Assembly (NCBI RefSeq): GCF_000177635.2
Contig: NC_014836.1
Location: 1,562,001-1,626,000, forward strand
Origin: Desulfurispirillum indicum S5
Lineage (GTDB): Bacteria > Chrysiogenota > Chrysiogenetes > Chrysiogenales > Chrysiogenaceae
Length of the DNA stretch: 64,000 bases
Direction: 5' to 3'
Notes under the pieces: generated by a model
The model's database searches: none
Told to the model about the DNA's origin: nothing
What the model saw: the letters and a program-made list of their open reading frames with translations, nothing else
Translations under genes and position numbers: made by a program
Shown: positions 1 through 64,000 of the stretch, in pieces
Layout: each line of letters starts with the position of its first letter
How positions within the stretch are numbered: position 1 is the first letter of the stretch

Positions 1-659
1 AATGGGGCTTCAAGGGTAAAGTGGAGCCACCAGCGCTCCAGTTCATCCTGCATGATTTTGATTGCTTCATCCCGGATTTGCCGAATGCGTCGATCCGACA
101 AGTTGGCCGGACCACATACCTCAATACTGCTTTTCCGAAGGTTCTCGAGTTTATGAAGAATCTCTCGCTTCTTCTTTGGTATCGCCTGTTCAAGAGCTGG
201 CATTAAGCCTGAGAGAACTTCCAGCATTTCCTGATAACTCTCCTGCTCTTCATGCTCATTTGCGCCGCTTTGATGCATGATTCTGTCGAAGTACTCGTTG
301 TTATCAACAAGTTTCTCGTTTGCTTTGTAATCGATGTTTACTTTCTCATGAAGCGCCATTTTGAAGTATTGCTCGGGCTCTTCCCTTATGATCAGAACCT
401 CGTATGCCGTAATGGTCGCTATCGACATAAAGTCTTCTTTTTCCAATCCGGAAAAATATAGTCGCCTCTTATGAAATTCTTTTTCAAGCCACTTTTCACG
501 ACGCTTGATGAACGCATTCACCCGATGCCAGTTCGTTGCAATTCGCGCAGCATTTGGGTAAATTGTTTCCGGGTGTTGTGCTACCGTACAACTCTCGTTT
601 GCGCTGGCCCCCGTCGCCAAACTTGCGGCCAGCGCATCCCTTTTTTTCAGAGTGGACAT
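1..659 (-). CDS. Sigma-factor-like protein, partial (C-terminus beyond window)
   Basis: An open frame reads leftward from an ATG at 659 (preceded by GGAGGAAGAG) to the window edge, giving about 219 residues with no stop. I see no signal peptide or membrane segment. Residues about 65-110 contain GLEKEDFMSIATITAYEVL, which recalls sigma-70 region 2, and near the visible end LSDRRIRQIRDEAIKIMQ resembles the region 4.2 helix-turn-helix (S-x-x-R-I-R-Q-I-x-x-x-A-I). The middle is acidic and unlike standard sigma factors. It could be a divergent sigma factor or a sigma-like DNA-binding protein; the family call is inferred from motif likeness only. It lies upstream of, and in the same direction as, whatever follows to the left. 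A plasmid-borne sigma factor would fit the unusual promoter class found elsewhere in this window. Confidence 0.5.
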   Translation of the reverse strand, partial: MSTLKKRDALAASLATGASANESCTVAQHPETIYPNAARIATNWHRVNAFIKRREKWLEKEFHKRRLYFSGLEKEDFMSIATITAYEVLIIREEPEQYFKMALHEKVNIDYKANEKLVDNNEYFDRIMHQSGANEHEEQESYQEMLEVLSGLMPALEQAIPKKKREILHKLENLRKSSIEVCGPANLSDRRIRQIRDEAIKIMQDELERWWLHFTLEAP

Positions 660-668
660 CTCTTCCTC

Positions 669-917
669 CTATGGTGCGCAGACATACTGCATCCGTTTCT
701 CAACTTTCCTGAAACACCACTCCGGCACCTGGTCACCAAGCTCATCTCGCAGCTTCTGCTCTATGTCAGCTTTGCGGGTTCTGCAGTTCACAGCATCGGT
801 AACCTGACAGCGCGTATAGCCATGTTTCTTTGCCCAGCTCGTAAGCGTCTCGCCTTGTAACGACAAGGCAAATGCTATATGGGCACGGCGTTTTCGTTTC
901 CATTCTTCAGATTGCAT
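669..917 (-). CDS. Small Ner/gp16-like helix-turn-helix protein
   Basis: 82-residue basic protein with an AGGGAG ribosome site 6 nt before its ATG. The N-terminus is rich in Lys/Arg. LTSWAKKHGYTRCQVTDAV (about residues 26-44) followed by a basic stretch looks like the helix-turn-helix of phage Ner/BcepMu gp16-type regulators, in which a TFADWAREHG-like helix precedes the recognition helix. It ends 9 nt before the sigma-like gene, so the two probably form one leftward unit. It is divergent from the XRE repressor at 1028, and the shared 110-bp gap probably holds operators for both. The role as a small transcription regulator is inferred. Confidence 0.6.
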   Translation of the reverse strand: MQSEEWKRKRRAHIAFALSLQGETLTSWAKKHGYTRCQVTDAVNCRTRKADIEQKLRDELGDQVPEWCFRKVEKRMQYVCAP

Positions 918-929
918 GTTATTCTCCCT

Positions 930-1006
930 TCACTCGAGTATTGCACTATGCCAGTGCGTAATATTTATGTATTTGCGTATTTTGATGTTCGCATATCGCT
1001 AAATCT
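930..1006. promoter_or_regulatory. Divergent control region with TGCGTA half-sites
   Basis: AT-rich gap between the leftward Ner-like gene and the rightward XRE repressor. It contains TGCGTAATA, TTTGCGTATTTT and CGCATAT; the last two form an inverted TGCG...CGCA pair, as expected for a dimeric repressor site. TTTGCGTA recurs upstream of both structured-RNA copies (7735, 19839) and of the marR gene (61574). Operator function is inferred. Confidence 0.4.
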
Positions 1007-1027
1007 ATGTCAAGCACTGAGGATAAA

Positions 1028-1471
1028 ATGAGTGAAATATCACGAAGAATGAAAGAGTTACGCGAAGGCCTCAACCTAAACCAAGTGAAATTCGCGAAAC
1101 TGCTTGGCACATCAAATACCATCATCAGCGACATCGAAAGAGGTTCACGCAACCCGACAATTGACCTGCTTATTAAAATTGCCAATACAGTTGAGGGCAC
1201 TGACCTGCACTGGATACTCACAGGGAAAAGGTCGCCAGCCAATCAACAAATTGACTCTGATAATGCATCTATCGAGGAATTGCTTGCTGGTTCACTTCGC
1301 ATTGACCCCGCATCTGCGAAACTCCTACTCTCTTCCCTTAAGGAAGGCCCAAAGCAGCAACTCGCATTGCTCTTCCTGAAGGCATTAAATGGCGACACGT
1401 CAGCCATGGCAGAGGTATCCGGTGCCATGAAAGCCATGGAAGCGCTTCTGCTATCCAGTCTACGGAAATAA
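1028..1471 (+). CDS. XRE-family (Cro/cI-like) repressor
   Basis: 147-residue cytosolic DNA-binding protein. Residues 1-60 form a clear XRE helix-turn-helix: ISRRMKELREGLNLNQVKFA, then KLLGTSNTIISDIERGSRNP, where the N-Q-V-K-F-A-K-L-L and I-S-D-I-E-R-G-S-R-N-P signatures are typical. The C-terminal half is helical, has no S24 peptidase Ser/Lys pair, and so is probably only a dimerisation domain. An upstream ATG at 1007 is in frame but lacks a ribosome site, while GAGG precedes the ATG at 1028. The gene ends just before a strong terminator and diverges from the Ner-like gene, as in a phage-type lysogeny switch. Autoregulation is likely but inferred. Confidence 0.85.
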   Translation: MSEISRRMKELREGLNLNQVKFAKLLGTSNTIISDIERGSRNPTIDLLIKIANTVEGTDLHWILTGKRSPANQQIDSDNASIEELLAGSLRIDPASAKLLLSSLKEGPKQQLALLFLKALNGDTSAMAEVSGAMKAMEALLLSSLRK

Positions 1472-1555
1472 AAAAAGCCCCAGGTTGCAGTAAGCATCCT
1501 GGAGCTCATCAATATTCGCAATTCCGGGAACCTCTATCCCGTCCTTTCAAAGGAA

Positions 1556-1588
1556 AACCCCGGGCCGCGATGTGCACCCGGGGTTTTT
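1556..1588. terminator. Bidirectional terminator
   Basis: Perfect stem AACCCCGGG / CCCGGGGTT around a 12-nt loop, with T runs on the right and A runs on the left. It sits between the convergent XRE gene and the frameshifted membrane-protein gene and can serve both. Confidence 0.75.
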
Positions 1589-1606
1589 GGTATTTGAGGA
1601 AAAAAT

Positions 1607-1949
1607 CTACTTTTTTAATTTATACTCACGATACCCAAGCCACACAGCTCCTGCCGCAACAAGCACCGTGGCGTATAAACCCCAGGCAGCGTTTGAGCCA
1701 AAATTAAACCAAAGCAATAAAGCGACGCCCAGGTAAACCCCCCCCGGCTACCAACTGAAGCACAGTTTGTCTGATCCAGGAAAAAACACCGTAGGCGATA
1801 GCTGCAACCAGCATCAAATAGGCGATGCCACCCACATGATGCCCTGTCTGAAACATTCCAACACCCCTCCAAACAAACTGATTCAGTGGCATAAACCACA
1901 AAACAACCCCGGCAACACTTACCAGTAAACCCTTAATCTTATTATCCAT
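1607..1949 (-). pseudogene. Small membrane protein, frameshifted at an 8-G tract
   Basis: Starts at an ATG at 1949 behind GGAGGTGATT. The first frame gives hydrophobic helices (LLVSVAGVVLWFMPL, then IAYLMLVAAIAYGVFSW) and hits a stop near 1704. Moving frame at the run of eight C on the + strand (1738-1745; eight G in the gene) restores a reading frame that continues VYLGVALLLWFNFG and ends GYREYKLKK at 1607, adding two more plausible membrane segments. The intact protein would be about 113 residues with three to four membrane spans. The break may be a mutation, a sequencing error or slipped-strand phase variation. I do not recognise the family. Confidence 0.6.
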
Positions 1950-2012
1950 GAATCACCTCCGTTGTTTTGGTTATAATGAATCACAAGAGAATTTCAAAGA
2001 AAATTTTCACAC

Positions 2013-2258
2013 TCAGCTCGCTGGAATTCCCTCCACCACAGCCTTCCCAAACACAATCCGGGCATAGCGCTCCATCTTCTCCACGCTGCTGATCCTTGGC
2101 GCCAGCGTGTGGCCTTCCTCCGGGCAATGCCACTCAAGATACTCACCCCGCTGCTGCAGGTGATAGACTCCAAAGCGAGTGCGGCAGATCAGCGGCATCT
2201 TCCTGACCGGCATACCCTGTGTCAACCTCATTCCTCTTGCTTCGACGACACTGACCAT
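2013..2258 (-). CDS. Hypothetical protein, third gene of the BRO-N operon
   Basis: 81-residue basic protein read leftward, with AGGGGGTGAT ahead of the ATG. It follows the BRO-N gene by 3 nt, so the genes are surely co-transcribed. I see no signal peptide or membrane segment. A segment LICRTRFGVYHLQQRGEYLEWHC may form a beta-rich fold. I do not recognise it. The second BRO-N operon (55.2-57.1 kb) has no counterpart for this gene. Confidence 0.55.
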   Translation of the reverse strand: MVSVVEARGMRLTQGMPVRKMPLICRTRFGVYHLQQRGEYLEWHCPEEGHTLAPRISSVEKMERYARIVFGKAVVEGIPAS

Positions 2259-2261
2259 ACA

Positions 2262-3797
2262 TCACCCCCTGGTCACTGCGCGGAGGAGCTGGGCCACACT
2301 GTCAGCCGTGAAGCCGCCATTACCCTGCTCTTCATGATTCTTCATGTAGTTTAAGTGCTTTAACACCTGACCCATTTGATCTTCCAGGGCGCTCACCCTT
2401 CGGTTAAGCCCCTCCATCCAGGGAGGAGTATCTTTGTTGATGGTCATTCGCACAAGGCTCACATGGGTTAAGTCCATCATCCGTATCAAACTCATGAGCT
2501 CACGAAACCTCCAGGCTGGAACATCACTGAGCAACTGAACATTGAAGTGCTTGCGGATTATCTTTGCCATCTCAGCAAAAACATCTTCAGCAGCAGATTG
2601 CGGCACGCATAAATTCATTACACGTTCCTTCATGGCCTTCACGGCCTCTTTTTGCTGATCCTCATTTATCGCACTGCCGAACACTTCATAGGGAAGATCC
2701 CGTTCGACCAACCTGCATTCTTCGAGCAAGTCGCAGAATTCCCGCACCGGTCCATCCATCCACTTCTTCCCGTATTCGAAAATATCAGCGGCCAGGACAA
2801 ATGTAGTCAGGACGTAGCCAACGCCGGGCACATACACCTCAGCATCACTCCGATTCGCTTCAGGAAACCATACTTTCGGCATAACTGAATTGGATTCCGT
2901 GAACTTGGCCACATCAACTTCATGGAGCCAGATTTTGCGATCAACCTGGACGTATCGAATATACTCCCGCTGCCCGTGAAAGATAATAGTCTCCACCGCC
3001 GGCAAGCAGTACTTGGGAACATACAAAGCCATAGATACAGGAAGTGCCCTCACCTTGGCGGTTTCGTCCACCTTACCAGCGGGAATGTCGATGTTGTAGT
3101 AGCGCATCATGGCCTGCGCCTGCGGCGTATCGCATTGACTGATTATCACCTGAGCCATAGCCACCGAAAACCAGGTCTGCATTCCTGGGTAGGTTTTACT
3201 CTTGGGAGTATTACGCTGCACCCAATCCACATTGACCTTGAACACATCACGATATTGCTCAAATATCCCCGCCAGCCATTCATCATAACTGACCCGGTGA
3301 GCAGCCCATATTCCAAGCGCATCGTACAGATTCCGAGCACGCACGGTGTTTGTCGAACGACTCCCAACAGTCCGGCACTCAATGATCAGCGGCGGCTCAT
3401 TGCTTTTGCTTTCGCCTCCACCTGGAGCGCTGCCCGACCCCGGCAACTCGGCATCATCCCTGTGATACGCGCCGTGGCGGCGAATACTGGGCAAAACCTC
3501 AGAAGTGACCCAGCGCTTCACCTTCTTGGCCGCCTGCGTGCGGCTCCCAAGAATCAGTGCCCACATACCGGATTCAGTGACGAAGTTTGCTTTTTGCTTA
3601 CCGCCAGGCGAAAGGGTGTAACGTACGGTTACGTCCTCGGCGTCAACCAAGTCTTTAAGCGCTTTTCTGGAGTTTGTATGTTCCAACGCAGTGCACAGAT
3701 CATTCACGTTGAACAGGGGTTCGCCATCCACAATGTCTGTGCGAACAGGTATTCCATCGTAATTAAATTCGATAGTTTGAAGATTGGTGCCACTCAT
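2262..3797 (-). CDS. BRO-N domain antirepressor-like protein
   Basis: 511 residues. The N-terminal BRO-N domain (about 8-115) shows the family order: an FxxDGxxVR-like opening, PLFNVNDLCTALEHTN, a middle VTESGMWALILGSR and RWVTSEVLPSIRRHG at the end. A linker rich in Gly/Ser/Glu follows, then a second domain beginning ARNLYDALGIWAAHRVSYDEWLAGIF, which resembles AntA/P63C-type antirepressor C-domains. Such proteins occur in phages and mobile elements and interfere with repressors or bind DNA. The ATG overlaps the preceding small gene by 4 nt and has GGAGG upstream. The whole two-gene layout and its leader recur at 55.2-57.3 kb with a diverged BRO-N protein. Confidence 0.85.
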   Translation of the reverse strand: MSGTNLQTIEFNYDGIPVRTDIVDGEPLFNVNDLCTALEHTNSRKALKDLVDAEDVTVRYTLSPGGKQKANFVTESGMWALILGSRTQAAKKVKRWVTSEVLPSIRRHGAYHRDDAELPGSGSAPGGGESKSNEPPLIIECRTVGSRSTNTVRARNLYDALGIWAAHRVSYDEWLAGIFEQYRDVFKVNVDWVQRNTPKSKTYPGMQTWFSVAMAQVIISQCDTPQAQAMMRYYNIDIPAGKVDETAKVRALPVSMALYVPKYCLPAVETIIFHGQREYIRYVQVDRKIWLHEVDVAKFTESNSVMPKVWFPEANRSDAEVYVPGVGYVLTTFVLAADIFEYGKKWMDGPVREFCDLLEECRLVERDLPYEVFGSAINEDQQKEAVKAMKERVMNLCVPQSAAEDVFAEMAKIIRKHFNVQLLSDVPAWRFRELMSLIRMMDLTHVSLVRMTINKDTPPWMEGLNRRVSALEDQMGQVLKHLNYMKNHEEQGNGGFTADSVAQLLRAVTRG

Positions 3798-4018
3798 GGC
3801 CGCACCTCCCTGGAAACCACAGGGAGCAGATCAATGACTGACGCCTGGATATCATCGCGGATATCCTGCATGATGAGCATCAGGCCGCACCTGCGAAAAT
3901 CGTTGATTTCGGTGATGTTGTCGCTGCTGAGGGCAAAGGAGAGGAAGTCGATCTTGCGGGAAACGTCTTCGAGACGAGCCAGCGGATCAGCTGGCGCAGA
4001 GGAGAGTTGTTGGGCCAT
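3794..4018 (-). CDS. Small partner of the BRO-N protein (paralogue family)
   Basis: 74 residues starting at the ATG at 4018, which has TTGGAGGTGCC upstream; a longer reading has no ribosome site. The core RLEDVSRKIDFLSFALSSDNITEINDFRRCGLMLIMQDIRDDI is helical. It resembles the gene before the second BRO-N protein (IDSVESSQQRIDFIIYALHQDLSDMTG...) and a lone copy at 60524 (KIGLVAFALGGEISSISEVDHAG...): all share an I-D/G-F-x-x-x-A-L core, a short gap and a helix ending in I/L-Q-x-E/D. Probably a small helical partner or regulator of the BRO-N protein; function unknown. Confidence 0.6.
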   Translation of the reverse strand: MAQQLSSAPADPLARLEDVSRKIDFLSFALSSDNITEINDFRRCGLMLIMQDIRDDIQASVIDLLPVVSREVRP

Positions 4019-4213
4019 GATGGCACCTCCAATGGTTTTGAGTATGCCGTCAGGTATGCGTAACGGCGGGCGCACTCACGGTCCATTGGAACCGCCCCGG
4101 TATTCCCGTAAAGGTGTTATATTTCCGGCTGTAACCCGCCAATAATGGTTGGCAGAAATAAAAAAGCCACAGCTTACGGGTGCGGATAGCCGCCAATGGT
4201 TTCGTGAGGATTT
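4019..4213 (-). promoter_or_regulatory. Structured leader of BRO-N operon, copy 1
   Basis: About 195 nt transcribed leftward ahead of the small partner gene. In RNA sense a 5' segment CCATTGG (complement of 4193-4199) pairs with a central CCAATGG (complement of 4083-4089), and the same central segment can instead pair with CCATTGG fused to the GGAGG ribosome site (complement of 4027-4036). A second helix, CCCGTAAG with CTTTACGGG, also forms. Most of this is preserved in copy 2 at 57118-57316, where the first helix changes on both strands (ACCTTAG/CTAAGGT). The mutually exclusive pairing suggests translational control. Confidence 0.6.
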
Positions 4214-4214
4214 C

Positions 4215-4244
4215 AGGATAAGTGAAAAGTGGTGGGGATGTCAA
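4215..4244 (-). promoter_or_regulatory. Sigma-70-type promoter of BRO-N operon 1
   Basis: Leftward -35 TTGACA (complement of 4239-4244) and -10 TATCCT (complement of 4215-4220), 18 bp apart. The -35 is embedded in CCCCCCTTGACATCCCC, which is identical at 57342 and nearly so at 6078, suggesting a shared operator around the -35. Confidence 0.65.
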
Positions 4245-4325
4245 GGGGGGATATGAAAGTTACATTTTAATTGCAATACTGATTGATATTACTTAACATT
4301 CAATCATAATTGCAAGGAGGAGACT

Positions 4326-5465
4326 ATGAAGAGAGTGATTATCGTTTTACTTACCCTTAGTTCTTCGCTCGCCCTTATGGGCTGCTTCAGCCCGACTACA
4401 CATCAGCGGCAGCAACAGCAGCAGTTTGCCGAGCTCATGCAAGCCCGCATGCAACAGGCCAACCAGCAGCGTTTCCAGCAGCAACAACCACCGCAACTAC
4501 AACAACCAGAATCGTTTATCACGGAAGATGAGTTGATGAATAAAATAAATCAACTCCCCGCCCTTAACAAACCCGTCACCTACCAGATCCAAAAAGCAGG
4601 CCCTATTATCAACGGTTCGCGTTACCTTGACCCAGAGGGAAATATTGAGCGAATCAGGATTGATAACCTTAGTGGTGACTCAACCTATATGATTTATGAT
4701 GGGAGAGTGGCAACTATTAAGTTCATGCGAGCAGGTACAGGCAGCCCTCCAATCACTATTGCCACTATTCAACGGCAGGTGAATGGGCAACAGCAAGTGA
4801 CGACGGTGACTGGTCAGCGATTCGTGGGAGACGATGTAATTGCACTTTCCAGGGGCTTCCTCGTGACCCGCGGTGGTTTTAATGGTTTCATTTATGAGCT
4901 TGGAAAGCCCGCTATTTCCGTGGCCATACCTGAAGACTGGAGAATTACTTCATATCAACCAGGTGAAGTACTCGAAACGCGACACCTTCTCGCCCACAAA
5001 CCAGACACTGCTCAGCAGGGATCTGTGGCATCTGTGGCAAGTGCTGTGAGGAGTTTTGGTTCTACTATCGGAGTAGCGCGACGTGATGATTTTGCTCTCA
5101 TTAATTTTGACACCGGCGCAGCCACGCTGATCAACATCAACGTTGATGCACTTGCGCGACCACTCTTTAACCAATACGGAAATCCTGACTACGAGCACAT
5201 TCGCTGGCGGCTCGACTGGTACAACACTGAGGAACTTGGCCCAGTGCTCCTCTCAAGGGAAGACGGGACGCGTGCTTTTGCCACAATACTTAACACAAAT
5301 GAGCAACATGTGATTTTTGAACGGAGAATGGGAATCAACTGGATGGTAGCTAAAAGAACACCCAATGGAGGCATTGAAGTAGTGGCCCGGTTAGGCCTAC
5401 AAGATAATGTCATCCCCGATCTCGTATCTCACCTTCAATCATCAAGTGAATTAGCTGCAGAATAG
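4326..5465 (+). CDS. Gln-rich outer-membrane lipoprotein, unknown function
   Basis: 379 residues with a type II signal peptide: MKRVIIVLLTLSSSLALMGC, with the lipobox LMGC placing the lipidated Cys at residue 20. Residues 28-65 are a Gln-rich low-complexity stretch (QRQQQQQFAEL, RFQQQQPPQLQQP). The rest (about 75-375) is a periplasmic beta-rich domain with a repeated feel (IAIPEDWRITSYQPGEVLE, DFALINFDTGAATLININ) but no family I recognise. AAGGAGGAG precedes the ATG and a good terminator follows, so this is probably a single-gene unit. A cell-envelope or entry-exclusion role would be a guess. Confidence 0.75.
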   Translation: MKRVIIVLLTLSSSLALMGCFSPTTHQRQQQQQFAELMQARMQQANQQRFQQQQPPQLQQPESFITEDELMNKINQLPALNKPVTYQIQKAGPIINGSRYLDPEGNIERIRIDNLSGDSTYMIYDGRVATIKFMRAGTGSPPITIATIQRQVNGQQQVTTVTGQRFVGDDVIALSRGFLVTRGGFNGFIYELGKPAISVAIPEDWRITSYQPGEVLETRHLLAHKPDTAQQGSVASVASAVRSFGSTIGVARRDDFALINFDTGAATLININVDALARPLFNQYGNPDYEHIRWRLDWYNTEELGPVLLSREDGTRAFATILNTNEQHVIFERRMGINWMVAKRTPNGGIEVVARLGLQDNVIPDLVSHLQSSSELAAE

Positions 5466-5485
5466 ACACTGAAAACGCCCATTTT

Positions 5486-5518
5486 CTCCCCAGTAGGTGC
5501 CCCGCTGGGGAGTTTTTA
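5486..5518 (+). terminator. Rho-independent terminator
   Basis: Stem CTCCCCAG/CTGGGGAG with an 11-nt loop followed by TTTTTATA, 21 nt after the lipoprotein stop. Confidence 0.8.
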
Positions 5519-5544
5519 TAATCCCAGTTCCCTATGGTAATTGA

Positions 5545-5865
5545 TCAGGTGGAGTGCCGATACTCTTTTCTTGATAGGATGTTTTGATTATTGGCTTTTG
5601 CAGCCTGAATATATGTCTCTACGTACTTCTCGAATTTTGTTGCGATAAAGTGCGCCTTCCCGGTCAACCTGGAATGCTCCGAAGCAGGTATTTTGAATGA
5701 TTCAGAGGATATATACTGTTGATTGGAGATATAAAGAGCCTTCGAGAAATCTAACCCCTTCTGCTCACCATGAACTGTGAAATAGGCAGCTTTATGCTTT
5801 ATTGATGTCCTCAGCGGGATTGCGAAAGTCGAGGTGAGAGTTGTCATTGTAAAATGAGAAATCAA
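5545..5865 (-). CDS. Hypothetical protein with long structured leader
   Basis: About 100-106 residues; either a TTG at 5865 after AAGAAAG or an ATG at 5847 may be the start, neither with a strong ribosome site. The protein is soluble and basic; a helix near the end (FEKYVETYIQAAKANNQNIL) may be a coiled segment. I do not recognise it. It is transcribed from a TTGACA promoter at 6054-6083 through a roughly 190-nt leader with two tandem repeats and a terminator-like hairpin, so its expression may be controlled by attenuation. Confidence 0.45.
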   Translation of the reverse strand: MISHFTMTTLTSTFAIPLRTSIKHKAAYFTVHGEQKGLDFSKALYISNQQYISSESFKIPASEHSRLTGKAHFIATKFEKYVETYIQAAKANNQNILSRKEYRHST

Positions 5866-5900
5866 GCTTTCTTAACTGCATTTTTTCACCACATAAATAG

Positions 5901-5929
5901 AAAAGCCCCCGATAAAGGAGGCTTTCCCG
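5901..5929 (-). terminator. Terminator-like hairpin in leader
   Basis: AAAGCCCCC-gataaa-GGAGGCTTT. On the minus strand it is followed by TTTTCTATTT, so it could stop leftward transcription before the 5865 gene (attenuator). It can equally act weakly on the plus strand. Confidence 0.45.
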
Positions 5930-5967
5930 ACAGGTAACTCTGTTTGGGGCTTTCATTATTTAAAGTG

Positions 5968-6050
5968 GGGTGCCCCTGCCGCCACTTACATTCTGTTTGG
6001 AACTTTCTTTTTTTAAGGTGGGGCGCTCCTACCACCACGGCCTGTCTGTA
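5968..6050 (-). repeat. Tandem repeat in leader, two units of about 57 bp
   Basis: Read leftward, two units of the form GTGGYGGYAGGRGC-RCCCCACYTTAAA...AAAG-TCCAAACAGA follow each other (the second ends near 5940). Each contains a GTGG...CCAC hairpin. They lie between the -10 (TAGATT, 6054-6059) and the attenuator-like hairpin. Confidence 0.5.
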
Positions 6051-6053
6051 TGT

Positions 6054-6083
6054 AATCTAGGAAAAGAGTCAGGGGATGTCAAG
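6054..6083 (-). promoter_or_regulatory. Leftward promoter sharing the BRO-N -35 context
   Basis: -35 TTGACA (complement 6078-6083), 18-bp spacer, -10 TAGATT (complement 6054-6059). The flanks CCCCCC before and TCCCC after the -35 match the two BRO-N promoters, and the upstream AGTTATAT matches that at 57355. Confidence 0.55.
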
Positions 6084-6126
6084 GGGGGAGTTATATGCTG
6101 ACTATCCAACACTGCTCGTTAGCAGG

Positions 6127-6909
6127 CTAAGATAACTGGGCTTCTTCATCCAAGGGTTTTCGCAGTTTAACCCATCCGTTTATCGTTGGCTTATAACCGT
6201 CTGGCCCATCAGCGATCTCGAAAAACAGCTTTCTGTAGGCATTTATCAGGCGCTTGGCATAATCGTCGTGACGCTTCCCGATAGTTGCACATTCGTATTG
6301 CCTTAACTGTCGCAGCTTGTTTAAGGATGCCCCGGAGGCCTTATGGATTTCACGAATAATAAGTATTTTATAGATATCCAGCGCCCCTCGAAAAAGGTGA
6401 TTGAATCCACGCTGCACGTTGCTGCTGAACTTACATTTATCCCCAGGTAAGGCAGCCCAGGCTGAAACCATATGCGATAAAAAATTATGAAATTCCGTCA
6501 GCGGATCAGGGAAGTATTTACTGTTTTCATAATAGAGACTGATGGTGGTATAAGCCTCGTAAAACAGATGGAATATTTCATTTTTATGACTATCTGTAAA
6601 CTCAAGCGCAATGGTTCGGCTGTTATCATCATCTACAACATCGTTTATCTTGATATGAAGAGACTCTATTTTCCACTGACTCTTTTGAACAGCATCAACG
6701 AACCCCTGTAGCTCTGATTGGTGAAACCGCCCTGAATCAAGTAGAATCTTGAGTTTGAAAAGGAAGCCTTCTGTTGCCAGGAAATTTCTACCCGCCGTGA
6801 AATAAGAGATAAGCTCGCGTTCCATGAACTTCGCAAAATAATATAAATAAAAAGCCAGCCCCCGAGGGCAAAGCCTAGGAGCTGGCACGGTTTGATTTTC
6901 TTGAGTCAC
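6127..6909 (-). CDS. Hypothetical protein, second gene of a two-gene unit
   Basis: 260 residues from a GTG at 6909 that overlaps the stop of the upstream gene (GTGA), with GGAGG 11 nt before. The sequence is helical and rich in aromatic residues (LAFYLYYFAKFMERELISYF near the start, LFRGALDIYKILIIREIHKASG near residue 175) but shows no signal peptide or metal motif. I do not recognise it; an all-helical DNA- or membrane-associated protein is possible. Confidence 0.55.
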   Translation of the reverse strand: MTQENQTVPAPRLCPRGLAFYLYYFAKFMERELISYFTAGRNFLATEGFLFKLKILLDSGRFHQSELQGFVDAVQKSQWKIESLHIKINDVVDDDNSRTIALEFTDSHKNEIFHLFYEAYTTISLYYENSKYFPDPLTEFHNFLSHMVSAWAALPGDKCKFSSNVQRGFNHLFRGALDIYKILIIREIHKASGASLNKLRQLRQYECATIGKRHDDYAKRLINAYRKLFFEIADGPDGYKPTINGWVKLRKPLDEEAQLS

Positions 6910-7130
6910 CGACCAGTATCCTCCAGATAGTCTCTGTAGGAATACCCTTCCACTAGGCGGCGGGTAGCCTGGCGAATATTCTCATCTGGAAACTCGGTTA
7001 CAGCACCCGCCACATTACCCTTACCAGGCCTGTTGAAATACTCAGGTTCACGATCTGCACCCTGAAACATGACATCATGCTCGCCAAGAGCATACTTGCC
7101 GCCATGGTTTGGGAGAGGAATCATGCCCAT
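6906..7130 (-). CDS. Hypothetical small protein
   Basis: 74 residues. Three in-frame ATGs lie close together; the one at 7130 has AAGGAG at the right distance. The protein is rich in Gly/Asn/Asp at the N-terminus (PLPNHGGKYALGEHDVMFQG) with a helical, charged C-terminus (NIRQATRRLVEGYSYRDYLED). It overlaps the next gene by 4 nt, so translation is coupled. Function unknown. Confidence 0.5.
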   Translation of the reverse strand: MGMIPLPNHGGKYALGEHDVMFQGADREPEYFNRPGKGNVAGAVTEFPDENIRQATRRLVEGYSYRDYLEDTGR

Positions 7131-7548
7131 ACACATCTCCTTCTACTGTTTTACGAGTGGATTCATCCCTTAAATTGTTATGTGCCCACACTGGACTACA
7201 AAAATGTAGCTTAAGAATCTACATCATCAACGGTGTTGTTGCAATAGTGAAGTGTGTATTTACTGTCACATAATTTCCAGAAAACCCTGACAGTAGCAGG
7301 GTAATCCGGTCGTGGGTCTCCGCTGTGTTGCCGGTGAGTAGTTTGATAGTTTACGTTGATATAGATTTTTTTAATTGACAAGTTCAAGTGATGAGATTTT
7401 TCAGAGCAAAACGCTATTCACATAACCGGAAACATCACCCGATTAAAGCAGCAGCATCTTCGTAAATCCGCAACCAACCAGTATTTCAACATCATTTCAA
7501 CACTAAAACCCACAAAAGTTGTGGAAAACGCATTAGTTAAGGCTAACA
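7131..7548. other. Non-coding stretch leading to the iterons
   Basis: No supported gene. AT-rich and stop-rich in all frames. It runs from the leftward hypothetical gene to the iteron-like repeats; TTGTGGAAAA near 7518 resembles a loose DnaA box. I see nothing else. Confidence 0.5.
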
Positions 7549-7549
7549 T

Positions 7550-7606
7550 GTGTACTCAGCCGACGTTTTTGTGTACTCAGCCGACCTTTTAGTGTATTCA
7601 GCCGAC
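7550..7606. repeat. Three iteron-like direct repeats, 21-bp period (candidate oriV)
   Basis: GTGTACTCAGCCGAC begins at 7550 and 7571, and GTGTATTCAGCCGAC at 7592: three 15-bp units spaced exactly 21 bp (two helical turns). DnaA-box-like TTTTCCACA follows at about 7618, then a tandem AAAGCTATTATT pair (7674-7698) and a very AT-rich tract to 7750. Iterons plus DnaA box plus an AT-rich unwinding region is the usual layout of a theta origin; the matching initiator gene is not in this window. Confidence 0.55.
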
Positions 7607-7734
7607 CGGAAAAACAGTTTTCCACAGGATAAACCACTGCAAAAAAACCATGTTACTTTTTACGCAATCTCCTAAAGCTATTATTAAAGCTATTATTAAA
7701 GAAAAGAGCAAGAACCATGCCAAATATTCATGTT

Positions 7735-7778
7735 TTTGCGTATTTTTTTATTGACAGAAGAAGAAAATTTACTACCAT
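7735..7778 (+). promoter_or_regulatory. Promoter of structured RNA copy A
   Basis: TTTGCGTA at 7735, then -35 TTGACA (7751-7756), 16-bp spacer, -10 TACCAT (7773-7778). The distance from the -10 to the first conserved RNA block (CTTGCCCTTA, 7796) is 17 nt, the same as in copy B. Confidence 0.5.
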
Positions 7779-7784
7779 GAAAAG

Positions 7785-8100
7785 CATCTCTCACTCTTGC
7801 CCTTAACTGGGTCTCGCCTGCACTTTGCAGGTTTATAAAATCACACACACTACTTCACTCCGCGATTCTATGCACTCCATAGCCGGAGACTGTGATTCCA
7901 TGTCCTGCATGGCCAGTAGTATTGTCGTTTGATTTTCTCCTTGAGCAAGGATAAACCCTTCCCTGCTGTCACAATGCGCCTGGGCTATCTAGTTACGCGC
8001 CATTTCCCTTTCTACCCCTTCAGGTGTTTTGTAATCCGCGATTCTATGCACTCCATAGCCGGACGGCTGCGGTTCCATATCCTGTATGGCCAGCCTGCAT
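7785..8100 (+). ncRNA. Candidate structured RNA, copy A
   Basis: Order of blocks: CTTGCCCTTAACTGGGTCTC, a CCTGC-acttt-GCAGG hairpin, a 58-nt double-hairpin unit (7859-7916), a spacer with an AGCA...TGCT stem, and a second unit (8035-8093). Each unit has CTATG-cact-CCATAG and CCATG-tcctg-CATGG stems; the second unit has CCATA...TATGG, a two-sided change. Copy B at 19857-20165 has the same order and spacing. No protein frame is conserved. It may be a trans-acting RNA, a replication/incompatibility RNA or the leader of the small gene at 8210. Confidence 0.55.
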
Positions 8101-8144
8101 CTTCGCACCTGATACACACATAGTCATCGTTTTAAAATTTCCAA

Positions 8145-8209
8145 CCCACCAGGGTGCAATATCCCTGTGGGATACGTGCGTCCTGGAATTACATTCTAAG
8201 GAGCATGTC
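8145..8209 (+). promoter_or_regulatory. Hairpin + TGCGTCCT leader 1
   Basis: Hairpin CCCACCAGGG / CCCTGTGGG (8145-8171), then GTGCGTCCTGGAATT and an AAGGAG ribosome site. First of five related leaders between 8.1 and 11.2 kb. Confidence 0.5.
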
Positions 8210-8353
8210 ATGGATGTTGTTATGTTTACTACGCTTTGTGCGGTTCTCCCTGTAGTCGCCCTTGTGGTTGCCACACTGGAGAAGCCAGCAAGAAGAGCGA
8301 TAGCAGAAGTTAAGCGTACCCGGGTCAACCCGAGTACCTTAGAAGTTATCTAA
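8210..8353 (+). CDS. Small membrane protein, 47 aa
   Basis: Starts at the ATG at 8210 with AAGGAG 6 nt upstream. One hydrophobic helix near the N-terminus (VMFTTLCAVLPVVALVVATL) followed by a basic cytosolic tail (RRAIAEVKRTRVNP): a single-pass membrane protein with the tail probably inside. It stands alone between two hairpin leaders. Function unknown. Confidence 0.55.
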   Translation: MDVVMFTTLCAVLPVVALVVATLEKPARRAIAEVKRTRVNPSTLEVI

Positions 8354-8355
8354 TC

Positions 8356-8456
8356 AACCCTGCAGGGGGTCGCAAAGTACCCCTTGGGGGAAAAATGCGT
8401 CCTCCTGGTCCATTACCTGCCGCATCTGCAGCAGCGAACAACTGGAGGATTCAAAG
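8356..8456 (+). promoter_or_regulatory. Hairpin + TGCGTCCTCC leader 2
   Basis: Hairpin with GGGGT/ACCCC stem (about 8366-8384) followed by TGCGTCCTCCTGG; CCTCC can pair with the ribosome site in CTGGAGGATT (8441-8450). This would hide the site of the 8457 gene. Confidence 0.5.
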
Positions 8457-8624
8457 ATGAAGCGCACAAAACGAGTTGAAATATTCAAACACGAGATTCT
8501 CGGTATTTTCTTTCGCACCATAAATGGCGTCTCTAATCACTTCGGAATGACCTTTGACACCGTTCCATACGGATCAGTGCTTATTGGTGAAAGATGGCTT
8601 CCGCAAGGAGGGCATCATGTTTGA
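8457..8624 (+). CDS. Hypothetical small protein, 55 aa
   Basis: ATG at 8457 behind CTGGAGGATT. Sequence begins MKRTKRVEIFKHEILGIFFR and ends WLPQGGHHV; basic, no membrane segment. Its last 8 nt overlap the next start (ATGTTTGA), so the two are translationally coupled. The good ribosome site, conserved leader and coupling argue that it is real. Function unknown. Confidence 0.55.
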   Translation: MKRTKRVEIFKHEILGIFFRTINGVSNHFGMTFDTVPYGSVLIGERWLPQGGHHV

Positions 8625-8859
8625 AGTAGAACTCGGCGAATGCCGAATCATCCGTGATGCGGAAGGTGAAGTTATGGACATGGAGTTCTTTCCATACCCC
8701 GGTTTTGTCTTCCAGGAAGCCCTTTTCCTTGAAGGAATCAATCTCCCAGCCCATGAAGCCGCCCAGGTGTACCACTCGCTTCACGGCGAACGGATCATAG
8801 ACTGGCTGAAATGGGCAATTGAGAACTTCCACGCGATGGAGGAATTCTATGCCGCATAG
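8617..8859 (+). CDS. Hypothetical acidic protein, 80 aa
   Basis: Start at the ATG at 8617 with AAGGAGG upstream; a longer reading from 8554 would overlap the 55-aa gene and lacks a ribosome site. Acidic and soluble (FEVELGECRIIRDAEGEVMD, then FFPYPGFVFQEALFLEG), ending in an amphipathic helix (WLKWAIENFHAMEEFYAA). Central gene of a four-gene coupled unit. Not recognised. Confidence 0.6.
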   Translation: MFEVELGECRIIRDAEGEVMDMEFFPYPGFVFQEALFLEGINLPAHEAAQVYHSLHGERIIDWLKWAIENFHAMEEFYAA

Positions 8860-9103
8860 GAGAAACTCAGACCCAAAATTCATGACAATTATGGCGACAA
8901 AACTTCTTGATCTCGGAAATATGGTATTTGCCGGTTTTTTTATCGCAGATATCTTTTCTGAAGAAGCGCCACTTGTTATAACCTTTGCAGTTGCCATTAC
9001 ATCTTGCCTTTATGCTGTTTCTGCTATACTTTATGCTTTAGGTACAGCAGAAAAAAGAGCTCCTGATGATGGCACCCAAAAGAACCAAGGAGGTGAATTA
9101 TGA
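8849..9103 (+). CDS. Small two-helix membrane protein
   Basis: 84 residues from the ATG at 8849 (GGAGG upstream), overlapping the previous stop by 11 nt. Two hydrophobic helices (about NMVFAGFFIADIF and LVITFAVAITSCLYAVSAILYAL) and a charged tail. Probably an inner-membrane protein; function unknown. It is overlapped by the next start (ATGA). Confidence 0.6.
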   Translation: MPHRRNSDPKFMTIMATKLLDLGNMVFAGFFIADIFSEEAPLVITFAVAITSCLYAVSAILYALGTAEKRAPDDGTQKNQGGEL

Positions 9104-9198
9104 GCAACCCTATACTGGCATTGTTATCGCCATTTATTTTGCTCGCGATCGGCATACTTGGTGGTAGATTCGTCTACTACTGGTCGCACCGAAAATAA
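9100..9198 (+). CDS. Tiny single-pass membrane protein, 32 aa
   Basis: ATG at 9100 with a strong AAGGAGG, overlapping the upstream stop by 4 nt. One hydrophobic helix (ILALLSPFILLAIGILGG) then RFVYYWSHRK, a basic positive-inside tail. Last gene of the 8457-9198 unit; the hairpin at 9233 follows. The coupling and strong ribosome site support it despite the size. Confidence 0.55.
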   Translation: MSNPILALLSPFILLAIGILGGRFVYYWSHRK

Positions 9199-9232
9199 TT
9201 CCACCTCACACATCAATCAAACACATCATCTA

Positions 9233-9293
9233 CCCCAAGGGGACCAAAGCCCCTTGGGGCTTTTTGCGTCTCCGGAACCAACTGGAGGATACC
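9233..9293 (+). promoter_or_regulatory. Terminator hairpin + TGCGTCTCC leader 3
   Basis: Perfect 10-bp stem CCCCAAGGGG/CCCCTTGGGG followed by CTTTTT (terminator for the upstream unit), then TGCGTCTCCGGAACC and the CTGGAGGAT ribosome site of the next gene. Confidence 0.65.
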
Positions 9294-9848
9294 ATGACCA
9301 TACAAGAAATCTTCGGAGAAGCAGTCTACTCTTACTCCCGCGCTCAAGCCATTGCCGATGGCATCCTTGTGGACGTGTCAGAAACCGCTAACGAAGCTGG
9401 GTTCACCGTACCCGTCGCCATGACAAGCGCCCTCTGGGAGGACGCTGTATCATGGGACAATGGCCATCCGAGTCCAGCTATACCTTGGCAGTTAGCCGAT
9501 GATCCAGAAACTTATGGCGATAATGCTGGACACTGGATCTTGGTGTCTTCTGATGGTGAAAATGAGTTACCCGGTGGCCCATGGCCAACCCAGGAGCAGG
9601 CAGAGCAGGAAGCACGCAAACACATACAAGAAGCACATCAAGACGAATCAGGTAGACTCTGGGATGTTTTGTATATGGCCGCATGGGCCATTAAGAACAA
9701 CCGTGTTGACGGCCCAGAGTTGAAGTTCAGCCTGAAGCGCATACCAAAAGGCGACACCCGTGCCCGCCTTGTCACTTACAAAGCCTACAGTGGCCCAGGT
9801 GACAACGGTGAACACGTTATCACCCTCATGCTTCCGCATGAGGATTGA
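9294..9848 (+). CDS. DUF6573-like plasmid protein
   Basis: 184 residues from the ATG at 9294. The opening IQEIFGEAVYSYSRAQAIADGILVDVSETANEAGFTVPVA matches a family common on plasmids and conjugative elements (I-F-G-E-x-I-Y-S-Y-T-R-A-Q-A-I-x-D-G). The C-terminal part (RLWDVLYMAAWAIKNN...ITLMLPHED) completes the same family. No membrane segment. Role unknown; such genes lie beside antirestriction and replication-linked genes, as here beside ArdC. The family name is from memory of the signature. Confidence 0.7.
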   Translation: MTIQEIFGEAVYSYSRAQAIADGILVDVSETANEAGFTVPVAMTSALWEDAVSWDNGHPSPAIPWQLADDPETYGDNAGHWILVSSDGENELPGGPWPTQEQAEQEARKHIQEAHQDESGRLWDVLYMAAWAIKNNRVDGPELKFSLKRIPKGDTRARLVTYKAYSGPGDNGEHVITLMLPHED

Positions 9849-9858
9849 GGGGTGAGTC

Positions 9859-10032
9859 ATGAACCTGTGCAATCTTCCAGCGGCAGAGGAGATTGACTGC
9901 CACGGGCAGTTTATAAGGATTATATGGCCCGATAACGATGGGTACGAGGGGTATGAAGACGACTGGTTTTGCCGTGTATGCGGTGAACAGGTTGATGATC
10001 CCTACGACCCAGATTGTGAATGTAACTTATAA
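9859..10032 (+). CDS. Small zinc-ribbon-like protein, 57 aa
   Basis: Starts at ATG 9859, ten nt after the previous stop, with GGGGTGAGTC upstream. Acidic with a Cys cluster: FCRVCGEQVDDPYDPDCECN gives C-x2-C ... C-x-C, a likely zinc-binding knuckle. Also C4 and C14 near the N-terminus. Probably translated with the DUF6573-like gene. Function unknown. Confidence 0.55.
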   Translation: MNLCNLPAAEEIDCHGQFIRIIWPDNDGYEGYEDDWFCRVCGEQVDDPYDPDCECNL

Positions 10033-10035
10033 CCA

Positions 10036-10107
10036 CCCCACCCGGGGAGCCACGCTCCCCGCTGGGGAGTCGTGCGTTCTCTTGGAACACCCAATAAGGA
10101 GCACGAC
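10036..10107 (+). promoter_or_regulatory. Hairpin + TGCGTTCTC leader 4
   Basis: Nested hairpin: outer CCCCA/TGGGG, inner GGGGAGc/gCTCCCC (10036-10068). Then GTGCGTTCTCTTGGAAC and AAGGAG. Same order as leaders 1-3 and 5. Confidence 0.55.
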
Positions 10108-10953
10108 ATGAAAAAGATATCTGTATACGAAATCGTAACCAACAAGATCATCGACCAACTGGAAAAAGGCATAATACCCTGGCGCATGCCCTGGAGCAAA
10201 AACGGCCTCGCCCGCAACTGGAAAACCCAGCGGCCTTATCGTGGCATCAACGCCATGTTGCTTGCCCCAGGCGAGTACCTGACCTTCAAACAAGTTCAGG
10301 AAGCCGGTGGAAAGGTCAAAAAGGGAGCCAAAGGGCAAACCGTTGTCTTCTGGAAATTCCCCAAGGACCAGGAAGAAGGTGAAGTTGTCCAGGTAGAAGG
10401 TCAAAAGAGGGCTCCAATCCTCCGCTACTACAATGTTTTCCATATCGACGATACGGAGGGTATTGAGAGTAAGAGGATAGGTGAAGAGTGGAACCACGAT
10501 CCTATCCAGGAAGCTGAGCGCATCGCCGCCAGCTACCAGCAAGGACCATCCATCTCCTTTGCCCCAGGCAAAGCCTTCTACCGCCCCAGCACGGACCAGG
10601 TATCAATCCCATCACTGAGCGACTATAGGCAACCAGAAGAGTATTACTCCACCCTCTTCCATGAACTGGCTCACAGCACCGGCCACCATTCACGACTCAA
10701 CCGCACAGGTGTTGTCGCGAGTAATGGCTTTGGTTCTGAAGTCTACTCGGAAGAGGAACTGGTAGCTGAAATGGCTGCAGCTATGCTTTGTGGCGTTGCC
10801 CGTATCGAGAACGTGACACTGGAAAACAGTGCCGCGTACATCGGTAGCTGGCTTCGCAAACTCAAGAGTGATCCCAAGATGATCATCAAAGCTGGCAGCG
10901 CAGCCCAAAAGGCAGCTGACTGGATACAGGGGGTGACCCATGAAGAACATTGA
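10108..10953 (+). CDS. ArdC-type antirestriction protein (ssDNA-binding + zincin)
   Basis: 281 residues. The N-terminal domain (about 1-125) has the ArdC signature VYEIVTNKIIDQLEKGIIPW, WSKNGLARNW, RPYRGINAMLL and KGAKGQTVVFWK. The C-terminal domain carries a zincin metalloprotease motif FHELAHSTGHHSR (HExxH, about residue 188) with a downstream EELVAEMAAAML containing the third ligand Glu. ArdC proteins bind single-stranded DNA and protect incoming DNA from restriction during conjugation. Start chosen at the ATG with AAGGAG; a longer frame lacks a site. The next gene overlaps by 14 nt. Confidence 0.9.
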   Translation: MKKISVYEIVTNKIIDQLEKGIIPWRMPWSKNGLARNWKTQRPYRGINAMLLAPGEYLTFKQVQEAGGKVKKGAKGQTVVFWKFPKDQEEGEVVQVEGQKRAPILRYYNVFHIDDTEGIESKRIGEEWNHDPIQEAERIAASYQQGPSISFAPGKAFYRPSTDQVSIPSLSDYRQPEEYYSTLFHELAHSTGHHSRLNRTGVVASNGFGSEVYSEEELVAEMAAAMLCGVARIENVTLENSAAYIGSWLRKLKSDPKMIIKAGSAAQKAADWIQGVTHEEH

Positions 10954-11140
10954 CCTTCATGTTCAACTCTTTGAATTCAAGAACCTCAAGGATTGTATCA
11001 AGGTCATAATCACCGCCAATCGCGGCAAGTATGTCATCAGCGTAATTGATGAAGATTCAGGGAATACACTTCCTGAAAAGCTCATCAGAGACGATATCGA
11101 CTCCGCAATTGAAGAAAGTGTCAAAATAATCAAGTCATAA
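10940..11140 (+). CDS. Hypothetical small protein after ardC
   Basis: 66 residues, overlapping the ardC end by 14 nt behind GGGGGTGACCC, so coupled. It has beta-strand-rich sequence (VQLFEFKNL, KVIITANRGKYVISVIDED) then an acidic helix. Not recognised. Confidence 0.55.
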   Translation: MKNIDLHVQLFEFKNLKDCIKVIITANRGKYVISVIDEDSGNTLPEKLIRDDIDSAIEESVKIIKS

Positions 11141-11142
11141 CA

Positions 11143-11194
11143 CCCCAACCGGGGGCACAAAGCCCCCGATGGGGCTTTTTTTGCGCCTCCAGAA
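11143..11194 (+). promoter_or_regulatory. Terminator hairpin + TGCGCCTCC leader 5
   Basis: CCCCA-ac-CGGGGGC / GCCCCCG-at-GGGG stem (11143-11174) then CTTTTTTTGCGCCTCCAGAA. Terminates the ardC unit and leads into the methylase fragment. Confidence 0.65.
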
Positions 11195-11554
11195 ATGGAA
11201 CTGACAATGCAAAAAGACAATCAATTCTACCCGACACCCGCAAAACTCGCCCGCCACATGTGGTCAAAATTCACAACGCGCCCAAGGCACCCCAGAATAC
11301 TTGAACCATCTGCTGGTAAGGGGCACTTGCTTGATGTAGCACCTGCCTGGACCCAAAATGGCTCCAGACAAAATAACCCTTACGAGTGCATTGAGTTGTC
11401 AGCTGACAATCTCGCTGTACTTGAAAGCAAAGGGTATCGTGTCATTGGCTTCGACTTTCTCCAGTTTGAGGGCAGTGGAGCCTATACCCACAACCAACAA
11501 GAACCAAGCCTATCCCATACACCCCTCCTTTTCAACGAAGAGGAAGTCGTGTAA
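11195..11554 (+). pseudogene. N-terminal fragment of a DNA methyltransferase
   Basis: 119 residues. FYPTPAKLARHMW followed by ILEPSAGKGHLLDVA is the FxxxG-like SAM-binding motif I of N6-adenine methylases, and GYRVIGFDFLQF matches the strand before the catalytic motif. The (N/D)PPF/Y catalytic motif and everything after it are missing; the protein ends in an unrelated tail (NQQEPSLSHTPLLFNEEEVV). The last 18 nt before the end (TTCAACGAAGAGGAAGTC) also occur in ssb. Probably a decayed gene; start at 11195 or 11207 uncertain. Confidence 0.65.
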
Positions 11555-11859
11555 TACCCACACCGCCCCGCACCGGCCACCAAGCCCAGCGGGGCTTTTT
11601 TTTTGCCCAAAACGAAGTGGCCCCCTGCCAGGGGAGGAGCAGGGGGCCGAAGGAAGGAGTTCTATGAGAGAAGGAGAGAGTGAACAACAATAAAAGCACG
11701 TTACATGCCAAGAGTGTAAGTGTCACTATAGTTCAAATTACACTTGGAACCATTATAAATTGCTGTGCAATTTCAATACACCCCTGTGCAAATTTTAACC
11801 ATTCAGTAAACTACTTGTCACTCAAGGTAATTCGCAATTCCAGCCCCACCTGCACAAAA
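11555..11859. other. Intergenic region with two strong hairpins
   Basis: A terminator (CCCCGC...GCGGGG then nine T, 11566-11604) is followed by a perfect 10-bp hairpin GGCCCCCTGC/GCAGGGGGCC (11619-11648) and AAGGAAGGAG before a nine-codon frame at 11664. Beyond this lie AAGTGT/ACACTT and TGTGCAAWTT repeats in AT-rich DNA. No convincing gene. It may hold an origin of transfer, being next to the coupling-protein operon, but I have no direct evidence. Confidence 0.45.
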
Positions 11860-11892
11860 CTTCCGCTCCTACCCACATACCCTGTAGGGAGA
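11860..11892 (+). promoter_or_regulatory. CTTCCG/CCACATA/TAGRG promoter element a
   Basis: CTTCCG (11860) - CCACATA (11873) - TAGGG (11885). Same 13- and 12-nt offsets as the other five copies. It precedes the coupling-protein operon by 38 nt. Confidence 0.65.
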
Positions 11893-11929
11893 TGATTATT
11901 CCCTGACCTCCATTCAAGCAGAGGCCTAC

Positions 11930-12595
11930 ATGTACGAAAAGGAGAATTTCTGGGAAGTGCTATACATATCCGAACGCATTCTGAGTGCTCACTTTAAGCG
12001 ATCAGTCTTCATTAACCCAGCCCCGCCCCATGATGTATTCATTTACAGCAAGGATAGAACTGTCTCTGTCCGCGATCAAATTCCATATTCCGTACTCAAA
12101 ACCATTCTCGCCTCAATCTCTCATCTCAATGAGTCCCGAATATTTACCAGAAGAATGACGCACTCCTACCGCCGCATCCGCATACTGCAGCGGTCACGGC
12201 AAATTCTACAGGCGAGAGTGCTGAGAGTTACTCTATCCAGGGATCTCATTCTGGAGCTCCCCGGAATCCACATAAAAGGCCTCTGCTCCTTTAAACACCA
12301 AACCCGCCTGGCAAAATCCCTCGACATTAATAGCTCGGTGCACGTCTACCCGGTAGCCGTTCGAGATGGTGTTGTTATGTGCTCAATGCAGCACCCGGTC
12401 ATCCCAGAAGCACTCTTACGTCAAAAACTCAACCAAGATCACAGCCACATTCAGTTTGAATGCACATACCGCTTACCAGGCATCAAAGCAGTCATAACCA
12501 CCAATCATAAAATCCCATGGCAAGCCATAAAAGCAACAGCCAAGGAGATCGGCGAGCAAATACTTATCAAACTGGATGGGCAACATGTTCAGTAA
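11930..12595 (+). CDS. Hypothetical protein, first gene of coupling-protein operon
   Basis: 221 residues, basic, soluble. No recognised domain. Features: an N-terminal FWEVLYISERILSAHFKRSV, an Arg-rich middle (SYRRIRILQRSRQILQARVLRVTL) and a beta-rich end. It overlaps the coupling-protein gene by 20 nt, so it is probably a transfer accessory or DNA-processing partner. Confidence 0.6.
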   Translation: MYEKENFWEVLYISERILSAHFKRSVFINPAPPHDVFIYSKDRTVSVRDQIPYSVLKTILASISHLNESRIFTRRMTHSYRRIRILQRSRQILQARVLRVTLSRDLILELPGIHIKGLCSFKHQTRLAKSLDINSSVHVYPVAVRDGVVMCSMQHPVIPEALLRQKLNQDHSHIQFECTYRLPGIKAVITTNHKIPWQAIKATAKEIGEQILIKLDGQHVQ

Positions 12596-13967
12596 ATTCC
12601 GAAAAGACAGACCACTCTATCTTGGTGATGGTGTTTCCCTTTCAAAGCAGCACAAGCCACTGCGTATTTCGATTGATCAGAAGCACCGTAGTGGCCACTT
12701 CTGGTGCTTTGGAACCACTCGCAGTGGAAAGACCCGCCTCATCGATGGCATGATTGAGCAGGATATTCGTGCCGGTAGGAACATTGGGTTCATTGATCCC
12801 AAAGGCGACATGGAGATCCTTGCAAAAATCATCCAGGTTGCCAGGGAAACTGGCAGGATGGATGACCTGATTATAATTGACCCATTCTTCCCGGATATCT
12901 CAGCCAGGCTCAACCCACTCAAGCACTGGTCTATCATCGAGGAGCTTGTTGGGCACACTGTGGCCGGTATCGAAGTGGGCCGTGAGCCGTTCTTTTTCAA
13001 CGTATCCTACGAACTCACCCTGGTTGTAGTTCAAGCGCTGACTCTCATTGCAGAGGCAGACAACACTAAAGCTCTATGGAATTTTGAATTCCTCAAAAAT
13101 CAGATATCCCGGCTTGACCTGACAGAACTTCATAACTCTGTAAGCCATCTCGACTCTGACGAGGCCCGCCAAATTGCCCGCGATATCCGGGCAATCCTTA
13201 GCAACCCACCAGACTACTACGGCAAAGTTGCCTCCAGTTTGCGCGTTGCCCTTACTGAGCTTTCCCAGGGTGCAGTTGGGTATATTCTCGGCCAGACAAC
13301 GGACGAGAACCGCATCCTTGACCGGCTATACAGTGGCAAAGGTGTGATCTTTGTGGTTCGCCTTGCCTCTATGATGACCAGGAAAGCCAGCTACACCCTC
13401 GGCAAAGTCATTATCTCAATGATCCAGGCGTATGTAGGCCGATTATTTCTTTCCGGCCAGAAACTCAATCCAGAACTGTGCCTCTACATCGATGAAGCTC
13501 ACAATGTGCTTTATCAAGGTATTGACGACCTATTCGCGAAGGCCGGCGGAGCCGGGTGCTGGGTACACGGATTCTGCCAGAGCTACAATCAGCTGGTAGC
13601 AGCCCTCAAAGATCGTTCCCTTGCTGACTCCATCATGGATAACATCAACACAAAAATGTTCCTCCGGGTTCCCGACCCAATCACCGCCAAGTATGGTCTG
13701 GAGCACTTTGGCAACATCAGGAAATTCCTGCCTATCCTCAGTAGTGACGGCCATTTCTCAATGCGCGAGGCAGAAGAGGCGCTTCTGCAACCCGATACCC
13801 TGCAGAAGCTGCAGCCGCGCCAGTTCTATATGACTACATACAGCGGCGCGTACAAAGGCATCACGCTGCCCTGCGAAGAGAGTTATGTGAAGCTTAAGTT
13901 CCCAGGGAGCGATGCCAGTGAATCCGTGCTCACCCATGACAACACAGATTCAAGGGGTGAAGGATGA
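12576..13967 (+). CDS. Type IV coupling protein (VirD4/TraD-like ATPase)
   Basis: 463 residues. Walker A GTTRSGKTR at about 45-53, GFIDPKGDMEIL downstream, Walker B LCLYIDEAHNVLY at about 300, and FCQSYNQL later: the layout of VirD4/TraG/TraD hexameric ATPases that hand the relaxosome to the secretion channel. It lacks the N-terminal transmembrane helices of F TraD (about 717 aa); the following small membrane-protein genes may supply the anchor. ATGs at 12576 and 12585 are both possible. Overlaps the next gene by 4 nt. Confidence 0.85.
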   Translation: MGNMFSKFRKDRPLYLGDGVSLSKQHKPLRISIDQKHRSGHFWCFGTTRSGKTRLIDGMIEQDIRAGRNIGFIDPKGDMEILAKIIQVARETGRMDDLIIIDPFFPDISARLNPLKHWSIIEELVGHTVAGIEVGREPFFFNVSYELTLVVVQALTLIAEADNTKALWNFEFLKNQISRLDLTELHNSVSHLDSDEARQIARDIRAILSNPPDYYGKVASSLRVALTELSQGAVGYILGQTTDENRILDRLYSGKGVIFVVRLASMMTRKASYTLGKVIISMIQAYVGRLFLSGQKLNPELCLYIDEAHNVLYQGIDDLFAKAGGAGCWVHGFCQSYNQLVAALKDRSLADSIMDNINTKMFLRVPDPITAKYGLEHFGNIRKFLPILSSDGHFSMREAEEALLQPDTLQKLQPRQFYMTTYSGAYKGITLPCEESYVKLKFPGSDASESVLTHDNTDSRGEG

Positions 13968-14743
13968 TCGCGGCACGTAGAACTCTGGCAATTCTAGGCG
14001 TCATTCTTTACTCCAACACCGTTATCTACCTGATGACCATCGGTAAACTGAGCCCTCGGTATGCGCTACAGATAACAGGCGTCGTCGTGATCATTTGCTT
14101 AATCATCAGGACCCGATATTTTCATAAAAACCCTGAAATCATCATCAATATCGCTGACATCTGCAGCATCTGGAAAGAAGAAACGCCCCTGCCAGTCCAA
14201 ACAGATCCGGTACCCATCCAATCGGCCCCACCTGAACATATACCTGGTCCACCTGAAGAACCCATGAGCAATGCAGCTCCCCCAGAAGAAAATACCCAAA
14301 ATCTCATCCCTGAAAAGTTTAACGAAGCGGATATGGGATGGTTCAAGGCCCATGAGTACCTGACGCACCTGTCATTCCAGGTGAATACATCAGAGAAGCC
14401 CATCGCTTTTGATTTTGGAGGCTATGTCTTTGTTTCGAGCGGTGTACTGAGAAAGGTCCTGGAGAGCTATGCCATCACAAAGGAGCGCTGGAGAGAGGAA
14501 TATACGAACCAGACACAACACATTAACGATTTCCTTACTTCAACACTCCAGAAACTACTGGCATTCGATGGTTGTGGCGAGTTCGTGATTCACATGCCAG
14601 GTAAAGCCAAAAAGAACAGCCTGTACGCCATTCCTCTGCACCACTTTGATCAATCACATTTCGGCAGCACGCAGCTGAAAATAGAGATCATGAAGATTGA
14701 ACCGTTTGTTGAACAACAAAACGACTTGGAGGAGGAATCATGA
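13964..14743 (+). CDS. Membrane-anchored protein of coupling operon
   Basis: 259 residues. Two N-terminal membrane helices (TLAILGVILYSNTVIYLMTI and IVVIICLIIRT-like segments), a Pro/Glu-rich linker (about 75-115) and a soluble C-terminal domain. ATG overlaps the coupling-protein stop (ATGA). No relaxase motif. It could be the missing membrane part of the coupling protein, an inference from position and topology. Confidence 0.65.
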   Translation: MIAARRTLAILGVILYSNTVIYLMTIGKLSPRYALQITGVVVIICLIIRTRYFHKNPEIIINIADICSIWKEETPLPVQTDPVPIQSAPPEHIPGPPEEPMSNAAPPEENTQNLIPEKFNEADMGWFKAHEYLTHLSFQVNTSEKPIAFDFGGYVFVSSGVLRKVLESYAITKERWREEYTNQTQHINDFLTSTLQKLLAFDGCGEFVIHMPGKAKKNSLYAIPLHHFDQSHFGSTQLKIEIMKIEPFVEQQNDLEEES

Positions 14744-14967
14744 ACCCACTTGATTACGTCAACGAGGAAGAATATGGCCAAATGTGGGCCATAATTTTTG
14801 AAAATCTCTTCTCGGGCAACATTGCCCGCGCCTTAGCGCTCATGTGCTTGCTTGCAAGCATGTGGTTCTGGATCAGGAGGAAGCAACCCGCACTTGGCTT
14901 CATATTCGTGATCTTTACAGTGATATTTGCCTTCGGGCAGCCATTGGTGGAGGTATGGGCATCATGA
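14740..14967 (+). CDS. Small two-helix membrane protein
   Basis: 75 residues with two hydrophobic helices (ALALMCLLASMWFWI and LGFIFVIFTVIFAFGQPL) around a short basic loop (RRKQP). Starts by ATGA overlap with the upstream gene, with GGAGGAGG upstream. Probably part of a membrane complex with its neighbours. Not recognised. Confidence 0.65.
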   Translation: MNPLDYVNEEEYGQMWAIIFENLFSGNIARALALMCLLASMWFWIRRKQPALGFIFVIFTVIFAFGQPLVEVWAS

Positions 14968-15674
14968 GCAGCTCAGGTCCTGTGATCGTACAGTCTTCCC
15001 CAGGCAGGAGCGAGCCACCAAAGAATATCATCGATGCAATCAGTGATATTCAGCGTTTCAGCGTCTCAGAAGTAACCGGATCACTGCCTGAAGACTTCTT
15101 CACCATAGCCAACAGGCTGGACATGTTCTTTGTTGGCCTGAAAACGGCCCTTGCGGGCCTTATCTTCATGGCACTGCTCACACCCCTGTCCCTTGGGGTG
15201 ATCGGCCAGTATATCCCTATTTTTGGCGCAAAAGAGCCAACGTTATATGACCAGTTCTTTGCATATTACCTGATGTTTGCCTTCACTCTCAGCTACGCCT
15301 TCTTGGTAGCTATGGTGGGGAAGTATTATCGCGGTACCGTAGTGAAAGTAACTATCCGCAATCTCATGGCAGGCGTGATGGTAGGAGCCACGCTCAAAGC
15401 CCTGATCATCTTCATCATCTACCATGTCATCTACTTTAAAATCCTGACACCGCAAACCCTCTCATCCATCATTGCTCACCTGATGAAGCTACCCTTCATC
15501 TCTACCCAAACAGGCCACGCCTGGTACTACTGGTTACTCGATTTCAGGCCAGTATTCATCCAGGGGGCATGGCTCCAGGTAATTGGGGCATGCCTTTTCA
15601 TCGCCATCCCTATGCTCAGCATAGCTGGATATAAATACCATCGTAAAAAGGAGAAACTTTATGACCACTTCTAA
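14964..15674 (+). CDS. Polytopic membrane protein of coupling operon
   Basis: 236 residues from the ATG at 14964 (GGAGGT 10 nt upstream; ATGA overlap). Four hydrophobic segments: LKTALAGLIFMALLTPLSL, FAYYLMFAFTLSYAFLVAMV, ALIIFIIYHVIYF and WLQVIGACLFIAIPML. Short soluble N-terminus. Family not recognised; the operon position suggests a role at the conjugative membrane complex. Confidence 0.65.
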   Translation: MSSSGPVIVQSSPGRSEPPKNIIDAISDIQRFSVSEVTGSLPEDFFTIANRLDMFFVGLKTALAGLIFMALLTPLSLGVIGQYIPIFGAKEPTLYDQFFAYYLMFAFTLSYAFLVAMVGKYYRGTVVKVTIRNLMAGVMVGATLKALIIFIIYHVIYFKILTPQTLSSIIAHLMKLPFISTQTGHAWYYWLLDFRPVFIQGAWLQVIGACLFIAIPMLSIAGYKYHRKKEKLYDHF

Positions 15675-16059
15675 TGACAACAAAAAGCAAGCCAGACAAC
15701 AAACCCAGGAACAACAGCGTCAGCGACGCGACGAGACCAGAGCACGAAAACTGGAGTCAGCAGCAAAGCCGAACTCTGCTGTTATCGAACAGAACACATC
15801 GGAGACATTCTACTTACGCCGCCAGATGTCAAGCTTCGACTTCTTCATGCGCCGATTCAAAGATCGCACCGGCATCTCAATTCCGTTTGCCGAAGCTGAG
15901 CGGATACGCCAGGAAGCAATTAACCCACTGCTGGACGCATTCTTTGAAACCAATAAGCGCCTGGCCAAGGAGCTGGCCATGGAGTTCAAGGGAACAAAGT
16001 TCAAGATCGCTGGCGAGCAAGAAGAAGCTCCGGAAAAGGAAAAGACCACCAAGACGTAA
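15661..16059 (+). CDS. Charged soluble protein, last gene of coupling operon
   Basis: 132 residues overlapping the upstream end by 14 nt. The N-terminal third is Gln/Arg/Lys-rich (KKQARQQTQEQQRQRRDE), the middle FYLRRQMSSFDFFMRRFKDR is probably helical, the tail acidic-basic. Not recognised. A strong terminator follows at 16087. Confidence 0.6.
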   Translation: MTTSNDNKKQARQQTQEQQRQRRDETRARKLESAAKPNSAVIEQNTSETFYLRRQMSSFDFFMRRFKDRTGISIPFAEAERIRQEAINPLLDAFFETNKRLAKELAMEFKGTKFKIAGEQEEAPEKEKTTKT

Positions 16060-16086
16060 TCACTATTAGGAAAACTCACAGAAACC

Positions 16087-16138
16087 AATAAGCCCTGCTG
16101 TATTCGCGAAATTTGCGTAGAGCCAGCAGGGCTTTTTT
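16087..16138 (+). terminator. Rho-independent terminator of coupling operon
   Basis: AAGCCCTGCTG ... CAGCAGGGCTT with a 26-nt loop, then eight T. Confidence 0.8.
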
Positions 16139-16378
16139 TTCGTCCCGGTGCCCACGGCCCCGAAGAACTCCCCCTGCACCCACCGGCCACCCCTACCCAG
16201 CAGACATCACCCGCACCAGAGCAGCCAAAGACCATCGCCAACAATGGAACCGGTGCGACAATTAAGGCTCCAAAACCGCCAGTGAAGAATATGGCTGAAG
16301 TTCAGCAAGATGAACCTGTCATCAGAAAGGGAGGTAGTTCGCCAGGAAAAAGAGGGATATGACCAAACATAAATTCCC
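16139..16378 (+). other. GC-rich repeat piece and possible gene remnant
   Basis: 16141-16190 matches the GC-rich repeats at 17.5 and 60.5 kb (GGCCCCGAAGAACTCCCCCTG...). It is followed by a 60-codon frame ending at 16362 that reads like a protein tail (TPTQQTSPAPEQPKTIANNG, KAPKPPVKNMAEVQQ) but has no start codon or ribosome site. I read it as a remnant of a Pro-rich protein. Confidence 0.35.
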
Positions 16379-16497
16379 TTGACATGTATGCACATTGTGC
16401 CGATATTATACGTGGACGCGGGGTGAGAGAAATCACATCACGCTCCACTTCCGAGGCTCGACATTCATGGTCGAGCTTTCGCGTTTCTGGGGTAAAG
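16379..16497 (+). promoter_or_regulatory. Promoter and hairpin leader of DUF3800 gene
   Basis: TTGACA (16379-16384) with GATATTAT 17-19 bp on. The leader carries a perfect hairpin GCTCGAC-attcatg-GTCGAGC. DUF3800 genes are known to be preceded by several described RNA motifs; whether this is one of them cannot be decided by eye. Confidence 0.45.
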
Positions 16498-17304
16498 ATG
16501 CTTTATATTGCGTACCTTGACGAGTTTGGTCATATTGGCCCTTATATCAGTGCAACAGACCCTAAACATAAAACTCATCCGGTTTTTGGCTTAGGGGGCC
16601 TTGTGTTACCGTACAACCAGGTACGCGACTTTTCTACTTATTTCTTCAAATTGAAAAATAATCTCCTAAATTTTGAATTACAGAAAAGCAAAAAACACCC
16701 TGCAAAATGGGAAAAGAAGGGCTCTCAACTTTATACCGTCAAAAATGTGGAAAAATATCATGAACTCCGGGCAGCAACCTATCGTCTATTTAATGCCGTC
16801 AGAGATAGGGGCGGATTTTTGATATATGTGGGCATTGAAAAAAAGAGACGGGTGGAGGGTCATGACGCAAAAAAACTTTACCATTCCGTATTGCGCGAAG
16901 CCATAAAGAGGCTTGATCAGGAAGCTGAACAACGCGAAGCCCAATTCATGCTCATTCTTGATCAACAAGAGGAAAATGTACTCCGTGGCGAAATTGTGGA
17001 AACGGCATCAATTGCCATGTATGGCGTAGAGCCCCGTTATAGATTGATTGAGCCTCCGGTTCAGGTCGAAAGCCATCTCTATCAAACAGTACAATGTGCA
17101 GATTGGCTTTGCGGTATCTTTGGACGCTTAATTCATTATGAATTTGAGCCGACAGTCAGGCCGGGCTACAAGATCTTTCTTGATTATTTCAATGATCGCA
17201 TCAATCAAGTAGCACTCAGGAGTAGTATTCGTTCCCTTCCTAGACCTGCATCATCTCAGGATTTTTCCCGGCTACAGGCACGATTCAACCACTGTCAAAA
17301 ATAG
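16498..17304 (+). CDS. DUF3800 protein
   Basis: 268 residues from the ATG at 16498 (weak GGGGTAAAG before it). YIAYLDEFGHIG at the start, FLIYVGIEKK, MLILDQQEE and QTVQCADWLCGIFGRL are the conserved DUF3800 blocks; the family has an RNase H-like fold with acidic residues and is frequent in mobile elements. The substrate is unknown. It stands alone with its own promoter. Confidence 0.8.
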   Translation: MLYIAYLDEFGHIGPYISATDPKHKTHPVFGLGGLVLPYNQVRDFSTYFFKLKNNLLNFELQKSKKHPAKWEKKGSQLYTVKNVEKYHELRAATYRLFNAVRDRGGFLIYVGIEKKRRVEGHDAKKLYHSVLREAIKRLDQEAEQREAQFMLILDQQEENVLRGEIVETASIAMYGVEPRYRLIEPPVQVESHLYQTVQCADWLCGIFGRLIHYEFEPTVRPGYKIFLDYFNDRINQVALRSSIRSLPRPASSQDFSRLQARFNHCQK

Positions 17305-17370
17305 AAAATCACCTATTATTGTCGTAAAACTACTGACCAATCCCCGCTAGGGAATTCTTTAATCATCCGC

Positions 17371-17406
17371 AAAGGCTCGTTCAGTCAAGCGCAATCCACC
17401 AGCTAC
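17371..17406. repeat. Dispersed repeat, also at 57645
   Basis: AAAGGCTCGTTCAGTCAAGC...CCACCAGCTA matches AAAGGCTCATTCGATCAAGC...TCACCAGCTA at 57645-57680 (about 30 of 36 positions). Next to GC-rich repeats here and to the transposase there. Confidence 0.5.
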
Positions 17407-17439
17407 CCACAACACAGAGAGGGCCCGCCGCCCACCGCC

Positions 17440-17810
17440 GGCGCCACTCAGTCAAATATCTGGAACCCGCCGGCCTCCCGACCATCTACACTCACTCTGG
17501 ACTCTCCCCGGCAGCAGCCATTGGTTCGCGCCGATGAACGGCCCCGGAAACTCCCCCTGCACCCACCGGCAACCCGCGACTCCGGAGAGATCCCCCGGTA
17601 CCCGCCAGCCGCCCATTGCCCGAAGAGATCCGCAGCATTCATCCCGGTGTCCAGCCCGGAGGAGACCCCCTGGTACCCGCCGGCATCCCGTCCATCAACA
17701 CTCACTCTGGACTCTCCGGCAGCGGCCATTGGTTCGCGCCGGTGCACGGCTCCGAGGAGATCACCTGGTACCCGCCAGCTGCCCGCAGCCCGGAGAGATC
17801 CGCAGCAGAA
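17440..17810. repeat. GC-rich mosaic repeat region
   Basis: Two about 80-bp copies (17465-17547, 17675-17754; 210 bp apart) of ACCCGCCGGC-TCCCG-CCATC-ACACTCACTCTGG...GGTTCGCGCCG alternate with GGAGAGATCCCCCGGTACCCGCC-like units. Similar units occur at 16141 and 60300-60525. All frames are open because of the composition, but there is no credible gene. Confidence 0.6.
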
Positions 17811-17847
17811 AGCAAAGGACACTCCTGTTTTTGGCAATAGCCTACAT

Positions 17848-17903
17848 AAATACAATGGGACAGAGCGGAAGTCCCAGCTAAATGAAAATAAATTTCAAAA
17901 ATC
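17848..17903. repeat. GGGCAGAGCGGAAG repeat, also at 19710
   Basis: GGGACAGAGCGGAAG then an A/T tract (ATGAAAATAAATTTCAAAAA) resembles GGGGCAGAGCGGAAG...ATGAAAGGAAAATTTTTTCAAAA at 19716-19757. The two copies flank the 18-19.7 kb block. Confidence 0.4.
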
Positions 17904-17924
17904 TGAAATCAGAAAAAATTGTAA

Positions 17925-17963
17925 AAAAAGCCGAGTTACCACGCAGATGGTAATTCGGCTTGA
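17925..17963 (-). terminator. Terminator of the leftward paralogue operon
   Basis: AAGCCGAATTACC / GGTAACTCGGCTT read leftward, followed by TTTTTTAC. Lies 27 nt beyond the 17990 stop. Confidence 0.75.
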
Positions 17964-17989
17964 TGGTTGATCAAAGTAGGTGGAGAGAA

Positions 17990-18457
17990 CTACTGATTGC
18001 GGCCTTTATGGACACTGATAAGAAGCCTGATGCTGAATTTGCGCTTATGATGGGTGATGAAATACCGCTGAACAGCTTCCCAGGAAAGCCCCTGACTCCT
18101 TAATTCTTCAATCACAGGCAGGTGTTTTTGTAAAAACACACGGGAAGGGTGAGTGGGACGATTGCGAGGGCTCCTCTTCTTACTCGTCGAGGATCTGATA
18201 AACCCGGCACCAGGGCGGTATGTTTTGCTGACCTTCAGCAAAGCTGCCGTCCTGGTCTGCTCCTTCGTAAGGTTTTGCGCCTGGCACTCATTGATAAATT
18301 CGCGATCAGCCGCGAGCAGCCGAGACTCATGGAGTAGTTGAGCCTGATCCTGCCAGCCCATCCGATAGAATCGATGAAGCACATCAGGAAAGCGACTGGC
18401 GCTCAGTCCAGTCGCTTTAGCCAAAGACTCATCAAGATTTATCCGAGAGGTACTCAT
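17990..18457 (-). CDS. DNA-binding-like protein, paralogue 2
   Basis: 155 residues from the ATG at 18457 (GGAG 8 nt upstream). C-terminal LPVIEELRSQGLSWEAVQRYFITHHKRKFSIRLLISV has the I-x-x-L-R-x-x-G-x-S-W-x-x-V pattern of a helix-turn-helix common in plasmid accessory proteins. Region ESLAKATGLSASRFPDVLHRF...ESRLLAADREF aligns with paralogue 1. Basic middle (SSTSKKRSPRNRP). A relaxosome or partition role is possible; function unknown. Confidence 0.6.
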   Translation of the reverse strand: MSTSRINLDESLAKATGLSASRFPDVLHRFYRMGWQDQAQLLHESRLLAADREFINECQAQNLTKEQTRTAALLKVSKTYRPGAGFIRSSTSKKRSPRNRPTHPSRVFLQKHLPVIEELRSQGLSWEAVQRYFITHHKRKFSIRLLISVHKGRNQ

Positions 18458-18950
18458 TATAGACTCCAATCAGGTAAGGGCCTGACACGGTCAGCCCGGT
18501 TTTGGACTTCAATCGCTTCGCTACTTCCCTCCACGAGCAACCACTTTCCCTCAAGTCAGTGATATACGCAAAATGCTGAATGATCTTTGCGTACTTGAAT
18601 TTTTGCTTAGACCTCCAGTTTTCTGCCTGTATGTAGCTCATCACTTCGTTTCGCCTGACTTCAAGAGGGTGCGCAGGCCCTTTGCGCGAAAGCGCAAACT
18701 TGGCCTTAGCGACCTCAGCCTTGAACTCTTTAATAGCTAGCAGTAGGCTTGCCATGGCAGCCTCTGGGCCAGAGGCGTCAAGCTTACCGGCGTTTGCAAC
18801 AAAGCCTGGCTCTGCCAGGAGACGGCTTTGTCTGCACAATATATCGGTAAGTGCCTCTGAATGTTGTGTCTTGAAGTAGTGCATGGCCTTAGACCACTGC
18901 CTACGATGGACACCACATAGCTTCTCGATGGTCTTTTCTTGCGGTTCCAT
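18432..18950 (-). CDS. DNA-binding-like protein, paralogue 1
   Basis: 172 residues from the ATG at 18950 behind GGAGCAAGAGAC. EKTIEKLCGVHRRQWSKAMHYF...CRQSRLLAEPGF aligns with paralogue 2, and the C-terminus ITDLRESGCSWREVAKRLKS has the same L-R-x-x-G-x-S-W-x-x-V element. Overlaps paralogue 2 by 26 nt. Tandem duplication followed by divergence; function unknown. Confidence 0.6.
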   Translation of the reverse strand: MEPQEKTIEKLCGVHRRQWSKAMHYFKTQHSEALTDILCRQSRLLAEPGFVANAGKLDASGPEAAMASLLLAIKEFKAEVAKAKFALSRKGPAHPLEVRRNEVMSYIQAENWRSKQKFKYAKIIQHFAYITDLRESGCSWREVAKRLKSKTGLTVSGPYLIGVYNEYLSDKS

Positions 18951-18972
18951 GTCTCTTGCTCCGGTGATTTTT

Positions 18973-19023
18973 CGGTTGCCATTGAAGGTCAGTTGCGAAG
19001 CAACTGGACGGAATTGGCAACCG
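18973..19023 (-). promoter_or_regulatory. Nested hairpin ahead of the paralogue operon
   Basis: Outer arms CGGTTGCCA/TGGCAACCG (9 bp, perfect) and an inner hairpin AGTTGC-gaa-GCAACT, 22 nt upstream of the paralogue 1 start. Fits an operator or leader structure; its position could also suit a relaxosome site. Confidence 0.5.
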
Positions 19024-19163
19024 CCATATCGCAAAATACTGATTATTTTACAAATAACAAAATCATTGCATGATTACTATAAAAATTATTTATTTGTAAA
19101 AAATATTCGTATTGCAGCGATCTCTTTGCTTTTTCTCTTATGAAGCGCATCGGCGCGGATTTT

Positions 19164-19198
19164 ATCCCCGTTTAGTGACGCAGTCACTAAACGGGGAT
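19164..19198. repeat. 35-bp near-perfect palindrome
   Basis: ATCCCCGTTTAGTGAC-gca-GTCACTAAACGGGGAT: 16-bp perfect arms, 3-nt centre, no T tract. Not a usual terminator; binding or nicking site likely. Confidence 0.7.
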
Positions 19199-19299
19199 TC
19201 TTGGACGTTGTTGGTGGGGAATTTTGCGAATTTCCAGCGACGAAGGAGCCGAAATTCAGGAAATTCCCAGACCAATGACAACCTTCACCCGAGCCCAGC

Positions 19300-19690
19300 C
19301 GAGGCCAGGCATTATCCACACTTTCCATGCCTGCCGCCGAAGGCGGCAATGGGAGCCATGGAGACCTAAGTAGAAGTCTCAGAAGAGCTCCCAGGTGGTG
19401 TGGGAAGAGTGGATAATGCCATGCATGGGGCCAGAATGGCCCAAATACGACATACCTCGCCATATTAGAGGCGAGTACCTCCCCAACGCCGCTTCCGCCG
19501 CGACTTTTCCATGCCCACCGTAGGTGAAGGGGCAGCAAGGACCGCTCATAAGTCCAATTGCAGCCCCTATGGTGTGGGAAAGTCGCGGCAGCGGCGCCTG
19601 CAAGTTATCCACACCACGGAGCACATTGAAGTATAGAGCTTCTGTGCTCCTGTTCGCGCTTCGCGCTCCGGCATGGATAACTTGCAGCCA
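19300..19690. other. Hairpin-dense region with DnaA boxes (candidate origin)
   Basis: Three long inverted repeats in a row: GGCATTATCCAC (19308) with GTGGATAATGCC (19409); CGCCGCTTCCGCCGCGACTTT (19487) with AAAGTCGCGGCAGCGGCG (19580); CTGCAAGTTATCCA (19598) with TGGATAACTTGCAG (19674). TTATCCACA (perfect DnaA box) occurs in the first and third. Smaller perfect hairpins fill the loops (TGCCGCC-gaa-GGCGGCA; CTCGCC...GGCGAG). No open frame is credible. Could be a replication or transfer origin, or a single-strand initiation site. Confidence 0.55.
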
Positions 19691-19822
19691 GTGAATAAAA
19701 GTGGACTACATAAGTGGGGCAGAGCGGAAGGAGCCATGAAAGGAAAATTTTTTCAAAATATGGTCAAAAAATTCTAAGACTGCTTCCTGAGCTGCCGTGC
19801 AACAGGTGGTGCAATGTTTTTC

Positions 19823-19850
19823 TTGAAAAATTCCCGGATTTGCGTAACAT
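19823..19850 (+). promoter_or_regulatory. Promoter of structured RNA copy B
   Basis: -35 TTGAAA (19823-19828), 16-bp spacer with TTTGCG, -10 TAACAT (19845-19850). Same offsets as copy A. Confidence 0.5.
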
Positions 19851-19856
19851 GACACC

Positions 19857-20165
19857 TACGCATTATTCTTGCCCTTAGCTGGGTCTCGCCTGCACTCGCA
19901 GGTTTTCAAGATTATCTTTCACTTTACTCCGCGATTCTATGTACTCCATAGCCGGACGACTGCGATTCCATGCCCTGCATGGCCAGAAAGTGAACCAAAG
20001 ATATTCTTCTCCCTGAGTAAGTGAAACTCGCTTACTGTCATTTGACGCCAGGTTGCCGTTTTTACTGCAAAGAAGCGTCATTATCCCTATTGGCATATTT
20101 GCAATCCGCGGTTCTATGTACTCCATAGCCGGATGGCTGCGGTTCCATGTGCTGCATGGCCAGTC
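19857..20165 (+). ncRNA. Candidate structured RNA, copy B
   Basis: CTTGCCCTTAGCTGGGTCTC (19868), CCTGC-actc-GCAGG hairpin, double-hairpin unit 1 (19928-19986), a spacer with AGTAAG/CTTACT (copy A has AGCA/TGCT), and unit 2 (20105-20163). Unit spacing 177 nt against 176 in copy A. Primary sequence between the units differs while stems persist. Confidence 0.55.
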
Positions 20166-20547
20166 AGTAAATTGCCCATCATCAAAAACCCATTCCCTTC
20201 AGCCCAAAAACACGATCAACTCAATAAAGCACCATAATCCGCCTGTTTGCACACGGTATGCGTCAGCATACTGTAGTGGCGTGCTGCTTGTGTTTGAGCG
20301 TGTAACCTTTGTGGGAATGTACCAATAGAAGCACTGGCATTAGCTGGATGCAAAGAAACAAGAATTGTGAGGTGAAAATGAAGAACAAGAATCGCTGTGA
20401 ATGAAGGTGGCCCCTTCTCAGCGTGTGGCGCAGATAACCACAGTAAAAACTTGCCAGGTGAACCCAAACATCTGCAAAGAAAAGGGTAATACTCTATTCG
20501 GCGTGCGTGGAGGCTCTACCACACAAAAAAAGAGAGTGTTTCAGACC
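20166..20547 (+). other. Non-coding stretch before the recombinase
   Basis: No supported gene. A 73-codon frame at 20401 has no ribosome site and an implausible composition. Contains TATGCGTCAGCATA, a short palindrome. Confidence 0.4.
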
Positions 20548-20575
20548 GAATTTTGCTGCGCCAGCAGCAAAATCA
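20548..20575. other. dif/res-like site: 11-bp arms around a 6-bp centre
   Basis: GAATTTTGCTG-CGCCAG-CAGCAAAATCA: nine of the arm positions pair perfectly around a 6-bp centre, the architecture of tyrosine-recombinase core sites. It lies 86 bp upstream of the recombinase start. Function inferred. Confidence 0.5.
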
Positions 20576-20610
20576 CTGAGACGAAGCGCTTGAGGAGTCT
20601 TAACAATCGG

Positions 20611-20643
20611 CTTCCCCTGTGATCCACATAGCCTATAGAGCTA
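20611..20643 (+). promoter_or_regulatory. CTTCCG/CCACATA/TAGRG promoter element e
   Basis: CTTCCC (20611) - CCACATA (20624) - TAGAG (20636); same offsets as the others, one mismatch in the first block. It precedes the recombinase. Confidence 0.6.
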
Positions 20644-20660
20644 TTTCTAGGAGGTCAGCC

Positions 20661-21587
20661 ATGCATGGCAGCGTGCAAAAACAAGTGAAATCCCTTTTCC
20701 GGACGGTTGATTCCGTCGGGACATCCAAACACCAGGCAAAAGAAGTCGCACGATTTCACGGGGCAAAAGGATGGCATGAAGTAGGGAGACAAATTGGAAT
20801 CCACTCACACCGCACTCGGGATGAATACACCCGCGTCTGGGGTGAGCTTGGCCAGTATATGCGTTCTGAATTCAAGATTCGCGATATGCAGCGGATCACC
20901 CCAGAGCACGTACAGTCTTTTCTTGAAGGTAAAATAGCGGCGGGAGTGACCTATAACTCATTCACCACATACAGCTCCGCTCTTCAGAAGCTGGAAGTGG
21001 CTCTCGATAGGTTGGGCGAACAATACGGGAACCATGATCCCGGCACCTACGGTTTCAGCAACACTATAGCCCTGATGCGAGCAGAAGCCAGAGGAGTGCT
21101 TGAGCGAGCAACTGAAACCAGAGCCTACGAGGCGCCAGGTAAAATCATTGAAAGCCTCAGCGGCACCTTCCAGCTTGCAGCCTCAATGCAGCTGGAGTCC
21201 GGAGCGCGGATCAGTGAAATCTCAACGATTCACGCCTCCCAACTGAACCCAGATCGTAACTCCGTCACCGTCCAGGGCAAGGGTGGCAAAATCCGCGAGC
21301 TGCAGCTCTCTGAAAACACTTACATGAAGCTTGAAGAGGCCATAGGGGCTGCACACAAGGAAACATTCAGCCTTTCAGGCAGTTTTTACCGCAGTGCCCT
21401 CCAGGTTGCCGCAAAGCACAGCAACCAGAAATACACCGGCAGCCATGGGCTCCGGTGGAATTTTGCCCAAAACCGAATGGCCGAACTTACAGGAGGCCAG
21501 GGCAAACCCTATGAACAGGCTCTAGTCCAGGTATCCCAGGAAATGGGCCATGAACGCGGCTCGATCACAGAGCATTACCTACAATGA
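20661..21587 (+). CDS. Tyrosine site-specific recombinase
   Basis: 308 residues from the ATG at 20661 (AGGAGGTC upstream). SAM-like N-terminal domain to about residue 110; catalytic domain with Arg in LESGARISEIST, Lys in VQGKGGKIREL, H-x-x-R in GSHGLRWNFAQ, His in EMGHERGSITEHY, and Tyr nucleophile in EHYLQ three residues from the end. The very short tail after Tyr is unusual but occurs. Likely resolves plasmid multimers or handles integration; a dif-like site lies just upstream. Confidence 0.85.
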   Translation: MHGSVQKQVKSLFRTVDSVGTSKHQAKEVARFHGAKGWHEVGRQIGIHSHRTRDEYTRVWGELGQYMRSEFKIRDMQRITPEHVQSFLEGKIAAGVTYNSFTTYSSALQKLEVALDRLGEQYGNHDPGTYGFSNTIALMRAEARGVLERATETRAYEAPGKIIESLSGTFQLAASMQLESGARISEISTIHASQLNPDRNSVTVQGKGGKIRELQLSENTYMKLEEAIGAAHKETFSLSGSFYRSALQVAAKHSNQKYTGSHGLRWNFAQNRMAELTGGQGKPYEQALVQVSQEMGHERGSITEHYLQ

Positions 21588-21790
21588 AGACTTTAACATA
21601 TCATCAGCACCAGATACCGCTTCATCACTTTGATTTGTCATTAAATCCGGGAATCTCACAACACTGTCGAAGTAGTGGGGATATTCTGCAGGAATACATG
21701 ATCTCGCCAGACAGTAAAGCAGGAAATAACAAAACAGATTCCACCAATCCGTATTCAGGTCGAAGCCAGACCGCCAAAAAAACCAAAAAA

Positions 21791-21822
21791 CTTCCGGCCT
21801 CACCCACATACCCCTTAGAGGG
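21791..21822 (+). promoter_or_regulatory. CTTCCG/CCACATA/TAGRG promoter element b
   Basis: CTTCCG (21791) - CCACATA (21804) - TAGAG (21816), with CCCC-ttaga-GGGG able to form a small hairpin. Thirty-seven nt ahead of parM. Confidence 0.65.
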
Positions 21823-21858
21823 GAATTTCTCCTCACAGCAAATTCCTGGAGGACAATT

Positions 21859-22815
21859 ATGAAGTGCATTGGCCAAGACATCGGATTTGGAGATGTGAAA
21901 ACTGTTATTGAAGATCAGATGCTGAAGACGCCAACAGCGATCGCCTATGAAGGCTTTGGCGCAAGAGTTGATCTGGATGGCCCGACATCCATCGAATTTG
22001 AAGGACAGAACTACCTGGTCGGCGAGGATGCCATTGAAAGTGGCCAGCCTGTTTTTGAGACAACCAGTATTGATTTCCTGCTCCGCTACGCACCTCTCTT
22101 GGCTTATCACGCCATAAAAGCTGCAGGCTTTGACTTTGACGAGAAAATTCACCTTGGCGTAGGCCTCCCCGTCTCCTATTACACCCCAGAGAATAAGGCA
22201 GCCCTGGCTAATCGCCTGAACACTGCCGTGGTCAACAAGGAGCGATTGCAGTTGAACACACTGGTATACCCCCAGGGTGTTGGTGCATTCTACGACTATC
22301 GACTGACTACCAATGAGAAAATTTCAAGCGCTCTCATCGTTGACATTGGCTACAACACTGTTGATGTCGTTCACATATCCAAAGGACGCCCAAACAAATC
22401 CGGCAGCGGTATGTTTGACCGGGCCGGAATCTCTGTGATTATTCGTGAGCTTTCACGCTTTATTTCAGACCGGCACCAGATTCAACTTTCCAACCAGGTG
22501 ATCAAGGAGATTTTTATCTCTAAAAAGCTTTCCCTGTACGGCAAGGAAATCAGTCTGGAAGAACCAATTCGGCAAATTGTCGAGCGCTATACCACCCACC
22601 TGCTGCATAGCCTGGAGGATGGGTACCACCAACAACTTGCCCAGGCTCAAAAAATCGTCATTACCGGTGGCGTCGCCCACTACCTGCAGCACTACATTCC
22701 CACAAAAATGCAGGAAAGCATTGTCATTCCAGAATCACCTGAATTTGCGAATGCGCGTGGCTTCTACAAGGTACTGATAGCATCCATTTCCGATTCGGAG
22801 AATGTCGATGCGTAA
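21859..22815 (+). CDS. parM: ParM/StbA-like actin-type partition ATPase
   Basis: 318 residues. Actin-fold motifs: phosphate 1 GQDIGFGDVKTVI (about 5-15), phosphate 2 LIVDIGYNTVDVV (about 160), adenosine motif KIVITGGVAHYL (about 270). Ends PEFANARGFYKVL, typical of ParM/Alp7A-like plasmid proteins. Polymerises to push sister plasmids apart, with ParR bound at a centromere. GGAGG precedes the ATG. It overlaps the next start by 8 nt, giving a parMR pair. Confidence 0.85.
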   Translation: MKCIGQDIGFGDVKTVIEDQMLKTPTAIAYEGFGARVDLDGPTSIEFEGQNYLVGEDAIESGQPVFETTSIDFLLRYAPLLAYHAIKAAGFDFDEKIHLGVGLPVSYYTPENKAALANRLNTAVVNKERLQLNTLVYPQGVGAFYDYRLTTNEKISSALIVDIGYNTVDVVHISKGRPNKSGSGMFDRAGISVIIRELSRFISDRHQIQLSNQVIKEIFISKKLSLYGKEISLEEPIRQIVERYTTHLLHSLEDGYHQQLAQAQKIVITGGVAHYLQHYIPTKMQESIVIPESPEFANARGFYKVLIASISDSENVDA

Positions 22816-23098
22816 GCAATACACCTTCGACCCTGACGTGCACACTCTTATCACTTCGGCTCCGTACCACGCACGGAGCCTGATAGTGAATTGCCTGATC
22901 CGCTACGGCTCTCAAACAGCAGAAGGGCAAGCAATACTCAAAGCAGTTGGAGCAAAAATTGATGCAGTGGGCTCATCAGAGAAGTTGGTCACCACTGACG
23001 ATACACTATCGAAAGACAATCTCCCTGCTCTCGGTAAAGGGCAGCAAAAGGAGTCTCTCTCACGACCACCAGATGATTTCCTCGGCAATTTTGACTGA
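22808..23098 (+). CDS. parR: ParR-like partner of ParM
   Basis: 96 residues from the ATG at 22808 (CGGAG 7 nt upstream; the ATG at 22802 is too close). YTFDPDVHTLITSAPYHARSLIVNCLIRYGSQTAEG suits a ribbon-helix-helix fold; the second half is disordered and acidic with a conserved-looking DDFLGNFD end that may bind ParM. The identity rests on position and pattern; the centromere is not evident downstream. Confidence 0.7.
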   Translation: MRKQYTFDPDVHTLITSAPYHARSLIVNCLIRYGSQTAEGQAILKAVGAKIDAVGSSEKLVTTDDTLSKDNLPALGKGQQKESLSRPPDDFLGNFD

Positions 23099-23110
23099 GA
23101 AGGAGTTGTA

Positions 23111-23680
23111 ATGAAAATAGAACTTGAGCAAAAAATAGTTGATTTTCAATCAATCCAACGTTGGGCCTATTACGACCCGGAGCTCGGTTGGATGCATGCT
23201 GATCATACGTCCGCGACATTGGAAGATTTTCAATCGCATATCAAACACTTCCGAGTGAATGTGATGGTGAACTACACCTGGCATTCAGTTTCGCAACGAT
23301 ACCGGACAAATTGCAGCCCTGTCGCCATTAACCTTAAACTGAATCAAATCACCCTTGAGATACTTGTGCAAACAAATCTTGAGCAATCAGGATACGACGG
23401 TCTGATTAACGCTGAAATGGATTGCTCATGCCGTCCGGGGCAGATGTGCCCAGAGCCACAACCAGATACCTGTACTGCAGCGGTGTTGCGTGACGGGCAG
23501 CTGGTTGATGCTTCCGTTAGCCACTTGATTGCCCACCACCACAGCGAAAGTGGACATACCTTTTGCTTTGGTTTTACTGAAAAAGCAGGCACCCGGAATG
23601 TGACTGATGTAGATGCAAAGATTAGCCGCCTGGCAGATTGCATCCGCGTCAACGTTAATCCTCACATAAAGCTTTTTTAA
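23111..23680 (+). CDS. Hypothetical protein
   Basis: 189 residues, soluble, with Cys clusters (MDCSCRPGQMCPEPQPDTC) that may bind metal. GTRNVTDVDAKISRLA near the end also appears as GIRNVTDLDAKTIQDI in the 25827 protein. Twelve nt after parR, same direction. Not recognised. Confidence 0.6.
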   Translation: MKIELEQKIVDFQSIQRWAYYDPELGWMHADHTSATLEDFQSHIKHFRVNVMVNYTWHSVSQRYRTNCSPVAINLKLNQITLEILVQTNLEQSGYDGLINAEMDCSCRPGQMCPEPQPDTCTAAVLRDGQLVDASVSHLIAHHHSESGHTFCFGFTEKAGTRNVTDVDAKISRLADCIRVNVNPHIKLF

Positions 23681-23688
23681 GGAGATAA

Positions 23689-23895
23689 ATGGTGAAACAA
23701 AACGAAAAAGACTTCTACGCAGGAATCTGCGTAGCCCTGCAGATTGTTGCCCAGCGCGGCGAATGTGTGATCTGGCGGGAAATTGCAGGATCAGTGAGTG
23801 AGGAGCGGCTGCGGAAGTATGTTACGGAAATTGAGCCGACCGAATACGAAGTGGCCGGATTCAGTAGATTCGCAAAAACCGAGTTGGGGTGGTAA
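23689..23895 (+). CDS. Hypothetical small protein
   Basis: 68 residues, TAAGGAG immediately ahead of the ATG. Short helical protein (DFYAGICVALQIVAQRGE, EERLRKYVTEIEP). Adjoins the methylase gene with no gap; perhaps its helper. Not recognised. Confidence 0.55.
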   Translation: MVKQNEKDFYAGICVALQIVAQRGECVIWREIAGSVSEERLRKYVTEIEPTEYEVAGFSRFAKTELGW

Positions 23896-24816
23896 ATGAA
23901 CGCCATTGACCTTTTCGCTGGCCTTGGCGGTTGGTCTACCGGTGCAAGGATGGCAGGTATCCACATCCTTTGGGCAGCAAACCACTGGCCGGAAGCCGTC
24001 AAGTGGCACGCCAAAAACCATCCAGACACAGCCCATGCCTGCCAAGACCTTCACCAGGCTAACTGGGAGCAGGTCCCCAGTCATGATATTCTACTGGCCA
24101 GCCCCTGCTGTCAGGGACACAGCAGGGCGCGGGGCAAAGACAATGGCAATCCGAAGCATGATGCCAGCCGGTCAACCGCCTGGGCGGTGGTGAGCGCGGC
24201 AGAATTCCATCGCCCCCCATTTGTGATCGTTGAAAATGTGCCGGAGTTCATGCAGTGGACGCTGTACCCAGCGTGGGCAAGTGCAATGAACGCACTGGGT
24301 TACCAGCTGGCCCCGCACGTAATCGACTGCGCTGACCTCGGAGTGCCGCAGAATCGCATAAGGCTTTTCCTTGTTTGCACCCGTAGCCGCGTACCCCTTC
24401 ACCTGAAATTCCCAAGTAAAAATCACCAGCCTGCCTCATCATTTATTGATTTCAGCGCAGGAAACTGGTCACCAATCCTTCGCCCAACGCGCGCAGCCGC
24501 AACGCTTGCCAGAGTAGCAAATGGCCGCCGAGAGTACGGTGAACGATTTGTTATGCCGTATTACAAATCCGGCTCAGGATTAACCGGCAGAAGCCTCAAC
24601 CGTCCCATTGGGACAATTACAACCATCGACCGCTGGGCGGTAGTGGATGGAGAGAGAATGCGCATGCTGACTGCAGATGAATGTCTCGCAGCACAATCAT
24701 TTCCGGCAGATATAGCGCGGCCAAAGAGCCATCGCCTGACGGTGCATCTCGCAGGTAATGCAGTACCGCCATTGGCAGCCAGCAATATACTGAAAGCCCT
24801 CACCAGGGCGGCGTGA
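23896..24816 (+). CDS. Orphan DNA cytosine-5 methyltransferase
   Basis: 306 residues. Motif I DLFAGLGGWSTG at the start, catalytic motif IV SPCCQGHSRA (about 70; a Cys replaces the usual second Pro), motif VI VIVENVPEFMQW, motif VIII PQNRIRLFLV, and motif X VHLAGNAVPPLAA at the end. Small variable region between VIII and IX. No endonuclease gene is beside it, so it probably marks plasmid DNA to evade host restriction. Confidence 0.85.
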   Translation: MNAIDLFAGLGGWSTGARMAGIHILWAANHWPEAVKWHAKNHPDTAHACQDLHQANWEQVPSHDILLASPCCQGHSRARGKDNGNPKHDASRSTAWAVVSAAEFHRPPFVIVENVPEFMQWTLYPAWASAMNALGYQLAPHVIDCADLGVPQNRIRLFLVCTRSRVPLHLKFPSKNHQPASSFIDFSAGNWSPILRPTRAAATLARVANGRREYGERFVMPYYKSGSGLTGRSLNRPIGTITTIDRWAVVDGERMRMLTADECLAAQSFPADIARPKSHRLTVHLAGNAVPPLAASNILKALTRAA

Positions 24817-24826
24817 AGGAGAATCT

Positions 24827-25312
24827 ATGTCAAAAAGAAATATTCCCATCAACATACAGGGCCAACCACCCACTCAGGCAGAGCTTGATCGTGCAAAAAA
24901 ACGATTATTGCTGCGCATCGTAGTTGCCGTTATTGTCTGTATTTCAGTATTAATTAGTAGCGGCACTATAGTGTATTTAGTGCCGACATTTTACGCCTTC
25001 TTTGTAGCGCTAATCGTAGCGCCAATCCCTGGAATTCTCTCAATGAAAATCGCGCAAAGGGGTTATCGTTATCTTGGTTTGTTTGATCCCCTCGACCCGG
25101 AGAAGCACCCAGAGGAATGCCTTGAGTACAGCAAGTTTCTCTCTGATCCTGCGGTAGCGGCCTACCATGCCCAGATACTCGCCCAGGGGAGAGGACTGGT
25201 GATTATGGAGTATAGGGCAGCTAGGGCATGGATAAGTGCCGCTCCTGAACGTGAAAAACAGGCCCAGGCTAAAGAGGTATATGCGAAAATATGCTCCAAT
25301 ATAGTCGTATAA
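24827..25312 (+). CDS. Membrane protein, unknown
   Basis: 161 residues. Two adjacent membrane helices (LLRIVVAVIVCISVLISSGTIV and FYAFFVALIVAPIPGILS), then a cytosolic helical tail with DPLDPEKHPEECLEYSKFLSDP. AGGAG upstream. First of four membrane-protein genes in a row. Not recognised. Confidence 0.6.
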   Translation: MSKRNIPINIQGQPPTQAELDRAKKRLLLRIVVAVIVCISVLISSGTIVYLVPTFYAFFVALIVAPIPGILSMKIAQRGYRYLGLFDPLDPEKHPEECLEYSKFLSDPAVAAYHAQILAQGRGLVIMEYRAARAWISAAPEREKQAQAKEVYAKICSNIVV

Positions 25313-25330
25313 AACAAGGAGTCATTTATA

Positions 25331-25834
25331 ATGAATATTCATTCAGCATTAATATTTGTTTTTATTGTATTACTTATGATATTTTTGCACACAAGCCCAC
25401 TTGAATCAAGCCAATGGATTGGAATGGTTATGCCATATCTCTTCATTCCGCTATTGATCTCAGCAGCTCTTTTGGGTGTTTATGGAAATAATGGTGAGGC
25501 TTTTTTAACTACCCTCGCCGCATTGGCAATGTTTTTACTGTTTACAGCTGAAGAAAGGGTGCCGGGTCTCTTTAATAAGGACGGTGAGAATCAAACACAT
25601 CAAGAAGAGAGTGCAGTTGATGTAAAAAATATCAGTGAAATTACTGGTGCAGAACTCATTGAAAAATTCAAGGTGTGGCTCGCTTTTCAGCCTTCCTGCG
25701 ACCTTGATGATTACTACTGGAATCCAACAACAAAACGCTGTGAACGCTTCGATGATCTGCTACCTGGATGCAACAAGTTGAGCAGCGAACCAGCACAGCG
25801 CAGTAAACGCTATCAGGAGGCACAAAGTGAGTAG
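25331..25834 (+). CDS. Membrane protein with C-terminal Cys motif
   Basis: 167 residues. Three hydrophobic segments in the first 80 residues, then a soluble tail. CDLDDYYWNPTTKRCERFDDLLPGC matches the C-x(9-12)-N-x(2)-T-x-R/K-C-E-R repeat of the Cys-rich TraN-like protein (38254), so the tail is probably periplasmic. Function unknown; may contact the mating-pair stabilisation protein. Confidence 0.6.
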   Translation: MNIHSALIFVFIVLLMIFLHTSPLESSQWIGMVMPYLFIPLLISAALLGVYGNNGEAFLTTLAALAMFLLFTAEERVPGLFNKDGENQTHQEESAVDVKNISEITGAELIEKFKVWLAFQPSCDLDDYYWNPTTKRCERFDDLLPGCNKLSSEPAQRSKRYQEAQSE

Positions 25835-26063
25835 AAAGACCAAGAACAATATGTTGCCGTATCCTGGAAGTAGTGCTTCACCTACTGCACAGCAAATTCA
25901 ATCCTTAGTTAATCAGGTGGAAGAAGCTGGCATTAGGAATGTAACGGATTTAGACGCAAAAACCATACAGGATATCCGTGATGGGAAGATTATTGTAGGT
26001 GACCCTAAAGGCGATATGAATCTTCAAAGAGAATATTTGGATCATCTGCAGACCCTGCGGTAG
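25827..26063 (+). CDS. Hypothetical small soluble protein
   Basis: 78 residues from a GTG at 25827 with AGGAGG 6 nt upstream, overlapping the previous gene by 8 nt. GIRNVTDLDAKTIQDIRDGK resembles a segment of the 23111 protein. Not recognised. Confidence 0.55.
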   Translation: MSRKTKNNMLPYPGSSASPTAQQIQSLVNQVEEAGIRNVTDLDAKTIQDIRDGKIIVGDPKGDMNLQREYLDHLQTLR

Positions 26064-26101
26064 AGGCGAACTTTAGTCTTTAACACAAAAGAGAGTGTAT
26101 T

Positions 26102-26596
26102 ATGAAAAAAGAGCTTTTAATGATTTTTGGCAAGAATAGGGTGTTTGGAATAAAATCAACATTCTATATCTTGCTGTGCGGTTTTCTGTGGATTACAACC
26201 TCAACCCCATCGGTGCCTTTTGTAATTATGGTATTTGATCTTGTGAAAATGCTTGGTCTTTTAGCCGTATTACTTGTGCCAACTATAATGCTTTTAATAC
26301 GAATGGCAGCTTCCTCTTACACGGAAGATCCACCATTTAATGGTATAAGTCACTTTTTAAGAATGCTTGGTGTATATTTTACAATGCTTTGGTGGATCGG
26401 GTTTGGTGGTGATGCCTGTTATACGTGGTGCCTCGAAAATACGACTGAGGCAATAGCTGTCGCAGTAGCGCTTTTTCTGGTTTATGTAATAGTCCAGTTA
26501 AGTGGATTGGGAACGGATACTAAAGTTAGTTCACCCACAACCGGCTATTACGCAGTATCACCAGAAATCTACAAAAAAGACAAGCAACCGAATTAG
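26102..26596 (+). CDS. Membrane protein, unknown
   Basis: 164 residues, four hydrophobic segments (TFYILLCGFLWITTS, LLAVLLVPTIMLLI, FLRMLGVYFTMLWWIGFG, AIAVAVALFLVYVIVQL). GAGAG before the ATG. Lower GC than the tra genes, suggesting a separate origin. Not recognised. Confidence 0.6.
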   Translation: MKKELLMIFGKNRVFGIKSTFYILLCGFLWITTSTPSVPFVIMVFDLVKMLGLLAVLLVPTIMLLIRMAASSYTEDPPFNGISHFLRMLGVYFTMLWWIGFGGDACYTWCLENTTEAIAVAVALFLVYVIVQLSGLGTDTKVSSPTTGYYAVSPEIYKKDKQPN

Positions 26597-26652
26597 TGGA
26601 CCATCATAAACCATAAACCGCACCCATTGGGTGAGATATAAGGAGATAAATA

Positions 26653-27114
26653 GTGAAACAGGAATTTAATATTAGCAGCCCTTGGACAGGTGCCCAAATT
26701 CAAGCCCACATAAAAACCATGGAAGCGCACAACCGACTTATAAAAGCCCTGATTTTCGCAGTATATGTAACTTTTGCATGTTTAGTTATGTATGCTCTCC
26801 TTCACCCGCAAATAATTATGAATAATGTATTCTTGTCTGTGGTGGTTATTTTTATATGCTCAGGCATTATCACTGGATTGAGTTTAAGTTTGTCAAAAAT
26901 CTCTGATTTCAAGGAAACGGAAAGTTACCCACCACAGCTCATTAACCCACAAAACCCTGATGTGCAGCACTATTTACAGCGTTTGCGCTCTATTGGACGT
27001 TACTACCTCACGCGGCAGGAAATAAAAGAACTATTGGTAATTGAGGAAAAATACGAAGCCTTGCAAATTAAAAACAAAATTATTGGATATAAACCAGGAG
27101 ATGTTGAAGTTTAA
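26653..27114 (+). CDS. Membrane protein, unknown, possibly shortened
   Basis: 153 residues from a GTG at 26653 (AAGGAG upstream). Two helices (LIFAVYVTFACLVMYALL, VFLSVVVIFICSGIITGLSLSL), then a helical tail (LRSIGRYYLTRQEIKELLVIEEKYEAL). After the TAA the same frame stays open for another 42 codons (LAELYDVVDRLRLHDAAAAG), so the protein may once have been longer. Confidence 0.55.
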   Translation: MKQEFNISSPWTGAQIQAHIKTMEAHNRLIKALIFAVYVTFACLVMYALLHPQIIMNNVFLSVVVIFICSGIITGLSLSLSKISDFKETESYPPQLINPQNPDVQHYLQRLRSIGRYYLTRQEIKELLVIEEKYEALQIKNKIIGYKPGDVEV

Positions 27115-27239
27115 AAAGCTTCGCAATTGGCTGAATTATATGATGTTGTAGATAGACTTCGCCTCCATGACGCCGCTGCAGCTGGCCAAAAAGATCGGTG
27201 CGAATACTGGCGCATCATAGAAAATCCAGGAGGATTAAA

Positions 27240-27965
27240 GTGACAGGTGTATTCACAAACTATGAGGAATTTATAGCCTGGGCTGAAAAATCTGCCCCTG
27301 ATATTTTTCACACAAAAATCCTACCATACCCTGACGGCGAGTTGGACTACATCAAGGAGTCGTATTGGTGCGGGCAAGAAAGCGTTAACGTACATACCGT
27401 ATTAGGCACCAAGCACCCGGACTATATTGGCCTTACATGGGGAGAGCTCCTCAGAAATGGCAAAAGGATGCATATCAATATTCCCCTTGCGATAAGCAAC
27501 CCAGGTTATTACGAAGGTACAGAGCGCAAGCAACCGACTATGTATTTCACCGCCATCAACAACCAGGTGTTTATTGGGGGTGACGGAAATCACCGGACAT
27601 GCATTTCCAGGTTTCTGAGTAACGCTAAGGAAGCCACTCATATACACGGCGTTACAGTATACAGCTACGCAACTGACACTGTTCTCACACAAGGAAGCAG
27701 GCTGATTGAGTTGGCTATCTGTAATTCAGATTCGACAGACATTAAACTCAAAGCCCATTCTCCTGCGCTAACACGCAAAGACGGCCCCAACTATCACCGA
27801 CAAATTCACGACCCGCATATTAAAATCACCAACATTAAACAGGGCAGCTCTGTCGATCTTCGAACCGGTGAAGAGATTGATGCTCTCCTGGAAGCGATCA
27901 GGAACCGCTCACGCATCAGGCGTCTTTTCACGCGCAACAACCCTTTTCGAGATTTCGTCCGGTAG
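27240..27965 (+). CDS. ParB/Srx-like domain protein
   Basis: 241 residues from a GTG at 27240 behind AGGAGG. Central IGGDGNHRTCISRFL resembles the D-G-x-H-R motif of ParB-like and sulfiredoxin folds, which bind nucleotide. No DNA-binding helix-turn-helix is obvious. Soluble, ends RIRRLFTRNNPFRDFVR. Function uncertain. Confidence 0.5.
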   Translation: MTGVFTNYEEFIAWAEKSAPDIFHTKILPYPDGELDYIKESYWCGQESVNVHTVLGTKHPDYIGLTWGELLRNGKRMHINIPLAISNPGYYEGTERKQPTMYFTAINNQVFIGGDGNHRTCISRFLSNAKEATHIHGVTVYSYATDTVLTQGSRLIELAICNSDSTDIKLKAHSPALTRKDGPNYHRQIHDPHIKITNIKQGSSVDLRTGEEIDALLEAIRNRSRIRRLFTRNNPFRDFVR

Positions 27966-27990
27966 CACCCCGCAATCATCCCTCCCAGTC

Positions 27991-28019
27991 AGGCCACCTT
28001 CGGTGGCCTTTTTCTTTTT
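27991..28019 (+). terminator. Rho-independent terminator
   Basis: AGGCCACC-ttc-GGTGGCCT then TTTTCTTTTT; closes the parMR to 27965 block. Confidence 0.85.
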
Positions 28020-28085
28020 CCAGCGAAAACTTCCCCCTCCCCTCGCCCACTCTCCTGAGTCTTCTATCCCGGTTTTCCCAGAAAA

Positions 28086-28129
28086 CTTCCGCCCTGATCC
28101 ACATGCCCTATAGAGGGGCATATCTCCCC
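28086..28129 (+). promoter_or_regulatory. CTTCCG/CCACATA/TAGRG promoter element c
   Basis: CTTCCG (28086) - CCACATG (28099) - TAGAG (28111). It lies 24 nt upstream of the first gene of the tra operon and reads as -35 CTTCCG, 17-bp spacer, -10 TATAGA. Confidence 0.65.
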
Positions 28130-28152
28130 TCCAAAAAATCTTGGAGGAACCA

Positions 28153-28734
28153 ATGCGACGATTTCCAGCCTTTTTTCTTGCCGCAACCGTGGCAATGTCC
28201 GGACAGCTGGCATTCGCCAGATCTCCCACTCAACAACTCTATCCGTCGCCCCCGCAACCGGACACCGTGATCAACCAGATCCAGGTGCCCCAATTCGTGC
28301 TCACTCAAACCCCAAAAAAAGGAGGACTGACAATCACCCAAGGACTGACAATTACCCAGCGGATTCCGCTGCAGATCCAGGCACTGCCAATTGCCCGGCC
28401 AGCAAGCACAACTGAGCAAGCTCCGCTGTGCAAGTTCACCATCGAGGGTTTTGACCTTAATGGCTTCACCCTGACAGAGGCCCAAAAGGAGCGAATCAAG
28501 GAGCTTGCATCCTCTCTTCAAGGCTCTGTGGCAGTCACCGGCCACTCTGACCATTTCGGGCCAGCATGGGCCAAGGAAAGGGTAGCCAATCGCAGAGCCG
28601 AGAGCGTCGCGGCCTACCTCACGACTCTTGGTGTGAGTGTGGCATCCGCTACCGGCCAATCTGATCACAATCAAATATCCACCAACCCCGCGCAGAATCG
28701 CCGGGCAGAAATCACTTTGACGGAGTGCAAATGA
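28153..28734 (+). CDS. OmpA-like peptidoglycan-binding protein
   Basis: 193 residues, signal peptide MRRFPAFFLAATVAMSGQLAFA. OmpA C-domain in the second half: FTLTEAQKERIKELASSL, VTGHSDHFGP, ERVANRRAESVAAYLTTLGV and QNRRAEITLTEC. Anchors to peptidoglycan in the periplasm, likely steadying the transfer channel. First gene of the tra operon; overlaps the next by 4 nt. Confidence 0.85.
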   Translation: MRRFPAFFLAATVAMSGQLAFARSPTQQLYPSPPQPDTVINQIQVPQFVLTQTPKKGGLTITQGLTITQRIPLQIQALPIARPASTTEQAPLCKFTIEGFDLNGFTLTEAQKERIKELASSLQGSVAVTGHSDHFGPAWAKERVANRRAESVAAYLTTLGVSVASATGQSDHNQISTNPAQNRRAEITLTECK

Positions 28735-29462
28735 ATAATAAATTCAAGGAACTGTTTTCGAAGAAGCCCTCGCAGGCTTTTCTCGCTACCTGCATGGCAA
28801 TCATATCAGCGGGACTGATCTTCACCTGGGACCGAAGCCCGGCAGGCGAGCCAGTGCCTGCTGTGGTTGTGAGTCCTGAGCAGGCTGAGGAGGTTTTTCG
28901 CGCAACTCATCCTGCAACTACCATTTCCAGTGTGAAGCGCAGCCCCATTCCAGGACTGTTCGAAATTCACCTGACAAATTACCAGATCATCTATTTCTCG
29001 CCCGAAACCAGGCTGACCATCTTTGGCCGCATCATGGACGAGTTTGGCCAGGACATTACCTCCATGGCCAGCATGGATGCCATTTTGCCTATGGCTCTCA
29101 AGATTGGCTCTGGCAGTACAGAAGTGATTGAAGTCACTGACCCTGGCTGCAGCTGGTGCCTGAGAAGTTATCAGTTTTTCGCTGATAAAGATGTCACCAA
29201 GTACCTGTTGTTTCTTGGCAGTTTTGCCCCGGAAAAATCCGAGCACATCCTGTGTTCAGACGATCCGGCTGCAGCTTACCACGCTATCTATAGCGGCCAG
29301 ACCCCTGACACGCTGCTTTCCTGTGACGAGGGTAAAGCCACCCTGTCCAGTCACCGGGCTATTGCTGGCTCCCTCGGCGCTACCGGCACTCCCACATTCA
29401 TCATCAACGATGACGTAATCCGTGGCTTCAACCAAGCACGAATCCTGGAACACCTGCAGTGA
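28731..29462 (+). CDS. DsbC-like thiol:disulfide isomerase
   Basis: 243 residues, N-terminal membrane/signal helix (AFLATCMAIISAGLIFTW). DsbC-type thioredoxin domain with CxxC in DPGCSWCLRSY (about 140) and cis-Pro TGTPTFIINDD. Helps fold the Cys-rich transfer proteins (TraN-like, TraU, TraH) in the periplasm. Starts at ATG 28731 by ATGA overlap. Confidence 0.85.
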   Translation: MNNKFKELFSKKPSQAFLATCMAIISAGLIFTWDRSPAGEPVPAVVVSPEQAEEVFRATHPATTISSVKRSPIPGLFEIHLTNYQIIYFSPETRLTIFGRIMDEFGQDITSMASMDAILPMALKIGSGSTEVIEVTDPGCSWCLRSYQFFADKDVTKYLLFLGSFAPEKSEHILCSDDPAAAYHAIYSGQTPDTLLSCDEGKATLSSHRAIAGSLGATGTPTFIINDDVIRGFNQARILEHLQ

Positions 29463-29506
29463 CTCATTTGAGCCTGCCAATCCCCAATTATTCAAGGAGA
29501 ACTCCC

Positions 29507-29872
29507 ATGAGTACATACAAGTCATTCTTTACAAACAGATTCTTCGGACCCGTACAACCCAAACTGCAGCATCCCGCAAACTCGAACGTATCCACCAAAC
29601 TGCTCATTAGCTTCTTGCTCATCCTGGCACTTATCTCCATCTCCCTGGCGTTCTCCCCGGCAGCTGGTGGACTTGGTGAGCCTGTCTACAACCTGCTTGT
29701 CAACGACATTACCCAAGGATTCATCGGCATGACCGTGGCAGTGGGCCTGCTGTGCTTTGGAGCCTACCTGGCCAGCAAGAATCTCATCCTTGGGCTTCCT
29801 CCATTTGTCGGTGCGGGTGTTGTGTACGCCTCTGAGGAAATTGCTACTGGGATGGGCTTCATCCTCATGTAA
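29507..29872 (+). CDS. traA: Conjugative pilin TraA
   Basis: 121-residue prepilin. Long basic leader with a hydrophobic helix (LLISFLLILALISISLAFSPA, likely LepB cleavage after A-F-S-P-A-A-G), then two helices of mature pilin (GFIGMTVAVGLLCFGAYLASK, LGLPPFVGAGVVYASEEIATG). Length and hairpin topology fit F-type TraA. Followed at once by traL, as in F. Confidence 0.85.
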   Translation: MSTYKSFFTNRFFGPVQPKLQHPANSNVSTKLLISFLLILALISISLAFSPAAGGLGEPVYNLLVNDITQGFIGMTVAVGLLCFGAYLASKNLILGLPPFVGAGVVYASEEIATGMGFILM

Positions 29873-29879
29873 TTGCAAA

Positions 29880-29912
29880 ACCCGTGCGGTACCGCTGCCG
29901 CACGGGCTTTAT
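29880..29912 (+). terminator. Hairpin between traA and traL (attenuator)
   Basis: CCCGTGCGg...CCGCACGGG stem then CTTTATT. The poor T tract suggests partial termination, giving more traA than downstream message. Confidence 0.6.
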
Positions 29913-29947
29913 TCGCATCCACCTTGACTCACTCTCTGGAGGAATTT

Positions 29948-30217
29948 ATGCAAACCAACTTTCCCAAATACATCTGGGCACCGTACAGTATCGGCGGCCT
30001 GGAGCCAGACGACCTGACCGTTCTTGGTATCGGCGTCGGAGTGTTCTTTCTGATATCCACGATATATGGCCTGCTGTTTATCCCTTTCCTGTTCCTTATC
30101 TATCGGCCATTCAAGCGCTCAAAACCCCGTGGAATCTTCCGGCACCTGCTTTTTCGTCTGGGGCTGAGCACGCTTTCAGGTTACCCACGCGGCGGCTGCC
30201 GAAAGTTCCGGGAGTAG
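29948..30217 (+). CDS. traL: TraL, pilus assembly membrane protein
   Basis: 89 residues, GGAGG before the ATG. FPKYIWAPYSIGGLEPDDL followed by a hydrophobic stretch VFFLISTIYGLLFIPFLFLIYRPF with basic tail matches the F TraL family. Inner-membrane, needed for pilus extension. Confidence 0.85.
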   Translation: MQTNFPKYIWAPYSIGGLEPDDLTVLGIGVGVFFLISTIYGLLFIPFLFLIYRPFKRSKPRGIFRHLLFRLGLSTLSGYPRGGCRKFRE

Positions 30218-30220
30218 GCC

Positions 30221-30769
30221 ATGAGACGCTATAAGCACCTCTCCTCCACAGCCCGCGTGGTTGCCAAAAACAAAATCCTGCTGCTGGCAATCGTGGCAAT
30301 AGCCTTCCTGCAGCTGCTGTCGTACTCCACCATCCGGGAATTCAGCCAGACCCACCGCACCATCATTCAACCCACCGTGGTTGACCAGCCCTACTGGATC
30401 GAAGGTGGTAGCGCAAGCGCTGAGTATGTGCAGCTTATGGGCCGCCATGCCCTTGATCTACTACTGAACTACCACCCACGCAGCGCCGCCTACCAGTTCA
30501 ATACCCTCTCAAGTCTCTATAGCCCTGGCACATTTGCCGCCGCTCAGGAGTATTACGGTGAGCTGGCTGAGCGCATCAGTGCTATGGGATTTTCCAGCGT
30601 CTACTACCCCAGTAAGTTCACTATCACCCCTGACACCATCACAGCAGAGGGCATGCGCACACGCTGGAGCGCCACCGGCAAAACAGACCAGCAGGAGACG
30701 TACGAAATCACCTACGCCATACGCCATGGCCGCTTTGAAATTTCAAACATCCGGGAGGTCAAGCGATGA
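30221..30769 (+). CDS. traE: TraE, VirB8-like channel protein
   Basis: 182 residues; N-terminal anchor (KILLLAIVAIAFLQLLSY) and periplasmic NTF2-like domain with YPSKFTITPDTITAEG and TYEITYAIRHGRFEI. F TraE length. Four-nt overlap with traK. Confidence 0.85.
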   Translation: MRRYKHLSSTARVVAKNKILLLAIVAIAFLQLLSYSTIREFSQTHRTIIQPTVVDQPYWIEGGSASAEYVQLMGRHALDLLLNYHPRSAAYQFNTLSSLYSPGTFAAAQEYYGELAERISAMGFSSVYYPSKFTITPDTITAEGMRTRWSATGKTDQQETYEITYAIRHGRFEISNIREVKR

Positions 30770-31509
30770 AACGCACCATAGCTACCCTGTTCACGCTCTT
30801 GTGCCTGCCACTGTACAGTGCAGCCACCATCAAGCCAGATATCCCAACACCTATCGAACTCTCAAACCTTGAGCCAAACCGCATCTTGTGCCCCATCGGT
30901 GACCACGTCTCCCAAATAGTATTTGCCGATGACAAACCCCTCACAGTGCAGTATCAGAACACCCAGGCATTCTTGCAATTCAAGCATGCCGTGGTCAGCG
31001 ATGAAACTGGCAACGAAGTAGAACGCCTGCACTACAGCGAGTCCACTGACCTGTATGCTATTTGTGGTGATGACGTGTACCACCTGGTAGCCAGCCCCAA
31101 GGCTATCCGTGGCCAAACAATTCGACTGGGAGACCCTGGACTCCAAAATATCCGCAACACCCTGGCGGATTTTCGGCAGCTGGATATTGTAGACCGCGCC
31201 CAGCACATCGTTGAGCGTGCCTATACGGAAAACCTCCCCACTAGCTGGCAAGTATGGAATGAGCGCAAAGAGCCCCTTGACCAGTTTGATCAAATCACCG
31301 CACACCACCGCCGCACCATCGAGGCACCCGGCACCGGCTTACAGCTGCGTGAATACGTCATTATCAGCAAGCAAAGCGGTGTGGAACTTACCGAGCGTGA
31401 CTTCATCCACCCACCATTCACCCACCACCCGTTCTTTATCTCCCTGGTCGATCACAGACTGCAAAAGGGTGAACAGACCAGGCTGTTCGTTGTGGAGCGT
31501 GTGCGATGA
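30766..31509 (+). CDS. traK: TraK, secretin-like outer channel protein (VirB9-like)
   Basis: 247 residues, signal peptide MKRTIATLFTLLCLPLYSAA. Beta-rich; NLEPNRILCPIGDHVSQIVF, IISKQSGVELTERDF near the C-terminus are the TraK/VirB9-like blocks. Forms the outer core with TraV and TraB. Confidence 0.85.
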   Translation: MKRTIATLFTLLCLPLYSAATIKPDIPTPIELSNLEPNRILCPIGDHVSQIVFADDKPLTVQYQNTQAFLQFKHAVVSDETGNEVERLHYSESTDLYAICGDDVYHLVASPKAIRGQTIRLGDPGLQNIRNTLADFRQLDIVDRAQHIVERAYTENLPTSWQVWNERKEPLDQFDQITAHHRRTIEAPGTGLQLREYVIISKQSGVELTERDFIHPPFTHHPFFISLVDHRLQKGEQTRLFVVERVR

Positions 31510-32768
31510 GTGAGATCCTGGAAAAAATCAAAGAGGTATGGGCCAACCTGGACCCACGGTGGAGAGTTATCGGCATGATTGCCGTTATCGGTATGAGTAT
31601 CGGCACCGTGGATCGCTATGTACTGCGTCCAGTTGACAAACCAGAGCCTGCCCCGGCAACCCAGCAGCGCTTGAGCCCCGGAGTGACCAAGCAAACAGAA
31701 TTGCCGTTTAATCGGCAGTTTGACGACGATATGTTCGCAGACGTGCGCCGCGACCAGCAGGCCTTCCAGCGCCAGATGCAGGAAAAAATTGAAGCCCAGG
31801 AGCAGGAACTGCAGGCCTTGCGCGAGCAGGCGCGAATTATTGAGCAGCTGCAGCCTTACCTTCAGCACGACGGCAGCGCCTACCCTCCACCGGGCATTTC
31901 CCCGGCCCCGTCCCCTTCAGTTCCTGAGCCAGAAGCAAGGCCGCGACCTGGTACCCGCGAAGTCCAGCAGCAACAGTATCAGCCTGCCGCACCTGAGCCG
32001 GTGCGCACCGTGCGCTGGAGTGGTGGTGTCCGGGTAGCTGAGAACAGCTTCACGCCAGAGGTTATCACCGAAGAAAAAGTGCGGCGCACGGTGTACATGC
32101 CCAGTGGCTCCTTTGCCCGCGCCACCTTACTCAATGGCACCAGCGCAAAGACCAGCCTGGCTGGCCAAAGCAATCCTCATATCGTCAAACTGCGAATTGA
32201 CGACCTGACCGTACTACCAAATGACCTCAAGAGAAATTTGGATGGATGTTTTATTCAGGCCAGTGCCCACGGCGACCTGGCTGATGAGCGAGTGCATCTG
32301 GAGCTGGCGACTCTGTCTTGTTTGACCCATGACGGCAGAGGTGTGATTGACCAGAACGTCAAAGGGTATGTCACCGCTGCAGACGGTCAAAAAGGGCTGC
32401 CTGGTGAGGTATTCGCTGCATTTCCCGGCAGCCTATGGCGCGGAGCACTGGTATCCGCTATCGGTGGCCTTGGTGAGTTTGCCTCAGAGTATCGCAGCAA
32501 CTCTACCACTACGGTTACCGGTGCTGGATTGGTGTCTGAGCAAGGCAATATGAGTTTTGAGGACTACGTGATCGGTGGCCTTGGCACCGGAGTGCGCCAA
32601 TACACCGAGGATCTCGCTGAATTCTACTCAAGCCTGATCAGGCAGCAAGGCCCATCTATTCAAATCCTGCCCGGTGCCAGAGTGACCGTTCATTTCTCCA
32701 CCGGCACAGAACTCAAAATCCGGGAAATTTGCAATGAGGAGTTAGAACAATGCGACGACCTCTCCTAA
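31506..32768 (+). CDS. traB: TraB, VirB10-like core channel protein
   Basis: 420 residues; short cytosolic N-terminus, one membrane helix (WRVIGMIAVIGMSIGTV), coiled coil (MQEKIEAQEQELQALREQAR), Pro-rich linker (PPPGISPAPSPSVPEPEARP) and a VirB10 beta-barrel domain with MPSGSFARATLLNGTSA and FPGSLWRGALVSA. ATG overlaps traK by 4 nt. Confidence 0.9.
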   Translation: MSEILEKIKEVWANLDPRWRVIGMIAVIGMSIGTVDRYVLRPVDKPEPAPATQQRLSPGVTKQTELPFNRQFDDDMFADVRRDQQAFQRQMQEKIEAQEQELQALREQARIIEQLQPYLQHDGSAYPPPGISPAPSPSVPEPEARPRPGTREVQQQQYQPAAPEPVRTVRWSGGVRVAENSFTPEVITEEKVRRTVYMPSGSFARATLLNGTSAKTSLAGQSNPHIVKLRIDDLTVLPNDLKRNLDGCFIQASAHGDLADERVHLELATLSCLTHDGRGVIDQNVKGYVTAADGQKGLPGEVFAAFPGSLWRGALVSAIGGLGEFASEYRSNSTTTVTGAGLVSEQGNMSFEDYVIGGLGTGVRQYTEDLAEFYSSLIRQQGPSIQILPGARVTVHFSTGTELKIREICNEELEQCDDLS

Positions 32769-32932
32769 TACTCAGTGCTGCTTTCATTGCAGCATCTATG
32801 GCCCTTAGCGGCTGCGCCAAGATGGTGAGTCCATACCCCACTGAACCACGCTGCCGAGCCGATGTTGAAGGCAACTGCCTCGATGCCCACAACGCCTGGG
32901 AAGTTTCCCGCGAACGTTCACGGACGCGGTGA
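32750..32932 (+). CDS. traV: TraV-like short lipoprotein
   Basis: 60 residues, lipobox ALSGC (Cys at 21) and CAKMVSPYPTEPRCRADVEGNC, whose Cys spacing recalls the start of TraV. Much shorter than F TraV (171 aa), so the C-terminal part is missing or encoded elsewhere, perhaps by the next lipoprotein gene. Assigned by position after traB. Confidence 0.6.
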   Translation: MRRPLLILSAAFIAASMALSGCAKMVSPYPTEPRCRADVEGNCLDAHNAWEVSRERSRTR

Positions 32933-32935
32933 ACC

Positions 32936-33085
32936 ATGATTCAAAAATTCATCCGCCTGCTGCGGTTTCACCCCAACAAAAAGACTGCGCCGGAAACAGC
33001 TACGCGGTATCTGCGGCGCTTCACCATCGCTGAAACCAAAGCCCGTCTGCAGTGGCTGCAGAACAGGGCCAATAAAGGAGTATGA
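32936..33085 (+). CDS. Small basic protein, 49 aa
   Basis: ATG at 32936, four nt after the traV-like stop, weak upstream site. Helical, Arg-rich (TATRYLRRFTIAETKARLQWL). Its stop overlaps the next gene's ATGs. Possibly a real translational relay gene; not recognised. Confidence 0.45.
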   Translation: MIQKFIRLLRFHPNKKTAPETATRYLRRFTIAETKARLQWLQNRANKGV

Positions 33086-33087
33086 GC

Positions 33088-33432
33088 ATGAGATACACAC
33101 TGATCGCCATCCTGCTGTCCACACTGACGATAATCAGCGCCTGTGGCAAGAAAGCGCCAGAGCCCATTGTTATAGAAGAAACTGCACCAGCGGCAACTCA
33201 AACGAGTGAAGACCTCTACAAGGAGGAGCTGTTTACAACCTACCGTAGCCTGCTTGCTGAGCCGAGCACCCCGATGGTGGTGCCACCCCGCACCATGCGA
33301 GGGTATGTGGTGCCTCATGAGCGCATAGCCCGCAATGGCAGCTCGACGCTTATTGATGAGCACTACCGCTACTGGCAGACCGGCCAGGCTCAGTGGATAC
33401 TTGAGGGCCTGCAGCGCAGGGGCAGGGAGTAA
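33088..33432 (+). CDS. Lipoprotein of the tra operon
   Basis: 114 residues from the ATG at 33088 with AAAGGAG 8 nt upstream (ATG 33082 is too close). Lipobox IISAC then GKKAPEP. Acidic linker then a helical C-terminus. Between the TraV-like gene and traC; may complete the missing TraV function. Not recognised. Confidence 0.6.
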   Translation: MRYTLIAILLSTLTIISACGKKAPEPIVIEETAPAATQTSEDLYKEELFTTYRSLLAEPSTPMVVPPRTMRGYVVPHERIARNGSSTLIDEHYRYWQTGQAQWILEGLQRRGRE

Positions 33433-33435
33433 GCC

Positions 33436-35988
33436 ATGGTAGCCCGCAAACTCCTTGACCGCTTTGATAAGTTGCTCGGCACTACCTATGGTGGTGGTGT
33501 CACCTACGGAGATATCCAGGACATGGTCTCACGCCACCCGTTTGGCCCATTCCTGCCCTACATCTCCCACGACAGCGCTACCCATACCTGGTACAACAGC
33601 GACGACAGCGTGGGCTTCCTCTTTGAGTGCAGCCCACTCTATTTTGCTGGTGATGATAGCTATACCCAGATGGAGGCTCTTTTCAAAAAAGAGCTGCCAA
33701 ACAACACCGTCATACAGTTTATTTTGGCAGCTGATGACTATATCGATCCCATGCTTGATCGCTACCTGGCCACCACCAGCGTAGAGAATCCGGTTCTGCA
33801 GAACATTGCCAAGATGCAGGCCGATTATCTGCGTCAGTCAAAGCGTGGCCTGCCAAGTGTCAGCTCCCTGCCAGTGCGCCACTTCAGAAGCCCGGTGAGC
33901 ATTAAGTTCCCAGAGAAAAAAGTCTCTGCCCTCAAGCTTCGCCAGCTCTACAAAGAGACCAGGGAGATTCTTGCTGGCGCTGGCATGAACCCTCAGCCCA
34001 TGGGGCCTCAGAAACTCCTGCACTGGCTTCGCCGGGTATTTAACTCCAACAAGGATATCCATAGCCCCGCCCTTGGCAGCTACAACGACGCCATTCCTAT
34101 GAACAAGCAAATCGTGCTTGCTGAGAGTGAAATCGACGTTGAAGGCCGGTACATCAAGATTGGAAGCAAGAATCACGACGGGCAATTTGAGGGCAGCTAC
34201 TTCCGGGGAATCTCGATTAAAAGCCCTGCCCCAAGCATTGACTCACTGGAAATGCATGGGGTTGTGGGGGCAATCACGGGCGGCGGCTACTTTGCCGACA
34301 CCCAGCAGATCCCCTGTAACTTTATCCTCAGCGTCAATATTTTCTTCCACAAAAACATCAATGCTGCCCTTGGCCGCAAGGCCACTATGACCGTGCGCCA
34401 GCAGGCCACAGAGCAGGACGCAAAAACCCTCAGCAAGCGCCAGAACGAGTTCACCACTATCAAGGACGACCTGGCCCACAACCGAACTTACGTGCGCATT
34501 ATGCCCACTATGTGGATATATGACCGGGACCTGGAAAAGGTGGATAATGCCGTATCCACCGCCAAAAACCTGTGGGAGGCCAGCGGCTTCTTAATGCAGG
34601 AAGAGTCGCATATCCAGACTCCCACCTTCCTGGCCACCCTGCCCTTTGGCCTGATTCCCGATGAGTCCATCATCAAAAATATGGTGCGCGACTTCCAGTG
34701 CAACACGCAGCAAGCGCTGCCCCTGCTCCCGGTGCAGGCGGACTTTGCGGCGTTCTCCAAGAATCCGGTCATTCCCTTTATTGGCCGCAAAGGACAGCTG
34801 CAGGGAATTGATATCTTCGATCCACGGGCAAAATCCTACAACGGTCTGGTGGCCGCCGACACCGGCACCGGTAAATCGGTACTCATGAACTACATCATCA
34901 TGAACTACCTGCGCACCGGGGCCAAGGTAACTGGAATTGATATCGGGGATAGCTACCGCAACACCTGCAATATGGTTGGCGGCCAATACATCGATTTTGA
35001 AAAGCAGATCTCCATGAACCCCTTTGGTTTCGTCAGCGTTGGCGGCGATGCCGAGGACCAGAACGAGAACCTGCAGGTTGTGGTGCCACTAATCGCACAG
35101 ATGGCATTCGCCCACGACAGCGTGATCGATAATGAATACTGGAGCCTCCTTGACATGGCTGTGAAGTGGTCATGGGAAACTTATGGCCCTGACGCTGATG
35201 TGAACAGTGTCTGGCAATACTGCAAAGAGTTCAAACAACGATACAGTGGCGAACTGCAGCACGCGGACAAGATCATGGCCGAGAAAGCGGAGCTACTGAG
35301 TATCTTCCTGGAAAAATGGACCACGACAAAAAATGGTGTCTACGGCGGCTGGGTCAATGGGCGCAGCGAGCTCAACATCAAAAACAACAATTTCACCATC
35401 TTCGAGCTTCAGCGAATCAAGGGTATTCCTGATCTTTTCAGCGTCATGAGCCTGATTCTCATTAACGCCATCACGATGGATCTTTACCTCTCCGACCGTT
35501 CCCGCAAGAAAATTGTCCTGCTCGAAGAAGCAGGTCAATTCCTGCGGGAATCCCCGCTCCTGCTGCAGGTCGTCAACGAAATGTACCGGCGCATACGCAA
35601 GTATGGCGGCGGGTCATTCGTGGTAACCCAATCGCTGCTTGACACCCTCAGCTGGGGCGACACCGGGCGAACCATTATGGACAACGCCCGCTGGAAGTTC
35701 CTGCTTGAGTCAGACTCCTTCCCCAAAGCCAAGGACGAAAAACTCCTCGATGTCAGCGACTTCGTGCTGGAGCTCATGAAGTCCACCAAATCAAGAAAGC
35801 CTGACTATAGCGAGATCTTCGCCATGACCCCTATCGGCATGGGCCACATGCGCCTGAGCCTGCCACGGTGGGTTTTCTACGCAGTCTCCACCGATGGCCC
35901 GGTGGTCTCCCAGATCGAAAAACTCAGAAAGGAGGGACTATCCTATGACCAGGCTATTAGCTGGATGGTTGATAATTTTGAGTTTTAG
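33436..35988 (+). CDS. traC: TraC, VirB4-like assembly ATPase
   Basis: 850 residues. Walker A ADTGTGKSVLM at about 474, Walker B KIVLLEEAGQFL at about 690, with N-terminal TraC domain (GFLFECSPLYFAGDDSYTQM). Powers pilus assembly at the inner face of the membrane. Length agrees with F TraC (876). Confidence 0.9.
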   Translation: MVARKLLDRFDKLLGTTYGGGVTYGDIQDMVSRHPFGPFLPYISHDSATHTWYNSDDSVGFLFECSPLYFAGDDSYTQMEALFKKELPNNTVIQFILAADDYIDPMLDRYLATTSVENPVLQNIAKMQADYLRQSKRGLPSVSSLPVRHFRSPVSIKFPEKKVSALKLRQLYKETREILAGAGMNPQPMGPQKLLHWLRRVFNSNKDIHSPALGSYNDAIPMNKQIVLAESEIDVEGRYIKIGSKNHDGQFEGSYFRGISIKSPAPSIDSLEMHGVVGAITGGGYFADTQQIPCNFILSVNIFFHKNINAALGRKATMTVRQQATEQDAKTLSKRQNEFTTIKDDLAHNRTYVRIMPTMWIYDRDLEKVDNAVSTAKNLWEASGFLMQEESHIQTPTFLATLPFGLIPDESIIKNMVRDFQCNTQQALPLLPVQADFAAFSKNPVIPFIGRKGQLQGIDIFDPRAKSYNGLVAADTGTGKSVLMNYIIMNYLRTGAKVTGIDIGDSYRNTCNMVGGQYIDFEKQISMNPFGFVSVGGDAEDQNENLQVVVPLIAQMAFAHDSVIDNEYWSLLDMAVKWSWETYGPDADVNSVWQYCKEFKQRYSGELQHADKIMAEKAELLSIFLEKWTTTKNGVYGGWVNGRSELNIKNNNFTIFELQRIKGIPDLFSVMSLILINAITMDLYLSDRSRKKIVLLEEAGQFLRESPLLLQVVNEMYRRIRKYGGGSFVVTQSLLDTLSWGDTGRTIMDNARWKFLLESDSFPKAKDEKLLDVSDFVLELMKSTKSRKPDYSEIFAMTPIGMGHMRLSLPRWVFYAVSTDGPVVSQIEKLRKEGLSYDQAISWMVDNFEF

Positions 35989-38257
35989 TGCTGTGGCCCT
36001 GGCCAGCCCCAAGGAACAACTCCGGGAAATGTTCAGTAATAGCCCTCAATCTGATGGCGCACTCAGCGAGCAGCTTCGGGCGATCTATACTGATGACATG
36101 AGCCCTGAAGAAGCTATAGCGATTGGCCGCAGCCAGGAGAACACCCGGTTCAACAAGTCGCGGATGGACCGAAACTTCTTCCGGCCTCTCACCGGTGGTG
36201 GTGAAATGTGGACCCTTGATGGCCAGACCGCATTCGATGTCAGTGGTGTTGCTTGCCCCGGTGCCAATGACTATCTGCAAGTCACCGTGGTGCCCTCGCA
36301 AACCAGCGGTGACATTGCTCAGTTGATGATCCGGCAGGACACTAACTTTGACGGCATCCAGAACTACTTCTGGCAAGCACCCCACCCTATCAGCGGTGTA
36401 TGTGCCAATGGTTATATCAGCTGTAATCCCGGTACATGGCAAAACTGCACACCCTATCAATGGCTCATCACCAATGATAACCGGGTATCAAGTACTGAGG
36501 CCCCATCAGACGACATGTTTGGCTGCTTCTGTGTCAACAACAGCTGTGGCGTGAACCTGGCGTGGATAAACCTCAACAATATCCTGACAACTCTTGGCAC
36601 TGGTATCAGCAGTGCCCTGCAGGAGTATAACGCTCACCTGGTTATTACCGGCGCTCATTTCCAAAACTCGAACGAAATTGTCTACCAGGCGCAGGACAGT
36701 GCCAACTGTTCTGATGTGCAGGGTGGCTCTGGCGTGCAGTATTTTGATAAGCGTGATGATAGTGCCCTGGTAGCAGCGAGTTCAGAGGCATATATCAACC
36801 CGGAAAGCGATACTATTGTGGGAAAGATTGTGAGTGAGTCTCGCGAGAACCTTGAATATGCCATCTGTCCTATTCGCCGCAACCTTACTGTTCAAGCACA
36901 GCAAAACACCTGGCACAACAACCGCCACTGCCCCGAAGCCGACATTGAGAGCTGGGCTGCCGATGCCCTGGCCTATGAATGCAATGTCCAGCGATCACGA
37001 AATGCCGATATCGACCACACCAGAACACTATTCTACAGTAGCAGGCATGACGTGATGGCAGGTTTTCAGGTGCGGGTCAATCCAGATACAGAGGACCTGG
37101 AGATGCGTTGGCAGCACCTTAATTCATCAGGCACCTCTGAACATGGCTCAAGTCCCTGGTGCAACCTGGCTCCATCCGCTCCTTACCAGCAATGTCGCCT
37201 GGACACTGGCCACAGTGGCAGCAGCACCGGTAGTACCCATCGTCTACGCCTTGGCTTTGATGTTGAGGAAGGGAAGATTCGTGTTCGTACCCGCTCAACC
37301 ACCCACTGGCTACGCGACTCTACCCACCTTCACGCTGGGGCCGTCTATTCACCCGGTGGAAACGAACGGACTGGTAACTGGGTCAGCTTTGTTGAGGGCA
37401 GTGGAGGGAAGTCAGTAATATACCTCTCGCAAGTATATGACAACTGTTCCGAAGGCTGGTATGACGGCTGTTATATGGAACGCACAGTAGAATATTATAT
37501 TGAGGTCTCCGATGACCTCTCCCGTATCCGCATTGGCGGAGACGGCCTTCAGACTTCCCCATGGCTCGATATCACTGCAGGCTGCAGTGTAGAGTGTCAA
37601 AAGGATGTGTTTTCCGAGTCCATCTCTGATGGGTGTGAGCCTTTCCGTGATAACCCGTCCTGTGTACAGGTGGGTGAAACAGTTGATGGAGTGCGCACCA
37701 TCAACAACTCGCACCATACTGGTCTTTCACCAATCCCCTCCACAGTTACCTTCAACGGTGTGTTTGGTACCTACGCCTATACACGGCCATTCTGGGAAAT
37801 AACCCAAGAATACGCCTGTGAAACTGACGCAGAAGGGTTTGACTTTAATGACTCCCTGGAGCGCTACGCAATCGTCAGTGATTCGGTTGACCTGCAGGGC
37901 GGCAGGGCAACATTTACAGATCGTCGCAGCACTACCAGCGGATTTGTGACGGATAATTATTCGATTCGCATGCATGATTTTGGTCCATTAGACCCGGAGC
38001 TGGTCTGTAAAACGCGCAAATGGGTTGAAGATCCCAAGGCTACGGCCCAGGTCAATGAAACCGAGGTGCGCGGTGATATTGGCGTTTGGAAATTCAACTA
38101 CTACGTCTGCATTGATGGGTTATGCCCTGCCGGTGAGGGTGAAGAAATCGTACAGGAGTGCATCGAGGCAGATGACTTTGCAGAAGCTGCTATGGCCATG
38201 GAGACCCTTGACTCCTTGCGTAAGGACATTATGTGCAGCTCAGGAGTACGACAATGA
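35945..38257 (+). CDS. Large Cys-rich secreted protein, TraN-like 1
   Basis: 770 residues from the ATG at 35945 (AGGAGGG upstream). Signal peptide MTRLLAGWLIILSFSAVALA. FGCFCVNNSCGVNLAW and many paired Cys (CSVECQKDVF, CYMERTVEYY) resemble the TraN mating-pair stabilisation family, which sits in the outer membrane and contacts the recipient. The central 37.0-37.6 kb part (SSSTGSTHRLRLGFDVEEG) may be a beta-sandwich insert. Exact TraN identity uncertain. Confidence 0.65.
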   Translation: MTRLLAGWLIILSFSAVALASPKEQLREMFSNSPQSDGALSEQLRAIYTDDMSPEEAIAIGRSQENTRFNKSRMDRNFFRPLTGGGEMWTLDGQTAFDVSGVACPGANDYLQVTVVPSQTSGDIAQLMIRQDTNFDGIQNYFWQAPHPISGVCANGYISCNPGTWQNCTPYQWLITNDNRVSSTEAPSDDMFGCFCVNNSCGVNLAWINLNNILTTLGTGISSALQEYNAHLVITGAHFQNSNEIVYQAQDSANCSDVQGGSGVQYFDKRDDSALVAASSEAYINPESDTIVGKIVSESRENLEYAICPIRRNLTVQAQQNTWHNNRHCPEADIESWAADALAYECNVQRSRNADIDHTRTLFYSSRHDVMAGFQVRVNPDTEDLEMRWQHLNSSGTSEHGSSPWCNLAPSAPYQQCRLDTGHSGSSTGSTHRLRLGFDVEEGKIRVRTRSTTHWLRDSTHLHAGAVYSPGGNERTGNWVSFVEGSGGKSVIYLSQVYDNCSEGWYDGCYMERTVEYYIEVSDDLSRIRIGGDGLQTSPWLDITAGCSVECQKDVFSESISDGCEPFRDNPSCVQVGETVDGVRTINNSHHTGLSPIPSTVTFNGVFGTYAYTRPFWEITQEYACETDAEGFDFNDSLERYAIVSDSVDLQGGRATFTDRRSTTSGFVTDNYSIRMHDFGPLDPELVCKTRKWVEDPKATAQVNETEVRGDIGVWKFNYYVCIDGLCPAGEGEEIVQECIEADDFAEAAMAMETLDSLRKDIMCSSGVRQ

Positions 38258-40911
38258 AAAAATTAATAACCCTTCTTCTGGTACTTATCCCGCTTGTAGC
38301 TATAGCTGACATGAGTCCTGTATGTCCTGATGAATACACGTATAACCCTTTTGACGGTACGTGCGAGCAGATTATCAGCACATGTGCGCCTGCATGCTCC
38401 GTATCTGAAGATGAAAACTGTTCCCCACAGCAGGCTTGCGAGCCATGCCCAGGGCATCAGTGGCATACTGGTCACAATCAGTGCGCGCAGCGCACTACAG
38501 CACCACTAAGCAACTTTGAGCCCGGCGACGTGTTTGACGGGGTGGTCAATCTCGGTGATAACATCTGCATGCCGTGGGGCCAGTTTCTGCAGGATGATGA
38601 AGATGACATCTGGGCACCAACAGACAATATGCGCCACTGCCGAGACAATGTCTGTCCAGAGGACATTGACCAGTGCTTTCGGACCACCCAGTTTCCCCAT
38701 CATTGCACCGGGTATTCCGGTCAATTCCAGTATATGGAAACCGACCATGTGTGCGACTGGACCCGTAATATCCAGGAGTGCACTAATGGATTTACTTTTA
38801 ATCACTCCACGAGGCAGTGCGAGCAATACCTGACTCAAAACAGGTCCTGCCCACAGGGGCAATACACCGTTAATCCTGAAACAGAGCTGTGTGAAGAGTT
38901 CTTAACCGCACCCTACACATGCTCTGTTGGTAGCTATAATTCCACCACGGGACGCTGCGAAAGACTTCTCACCGCTGCTTATACCTGCAGCCCTGGAAGC
39001 ACGTATAATTCCAGCACAAAAAGGTGCGAATCCACCAACACGGTTGCCTCTACCTGCCCTGCCGGAAGCACCTGTCCTCCCACGCCGCGCACGTGCCCTT
39101 CTGGCTACACCCTCTCCGGTACAAGCTGTGTGCGAACAACCAGCTCAGCCCCATCCTGCCCATCTGGTTATTCGTTCGTAGGAGCAAATAACCGATGTGA
39201 GCGCTTTGATAACCCGGCACCCACCTGCCCGTCAACGTACAACTTTGTACATGCAAACCATCGCTGTGAGCGATTCCGGCAGGCAGAGCCCTGCGGAAGT
39301 GGTTACTTCAACGCGCCCCATAAAGCCAGGGTAATGCGAGTCTATCGAGCGCTATTCAGTCGTGACCCGGAAGCATCAGGGCTGAATTACTGGTTCGAAG
39401 TCTCTCGTAACACACCCAGTGACGCTGAATTGGTAAGCGCCATGCTGGCATCAGCATCCACCCAGGACCGCAATCGCTTCCATGAGAAAGCAGCCAATCA
39501 CCCCACATACACCACATGGAGTGCCCAACAAACTAATGCCATGGCCCTCGCCATGTACCACAGCATCCCTGCTGCCGGTCAGTGTCAGCGCGTTATTACC
39601 CAGAATCAGTGCGCATCTGGATACACCCATATTGCCTCAGATCATCTTTGCCAGGATCAGTATGAGCTACATGGCAATACCTGCCGTCGCATCCTGCAGA
39701 TGGAAGGTATTTGCCCGGAAGGTACCCGGCGCAACCTTACTACGAGGCTCTGCGAAACCATCACCACCACTACTCCGGCCTGTGCTACTCCTGGTGAATG
39801 TGACGAGACAGACAACTATCTTCCCACCACTTGCCCGAACCACTTCTGGTGTGCCGAGTTTGAAGAGCAACCCTGCCCATCCTCTCACCCGGCGTTTAAC
39901 CAAGTCACCCTGCAGTGCGAGCGTGTGGTGCAGACCCAACCTCCAACTTGCAGTGCAGGCTACAGCTGGAATAGCTCATCACTGATGTGCGAACGCACCT
40001 TGACCCACACGCCATACACAAGCCCTGGCCAAAACCCTTCCGAGCGCTGCGTGCTGCGTATAGAGCAGGAGCCCACCTGCCCACCCGATCACCCCTACCG
40101 AATAGACGATAAATGTTACTCACGCTGGAAATGCCCATTTGATCCAGGTAACCCCAGTAAGCCGTGCAGAGATATTTGGAACCAGGGCAACCCGGTATGC
40201 TCAGAGCATGATTGCCTTATTGTCTCTGAAACGGAGGAAGAGTACGAGGACGATGAATACATTGATGACGGGCAAACTGATGAGTATGGCCAATGCCTTG
40301 ACCAGATGTTTTTCTTCTCCGGTGAGAACGTGCGTTGTTATCGCCGCGGTATCCGGCGACTCCTCACGAGCTGCTGCACCACACGTAATCCCGACGGGAT
40401 GACCCACGCAATTTCAGGTTGTAATGACAGAGAATACAGAGCCTTCCACCGCCCCACCAATCAAGAACCTGTCACTATGATAGGCCGCACTGTTTACCCG
40501 TCACAGCGCAAGCCAGGTGCAGTCTACCTTGGCAAGCGCTGCGCCGTGCGCTGGAGCGGAATTGGCTGCGTTCAGTCACAGGAAGTCTACTGCGTATTTA
40601 GCTCGCTGCTGGCCAGACTGATCCATGAACAGGGCCGTTTACAACTGCCTGCCAGGTTTGACCCTGATCGGCCATTTGGGACTACCCGCGCACCCAACTG
40701 CCGAGGTTTCACCCCTGAAGAGTTCACCATGATTGATATCTCCAATATCGACCTCAGCGAGTTTTATGACTGGCTACTGAGTACTGTACCCGCTGAAGTG
40801 GATGATATCGGCAATATCCTTATTCCTGAAACCCCACCACCAACCTTTCATGCTCCAGAAGCGTCAGATGTCCTTGAGCGTGGATTTGAGAGTCTGGGAG
40901 TAGAACAATGA
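38254..40911 (+). CDS. Cys-repeat secreted protein with DUF4214, TraN-like 2
   Basis: 885 residues, signal peptide MKKLITLLLVLIPLVAIA. From about 185 to 350 there are roughly eight 17-22-residue repeats of the type CP-x-G-x-Y-N-x(2)-T-x-R-C-E. A DUF4214-like helical domain (VMRVYRALFSRDPEASGLNYW..., about 360-440) interrupts them, then more repeats. The C-terminal third has SSCCTTRNPDG-like TraN segments and an acidic tail. Starts by ATGA overlap. Surface adhesion or recipient recognition is likely; the DUF4214 insert is unusual for TraN. Confidence 0.65.
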   Translation: MKKLITLLLVLIPLVAIADMSPVCPDEYTYNPFDGTCEQIISTCAPACSVSEDENCSPQQACEPCPGHQWHTGHNQCAQRTTAPLSNFEPGDVFDGVVNLGDNICMPWGQFLQDDEDDIWAPTDNMRHCRDNVCPEDIDQCFRTTQFPHHCTGYSGQFQYMETDHVCDWTRNIQECTNGFTFNHSTRQCEQYLTQNRSCPQGQYTVNPETELCEEFLTAPYTCSVGSYNSTTGRCERLLTAAYTCSPGSTYNSSTKRCESTNTVASTCPAGSTCPPTPRTCPSGYTLSGTSCVRTTSSAPSCPSGYSFVGANNRCERFDNPAPTCPSTYNFVHANHRCERFRQAEPCGSGYFNAPHKARVMRVYRALFSRDPEASGLNYWFEVSRNTPSDAELVSAMLASASTQDRNRFHEKAANHPTYTTWSAQQTNAMALAMYHSIPAAGQCQRVITQNQCASGYTHIASDHLCQDQYELHGNTCRRILQMEGICPEGTRRNLTTRLCETITTTTPACATPGECDETDNYLPTTCPNHFWCAEFEEQPCPSSHPAFNQVTLQCERVVQTQPPTCSAGYSWNSSSLMCERTLTHTPYTSPGQNPSERCVLRIEQEPTCPPDHPYRIDDKCYSRWKCPFDPGNPSKPCRDIWNQGNPVCSEHDCLIVSETEEEYEDDEYIDDGQTDEYGQCLDQMFFFSGENVRCYRRGIRRLLTSCCTTRNPDGMTHAISGCNDREYRAFHRPTNQEPVTMIGRTVYPSQRKPGAVYLGKRCAVRWSGIGCVQSQEVYCVFSSLLARLIHEQGRLQLPARFDPDRPFGTTRAPNCRGFTPEEFTMIDISNIDLSEFYDWLLSTVPAEVDDIGNILIPETPPPTFHAPEASDVLERGFESLGVEQ

Positions 40912-41612
40912 AGAATATTCTTATCCTTGTATTGACTGCCGTACTCCTGAGCATTTCCCCGGTCAGCGCCGGGGAGAGCCAGGCCGAAAACATTGAAGCT
41001 GTGGCCGAGCGAATCAACAACCTCTATTTCTCAGACGAGTGGCAAAGTTATCTGCAAAACGAACAAGATCGGCTTAAAATCGAAGTTTTCGGTGAAATCA
41101 TCGAGGATTATATTCCCCAGGAATTCCCGGGCAGCCGGCCAGATACTCCACTGTCCGCCGGGGATGACGAACCCTTCTCTCCAGCACCCGGGGAAACCGT
41201 CCTTCCCGATGGGGCCCGAGTGCTGGTGTTTATCTCAAGCTCCATGCCCGATCACCTGCTGCGCACATACCTGGAACAAGCCGACGGCCAGCCGCAGATA
41301 CAGTTTGTCATGCGTGGATTCATCGACGGTATCACCAAGATCATGCCCACGGTGGAGTTCATTGCCAGGCTGCAACTGAAGGACCAAAACTGCGAGCCAT
41401 TCAAAGAAGAGTGCGCGATGCACACCAATGATGTCAGCGTAGATCCTGAGCTCTTCAGTCAATTCGATATCACCCAGGTGCCAGCCATGGTCTACTTGCC
41501 CCACGTGGGTACTCACCAAGGGCTATTGTCTGAACTGCCCCACGCAGTGCTCCATGGTGACCCTCCACTCTCATGGTTCATCGCCCGTGCCCAGGAGTAC
41601 GATTATGAGTAA
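40908..41612 (+). CDS. trbC: TrbC, pilus assembly thioredoxin-fold protein
   Basis: 234 residues with signal peptide. C-domain: VLVFISSSMPDHLLRTYLEQ, QFVMRGFIDGITKI, VDPELFSQFDITQVPAMVY: the TrbC signature (F-I-S-x-S-M-P, cis-Pro V-P). Periplasmic, required for pilus assembly. Ends inside the start of the diguanylate cyclase. Confidence 0.9.
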   Translation: MKNILILVLTAVLLSISPVSAGESQAENIEAVAERINNLYFSDEWQSYLQNEQDRLKIEVFGEIIEDYIPQEFPGSRPDTPLSAGDDEPFSPAPGETVLPDGARVLVFISSSMPDHLLRTYLEQADGQPQIQFVMRGFIDGITKIMPTVEFIARLQLKDQNCEPFKEECAMHTNDVSVDPELFSQFDITQVPAMVYLPHVGTHQGLLSELPHAVLHGDPPLSWFIARAQEYDYE

Positions 41613-42459
41613 CCTGTACTACCGCCTGCAAAAGCACCTTCCCGCCATAGAGCTTTCCAGTGATGGCATTATTTTGCGGGCAACTAACGCATTCTGTGAG
41701 TTATCCAGATACGATGAGGCCACCCTTCTTGGTAAGCATGCTGGTATTCTTCGTCGCATATCAAAGCATGTCCACCACCGACTCTGGCCAAACTTACCCC
41801 AGCAATGGAATGGACCACTGCGCATCTACACGCCAGCTGGCACCCCGGTAAACGTGTCGGTCAACGTCTTCTCACACGATAATCTCTTCTATGCCTGGTT
41901 CCAGGACCTCTCCAAGTGCCAGGGCAACTGCCGGGAGCTTCTGCGCTTGAGGCAGGCCTATCACACGACCCGCCGTGAAGCCACTATGGACGCGCTGACC
42001 AGGCTGGCCAACCGCCGAAAAATCAACGAAGTGCTGGAGCGCGAAACCATCTACAGCAATATCGGCCACACTCCCCTTTCCCTGATCCTGCTCGATATCG
42101 ACCACTTCAAGCACGTCAACGACACCTACGGCCATGGCGTGGGAGATAAGGTCTTGATTGCCCTGGCCGGACTCCTGCGCCACAACACCCGTGACAACGA
42201 TGTGGTGGGCCGCTGGGGCGGCGAGGAATTCATCATCATCTTACCCGGCTGCCCTATAGGTACGGCAACGGAAATAGCCGAGCGTATCCGCACTGCTATT
42301 GCAGAGTTTCCATTTGCAGATATTACCCACCCGGTGACCGCCAGCATTGGCGTCACCGGGTATATCTCCGGCGAATCCATCGAGGACCTGATGGGACGGG
42401 TAGATCATGGCATGTACTCAGGCAAAACCGGTGGCCGCAACCAAGTGGTGAGGTGCTGA
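41605..42459 (+). CDS. PAS-GGDEF diguanylate cyclase
   Basis: 284 residues, no membrane segment. N-terminal PAS-like sensor (AIELSSDGIILRATNAFCEL...LLGKHAGIL), then a GGDEF domain with ILLDIDHFKHVNDTYGH and active GRWGGEEF (about 201-208). An inhibitory site RDND lies exactly five residues before GGEEF. Makes c-di-GMP. Translated by overlap with trbC; the HD-GYP gene follows 1 nt later. All motifs look functional. Confidence 0.9.
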   Translation: MSNLYYRLQKHLPAIELSSDGIILRATNAFCELSRYDEATLLGKHAGILRRISKHVHHRLWPNLPQQWNGPLRIYTPAGTPVNVSVNVFSHDNLFYAWFQDLSKCQGNCRELLRLRQAYHTTRREATMDALTRLANRRKINEVLERETIYSNIGHTPLSLILLDIDHFKHVNDTYGHGVGDKVLIALAGLLRHNTRDNDVVGRWGGEEFIIILPGCPIGTATEIAERIRTAIAEFPFADITHPVTASIGVTGYISGESIEDLMGRVDHGMYSGKTGGRNQVVRC

Positions 42460-42460
42460 G

Positions 42461-43756
42461 ATGCAACTGGCGCGATATACGCCTGAGCAACTGGAGGTAG
42501 GTATGTGGATTGAAAACTACATACCCAAAGGCCTCGAGTGTGCTCCAGTGGGCCCGACTGGTTTTTTACTCACAGAGCAGCATATCAGGCGAATCAAAGA
42601 GGAAGGGCGAGACTGGGTATGGATACACAAGAACCGTGGGCTGCTGCGTATTCGAAAGCACAGCCCGAGTGCTTCGATGCCCGAAAAAACAACCCCACCA
42701 CCTACCCAGGCTCCGGCAAACAGCACCGCTATGAACACTGACCAGCTGCTGGATTATCTCGATAATCTGCAGCCTGGCCACGATATTGAGCCAAAGGAGG
42801 ACGTGCAAAAAGAGCTGTTCCGGGCAGCGGATATTATCAAGATCGCAAATGAGCAGATGCAGTATATCCTCACACACATCTCCAAGGGCGGTACCCTTGA
42901 TCATAGCCAAATGCGGACCCTGACCGAAATCTCCGATCAGATTACCCGCAGCATCTACGCTAATCATGATGCGCTCCTGAGCGTGTGCCTGATCAAGCAA
43001 GTGGATAACACCACATACCAGCACAGCATCAATGTGGCCGTTCTCCTGGCCCTGGCCGGGCGGCGAATGGGCTATGAGACAAAGCAACTTGAAGCCCTGG
43101 CCCTGGGCGGCCTGCTGCACGATACAGGCAAGAGTAAGGTCCCGATCAATATCCTCAATAAGCCTGGCCGCCTCACCAATTCCGAGTATGCAATCATCAA
43201 AAGCCACGTCCAAGCGGGCACCCACTTGATCGCCCACCATCACACCCTCAGTAAAATCACCCGCGATGCGATTACCCAGCATCACGAGCGATTTGACGGT
43301 AGTGGCTACCCACTGCGACTTAAAGGTGCCGAGATCAGCGAGCACGGCAGACTGACAGCTATTGCCGATGTGTTTGACGCTATCATCTCAAAGCGGCCAT
43401 ACCACCAGCCTCTTAATCCCATCTCCGGGCTCAAGCGCATACTCTCCTGGTCCGAGCACCACTTCTGCACCTATACCGCCCACCAGTTCATCCGGGCTAT
43501 CGGCCTCTACCCTATTGGCACACTACTGCGGCTTGAAAGTGGCCTCCTGGGAGTTGTGATCGAGCAGAATCCACGCTCACTGCTACTGCCAGTGCTGCGC
43601 ATAGTGTTCAACGCTCGGAAGAGCACTGCCGTCAATTCACCCTACGTGCTCGACCTGGAAAAACACCCACAACAGATTCTCGGGTATGAGAATCCTGAGA
43701 AATGGGGCATTAATCCGATGCTGCACCTTATTGGAGGAAATTGTGACTCAAAATAA
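42461..43756 (+). CDS. HD-GYP c-di-GMP phosphodiesterase
   Basis: 431 residues. N-terminal DUF3391-like domain (MQLARYTPEQLEVGMWIENY), Pro-rich linker at about 70-90, then HD-GYP: LLHDTGKSKVP (HD at about 220), HHERFDGSGYP (about 273-283), and ADVFDAIISKRPYH. Intact HD and GYP motifs predict hydrolysis of c-di-GMP. Paired with the upstream cyclase inside the tra operon. Confidence 0.9.
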   Translation: MQLARYTPEQLEVGMWIENYIPKGLECAPVGPTGFLLTEQHIRRIKEEGRDWVWIHKNRGLLRIRKHSPSASMPEKTTPPPTQAPANSTAMNTDQLLDYLDNLQPGHDIEPKEDVQKELFRAADIIKIANEQMQYILTHISKGGTLDHSQMRTLTEISDQITRSIYANHDALLSVCLIKQVDNTTYQHSINVAVLLALAGRRMGYETKQLEALALGGLLHDTGKSKVPINILNKPGRLTNSEYAIIKSHVQAGTHLIAHHHTLSKITRDAITQHHERFDGSGYPLRLKGAEISEHGRLTAIADVFDAIISKRPYHQPLNPISGLKRILSWSEHHFCTYTAHQFIRAIGLYPIGTLLRLESGLLGVVIEQNPRSLLLPVLRIVFNARKSTAVNSPYVLDLEKHPQQILGYENPEKWGINPMLHLIGGNCDSK

Positions 43757-44045
43757 TCATTCAAATCTCACCGTGCACCCTATTCACAACAGGCTCATGA
43801 TCGAAATCCATATTTGTGATTCGATTGACAAGTACCGTGAAATGACAGGGCACCCTGACGTGCCGGTTTCTGAGATTACTGCTGAGACAGGCTTCACTGC
43901 CATGGCGCTCCAACCTCATCTCCAAAAATGGATTGATGACGGCGAAGCAATGCCCAGTAACCAAAACAGGAATATTGATGAGCACATTGAGTACCAAGGG
44001 AAAACTTACACGCACATCCGCATCACCGAGAAGTTCGTCCGGTGA
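43743..44045 (+). CDS. Hypothetical protein after HD-GYP
   Basis: 100 residues from a GTG at 43743 with GGAGGAAATT upstream, overlapping the HD-GYP end. Soluble and acidic (SIDKYREMTGHPDVPVSEITAETG). Last gene of the first tra operon before the terminator. Not recognised. Confidence 0.6.
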   Translation: MTQNNHSNLTVHPIHNRLMIEIHICDSIDKYREMTGHPDVPVSEITAETGFTAMALQPHLQKWIDDGEAMPSNQNRNIDEHIEYQGKTYTHIRITEKFVR

Positions 44046-44075
44046 CCACGACGCAATAATTTCCACTCCCCTGTT

Positions 44076-44108
44076 CCGGCCAGAATTCATCTGGCCGGTT
44101 TTTTTTAT
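44076..44108 (+). terminator. Rho-independent terminator
   Basis: CCGGCCAGA-attca-TCTGGCCGG then eight T. Ends the first tra operon. Confidence 0.9.
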
Positions 44109-44143
44109 TCAGTAGATTTCCTTCCACTCGATTTCCCCAAAAA

Positions 44144-44175
44144 CTTCCGCCCTATCCCACATACCCCTTAGAGGG
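44144..44175 (+). promoter_or_regulatory. CTTCCG/CCACATA/TAGRG promoter element d
   Basis: CTTCCG (44144) - CCACATA (44157) - TAGAG (44169), 38 nt ahead of ssb. It starts the second tra operon (ssb to traG). Confidence 0.65.
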
Positions 44176-44212
44176 GAATGTTTCCCCCTGCATAAACCCA
44201 CGGGAGGATTTT

Positions 44213-44536
44213 ATGAAGTTCAACAAAGTAATGCTTGGAGGAAACCTGACCAGAGACCCGGAGCTGCGCCACACAACAGAGAATAAACCTGTTGTGGAAT
44301 TTGGCCTGGCTATCAACAACCCATTCAACGAAGAGGAAGTCCTTTTCCTCGACATCACAGCATGGGGCAAGGCCGCGGAGAACACTGCCAAGTTCACCAA
44401 AAAAGGTTCCAGTGTCTTCATCGAAGGTCGGCTCAAACCTAATAACTGGGAAGACAAGGAAACCGGCCAGAAACGCAGCAAGATCACCGTAACCGCTGAA
44501 ACCGTCCAGTTTCTCGACAAGAAACCAGCTGAGTAG
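44213..44536 (+). CDS. ssb: Single-stranded DNA-binding protein
   Basis: 107 residues with the OB fold: MKFNKVMLGGNLTRDPELR, VVEFGLAINNPFN, LFLDITAWGKAAENTAKF, GSSVFIEGRLKPNNWEDKETG. The disordered tail with DDDIPF found in cellular SSB is absent. Coats incoming strand DNA or works with RdgC. Lies in the tra operon rather than in a separate leading region. Confidence 0.9.
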   Translation: MKFNKVMLGGNLTRDPELRHTTENKPVVEFGLAINNPFNEEEVLFLDITAWGKAAENTAKFTKKGSSVFIEGRLKPNNWEDKETGQKRSKITVTAETVQFLDKKPAE

Positions 44537-44586
44537 CACAGCCCAGTCTCCCTGGATTACCCAGGGAGACTGGCAAGGAGGAACTT

Positions 44587-45453
44587 ATGCATCTGAAACA
44601 TGTCGCCATCTACCACAGTGATCAACTTGGTGCGCTCACCGAGCAGCAAATTTATAGCGCTCTGGAGCGCATGCCATTTCACGAAACAAGCCCAACCCAG
44701 GAGCAGACTATCGGCTGGGCCGCTTTACCCCTTCCTACAGCACCCAAACTTAAGTGTATTGACGGGTGTTATTTCATGCGTGTGCGGCAGGAGACTCGCA
44801 AGGTCCCAGCGAGCACAGTCAAGCGAGAAGTCACCAAAAAAATAACTGAACTGCCTTACGTGCCAAAGGCAAAGGAGAGGCGTTCAATAAAAGAGCTCGT
44901 CTTCCGTGCGCTGTTAGCGAAAGCACTTCCAGTGCAAAAAGACTTCTTTGTTGTAATTGACCCAACCACTCATACCCTCTTGGTCGAAACTGCTAATGAG
45001 AAGCAAGCAGACAGTATTGTAAACCTCATAACAATGAGCTTCGAGCAGGAGGATCTATATCCGCAACCATTTAGTTTCAGCACCCACTTCTCAGCAACTC
45101 TCACCCAGTGGGCTAAGGATAAAGAAACTCCCTACTACCAAATCCTGATCCTTGACCGTGCTAGCATGAAACATACTGAAGGCGGCACACTTACATCGAG
45201 CGGCAATGATCTTACCGACGATGATTTTCAGGCCCACCTTGATGCCGGGTTCAGAGTGACAAGGCTCGCCCTTGAGCTCGATGAGCAAATGAGCTTCACC
45301 CTCACCGAGTCTTTCACGTTCAAGAGCATCAAATTCCTCTACCCAAAACCAGAAGAAGACTGCCCTGAAGACTTCCAACTTGCTGCAGCCAGAAACGGCA
45401 TTGCAGCTCTGCGATCTGCAATGTCCACCCTTCAAGTACCTGGAAAGGAGTAA
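44587..45453 (+). CDS. rdgC: RdgC-like recombination-associated protein
   Basis: 288 residues. FHETSPTQEQTIGWAALPLP, YFMRVRQETRKVPASTVKRE, STHFSATLTQWAKD, LDAGFRVTRLALELDEQMSFTL and SIKFLYP match the RdgC family (E. coli 303 aa), ring-shaped dimers that bind DNA and limit RecA. Strong AGGAGG. Plasmid-borne RdgC is uncommon within a tra operon. Confidence 0.8.
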   Translation: MHLKHVAIYHSDQLGALTEQQIYSALERMPFHETSPTQEQTIGWAALPLPTAPKLKCIDGCYFMRVRQETRKVPASTVKREVTKKITELPYVPKAKERRSIKELVFRALLAKALPVQKDFFVVIDPTTHTLLVETANEKQADSIVNLITMSFEQEDLYPQPFSFSTHFSATLTQWAKDKETPYYQILILDRASMKHTEGGTLTSSGNDLTDDDFQAHLDAGFRVTRLALELDEQMSFTLTESFTFKSIKFLYPKPEEDCPEDFQLAAARNGIAALRSAMSTLQVPGKE

Positions 45454-45456
45454 TCC

Positions 45457-45777
45457 ATGACTGAAAATAAGCCTGCCGGGAACCTGTCTATCACTTATCC
45501 CATTCTTGTCGCCATAGCCGTGTCTATGATCACCAGCTACGCGATGACACGCTACAGCTTCCCGGAGCCACCATTTACCAGCGTAATGGTTATCGACAGC
45601 TCCAGTTTCACAAAGAATCTGCGTCAATCCTATGTGGATGGTGCAATCTCAGAAGAGCAACTGCGCGAGCAGCTGCGCTCACTCAACCAGCGAGTACAAG
45701 GCCACGTCAGCGACGGAGCCCTTGTGCTGGAAAAATCAGCGGTAGTAGGTGGCCCCAATGTCAGGCAAATCAACTAA
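45457..45777 (+). CDS. trbI: TrbI, F-type transfer protein
   Basis: 106 residues, one N-terminal helix (ILVAIAVSMITSYAM) and a short periplasmic tail with VMVIDSSSFTKNLRQSYVDGAISEEQLRE, as in the TrbI F family. Position before traW agrees with F. Confidence 0.8.
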   Translation: MTENKPAGNLSITYPILVAIAVSMITSYAMTRYSFPEPPFTSVMVIDSSSFTKNLRQSYVDGAISEEQLREQLRSLNQRVQGHVSDGALVLEKSAVVGGPNVRQIN

Positions 45778-46255
45778 CGCAGGACTACTGGTGCTGCCTC
45801 TGCTGCTGACGGCCTTTATCCTGCTTATTGGGTACCTTGCACCACGGCTTGTTGTCAGCACCACTCCCTCACTGCCCCATACCGTGTTCTGGCGCACCGA
45901 CAAACCAGTCACCAAGCTGATGCTTGGTGACTACTGCCATTTTGCGCCGCCAGCAAGCATCAGCTGGCAACACCTCCCAACCGTTCCAAACCCCATGTTC
46001 ATTAAGCGAGCCAGCTGCATGCCCGGCCAACAGTTGGTACGCCAGGGCGAGCACTTCTACTGTGATGGCCAATATATCGCCACTGCACTCAAGCGCCGCC
46101 AGAGCTTGGAGCGCTACCCCTCGTTCACCTGGGATGGTCCAGTCCCGGCGGGCCAGGTGTTTGTGACTGGCAGCCACCCGCAGTCCCTGGATAGCCGGTA
46201 TTTCGGCTTTGTCTCGCTCACTGCCATCAACGAGATTTTGAAAGGAGTCCTGTAA
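45758..46255 (+). CDS. TraF/LepB-type S26 signal peptidase
   Basis: 165 residues, start at ATG 45758. N-terminal helix (AGLLVLPLLLTAFILLIGYL), Ser-containing STTPSLPHTVFW, Lys-containing FIKRASCMPGQQL, DGQYIATALKR and GQVFVTGSHPQSLDSRYFG: the TraF/TrhF peptidase pattern. Likely processes pilin in the membrane. Overlaps trbI by 20 nt. Confidence 0.85.
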   Translation: MSGKSTNAGLLVLPLLLTAFILLIGYLAPRLVVSTTPSLPHTVFWRTDKPVTKLMLGDYCHFAPPASISWQHLPTVPNPMFIKRASCMPGQQLVRQGEHFYCDGQYIATALKRRQSLERYPSFTWDGPVPAGQVFVTGSHPQSLDSRYFGFVSLTAINEILKGVL

Positions 46256-46650
46256 TGCCTGTAGCCGCCCCTCTCTTCAAAAAACGTCAGGCCACTACAC
46301 TCAACATCAAGGAGATAATATCCTGCCCAAATTTTCTTCTGTCCCACCACGCAGAAAGCATCACCCGCCAAATTGAGCAGGTGCTGGCTGATCCCGAGTT
46401 CTGCCGCACTCGTGATTCCATGGTGTTGGATTTTTCCGAAATCCGGTATTACGCCAGCCGAGCCATCCACGCACTGGTGTTGAGCCTGAATGCCCTCATC
46501 AGTCAGCACAGATTCGAGGGATTCATGGTCGAAGGCATGAATCCACTCGGATACGCGCTCGCGCAGCACGTGCTGGAGCAGCAGATCATCCTCAATACCT
46601 ACATCCATGTTCACGTTCAAGATGAGTTTTCACGGGGAGCAGATATATGA
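46255..46650 (+). CDS. STAS/DUF4325-like protein
   Basis: 131 residues, ATG abutting the previous stop. RDSMVLDFSEIRYYASRAIHALVLSLNALISQHRFEGFMVEGMNP has the V-L-D-F-S-x-x-x-Y/I-S...H/L-L pattern of STAS folds. No nucleotide motif is visible. Soluble, possibly a switch protein; unusual in a transfer operon. Confidence 0.55.
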   Translation: MPVAAPLFKKRQATTLNIKEIISCPNFLLSHHAESITRQIEQVLADPEFCRTRDSMVLDFSEIRYYASRAIHALVLSLNALISQHRFEGFMVEGMNPLGYALAQHVLEQQIILNTYIHVHVQDEFSRGADI

Positions 46651-46793
46651 ACCCAGCAACCGGTCTGCCACCACTACATCATGACAAATACTTCTGGTTC
46701 GCCATGCTCGGCGGGGCCATGATTCCCCTGTCCGTCTACCCCATCGGGTACATCGTGCTGTTTATTGATGCGATCTCCCGGAGTGCATCATGA
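46647..46793 (+). CDS. Small membrane protein, 48 aa
   Basis: ATG at 46647 overlaps the previous stop (ATGA), and its own stop overlaps the traW start. One or two hydrophobic segments (YFWFAMLGGAMIPLSVYPIGYIVLFI). Weak ribosome site but perfect coupling. Function unknown. Confidence 0.6.
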   Translation: MNPATGLPPLHHDKYFWFAMLGGAMIPLSVYPIGYIVLFIDAISRSAS

Positions 46794-47452
46794 AAGCCAT
46801 AGCCCTCCCCATGAGTATTATCATGCTCACTGCCATCTGCCTGGCCAGCCCCGTGCACGACCTGGGCAGCCATGGCCAGGTCTATGAGATCGCAGAGGAA
46901 AACGCCCTCAATGCAATCATGCAACGTGCCTCCGAAGTGGACTGGGACAGTCACTTCGATGAAGAAAAGATGAAGCGCATGATCCGCGACTACCGTCCAC
47001 CCACTCTGACCCGGACCATTCCCACTGCAACAACCGAGAGCGTGCTTGCAGTGGACATGACATTCACCCTGCCATTCGATATCCCCGATGGTAGAGGTGG
47101 GATTCTCTATGGTGCCGGGTACCAGTTCAACCCACTTGAGTACCTCACCAGCCCGCTAGAACCCATCGTGCTCATCAATGCAGACGATGACGACCAGGTG
47201 CGCTGGTATGTCCAGAGTGAATACCCAGGCACCTACCACTACCTGCTCCTCACTCAGGGTAGCCACTGGATATTCCATGAGGAGTACAGCGATCTTCGTA
47301 TCACGCCGTACTACGCCAATGATGAATTCCTTGAGAAGTTCCAGGTCACTGCCGTGCCTGCAGTCATTACTCAAGAAGATCTGCACATGAGCGTCCACCA
47401 GTTCCCGCCACCCGATGAAAATGACGAGGTGACTGAGGAGGTTGTCCAATGA
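46790..47452 (+). CDS. traW: TraW, pilus assembly protein
   Basis: 220 residues, signal peptide MKAIALPMSIIMLTAICLA. DLGSHGQVYEIAEENALNAI, PFDIPDGRGGILYGAGYQFNPLEY and VTAVPAVITQED are TraW blocks. Periplasmic; works with TrbC and TraU. Overlaps traU by 4 nt. Confidence 0.9.
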   Translation: MKAIALPMSIIMLTAICLASPVHDLGSHGQVYEIAEENALNAIMQRASEVDWDSHFDEEKMKRMIRDYRPPTLTRTIPTATTESVLAVDMTFTLPFDIPDGRGGILYGAGYQFNPLEYLTSPLEPIVLINADDDDQVRWYVQSEYPGTYHYLLLTQGSHWIFHEEYSDLRITPYYANDEFLEKFQVTAVPAVITQEDLHMSVHQFPPPDENDEVTEEVVQ

Positions 47453-48462
47453 TCAGACTCATTATTGCAATTACCATCAGCCTTGCCACGGCCCATTCAT
47501 CCCCAGCGAAATGCACTGGCTCATTCCTCAACCCGATCTCAGAAATAGCCTGGCAGAACGTATTTCCTGTGAAAATTGCTACGGCCACTATCATAGCCAG
47601 TCCGGAGGACAGCTCTGATATAGCCATTGACACAAGCTATGCGCCAGTATGCACCTGCCCAGCGCCACCACCTCTCATGATGAGAGTTGGTGTACCTATT
47701 GGTTATTACGAACCGTCCCATCTGCTTGAGACAGTTAAAGACCCTTTCTGCTTTCCGTCGCTTGGCACCAGCGCACCCATATCCAGTTACCGGGGAAAGC
47801 TGGCAGGCACCCACGAGACAGAGGAAACCGATGATATCGGCTATGGCGCGACCTCTGCCCAGGCCCATTACCTCATTTTTCCCGTGTGGGAGATGATGGA
47901 TATGTTTATCGACATCCTCTGCAAAACGGTCGGCACCGGCATGGACATTGGATACCTCACTGAAGTGGACCCGTTTTGGAACGAGGACAAAATGAGCGTC
48001 CTTATGCGGCCCGAAACTATCCTGTTCGCCAATCCTCTGGCCCAGATTTCATGCCTGGCTGATTCCATTGCCGCCAACCTTGGCCGCCCACTTGACCCTA
48101 TGTTCTGGTGCATGGGCAGCTGGGGCGCAACATATCCCATGACCTCAGTGATCAGCAATCCTGACAGCACCGCAGGGAACGCTGCCCTCGCCGGTCGCTT
48201 GATCGCCAATCTCAGTCGCCACGGCATGATTAATGACGGCAACGTGTACCTATGCGCCGATATGCCCACACCCATCTGGATCAAGTCCAACTACCGACTG
48301 ACGATCTCCCGCCCACAGAAAAGCAACATGGCTATCCCTATAGGGCGAAGCACACTAATTTGGGGCCACTTTAAAAACCCAGGAATTCCGGGTGCTTCAC
48401 GAGGACCCGATAATTTCATCTGGCCACTGTTCAGCAGGCAATCCTGCTGTGCCAGCTATTAA
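47449..48462 (+). CDS. traU: TraU, mating-pair protein
   Basis: 337 residues, signal peptide at the N-terminus. CTGSFLNPISEIAWQNVFPV, VGVPIGYYEPSHLLETVKDPFCF, NPLAQISCLADSIAAN and MFWCMGSWGATYPMT are strong TraU blocks; about ten Cys. Periplasmic channel or pairing role. Confidence 0.9.
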   Translation: MIRLIIAITISLATAHSSPAKCTGSFLNPISEIAWQNVFPVKIATATIIASPEDSSDIAIDTSYAPVCTCPAPPPLMMRVGVPIGYYEPSHLLETVKDPFCFPSLGTSAPISSYRGKLAGTHETEETDDIGYGATSAQAHYLIFPVWEMMDMFIDILCKTVGTGMDIGYLTEVDPFWNEDKMSVLMRPETILFANPLAQISCLADSIAANLGRPLDPMFWCMGSWGATYPMTSVISNPDSTAGNAALAGRLIANLSRHGMINDGNVYLCADMPTPIWIKSNYRLTISRPQKSNMAIPIGRSTLIWGHFKNPGIPGASRGPDNFIWPLFSRQSCCASY

Positions 48463-48471
48463 GGAGTTCGA

Positions 48472-49359
48472 ATGCTTAAACTCTTGACACTTATATGCAC
48501 TATGGCGGCGGTTGTCCTGTCTGGCCAGGCAGCCGCGCTGGAGCTACCGAACCCCAAGCGCGGATTTTGGTGGGGAGAGAGGGCCCAGGAAGAGCAGCCG
48601 GTAACTGAAGAGACTGCGGACAAAGCCCCGGATCTCCCAGCCCCGCCGTTGCGCCTGAGTGACTTCACTCCAGAAGAACTCTGGACTATGCCGCCAAGCG
48701 AGTTCAGCGAGCTGGTGGAGAAATTCAGTCACCAGGCCATTCAATTCCCGACTGAGGAGAACGCCTACGCCTATCTGGCGCTCAACGACATCTCCAGGCG
48801 CAAGGCACTGGAGTTTACGAACATCACCAGCTTCGTCTCTCAACGCTATCCAGAGTTCTCACCCGGCTACGACCACCCAACCAACGTACCAGGCAGGCAA
48901 AGCCTGCTGGCACGGCAGGCCCAGGAGCGGCAGGATGTAATCAGTTCAGCGGCCAATGAATTTGGCCTGCTGTACTTCCACGATCCAAGCTGCAGCGCCT
49001 GTGTGGCTCAGGAAGGCATCCTGCAGTTCTTCAATCGCAAGTACCCATCCTGGGGCATCAGGCCGGTCAATATCAGAATGGAGCCTTATGCAGCCGCTCA
49101 GTTTGGAGTGCAGCGCACACCAACAATTATCGCAGTGCATCTGCAAAGCGACGAATGGCTCCCGGTCACCAACGGTGCCGAATCACTTGACAATATTGAG
49201 GAGCGCTTGTTCTGGACTATTCGCTATCTACGAGGCGAGACCAACCCGCAAAACTTCGGAGATTTCCAGTATCAGCAGCAGCGAGACCAGAACAGAAACC
49301 ATGATCTCTTCGAGCGCTATCAATATATTCAGAACCAATCTTCAAGGAGCAACCCATGA
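48472..49359 (+). CDS. traF: TraF, thioredoxin-fold assembly protein
   Basis: 295 residues, signal peptide to about 23. C-domain with LLYFHDPSCSACVAQEGILQF (intact CxxC) and RTPTIIAVHL (cis-Pro). F TraF lacks a working CxxC, so this homologue may be an active oxidoreductase. Periplasmic; overlaps traH by 4 nt. Confidence 0.9.
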   Translation: MLKLLTLICTMAAVVLSGQAAALELPNPKRGFWWGERAQEEQPVTEETADKAPDLPAPPLRLSDFTPEELWTMPPSEFSELVEKFSHQAIQFPTEENAYAYLALNDISRRKALEFTNITSFVSQRYPEFSPGYDHPTNVPGRQSLLARQAQERQDVISSAANEFGLLYFHDPSCSACVAQEGILQFFNRKYPSWGIRPVNIRMEPYAAAQFGVQRTPTIIAVHLQSDEWLPVTNGAESLDNIEERLFWTIRYLRGETNPQNFGDFQYQQQRDQNRNHDLFERYQYIQNQSSRSNP

Positions 49360-50801
49360 AGCTCAAATCACTCATAATCGCATCTCTTATAGCCACTGCC
49401 CCAGTAGTGGCATCCGCCCAATCTATTGACTCCTGGTATGACCAGAAGACCCGGTATGGCAGGCAAAGTATTTCTGGCGAAACCCGCACCTACCACACTG
49501 CTGGCAGCGCCAGCTACCGCATATCACCCCAAAGCAACTATCTTATGAGCATCCAGCCGCCACGCATTCAGTCAGGTTGCGGTGGAATAGATATCTTCAT
49601 GGGTAGCGCTTCATTCCTCAACCGAAATTTTCTTGTAGAACGATTTGAGGGCATGCTGCAAGCGGCTCCATATGTGATGATGGATATAGCCGTTAATGCT
49701 CTCAATCAACAGCTCGGCGGAGCTGTCAGCCGCGCACAATCTATCATCGACCGCCTGAACCAACTGCAATTTGATGAGTGCTCATCTTCAAAGGTCATGG
49801 TGACCCAGGTCATGGGCATGAGTGGTGCCCTCGGCGACAGGCGAGAAGAAATCGAGGGCGACGCCATCAGGGAGTGGGGCGTTCGCTCTGGTACTGCAGG
49901 GTTCATGCACGGCATCACACGCGACTGGGGTGCTTTACGCGATGAGTTCACCACAACAACGCACCAGGACTTGCTGGCTGGTTGTACCGATATCTTCAAA
50001 GACGTTTTCCAGCCAGGATCAATGATCGACAACGTGCTCTATGCATTCTATGGAGCCTCAGTAGCCGTCTATGCTGACATTATTCGGGGCCTTGTGGGCG
50101 ATGTGAGGATTTTGGATATTCACTCAGGTGGAGTGCCAACTGGTAACCTTCAAGCCCGCGCAATCCTGCCTTGCCAGCCCGCAGATAGTGCTGACCTGCG
50201 CACTATCGCTTTTGGGAACATTCAGATTCAGGAGTTCCCAGAGTATGAATGCAAACTGCCCGCAGATAGTCGATCACGAATTCACGAGTATGTCGGAAGT
50301 CTTCTCAGTGATCTGACCGCCTCACTAAGGAGCTATAACAACCACAGCCTCACTGCTGACCAGCAGGCAATGCTCCAAGTCATCACCATTCCCGTCATCG
50401 AAACTGTTCGTACAGCCATCGAGGAAGAGCTTGAAGATGATGTAATCAGAAGGCTCGCCGAACTAATCTCCCTGAACCTCGCCTACCAGATGATCTACAA
50501 CTTTCACACTATTGCAACCGCAGCAATCAATGAGGCCGAAGATGTGCTGAAGGCAGAGCGTGGCGCAAAACCAGGTGAGCTGACTTTTACTTGCCGCTAC
50601 GACATCTTTGATGAGGGCTTCAGTTCTTTGCTTGAGCTCAGGGATAACTCAAAAAGCATGATCACTCACCTGGCAGCCCAATACTCCGAAATCGAACACA
50701 CTACAGTCGAAGCAGTAGATCGCCTTTACCGCCTCAGTGAAATTCGCCGTGAGAACGCGGAAACAGGCTCATTACCCGTAAGCACGAGAAATGAGGAGTA
50801 A
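49356..50801 (+). CDS. traH: TraH, pilus assembly protein
   Basis: 481 residues, signal peptide (LIIASLIATAPVVASA). SGCGGIDIFMGSASFLN, LNRNFLVERFEGMLQAAPYV and AQSIIDRLNQLQFDECSS are TraH blocks; coiled coils at about 440-470. Outer-membrane associated. Followed by traG after 3 nt. Confidence 0.9.
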   Translation: MKLKSLIIASLIATAPVVASAQSIDSWYDQKTRYGRQSISGETRTYHTAGSASYRISPQSNYLMSIQPPRIQSGCGGIDIFMGSASFLNRNFLVERFEGMLQAAPYVMMDIAVNALNQQLGGAVSRAQSIIDRLNQLQFDECSSSKVMVTQVMGMSGALGDRREEIEGDAIREWGVRSGTAGFMHGITRDWGALRDEFTTTTHQDLLAGCTDIFKDVFQPGSMIDNVLYAFYGASVAVYADIIRGLVGDVRILDIHSGGVPTGNLQARAILPCQPADSADLRTIAFGNIQIQEFPEYECKLPADSRSRIHEYVGSLLSDLTASLRSYNNHSLTADQQAMLQVITIPVIETVRTAIEEELEDDVIRRLAELISLNLAYQMIYNFHTIATAAINEAEDVLKAERGAKPGELTFTCRYDIFDEGFSSLLELRDNSKSMITHLAAQYSEIEHTTVEAVDRLYRLSEIRRENAETGSLPVSTRNEE

Positions 50802-50804
50802 CCA

Positions 50805-53800
50805 ATGGAAATTACTATCTACGGTGGATTTAACACCGTTACCGGCATTATGCAGCAAATTGCCTTATTCTTCTCAGATTCGTCCTTACCGATGGTATTT
50901 ATTGCCATGTTTGTAGCCGGTGTCCTGGGCGCAGGGATTAACGAATTCTATTCAGGTATCCAAAGGGGCAAGTCCACGATAGTGGCCGCCCTGATTACCT
51001 GTTTGCTCGGCCTGGCCTTATCCAAGGTCTTTATCTTCAACACGGGCAACCTGGTGATTTATGACCGCACCTCCAATCAGCATGCTATAATTAGTGATGT
51101 GCCTGATGGTCTGCGGATCATGTACCGGCTCTTCAACACCCTGGAAAACTTCTTTGTTGAGCGCTGGTACACTGCCAGCCATCACCCAGCCCTTGACTAC
51201 CGCGACAACGCCAATGGCATCGGGTTTGACATGTTTCTGAACGCTTCCAAGGTAGGCGGCATCCCCAATGACCCACTTATTAACCGCTCATTGCAGCGCT
51301 ACTGGACAGATTGCGTGACCTTTGCCCTGAAGGTTCCGGCCAGCAACCTCACTATGGCCGAGATGATGCACGGCGATGCCCCTGGCGGCCTGATCGCATC
51401 ATTCGGTAAAGCGCAGCACCCAATGCTCCAGACCCAGTTCTATCAATCCAACGATACCCATAAAAGCGGCACCTGGATGAGCTGCAGGGATAGTTGGGAC
51501 AACATCAGGCCATATATCACCAATCCGGCAAACTTTACCCAAAGCCGGGACAGGATATGCGCATCAGCTGGAGTTGATATCAACGACCCGTTGCAACTGC
51601 AAAGCTGTGAGCAAAAAATCAACCAGCACATTCAGTTCATCTCCAATGGCCAGGTCACAGGCGGTCTTGGCCACTTCAACGCGCTGATGAATCTGGCCAG
51701 ATCAACTTTCGAAGTCACGAAAATCGGTGGCGACCATGCTATTAACCGATTTATCCAGCAAGATTTCACGGTCAAGGGAATCGGCGCAATCATGGGCTCA
51801 TCAGGTTACATGGGCGAAGCTCGCTACGCCATGTTTGCTATCGTTGGGGCGATGTCGTGTGTATTGATGCTCCTGTGGCCGACACCTGTATTTGGGAAGG
51901 CCTTTGCAGGGATCATCTACCTGTGGGGGTTCATATTCTTCTGGGCAATTGGTGATGCTATTGCCCATAAAATTGCTGTTGACCGGGCATTTGACCTGTA
52001 CGCAGAACTCCGGGCTACTGGCGGCACTATTGGAATAAACACCCTCTTTCATATCCCCAGCGAGACCGCAAAGGCGCTTGGGGTGTTCGGCCAAATGCGG
52101 GCCTACTCAATGCTGGTCGCCACAATCATCACTGGATTCCTCTTCAAGGTATCAAGCCCAGGCATGGCCCAGCTTGGCAGCCGCATAGGTGGTGCGATGT
52201 CTGATATTGGCAGCTCGGCAGCTGAAAGGATGATGACACCAGGTGGGTACAATTCCACCATTGAGAGCACTAAAATGGGACAGGGCCATCTGCAGCAGTC
52301 GCTTTATAATACAGGGCATGGCTATGACGAGTATTCTAATGCGGAAGCGAATAGAGTTGGAAAAGACTTTGGCCAAAACTTCATCCAGTCTGATGTCGCG
52401 GAGGCCCTTGATAAACAGGGACTGCTCCCCAATAACATTCCAGGAGGAAACATGGCGGCACTAGGTGCTGCCGGTGGCAGCACATTCAGGATTGCGGCTG
52501 ACGGCGGAGTTGCGGATGGTGCGATTAATCCAGATACGAGCAAACTCTCAACGATGATGATAACGAAAGCAGGTACCGAGAATCCTGATGGAACATTCAC
52601 AGGCGTTGAAAAACACGGCACCCCAGACCTTGGTTACCTCCAGGTATCCGCAGGCACTGCCACACAACAGGCAGCGCGTGACACCTACCAGCAGATGGAT
52701 CAGAATCAGCAGGCCGCGGCCCGAGCATACACCGAAAGCACCAGCACACTTGATAGCCAACGGCAGAACTTTGATGAAACCGTGAGAAATTCGGATGTAT
52801 ACAGTCGGCAGGATCGGGAAGCGCTGGCGCATGTACAAGCGCAACAGGGAACACTCGCGACAGGACTTGCCAAAAAAATATCTGATAGCACAGGGATGGA
52901 CTACAAAGATGCTCAATCAATTGCAAGAGCACTTACTGCCTCAGTTACTGCCAGTGCAAGTGTTGGTACCCCTGGTGGAAGTATCTCTCCTGTAAAAGCG
53001 AAGCTGGAAGCCGCGCTTAAAGCCGAAGGCAGGTCACTTGATGAAGAAACTATCACTCGCGCCCTTAACTCTCTTGAATCTGACGACTGGAGCAAAGTCA
53101 GGAGCTTCCAGGAAACCCAATCCCAAACGTACAGTGGGCTTGCTGAAAAAGCCACCAGCTCATCTGACGAAAACGCCATCGCTGCTGCGCGTGGGCTGGT
53201 TCACAGCCTTGACACCCAGCGTCAAGCATCTGAAGCATTCACAGAGTCCAATACCCGCCTGTCTGCCGCCGGGCAAGTCTTGGAGCGTGCAGAAACAGAC
53301 TCAACATCCAGAAACAGTAACTTGTCTGCAGTGGTTCTTGACAGGCTCAAACAGACCTATGGGGATGGCGCTGCTGACACTCTCCTGCGCGAAGCAAACA
53401 CCAGTGGAAACGCGGCAGCTCGCGCCAAGGTGGATGAGGTAGCTGCTCAGGTAGCCCAGCAGGAGATCAAGACAGAGTTTGACAGAACACTGGGCAAAAA
53501 GATGGCAGATGTGCAGAGCACTACCGCGAACATCGAACCTCCTAAGTCCCAGGCTGAGGTTGCCGACGGGTACGAAAATCGAAACTATGAATCCGGAGTG
53601 CCAAAGTCCGATAGGAACAACCTGGTTATGCCCCCTCTGCCAGATGGCACTCCACCAATATCCGATGAAAACCCAACTGGCCACCTTGTCCCTGCAGCCC
53701 AGATCAATGCGGCTGCAGCACAAGGTTCTGGTGATTTTAACGATCAAACGTACACAGCCACCCATACACCAGGATCAGGAAAAGAGGAGATAAAGGAAAA

Positions 53801-53930
53801 AGAGGAATATATGAGAACAAGGGGAGTTCATTATAATAATAACCCAAAGGGCAAAGTAACAGATGAGCAGCGGCACGAAGCAAACTCTGCAGCCCCGATA
53901 AGAGGCTTCAGACATAACCGCTCAGACTGA
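50805..53930 (+). CDS. traG: TraG, mating-pair stabilisation and entry-exclusion target
   Basis: 1041 residues. N-terminal half polytopic (SLPMVFIAMFVAGVLGAGI, IVAALITCLLGLALSKVFIF, YAMFAIVGAMSCVLMLLW, IIYLWGFIFFWAIGDAI, AYSMLVATIITGFLF); C-terminal half soluble and coiled-coil rich, Ala/Gln/Thr heavy (about 560-1041). F TraG layout (938 aa). Last gene of the tra operon. Confidence 0.9.
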   Translation: MEITIYGGFNTVTGIMQQIALFFSDSSLPMVFIAMFVAGVLGAGINEFYSGIQRGKSTIVAALITCLLGLALSKVFIFNTGNLVIYDRTSNQHAIISDVPDGLRIMYRLFNTLENFFVERWYTASHHPALDYRDNANGIGFDMFLNASKVGGIPNDPLINRSLQRYWTDCVTFALKVPASNLTMAEMMHGDAPGGLIASFGKAQHPMLQTQFYQSNDTHKSGTWMSCRDSWDNIRPYITNPANFTQSRDRICASAGVDINDPLQLQSCEQKINQHIQFISNGQVTGGLGHFNALMNLARSTFEVTKIGGDHAINRFIQQDFTVKGIGAIMGSSGYMGEARYAMFAIVGAMSCVLMLLWPTPVFGKAFAGIIYLWGFIFFWAIGDAIAHKIAVDRAFDLYAELRATGGTIGINTLFHIPSETAKALGVFGQMRAYSMLVATIITGFLFKVSSPGMAQLGSRIGGAMSDIGSSAAERMMTPGGYNSTIESTKMGQGHLQQSLYNTGHGYDEYSNAEANRVGKDFGQNFIQSDVAEALDKQGLLPNNIPGGNMAALGAAGGSTFRIAADGGVADGAINPDTSKLSTMMITKAGTENPDGTFTGVEKHGTPDLGYLQVSAGTATQQAARDTYQQMDQNQQAAARAYTESTSTLDSQRQNFDETVRNSDVYSRQDREALAHVQAQQGTLATGLAKKISDSTGMDYKDAQSIARALTASVTASASVGTPGGSISPVKAKLEAALKAEGRSLDEETITRALNSLESDDWSKVRSFQETQSQTYSGLAEKATSSSDENAIAAARGLVHSLDTQRQASEAFTESNTRLSAAGQVLERAETDSTSRNSNLSAVVLDRLKQTYGDGAADTLLREANTSGNAAARAKVDEVAAQVAQQEIKTEFDRTLGKKMADVQSTTANIEPPKSQAEVADGYENRNYESGVPKSDRNNLVMPPLPDGTPPISDENPTGHLVPAAQINAAAAQGSGDFNDQTYTATHTPGSGKEEIKEKEEYMRTRGVHYNNNPKGKVTDEQRHEANSAAPIRGFRHNRSD

Positions 53931-53945
53931 CAACACCACCCAACA

Positions 53946-53976
53946 AAAAAGCCACCCGAAAGGGTGGCTTTTTTGT
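53946..53976. terminator. Bidirectional terminator after traG
   Basis: AAAAAAGCCACCC-gaaa-GGGTGGCTTTTTT; serves traG and the opposing 53987 gene. Confidence 0.9.
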
Positions 53977-53986
53977 TAAAACTCGT

Positions 53987-54289
53987 TTATCGATCCCAGT
54001 TCCAGTGGTTATCGAGGCTTAAATCAAAAGTATTCTTCACATCATCATCACACAATCCACTCGTTACATTCAACCCTGTCTCAATCCAAGGCTTCTGCCC
54101 CTCAACGGGACCCAAATGAGTGAGCTGTCGGCCTTCATGGAAATCAGCGGGAACAGGCACCTGGTCTGCGGGAGTATCCATGCCATTTGCCTTGCGGATC
54201 TTCTCACGTAAAGCGAGGAAGTAAACTGCCAGAACGCCGAAAACAAGAAGTGCGATAACGCTATATTGTAAAAACAGTAAAGTATTCAT
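53987..54289 (-). CDS. Small membrane protein opposite traG
   Basis: 100 residues, GGGAGATAAAAGAG before the ATG. One N-terminal helix (LLFLQYSVIALLVFGVLAVYFLAL) then a soluble tail with a Cys (SGLCDDDVKN). Its place after traG and opposite orientation suggest entry exclusion (like TraS/Eex), but that is an inference. Confidence 0.6.
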   Translation of the reverse strand: MNTLLFLQYSVIALLVFGVLAVYFLALREKIRKANGMDTPADQVPVPADFHEGRQLTHLGPVEGQKPWIETGLNVTSGLCDDDVKNTFDLSLDNHWNWDR

Positions 54290-54629
54290 CTCTTTTATCT
54301 CCCTTGATTTACTTGAATCTCAGATAGTAGTATTATCGGAATTCCCAGCGCAAAAGTCAAGGAAAAAATCGCCGCAATGCATTATTTTACATTGAGTTAT
54401 CCACAACCTCCGCCATTTTAGCCACCGTGCCTTCCTCCACCGACGGCCACCGGGCCGCCCGGCGTGGGGGGTACCCCTATGGGGGGTCGCCGGGTCTGCG
54501 GTGGGTAAATTATGTATAAATCTGCTTCCATTATTGACTTTCAAGTCTAGTTGGATACAGTACATCCAAAAATATAACCCAAATACTGTAAAACAGCACA
54601 ACAAAATATTTCTGTAGAAAGAGTTTATT
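54290..54629. other. Intergenic with DnaA box, GC hairpin and promoter
   Basis: TTATCCACA (54397) is a perfect DnaA box. CCCGGCG...CGCCGGG with an inner ACCCC-tat-GGGG forms a stable hairpin near 54458-54495. TTGACT (54534) and TACAGT (54556), 16 bp apart, could drive the lipoprotein gene at 54630. No gene seen. Confidence 0.5.
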
Positions 54630-55199
54630 ATGAGAGCCCTTCTTATAGCCACTACCCTGGCTGGTATTTTCTTCATTTCTGGTTGCGGAGAAGCGCCTTA
54701 TCAAAACAACTATAAGCGCACATCAGGGTACTCCACTCAGCAAACCCCAACCTACCCAAAGCAAACAAGTAATACACCCCAGCAGCAATTGGCAATTGCA
54801 CGCAATGGTAACTATTTCAGGAAAAATATCCTTAATAATGAAGAGAGGAAGTTATACTGGGCTCTTGTTCATAAATTAAAAGGCAAAAAACTCACTATCA
54901 TACCCCAGGTAAGCCTCGGTGAAGTAATTGGCTCCAAGATTGACAGTGAATTTTACGCTATTAACTCCAAGCGCTGCGATTTTTGCATTGTCGATCAAGA
55001 CACGTTTTTACCGTTGTTCGCCATTGAATACTACGGTGATGGCCGCAACTACGGCTTAAACAGCGGGAGCAATAATATACGAGATGCAATCAAACAAACT
55101 GCCCTGGAGATAGCAGGGGTAACCTACATAATAGTTAGACCGCAAGACCTGAGTGATATTGATTCGTTTATAGACAGAGAAATTCTTGGCCGTATCTGA
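54630..55199 (+). CDS. Lipoprotein with DUF2726 domain
   Basis: 189 residues. Lipobox FISGC (Cys at 19), then a Tyr/Thr/Gln-rich linker (NNYKRTSGYSTQQTPTYPKQ). C-domain ILNNEERKLYWALVHKLKGKKLTIIPQVSLGEVI, FYAINSKRCDFCIVD, FAIEYYGDGRNYG matches DUF2726, a nuclease-like fold usually cytosolic. A lipid-anchored, periplasmic copy is odd and might attack incoming DNA. Confidence 0.75.
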   Translation: MRALLIATTLAGIFFISGCGEAPYQNNYKRTSGYSTQQTPTYPKQTSNTPQQQLAIARNGNYFRKNILNNEERKLYWALVHKLKGKKLTIIPQVSLGEVIGSKIDSEFYAINSKRCDFCIVDQDTFLPLFAIEYYGDGRNYGLNSGSNNIRDAIKQTALEIAGVTYIIVRPQDLSDIDSFIDREILGRI

Positions 55200-55202
55200 A
55201 AC

Positions 55203-55233
55203 ACTCGTCCGGCAGATTTTCTCTGCCGGACGA
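55203..55233. terminator. Terminator between convergent genes
   Basis: CTCGTCCGGCAGA-ttttc-TCTGCCGGACGAG, a perfect 13-bp stem; no long T tract, so moderate. Confidence 0.65.
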
Positions 55234-55240
55234 GTTCGCA

Positions 55241-56857
55241 TTAGTTTAGCTTCTGCATCATTGAGTCAATCTTCCTAGATAGCTCAGTAAACGCTGAATG
55301 CTCCCGTTGCACCGCTGAGTTCGCTATGGCGCTCTGCTCAAGCCTGGCGAAATGATCTTCCAGGCGCACAACTCTACCACGCAGGTCCTCACCACCAGAC
55401 TCAAGAGTTGAAACCCGCCCTTCAAGAGCAGCGATCTTGGTCTTGAAATTTGTCAGTGCTCCGTGAATCTGCACGCCATAGTTCTCAATACCCTCCCGAA
55501 CCCTTTCTCGTACATGATTTCTCACCATATCAAGGGCAAGACGATGAACCTCCAATTCTTTTTCGTAGTCCTGGCGGGTTTTACCCTGACCAGTCAACTT
55601 CTCAGTGACTTTTCCAGGCCCAATAAACAAGTCCTGGGAATCCGGGTGGGTGATATTGAAGTACCTATAATACTTCACGGCCTCTGGTAATCTGCTGGCC
55701 TCTACCACTGCCCGGCTGGCGTTATAGGACAGCATTACCCGCAATCCTGACCAGGCATTAAACCAGATAAAATCTCTACCCTCCATAAGGGAAAGATCAG
55801 CGCAGCGTCGCTTCCACCAACTACTGAACACTTCCTTGTACCCGATCAGATCATACAACTCCTGAGCGTCATAAAACTCTTCCTCAATACCACCAAGCAG
55901 CACCCTTTGTGGCGCTATTGGAAAATCCCTCTCCAAGGAGGAAGATGCAGGCGCTTCAGAATGCGGTACCCTTTTCTGGCCAGCCAGGGCATGCTCATAC
56001 TTCCCATGTTTCCGAATGGCCGGAAGAACCTCCGAGGTCACCCAGCGCCGGAATTTCTTTGCCTCTGGTTTGCGACTTTTCAGGATGGCATTGTAAAGTC
56101 CTGACTCGTTGATTATCGTCAACTCTACCTGCCGCGAAATGGCTCCATGACGGTTTTGGCTAGATGTGTCCACATTGTGGACACCCTTTTCATCATCATC
56201 CAACATGCGAACCATATGAGGTGCATGCTTGAAGTCAAGCGCCTTGGCAATATCACTGGCCACGAACCATACCTGCTCATCCAGAATCACCGTGCGCACC
56301 TCACACTCTCCAAAATGGAACACCATGGGCGCTTCGCTATCCTGGCCAGCCCTCTGGATTCCTTCGCCGCTCCTCTCGCTATCCATCTCACAGCGCGACT
56401 CTATAGCTTCCCGTTCATCAAGATGCCTCTCGAAGGACTCCCGTGCCAGCTTGTCAAAGTCAATCAGTCGCTTTGATCCGGATTCACCTGAATCAAGAGA
56501 TGCTCCCGCATTTTTCTCACTGGCACTGCCTGAGCACAGCTGATCGCGGTAAAGCGGGAGGAGTTCTTTTTCTGCCCAGCGGATAAATCGGCGAGTGGCT
56601 ATAAATTTTTTTGAGTGGGAGGTTGCGAGCTTGACATAGAGCCCTCTAAGGCTAACACAGAGCATTGGCATACGGCCTTCTGGGCTGAGTTTTCTGCACC
56701 AATTTTCATCATCATCCAGGCTCCGCACTATATCTTTGGCAGTCTGATATTCCAGCGCCTTGGCAATATCCCGGCCCAAAAACCACACCTGTCCATCGAG
56801 GGCAATAACCCTGAGACGCAGCCCACAATAGCTATGCTCATTAAAGGTGACTTTCAT
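55241..56857 (-). CDS. Double BRO-N antirepressor-like protein
   Basis: 538 residues. Two BRO-N domains in series: residues 1-105 (VWFLGRDIAKALEYQTAKDIVRSLDDDE...RWAEKELLPLYR) and about 178-290 (VWFVASDIAKALDFKHAPHMVRMLDDDE...RWVTSEVLPAIRKHG), then an AntA/P63C-like part (DAQELYDLIGYKEVFSSWWKRR) and a C-terminal coiled coil (LEGRVSTLESGGEDLRGRVVRLEDHFARLEQ). One extra BRO-N domain relative to the 2262 protein; the C-terminal domains align. Overlaps its partner gene by 4 nt. Confidence 0.85.
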   Translation of the reverse strand: MKVTFNEHSYCGLRLRVIALDGQVWFLGRDIAKALEYQTAKDIVRSLDDDENWCRKLSPEGRMPMLCVSLRGLYVKLATSHSKKFIATRRFIRWAEKELLPLYRDQLCSGSASEKNAGASLDSGESGSKRLIDFDKLARESFERHLDEREAIESRCEMDSERSGEGIQRAGQDSEAPMVFHFGECEVRTVILDEQVWFVASDIAKALDFKHAPHMVRMLDDDEKGVHNVDTSSQNRHGAISRQVELTIINESGLYNAILKSRKPEAKKFRRWVTSEVLPAIRKHGKYEHALAGQKRVPHSEAPASSSLERDFPIAPQRVLLGGIEEEFYDAQELYDLIGYKEVFSSWWKRRCADLSLMEGRDFIWFNAWSGLRVMLSYNASRAVVEASRLPEAVKYYRYFNITHPDSQDLFIGPGKVTEKLTGQGKTRQDYEKELEVHRLALDMVRNHVRERVREGIENYGVQIHGALTNFKTKIAALEGRVSTLESGGEDLRGRVVRLEDHFARLEQSAIANSAVQREHSAFTELSRKIDSMMQKLN

Positions 56858-57117
56858 ACATCACCCCCAGTAGACCCTACAAGTGCCTCAGCGTTGTTTC
56901 GGGTAATTACCAGCTCTTCCTGAATGCCACGCATTAAACGAACAAGCCCCTCACGGCAATTACCTGTCATGTCTGACAGGTCCTGGTGAAGGGCGTAGAT
57001 GATAAAGTCAATGCGCTGCTGGGAGGACTCTACAGAGTCAATAATGTTGAGCAGGGTGGTGTGAACCGGTGGTGGAGACTCAGGAATGGTTGGAAATACA
57101 GACGTTGTTCGGGCCAT
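56854..57117 (-). CDS. Small partner of the BRO-N protein, second copy
   Basis: 87 residues from the ATG at 57117 (TTGGAGGTGCC). SVESSQQRIDFIIYALHQDLSDMTGNCREGLVRLMRGIQEEL is the counterpart of the 3794 and 60524 proteins. Same overlap with the BRO-N gene. Function unknown. Confidence 0.6.
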   Translation of the reverse strand: MARTTSVFPTIPESPPPVHTTLLNIIDSVESSQQRIDFIIYALHQDLSDMTGNCREGLVRLMRGIQEELVITRNNAEALVGSTGGDV

Positions 57118-57316
57118 GATGGCACCTCCAAGGTTTTTTTAGTGTGCCACTCATGTATGCGTGAATGGCGGGCGCACTAACGGTACCTTAGGAACCGCCC
57201 CGGTATTCCCCGTAAGGGTATTGTATTTCCGGCTGTAACCCGCCAATAATGGACAGCAGATACAAAAAAGCCACAGCTTACGGGTGCGGGTGTCCGCTAA
57301 GGTTTTGTTAGATCTT
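57118..57316 (-). promoter_or_regulatory. Structured leader of BRO-N operon, copy 2
   Basis: In RNA sense ACCTTAG (complement 57296-57302) pairs with CTAAGGT in the centre (complement 57184-57191), and CCCGTAAG with CTTACGGG. The central segment can also contact the CCTTGGAGG ribosome region. Both helices have changed compared with copy 1 while still pairing. Confidence 0.6.
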
Positions 57317-57317
57317 C

Positions 57318-57347
57318 AGGATAGGTGAAAATTGGCGGGGATGTCAA
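57318..57347 (-). promoter_or_regulatory. Sigma-70-type promoter of BRO-N operon 2
   Basis: -35 TTGACA (complement 57342-57347), 18-bp spacer, -10 TATCCT (complement 57318-57323); same CCCCCC...TCCCC flanks as at 4239 and 6078. Confidence 0.65.
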
Positions 57348-57352
57348 GGGGG

Positions 57353-57518
57353 GAGTTATATGGTCGTTCTCGAACGGTCGCCAGTAAGCAGCTAAGCGGT
57401 AATAATTTATGTGCGATAGGTAATGAAGCGCACGAGCATGATTATCAACTCGCATACCTCGGGAGATAAGCAACTCTAGCTGCTCATGATAGGTTTTCGG
57501 AGGTTTCGTGAATTGCAT
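57353..57518 (-). pseudogene. Abi_2 (AbiD/AbiF-type) N-terminal remnant
   Basis: From an ATG at 57518: MQFTKPPKTYHEQLELLISR, HYLSHINYYRLAAYWRPFEN match the start of Abi_2 abortive-infection proteins (about 300 aa), then the frame runs into the CCCCCC/TTGACA block of the BRO-N promoter and beyond. Only about 55 residues remain. Probably cut by arrival of the BRO-N module. Confidence 0.65.
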
Positions 57519-57786
57519 TAATAGACCCCAAAAAAATAACCCCCCATGGTGCGCAGATCTGACGGGATGCGTGGGGGGTGTTGTTAAAAAACAAGCTAAC
57601 ACTTCACGAAAAAAAATCAAGCGAAATTTTTTTGCCAACCTTAAAGGCTCATTCGATCAAGCGTAATTCACCAGCTATTTCCTCTATCACACCCCTGCCC
57701 CGCACTCTCTGACAATACTGCAAATAATGGGTATACGGATTTAATGGTTGATGGGGCATCTTCACTCCACCAACCTGATGCCACCC
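57519..57786. other. Gap before the transposase
   Basis: Carries the dispersed repeat shared with 17371 (57645-57680). GGGGCATCTTCAC at 57753 may be the left tip of the insertion sequence; its reverse-complement-like partner is at 59093. No gene. Confidence 0.4.
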
Positions 57787-59103
57787 TCAGATGGTTGATA
57801 GATCGACCCCGTAGTTGAGTTCCTCTAAGAAGTCTGGCAGTCCATAACCGATGGTTTTCTTGTAGAACGGAGAGACCTTCGCAGTCGGGGCCTTCTTCTT
57901 GTGCTTGGTGGTGTAGAGCATTCGTGCCCGCATCACCTCGAAGGAGTAACCACGTCCTTCACGGTTCTTGTCCTTGGCCAATCGGTTGATCGACTCAGTG
58001 TAAGCGTTAGTGACGGGCATGTCTGTCTCAAAGTAGGTCATGATCTCTTCGCGCCAGTTGCCCACAGCCCTGACCAGATCGCTCCAGACTTCCTTCTGGC
58101 CCTTGGGGATGGTGTCTATCCAGTCGTCCAGGGCGGCCTCTGCCTGTACCCGTGTGGAGGCGTCCCAAATACCGTAGAAACGCTCCTTGTGTTCGTATGC
58201 GGCTCGCAGCTGCGGGAATGCACCCGTCCATGTTTCCATGATTAACCACTCCCGGTCTGAGACTTCGTGAGCACGTTTCAGCAGGATTTTCCGGTCTCCC
58301 TTGAGGGTTCGGCTTTGGGCGGGTTTCAGATCCTTTCTGAGACCCTTACGCACCTTCTCCAAGGCATCGTTGGCCATACGCACCACATGGAACTTATCGA
58401 CCACAATGCGGGCCTGTGGCAGCACGGACTTGACCGCTGCCCGGTAGGGGTTCCACATGTCCATGCTGACGATCTCGACCTTTTGTCGGTCTTTCAGCTT
58501 CATTAGGTAGTTGGTTACCACATCCTGTCGGCGTGTAGCCAGCAGGTCGAGCAGGGTTCGCTCCTCGATGTTGGTCAGAATGCAGCGGTAGCGCTTGTTC
58601 AGGTACAGCTCGTCGATACCCAAAATGCGGGGTGTCTCGAAGCGGTGCCAGCGCCCCAGGAACTCGGCGCGGGCGTTGAAGATGTCGCGTACCGTCTTCT
58701 CGTCTAGACCGGTCTGTGCCGCTACGAAGGTGTAGGGGTGATTGAAAGATTCCTTCTCCACGTATTCATGCAGACGCAACGTCATGCGGAAACCGTCCAC
58801 CATCTCCGGTAGCTGGGGCCTGAAGGTGGTCTTGCAGGCCCGGCAGGTGTACCGGCGTCGGACTACCCAGAGGGTGACCCGCTTGCCGTGGATGGGCAGA
58901 TCACGATAGGGAACATCACGCTTGCCGAACCGCACGAACTCACCCTGCACTCCGCATTCTTCGCAGGCAATGGGATCGGGCGCGTCCACTTGGAAGTGCA
59001 TTTCGTCGTCGGTTGTTTTGCAGCCAAGCACCTCATACTCTGGCAAATGTATGCTGTTACTTTCTTGTAAATCGTTCATTCAATATCCTAAAAAAGGTGC
59101 CCG
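57753..59103 (-). mobile_element. ISL3-family insertion sequence
   Basis: Ends are guessed: GGGGCATCTTC at 57753 and the complement GGGCACCTTTTT at 59102 share GGGCA(T/C)CTT. The right tip overlaps the last codons of the Dam-type methylase gene. No duplicated target confirmed by eye. Confidence 0.5.
57787..59079 (-). CDS. tnp: ISL3-family transposase
   Basis: 430 residues. N-terminal zinc fingers (CEECGVQGEFVRFG, CRACKTTFRPQLP), helix-turn-helix, then DDE core: ILGIDELYLNK, VSMDMWNPYRAAVKSVLPQARIVVDKFHVVR and NAYTESINRLAK. Full-length and intact. ATG at 59079 with AGGAT. Leftward, next to the methylase gene. Confidence 0.9.
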   Translation of the reverse strand: MNDLQESNSIHLPEYEVLGCKTTDDEMHFQVDAPDPIACEECGVQGEFVRFGKRDVPYRDLPIHGKRVTLWVVRRRYTCRACKTTFRPQLPEMVDGFRMTLRLHEYVEKESFNHPYTFVAAQTGLDEKTVRDIFNARAEFLGRWHRFETPRILGIDELYLNKRYRCILTNIEERTLLDLLATRRQDVVTNYLMKLKDRQKVEIVSMDMWNPYRAAVKSVLPQARIVVDKFHVVRMANDALEKVRKGLRKDLKPAQSRTLKGDRKILLKRAHEVSDREWLIMETWTGAFPQLRAAYEHKERFYGIWDASTRVQAEAALDDWIDTIPKGQKEVWSDLVRAVGNWREEIMTYFETDMPVTNAYTESINRLAKDKNREGRGYSFEVMRARMLYTTKHKKKAPTAKVSPFYKKTIGYGLPDFLEELNYGVDLSTI

Positions 59104-60131
59104 TAATGCCTGGTGATATGTTCTCGACTGATCCCTGTCATCCGAGACACCTCCACTTTTGTCACTTTTTTCTTCATGCGCTTCAGACTGTAAATCGCTT
59201 CTTTTATTGCGGACTCGGACTGTTCCCGCCTATGTCGGTGAACCCTCAAGGCCGCCTTTTGGCGGTTTGTCAGGTCTGAATCACTCTCAATATCCTGATA
59301 TGTGGGAAAATCTTTTTTATTCAAACAGTTGGGAGACACCCAAAGACATTCCGTCCTCTTTGTTCGAGTTTTGCTTGTGCTGGCGTATGTCTCTATATCT
59401 ACTCGATTCCATCCCGCATTTTCTAACGGAAGGTAAACAGGTGTTTTATAACCCGACAAAACAAACATCCCGCTAGACGACAGCAGCAGATCGACAAGCG
59501 TATGATGATCCTCAATGGTCATTTCATTCTCATACTGACCATTAATTCGAGTGTCTGGCACATACGGGGGATCGAGATAGAACAGGGTTCCAGGTCTATC
59601 ATATCGAGGGATTAGATCAGTGAAGCACAGGTTTTCAATCTGAACTTTTCGCATTCTCGCTTGCACATTGGGAAGACGCTCTATGCCCGTGTGAAACTTG
59701 CGAACGCTGGCACTGTATCCACCTGCCGGAGCGTCAACGCAGTATGACCACTGCTTAGCTAAGCCCCCGTGAGACTGGCGTTGCACAACGATCATGAGCC
59801 TTGCAAGCTCAATTTCATCATATTCATCATCGATAGATGCAGCTGCGGCCTTGAACTCATCTCTACTGTATGGGGTTAATTCCAGTCTGCGAACCAGCTC
59901 TTGAGTTTTTCGCTTGTCGGATAGCACATTAAACAGACTGGTCATCTTTCTGTTCAGATCGTTATATACCTCAACTTTGCTTGGTTTTTTGCCAAGCAGA
60001 ACAGCTCCACTTCCACCAAACACATCGACATACGTCTGATGATCTGGAAAGTGCTTAACGATCTCCTTTACCAGCCTGCTTTTACTTCCGAACCACGTAA
60101 CAGGCGGCGGTACTGGCTCATATTGCTTCAT
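59088..60131 (-). CDS. Dam-like (D12 class) DNA adenine methyltransferase
   Basis: 347 residues from the ATG at 60131 (GGAGTGAGA). VTWFGSKSRLVKEIV, VDVFGGSGAVLLGKKPS (motif I) and FYLDPPYVPDTR (motif IV) are the D12 blocks. The C-terminal extension KKVTKVEVSRMTGISREHITRHYGHLF looks like a helix-turn-helix, absent in Dam, so it may bind a specific site or autoregulate. Stop lies in the IS edge. Confidence 0.85.
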   Translation of the reverse strand: MKQYEPVPPPVTWFGSKSRLVKEIVKHFPDHQTYVDVFGGSGAVLLGKKPSKVEVYNDLNRKMTSLFNVLSDKRKTQELVRRLELTPYSRDEFKAAAASIDDEYDEIELARLMIVVQRQSHGGLAKQWSYCVDAPAGGYSASVRKFHTGIERLPNVQARMRKVQIENLCFTDLIPRYDRPGTLFYLDPPYVPDTRINGQYENEMTIEDHHTLVDLLLSSSGMFVLSGYKTPVYLPLENAGWNRVDIETYASTSKTRTKRTECLWVSPNCLNKKDFPTYQDIESDSDLTNRQKAALRVHRHRREQSESAIKEAIYSLKRMKKKVTKVEVSRMTGISREHITRHYGHLF

Positions 60132-60144
60132 TCTCACTCCAAGC

Positions 60145-60185
60145 AACCATATATCACATAGATAGATATTATGTGATATATGGTT
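60145..60185. promoter_or_regulatory. 41-bp palindrome upstream of methylase (operator)
   Basis: AACCATATATCACATA-gatagatat-TATGTGATATATGGTT: perfect 16-bp arms. Position 14 nt ahead of the methylase start suggests an operator, maybe for the protein's own helix-turn-helix tail. Confidence 0.6.
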
Positions 60186-60299
60186 AGGAGGCAACAAAAC
60201 AACCAGCTTTTCCGTTGAGAAAATGAAATTTGTGAATGAACGCCAAGGTAGAGATCAACCAGATATTCCGGTTACCCCAAATAATCATCGCATTGACAT

Positions 60300-60523
60300 C
60301 CTCCCCGGCCAGAAGGCCAGAGATTCCCCGGCACCTGCCGGCCGCCCACAACACAGAGAGATCCCCCGGTATCCACCGGCCGCCCACGGCCCGAGAGAGC
60401 ACCCCCGGTACCCGCCGACAACCCACGGCGCCGAGGAGATCACCTGGTGCCTGCCAGCTGCCCGCAGCCCGGAGAGATATCCTCGGCATTCGTCCCGGTG
60501 CCCAGCCCTGGAGAAACCTTAGT
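60300..60523. repeat. GC-rich mosaic repeats, second region
   Basis: Units such as GAGAGATCCCCCGGTA and GAGGAGATCACCTGGT-CC-GCCAGCTGCCCGC, closely matching 17585 and 17750. No gene. Confidence 0.55.
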
Positions 60524-60739
60524 TCACCTAACCTTACTCGCAATATATTGCAGTTCTTTTTGCACCTCGCGCAGTACTTCCACAAGGCCTGCATGATCTA
60601 CCTCAGAGATCGAAGAAATTTCGCCACCGAGCGCAAAAGCGACAAGTCCAATCTTTGACCCCAACTTCCCCAATAAGTCCTGGATTTCTAAAACCTCAAT
60701 CCTAGCCTCAACTCGATTAAGATACTCATTCTGTGACAT
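60524..60739 (-). CDS. Lone copy of the BRO-N partner family
   Basis: 71 residues, TAAGGAG before the ATG. IEVLEIQDLLGKLGSKIGLVAFALGGEISSISEVDHAGLVEVLREVQKELQYIA aligns with the 3794 and 56854 proteins. No BRO-N gene follows; the repeats begin instead. A stranded or independent regulator. Confidence 0.55.
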   Translation of the reverse strand: MSQNEYLNRVEARIEVLEIQDLLGKLGSKIGLVAFALGGEISSISEVDHAGLVEVLREVQKELQYIASKVR

Positions 60740-60820
60740 TTACAACTCCTTAATAATTATTAAGGAGTAAATCGTGCGAAACTAGATAAAACTGAAAATT
60801 ACAACTAATTTTCCAGGAAA

Positions 60821-60850
60821 CTTCCGGTGGCTCCCATTTTAATCATAGAG
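60821..60850 (+). promoter_or_regulatory. CTTCCG/CCAxxxx/TAGRG promoter element f
   Basis: CTTCCG (60821) - CCATTTT (60834) - TAGAG (60846): same offsets; the middle block is less conserved. Thirty-six nt ahead of the resolvase. Confidence 0.5.
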
Positions 60851-60886
60851 GTAGATGTACTTCGATTAAGTCAAAGGAGCTATACA

Positions 60887-61525
60887 ATGTCAATTATAGG
60901 ATATGCGCGAGTGTCAGCGAATGACCAATCTCTTGATATTCAGATCGAGAAGCTCATGAAAGCAGGATGCACTAAAATTTTCCGTGAAAAGATCAGTGGT
61001 GTAGCCAAGATAAAACCCGAGCTCTCCAGCCTTATGGAATATATACGTGAAGGGGACACTGTCATTGTAACCAAACTTGATCGCATTGCCCGCAGCACAA
61101 AGCATTTGCTTGAGATCGTAGATTCTCTTGAAGAAAAATCTGTATCTTTCAGAGTCCTTAATATCGACTTAGACACATCCACCCCTACAGGTCGCCTCAT
61201 GATCACCATGCTTGGCGCAATAGCGGCATTTGAAAGAGAGATGCTCCGCGAACGCCAAGCAGAGGGCATCGCAAAAGCAAGGGAGAAAGGAAAATATAAA
61301 GGACGCAAACCTGTGGCGAGAGCAAAGACCGAACAGATCATCTCGATGACAAAAAGGAATATCCCTCGCCGTCAGATAGCCAGGGAACTTGGCGTGAGCT
61401 CAGCATCTATATATCGGATATTGAAAGAGAATGGGGTGAAGCTACCTGTGATACTTGGTGAAAGATCTGGCACAGGAGAAGAAATTGCCAGTTTACTTAC
61501 ATCAAAGACTCCCTCCAATCCGTGA
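60887..61525 (+). CDS. Serine recombinase (resolvase/invertase)
   Basis: 212 residues, AAAGGAG before the ATG. IIGYARVSANDQSLDIQ with catalytic Ser about residue 9, VIVTKLDRIARS, GRLMITMLGAIAAFEREMLRERQAEGI and a C-terminal helix-turn-helix (RRQIARELGVSSASIYRIL). Tn3-type resolvase length. No res site identified. Confidence 0.9.
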   Translation: MSIIGYARVSANDQSLDIQIEKLMKAGCTKIFREKISGVAKIKPELSSLMEYIREGDTVIVTKLDRIARSTKHLLEIVDSLEEKSVSFRVLNIDLDTSTPTGRLMITMLGAIAAFEREMLRERQAEGIAKAREKGKYKGRKPVARAKTEQIISMTKRNIPRRQIARELGVSSASIYRILKENGVKLPVILGERSGTGEEIASLLTSKTPSNP

Positions 61526-61573
61526 GATGAATCCGACCCATAAAGATTTGCATAGTATAAATTGAAATGCTAA

Positions 61574-61606
61574 TTTGCGTATAATTTAACCACTCAGGAG
61601 GTACTG
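61574..61606 (+). promoter_or_regulatory. -10 element with TTTGCGTA, marR operon
   Basis: TTTGCGTATAAT at 61574-61585 contains a perfect TATAAT, with AGGAGG before the ATG at 61607. The -35 is weak. Confidence 0.45.
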
Positions 61607-62044
61607 ATGTCAAAAAAAGACACTATAGATAAGCTTGTCAAGAAAATCACCGAATTTGAAAAATCCTACAAGAGAGCGGTAGATCGCAATATCAAAAAAC
61701 TTGGGGTATCCCCTTCGCAGTTTAAAGTCCTTAAAACACTAGGCGAACGAGGCTCCCTGAAATTCAAGGATGTCTGCGACGCAACACTCATCACAAAGGG
61801 CACCATGACCGGTGTCGTTAACAGGCTTATCAAGGCCGGCCTCGTTGAAAAAGAGCAGGACGTGAAAGACACTAGAGCCTGGATTCTCTCTTTAACACCA
61901 AAAGGGAAAGTGGATTATGTGTCCCTGAATAAAAATTACAGCCAACTGGTTTCCAGTATCTTTAAAGGGGAAACTGAAGAGCGCCTCAAGCAATACATCA
62001 CCCAGCTAAATTCATTGCAAGCTATCATTAATCAGAGCGTGTAA
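61607..62044 (+). CDS. MarR-family regulator
   Basis: 145 residues. KLGVSPSQFKVLKTLGERGSLKFKDVCDATLITKGTMTGVVNRLIKAGLVEKEQDVKDTRAWILSLTPKG is the winged helix of MarR. Probably represses its own operon with endonuclease I. Overlaps the next start by 1 nt. Confidence 0.9.
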   Translation: MSKKDTIDKLVKKITEFEKSYKRAVDRNIKKLGVSPSQFKVLKTLGERGSLKFKDVCDATLITKGTMTGVVNRLIKAGLVEKEQDVKDTRAWILSLTPKGKVDYVSLNKNYSQLVSSIFKGETEERLKQYITQLNSLQAIINQSV

Positions 62045-62982
62045 TGAAGATTCGCAGAATACTTGCCACCACCCTTCCTATGCTTCTCTTCACGATATTA
62101 ACAGTAACGTCCCTTTATGCTTCACCGGCCAATTTTACACAGGCCAAAACACTAATGAAGCAGGTATATGAGGATAATCCCGTTACTTTTTACTGCGAGT
62201 GCTCTATCACATGGCAGGGCAATAAGGGTGCAGGGACTATTGACCTTGAGGGATGCGGGTACAAGATCAGAAGAAATGAGACCAGGGCAAGCCGGGTGGA
62301 ATGGGAACATGTGCTCCCAGCCCACTCTTTCGGACACCAACGCCTATGCTGGCAAGATGGTGGCAGAAGCAACTGCGTAAGGACTGACCCCGTGTTCAGG
62401 GCCATGGAAGCAGACATGCACAACCTGACCCCCGCAATAGGCGAAGTCAACGGCGACCGTAGCAACTACCGCTTCGGTGTCTTACCAACCACCGATTATC
62501 AGCACGGCAGCTGCGATTTCAAAGTGGACTTCCAACAGCGGGTAGCCCAACCACGTCCTGAAATTCGTGGTGATATTGCCCGGATATATTTTTACATGCA
62601 CGACCGGTACAACCTGCGTATGTCAGACTCCCAGGAAAAACTCTTGATAGCCTGGCACAAGCAAGACCCGGTTGACGAGTGGGAACTGGAGCGGGACAGG
62701 CGAATTGCAGGCCATATAGGACACAGCAACCCCTTTGTCACTGGTGAGCGCACCTGGCACCGGGGTTACCGGCCAACTGGCGACGGACTCACCGAGAATG
62801 CCACTTCCAATCAACCACCCATTGACCTCACGGGCCCGGTGCGCGGTAACCAACGCTCAAAGATTTTCCATCGACCTGATTGCCCTGGCTACGACACCAT
62901 TAGCGAACACAACAGAGTCGAATTTGCCAGCCCCAAGGCCGCTGAGGATGCAGGGTATCGAATTGCGGGCAATTGTCCTTGA
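62044..62982 (+). CDS. Secreted endonuclease I with C-terminal Ada-like domain
   Basis: 312 residues, signal peptide (LATTLPMLLFTILTVTSLYA). Endonuclease I motif RVEWEHVLPAHSFG with ADMHNLTPAIGEVNGDRSNYRFG (EndA/Vvn type). Extra C-domain GPVRGNQRSKIFHRPDCPGYDTISEHNRVEFASPKAAEDAGYR resembles an Ada metal-binding finger. Periplasmic DNase; may degrade unwanted DNA. Confidence 0.85.
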   Translation: MKIRRILATTLPMLLFTILTVTSLYASPANFTQAKTLMKQVYEDNPVTFYCECSITWQGNKGAGTIDLEGCGYKIRRNETRASRVEWEHVLPAHSFGHQRLCWQDGGRSNCVRTDPVFRAMEADMHNLTPAIGEVNGDRSNYRFGVLPTTDYQHGSCDFKVDFQQRVAQPRPEIRGDIARIYFYMHDRYNLRMSDSQEKLLIAWHKQDPVDEWELERDRRIAGHIGHSNPFVTGERTWHRGYRPTGDGLTENATSNQPPIDLTGPVRGNQRSKIFHRPDCPGYDTISEHNRVEFASPKAAEDAGYRIAGNCP

Positions 62983-63321
62983 GTGGCAAGCTCCCAGGAG
63001 GTATATTATCTCATTAGGGTATACTTGTGTGAAAATTTTGTATAGAGTGTGAAATGTGTCTCAATGGAGTTGTTTTTGCTGTTTTGAGATAGATGTCTTG
63101 CAGGGTTAAGAGCCTCAATGAGAATTTGCGGCATGGTGGTGTTCACTGTAATCTCCTCGGTACTTGATAGAGAGCGGTAGACGCTCCGCTGCTACCATTA
63201 CCGTATACGCGGGGATATACCGAGAACAGGAAGTTTCTCCCATCGAGGGGTCAAGTATCTCTCGTGCAATACTCCGCGCTGCCCGATATGCTTCTCCTGC
63301 CAAAATCACACTGGAGCCTTC
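62983..63321. other. Intergenic region before umuD
   Basis: No convincing gene. TCTCA ... TGAGA flank a T-rich loop at 63058-63091, and TATAGA at 63041 could be a -10. I did not find an E. coli type LexA box. Confidence 0.4.
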
Positions 63322-63774
63322 ATGACCGCCAAAATCATAGGCAAGTGCGAGCTGCCCGATACTCCACTTGAAATACCGCTTTTCGTCGAATCCGTGCCTG
63401 CTGGCTTTCCCTCCCCGGCCCAGGATTATGTTGAACGCACCCTGGACCTCAACGAGCTCTGCATCCGCAATGCACCGGCAACTTTCTTTGTGCGGGCAGA
63501 GGGTGATTCCATGATCAATGCGGGAATCCGGCCTGGTGATATCCTCATCGTGGATCGCTCCCTTGAACCACGGCACAAAGATATTGTTATCGCCAAAATT
63601 CATGGCGAGCTGACGGTAAAGCTCCTGCATACCACTCCAACCATATCTCTTGTGCCCATGAATCCGAATTATCAACCAATTCAGGTCAGGGAAGAGCATG
63701 AGATGGAGATTTTCGGAGTCGTTACCTTCATACTCCATCCCACCAGGCGCTCTGAGCACCATGAGCACACCTAA
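63322..63774 (+). CDS. umuD: UmuD-like polymerase V subunit
   Basis: 150 residues, TGGAG before the ATG. Cleavage site A-G in VESVPAGFPSPAQDYVE, catalytic Ser in EGDSMINAGI, Lys in GELTVKLLH. Overlaps umuC by 14 nt. SOS regulated in known systems; no operator recognised. Confidence 0.9.
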   Translation: MTAKIIGKCELPDTPLEIPLFVESVPAGFPSPAQDYVERTLDLNELCIRNAPATFFVRAEGDSMINAGIRPGDILIVDRSLEPRHKDIVIAKIHGELTVKLLHTTPTISLVPMNPNYQPIQVREEHEMEIFGVVTFILHPTRRSEHHEHT

Positions 63775-64000
63775 ACCCCTCTATGCCCTGATCGACTGCA
63801 ATAACTTCTATGCCAGCTGCGAGAAGCTATTCAGACCCGACCTTGACCATCGCTCTGTGATCGTCCTGTCCAATAATGATGGTTGTGTGGTAGCGCGAAG
63901 CAAGGAAGCCAAAGCTCTTGGTATCAAAATGGGCGAACCAGCCTTCAAGATTGAGCACATTATAGAGCGGGAAAATATTGCCGTATTCTCATCGAATTAT
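63761..64000 (+). CDS. umuC: UmuC-like Y-family polymerase, partial
   Basis: First 80 residues: KPLYALIDCNNFYASCEKLF, VVLSNNDGCVVARSKEAKAL, ALGIKMGEPAFKI. Catalytic D (LIDCNNFY) present. Runs past the window. Confidence 0.9.
   Translation, partial: MSTPKPLYALIDCNNFYASCEKLFRPDLDHRSVIVLSNNDGCVVARSKEAKALGIKMGEPAFKIEHIIERENIAVFSSNY

Follow-up and report, generated by a model that had tools for sequence, protein, structure and literature searches.

The chromosome of Desulfurispirillum indicum carries an integrated F-type (MPF_F) conjugative element, and almost all of the element's transfer and maintenance operons share a motif of ~33 bp, CTTCCG-N7-CCACATA-N5-TAGAG, whose function as a promoter is well supported. 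We propose, with roughly even confidence, that through this promoter the element's own sigma-70-like protein drives an element-wide transfer regulon. The MPF_F set is present (TraL, TraE, TraK, TraB, TraV, TraC, TraN, TraU, TraF, TraH, TraG, and TrbC, together with the coupling protein), with TraL scoring 0.2 bits below the TraL cut-off. No relaxase was recognised among the subset of ORFs scanned with Pfam in the window, that is, the whole 64-kb stretch that was analysed, and the related plasmids BuS5, pSD, and pPRO1 have no typed relaxase in PLSDB either. A search for attachment repeats returned only one interspersed repeat, which is apparently unrelated.

The motif is an element-specific, directional signal that leads operons. 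A scan of the window with up to 3 mismatches finds 6 matches, all on the forward strand and at exactly the positions given in the initial annotation, against an average of 0.07 in shuffled sequence. At the same tolerance the 2.93-Mb genome contains these 6 sites and 0 further ones (the reversed pattern gives 2 matches). Five copies are strong, with 0–1 mismatches per 18 positions, and keep the three blocks at strictly fixed offsets as annotated; the sixth, at 60821, has lost the central block, which accounts for all 3 of its mismatches (CCCATTT replacing CCACATA). A weight matrix built from the five strong sites scores them at 40–54 and the 60821 copy at 10.8, whereas the next best score on either strand of 184 kb is 4.9. 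When each strong copy is left out in turn, it ranks alongside or immediately below the copies from which the matrix was then made, the weakest being that at 20611 with 16.4. Equally good matches inside coding regions, which would have undermined the original claim, are found neither with the matrix in 184 kb nor with the pattern in the genome. Conservation between copies is 0.92–0.94 in the three blocks and falls to 0.25–0.28 further out, beyond ~10 nt on the upstream and ~60 nt on the downstream side; given these unrelated flanks, the copies are not segmental duplicates and the motif has been kept by selection. None of 50 other genomes from the phylum contains the motif, and no copies were found in TraU-related loci from genomes or in the viral contigs searched. 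An integrated element could borrow one of the six host sigma-70-family proteins that score above cut-off, yet we regard it as very improbable that a host alternative sigma factor reads this promoter, given that the genome holds no copy within 3 mismatches outside the six and that hosts from a different phylum have related promoters, located, within the scope of our searches, solely on plasmids of this kind.

Every copy points toward genes and lies directly ahead of an operon. The first (core 11860–11889; 11856–11905 with its stem-loop, TAGGGAG...TTCCCTG at 11885–11905) follows a terminator-like site at 11582–11597. It had been assigned to the coupling protein, which is in fact the second gene behind it (12576–13967), after an ORF of 221 aa with no assigned function (11930–12595). 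The second copy (20611–20640) precedes a tyrosine recombinase (ATG at 20661, end at 21587), and the third (core 21791–21820; 21787–21834 with the stem-loop GAGGGGAATTTCTCCTC) precedes a ParM-like gene (21859–22815) and an ORF at 22802–23098. The fourth (core 28086–28115; 28082–28131 with the stem-loop GAGGGGCATATCTCCCCTC) starts tra operon 1, which encodes OmpA-like, DsbC, TraL/E/K/B/V/C, TraN, TrbC, GGDEF, and HD proteins, and the fifth (core 44144–44173; 44140–44189 with the stem-loop AGGGGAATGTTTCCCCCT) starts tra operon 2, with ssb, RdgC, S26 peptidase, TraU, TraF, TraH, and TraG. The degenerate sixth copy (core 60821–60850; 60818–60863 with the stem-loop GAGGTAGATGTACTTC) precedes a resolvase (60887–61525, from its ATG). 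All are on the forward strand. The annotated range of 25–60 nt to the start codon narrows to 36–40 nt between the end of TAGAG and the ATG in five copies, with 20 nt ahead of the integrase falling below it.

Ahead of both tra operons a strong terminator (27991–28009 just upstream of copy 4 and 44076–44098 just upstream of copy 5) is followed by ~45–75 nt and then by the motif. No sigma-70-type promoter lies between these terminators and the tra operon genes, and none of the listed sigma-70-type sites (TTGACA / TATAAT-like) overlaps a motif.

The stem-loop begins at the G of TAGAG, and its arms covary between sites: an arm pairs better with its own partner than with the arms of other sites (p = 0.0014 for 15 sites, in a post hoc test), although the same test on pSD and pPRO1 alone is not significant (p = 0.11). 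Copy 2 has no clear stem-loop. In two relatives the ATG is just ~10–13 nt past TAGAG. Taken together, the position of the stem-loop and this short distance suggest a transcript start near TA/GAG; transcription may thus begin at this point, and TAGAG may be no ordinary −10. The same two observations speak against the plain reading first put forward, a −35 element, a 17-bp spacer, and a −10 of the form YWTAGA. A covarying stem-loop and a near-constant distance to the ATG would also be expected of an element that acts in the leader of an mRNA made from a promoter further upstream, controlling stability or translation. We consider this improbable, since the short interval between terminator and motif holds no promoter-like site ahead of either tra operon, CTTCCG and CCACATA are conserved in sequence and do not pair, and no Rfam family matches. 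The dyad CCCC-TTAGA-GGGG was dropped as an operator, its centre being out of register between copies. The resemblance to a T7-like promoter (TATA-GGGAGA) was also set aside, as there is no such polymerase among the Pfam-scanned ORFs; the 787-aa ORF at 35894–38257 has no Pfam match and resembles tra-region proteins of relatives.

The candidate factor for the motif is a sigma-70-like ORF of 266 aa on the reverse strand (1–659, running to −141 beyond the window). It is preceded by a small HTH-like ORF of 82 aa (669–917, reverse strand), whose matches are below cut-offs, and flanked on its other side by a TrfA-like Rep gene (−995 to −138, reverse strand). Divergent from these three genes is an XRE/cI-like regulator (1007–1471, forward strand; HTH_3, E 2e-13), which may act upstream in controlling the sigma-like gene. 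The sigma-like ORF scores 14.1 bits against TIGR02937 (sigma-70/ECF), below the curated cut-off of 42.9, and its top two profile matches are sigma models, whereas control ORFs match none. In a search with an HMM built only from sigma-like proteins that five related elements encode, it comes directly behind the host FliA-like factor (E 0.015; leave-one-out 0.0027–0.35, with the same rank each time). In hhalign only a region-4-like stretch of 30 residues aligned, at 1.4% probability, a BLAST search against plasmids gave no match, and the structure predicted from the single sequence (pLDDT 43) was unusable. The signal that would make this ORF a member of the relatives' sigma-like set is weak but consistent, and the annotated control of all these operons by one plasmid-encoded sigma factor gains only indirect support.

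Alternatively, CTTCCG and/or CCACATA could bind an activator encoded by the element that recruits sigma-70 polymerase to a poor −35 and −10. The spacer block is strongly conserved beside the −35/−10-like blocks, YWTAGA fits TATAAT poorly, and IncA/C and SXT are known to organise their regulons in this way. However, the FlhC family (PF05280) has no match anywhere in the genome at E<=1, under conditions that detect the E. coli control, and no non-structural regulator is detectably common to the window, pSD, pPRO1, and BuS5. We therefore judge an activator unlikely, albeit the most credible of the alternatives, and favor the element's own sigma-like protein.

De novo scans found that related MPF_F conjugative plasmids, pSD, pPRO1, BuS5, and pCIG1485E, have element-wide motifs of their own ahead of homologous operons. 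In pSD (Geobacter anodireducens) and pPRO1 (Pelobacter propionicus) the motif reads AAWCT ... CCANATA ... TAGAGGG, and judged by its blocks it is recognisably the same promoter type as that of the window. With up to 3 mismatches, the pSD/pPRO1 blocks find only the copies at 11860, 21791, 28086, and 44144 in 184 kb. The cross-plasmid pattern, AAWCT - CCARATA - TAGAGGG with spacings of N9–12 and N5–7, was picked after both motifs had been seen, and gives 0–3 matches on shuffles. The placement is homologous in the window and the plasmids (OmpA-DsbC-TraL; TraD; TraH/TraG or ssb/TraU), and pSD and pPRO1 have their promoters before the OmpA-DsbC-TraL, TraD, and S26/TraH or TraG operons, with 24–25 nt from CT to TAGAG, a downstream stem-loop in several copies, and a sigma-like gene on the plasmid. 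They differ from the window in a middle spacing moved by 1–2 nt, in bases of the first block, in a longer conserved GCACCAAA stretch upstream, and in a sigma-like protein too diverged from that of the window for BLAST. As far as we searched, these element-wide tra promoters found here had not been described. In a search of 72,556 plasmids, pPRO1 and pSD were the only ones matched by the sigma gene of pPRO1, and likewise by its promoter; the promoter pattern was not found in 13 genomes from the family of Geobacter sp. OR-1. TAGAGGG occurs upstream of genes in 11/74 cases in related loci, against 2–9% for six other words.

Sigma-like genes of the relatives share a contig or plasmid with traU; those of pSD, pPRO1, BuS5, MM_PC, and FI88 supplied the five proteins for the HMM, and the pSD, pPRO1, and BuS5 proteins are small. 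Matches to the sigma-70/ECF model are clear in MM_PC (E 1e-9) and FI88 (E 1.5e-10), in neither of which a repeated upstream motif was found; the pSD protein matches at E 9e-4, its pPRO1 counterpart is 48% identical to it, and the BuS5 plasmid has a gene annotated as sigma-70 family. A cI-like repressor and an NtrC-type response regulator also co-occur with the promoter in pSD and pPRO1. The Desulfosarcina sp. BuS5 plasmid (NZ_CP087953) resembles the window in having a repeat before tra operon 1, the traN-traU and DsbC operons, and a neighbour of ssb; in the tra-1 copy the distance from TTGACG to TAGAGGG is 25 nt. It differs in that TTGACG is a normal −35 and in an AT-rich palindrome in the spacer of most copies, which suggests control by a repressor. 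A pair in Desulfosudis L048, CTTGACCG...TATAGAG, amounted to two marginal copies only and was left out. Clear palindromes in the upstream repeats of BuS5 and pCIG1485E, and the XRE/cI-like genes of these elements, would fit KorA-like repressor operators overlapping otherwise ordinary promoters. For the window we find this doubtful, less probable than an activator, since its blocks are non-palindromic, always point toward genes, and overlap no sigma-70-type promoter, and its sole symmetry is a stem-loop whose arms vary by site.

Under the sigma-factor hypothesis that we favor, RNA polymerase with a non-housekeeping factor, most likely the product of the ORF at −141 to 659, would read three blocks, namely an A-tract with CTTCCG, CCACATA, and CCCYTTAGAG. 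Initiation would occur at or just past TA/GAG, and the 5' end of the mRNA would fold as a short stem-loop. This would turn on the operons for transfer, partition, integration, and ssb jointly, and the XRE regulator adjoining the sigma-like gene could plausibly be the switch that acts upstream. More tentatively, and at somewhat less than even confidence, we suggest that a conjugative family across Chrysiogenota, Desulfobacteria, and Desulfuromonadia uses a fast-evolving sigma factor of its own as master switch, co-diverging with the core promoter and giving transcripts with a 5'-terminal stem-loop. If so, transfer would be independent of host promoter grammar and the plasmid sigma would allow transfer genes to be switched on jointly in distant hosts. 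The promoter class is also a handle for recognising regulons of poorly known plasmids of anaerobes.

A plasmid-encoded sigma factor has a precedent in SigN of pBS32 from Bacillus subtilis, which is described as a cause of cell death following DNA damage (PMC9032879); unlike the element studied here, pBS32 is a Gram-positive plasmid, and that paper describes no role for SigN as a conjugation regulator. A parallel in regulon layout is AcaCD/SetCD of IncA/C plasmids and SXT/R391 ICEs, in which one repeated motif likewise stands in promoter position before F-type T4SS operons and mobility genes, under a single element-encoded master regulator, for which the window element has a candidate. AcaCD and SetCD belong to the FlhDC-type class II activators; their box overlaps the −35 region of target sigma-70 promoters, which have a poor −10 and no conserved −35 (PMC4207636, PMC4542580). 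The window element has no FlhC homologue, its motif is a different one that covers the whole core promoter, and its candidate regulator is sigma-like. The known F-type master regulators of SXT and IncA/C work as activators, recruiting host sigma-70. If transfer genes were read by a dedicated plasmid sigma factor that has a promoter class to itself, they would be insulated from the host by a different route.

The motif CTTCCG-N7-CCACATA-N5-TAGAG had been annotated initially at 11860, 20611, 21791, 28086, 44144 and 60821, and all six copies were recovered there on the plus strand with at most three mismatches, whereas shuffled sequence gives 0.07. At this threshold there is no further copy elsewhere in the genome, which is a single contig of 2,928,377 bp. 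A weight-matrix scan of 184 kb, the check proposed with the initial annotation, scored the strong copies at 40–54, the copy at 60821 at 10.8 and the next best place at 4.9. The five strong copies are 0.92–0.94 identical in the three blocks and random (0.25–0.28) well outside them. The sixth, at 60821, retains CTTCCG and TAGAG and has lost CCACATA; because it also lies 36 nt before its ATG, as others do, we treat it as probably belonging to the set in degenerate form. From motif end to ATG the distance is 36–40 nt in five copies and 20 nt for the integrase copy. Strong terminators lie directly before the promoters of tra operon 1 (27991–28009) and tra operon 2 (44076–44098), and therefore the motif is the sole promoter candidate at both.

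The exact motif is absent from TraU-related loci, other genomes of the phylum and viral contigs. More telling was a search of the relatives for any upstream sequence repeated within each element. The Desulfosarcina sp. BuS5 plasmid (NZ_CP087953) has its own repeated promoter before homologous operons; a long palindrome, AAAATTTTACAGGGTTTCTATTATATTTAATAGAAACCCTGTAAAATTTT, precedes a tra-region gene there and overlaps this promoter. In the Pelobacter propionicus plasmid pPRO1, GCACCAAATAATCTAAGTCCTTGCCAGATATTA or a slight variation of it occurs five times, with GGTAGAGGG or GGTAGAGAG following in three cases, and the Geobacter anodireducens plasmid pSD carries four copies of a close relative. 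On both plasmids these copies lead the OmpA-DsbC-TraL, TraD and S26/TraH or TraG operons, which correspond to the motif-led operons in the window. Three blocks are common to pSD, pPRO1 and the window motif (A-tract plus CT, CCANATA and TAGAGGG), and the distance between CT and TAGAG is 24–25 nt. A pattern derived from pSD and pPRO1 only (AAWCT N9–12 CCARATA N5–7 TAGAGGG, at most three mismatches) matches four window sites out of six and has no other hit in the 184 kb, and shuffles give 0–3 matches; this correspondence is strong but not blind, as the blocks were picked after both motifs had been seen. Of the 74 TAGAGGG occurrences in related loci, 11 are found upstream of genes, a larger share than for six other words. 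The reading of the motif as a promoter is well supported, now on comparative grounds as well. In the Campylobacter plasmid pCIG1485E, the palindrome TTTTAGNATAANATATTCTAAAA precedes at least five operons, is also present at a divergent HTH gene, and is probably a plasmid-wide repressor operator in a conjugative plasmid.

At many sites a potential stem-loop starts at or beside the G of TAGAG, with arms that differ between sites (GAGGGG/CCCCTC, AGGGA/TCCCT, GAGGGA/TCCCTC, ATGAGG/CCTCAT, GAGAGC/GCTCTC). Pairing of left arms is better with the right arm of the same site than with right arms taken from the other sites (p = 0.0014 for 15 sites in three elements; p = 0.008 for the window alone and 0.11 for pSD and pPRO1 alone). 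Because the arms vary and pairing is kept, the sequences point to a stem-loop acting as RNA rather than as an operator. Only ~10–13 nt separate TAGAG from the start codon of OmpA on pPRO1 and pSD. Stem-loop and short leader both fit a transcription start between the TA and GAG of this block better, without proving it, than a start 6–7 nt past a −10 TAGA; the plain −10 assignment made initially is not supported in that form.

The BuS5 plasmid, pSD, pPRO1 and two metagenomic conjugative elements, MM_PC and FI88, each encode a sigma-70-like protein of ~190–215 aa, and in every case its gene shares a plasmid or contig with traU. Matches to the sigma-70/ECF model have E-values of 1.5e-10 to 1.3e-3, except that the pPRO1 protein, 48% identical to that of pSD, has none; leave-one-out HMMs recover every member (E 1e-8 to 6e-24). 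The five-member HMM, built without the window ORF at −141..659 (negative coordinates lie left of the window), finds a host factor (E 4.5e-8), in our own reading FliA-like, at a place that exceeds the sigma cut-off in a separate scan. Next comes the window ORF (E 0.015, regions 2–4 aligned), which alone falls far below the cut-off of the sigma model; profile comparison aligned only a 30-residue region-4-like stretch of it, at 1.4% probability. Taking HMM rank, sub-cut-off score and profile comparison together, we regard this ORF as only probably a sigma factor. Among 72,556 plasmids, only pPRO1 and pSD contain the sigma gene of pPRO1, and the same two alone contain the promoter of pPRO1; this co-occurrence is no more than suggestive because the two have other regulators in common. 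No repeated upstream motif was detected in MM_PC or FI88, which carry the sigma-like gene. The 115-kb FI88 contig also holds several nearly identical tra-region stretches about 80–84 kb apart, reflecting either two related elements or assembly duplication. As to the original proposal that one plasmid-encoded regulator or sigma factor controls all these genes, the observation behind it is confirmed, and control by an element-encoded sigma-like factor is the leading but unproven mechanism.

Plasmids, islands and conjugation go unmentioned in the genome paper of Desulfurispirillum indicum S5 (Chrysiogenota; PMC3368425). Within the window, bases 1,562,001–1,626,000 of the contig, lies an F-type (MPF_F) conjugative element with a coupling protein, TraL/E/K/B/V/C/N/U/F/H/G and TrbC, together with ssb, RdgC, a ParM-like protein, a tyrosine recombinase and a resolvase. 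Given the TrfA-like Rep (replication initiator) gene adjoining the sigma-like ORF just left of the window (−995..−138), this element of the chromosome has the appearance of a plasmid that integrated. Despite its complete F-type T4SS, no relaxase was recognised among the ORFs scanned; the BuS5 plasmid, pSD and pPRO1 are likewise typed non-mobilizable, and the window element possibly uses an unknown relaxase family. Two minus-strand ORFs at 17990–19034 share a C-terminal motif (GLSWR.../GCSWR...) that recurs in a 157-aa ORF adjoining the MM_PC sigma gene, and are candidate relaxosome or DNA-binding proteins. Repeated non-coding units (GATTCTATGyACTCCATAGCCGGA..GCGrTTCCATG) form two same-strand clusters of two units each, 12 kb apart (7860–8100 and 19925–20165). 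An interspersed repeat lies at three places around the element (−2543..−2446, ~81325–81423 and ~92030–92128), at least two apparently chromosomal, with exact stretches of 29 and 43–47 bp. Tra operon 1 includes GGDEF and HD (c-di-GMP) genes (41554–43756); GGDEF, HD or EAL genes also occur among the tra genes of the BuS5 plasmid, pPRO1 and pCIG1485E.

Plasmid-encoded sigma factors are described as rare in a Campylobacter plasmid paper, which names SigN of pBS32 (PMC9032879), and we found no description of one as a conjugation regulator in the open-access papers searched. Unlike the regulons of AcaCD/SetCD, the FlhDC-type activators of IncA/C plasmids and SXT/R391 ICEs (PMC4207636, PMC4542580), the window element has no FlhC homologue and its core promoter is itself conserved, and on these grounds we reject its membership of that group. 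The likeness lies in one motif and one element-encoded switch, here a candidate, serving the transfer operons.
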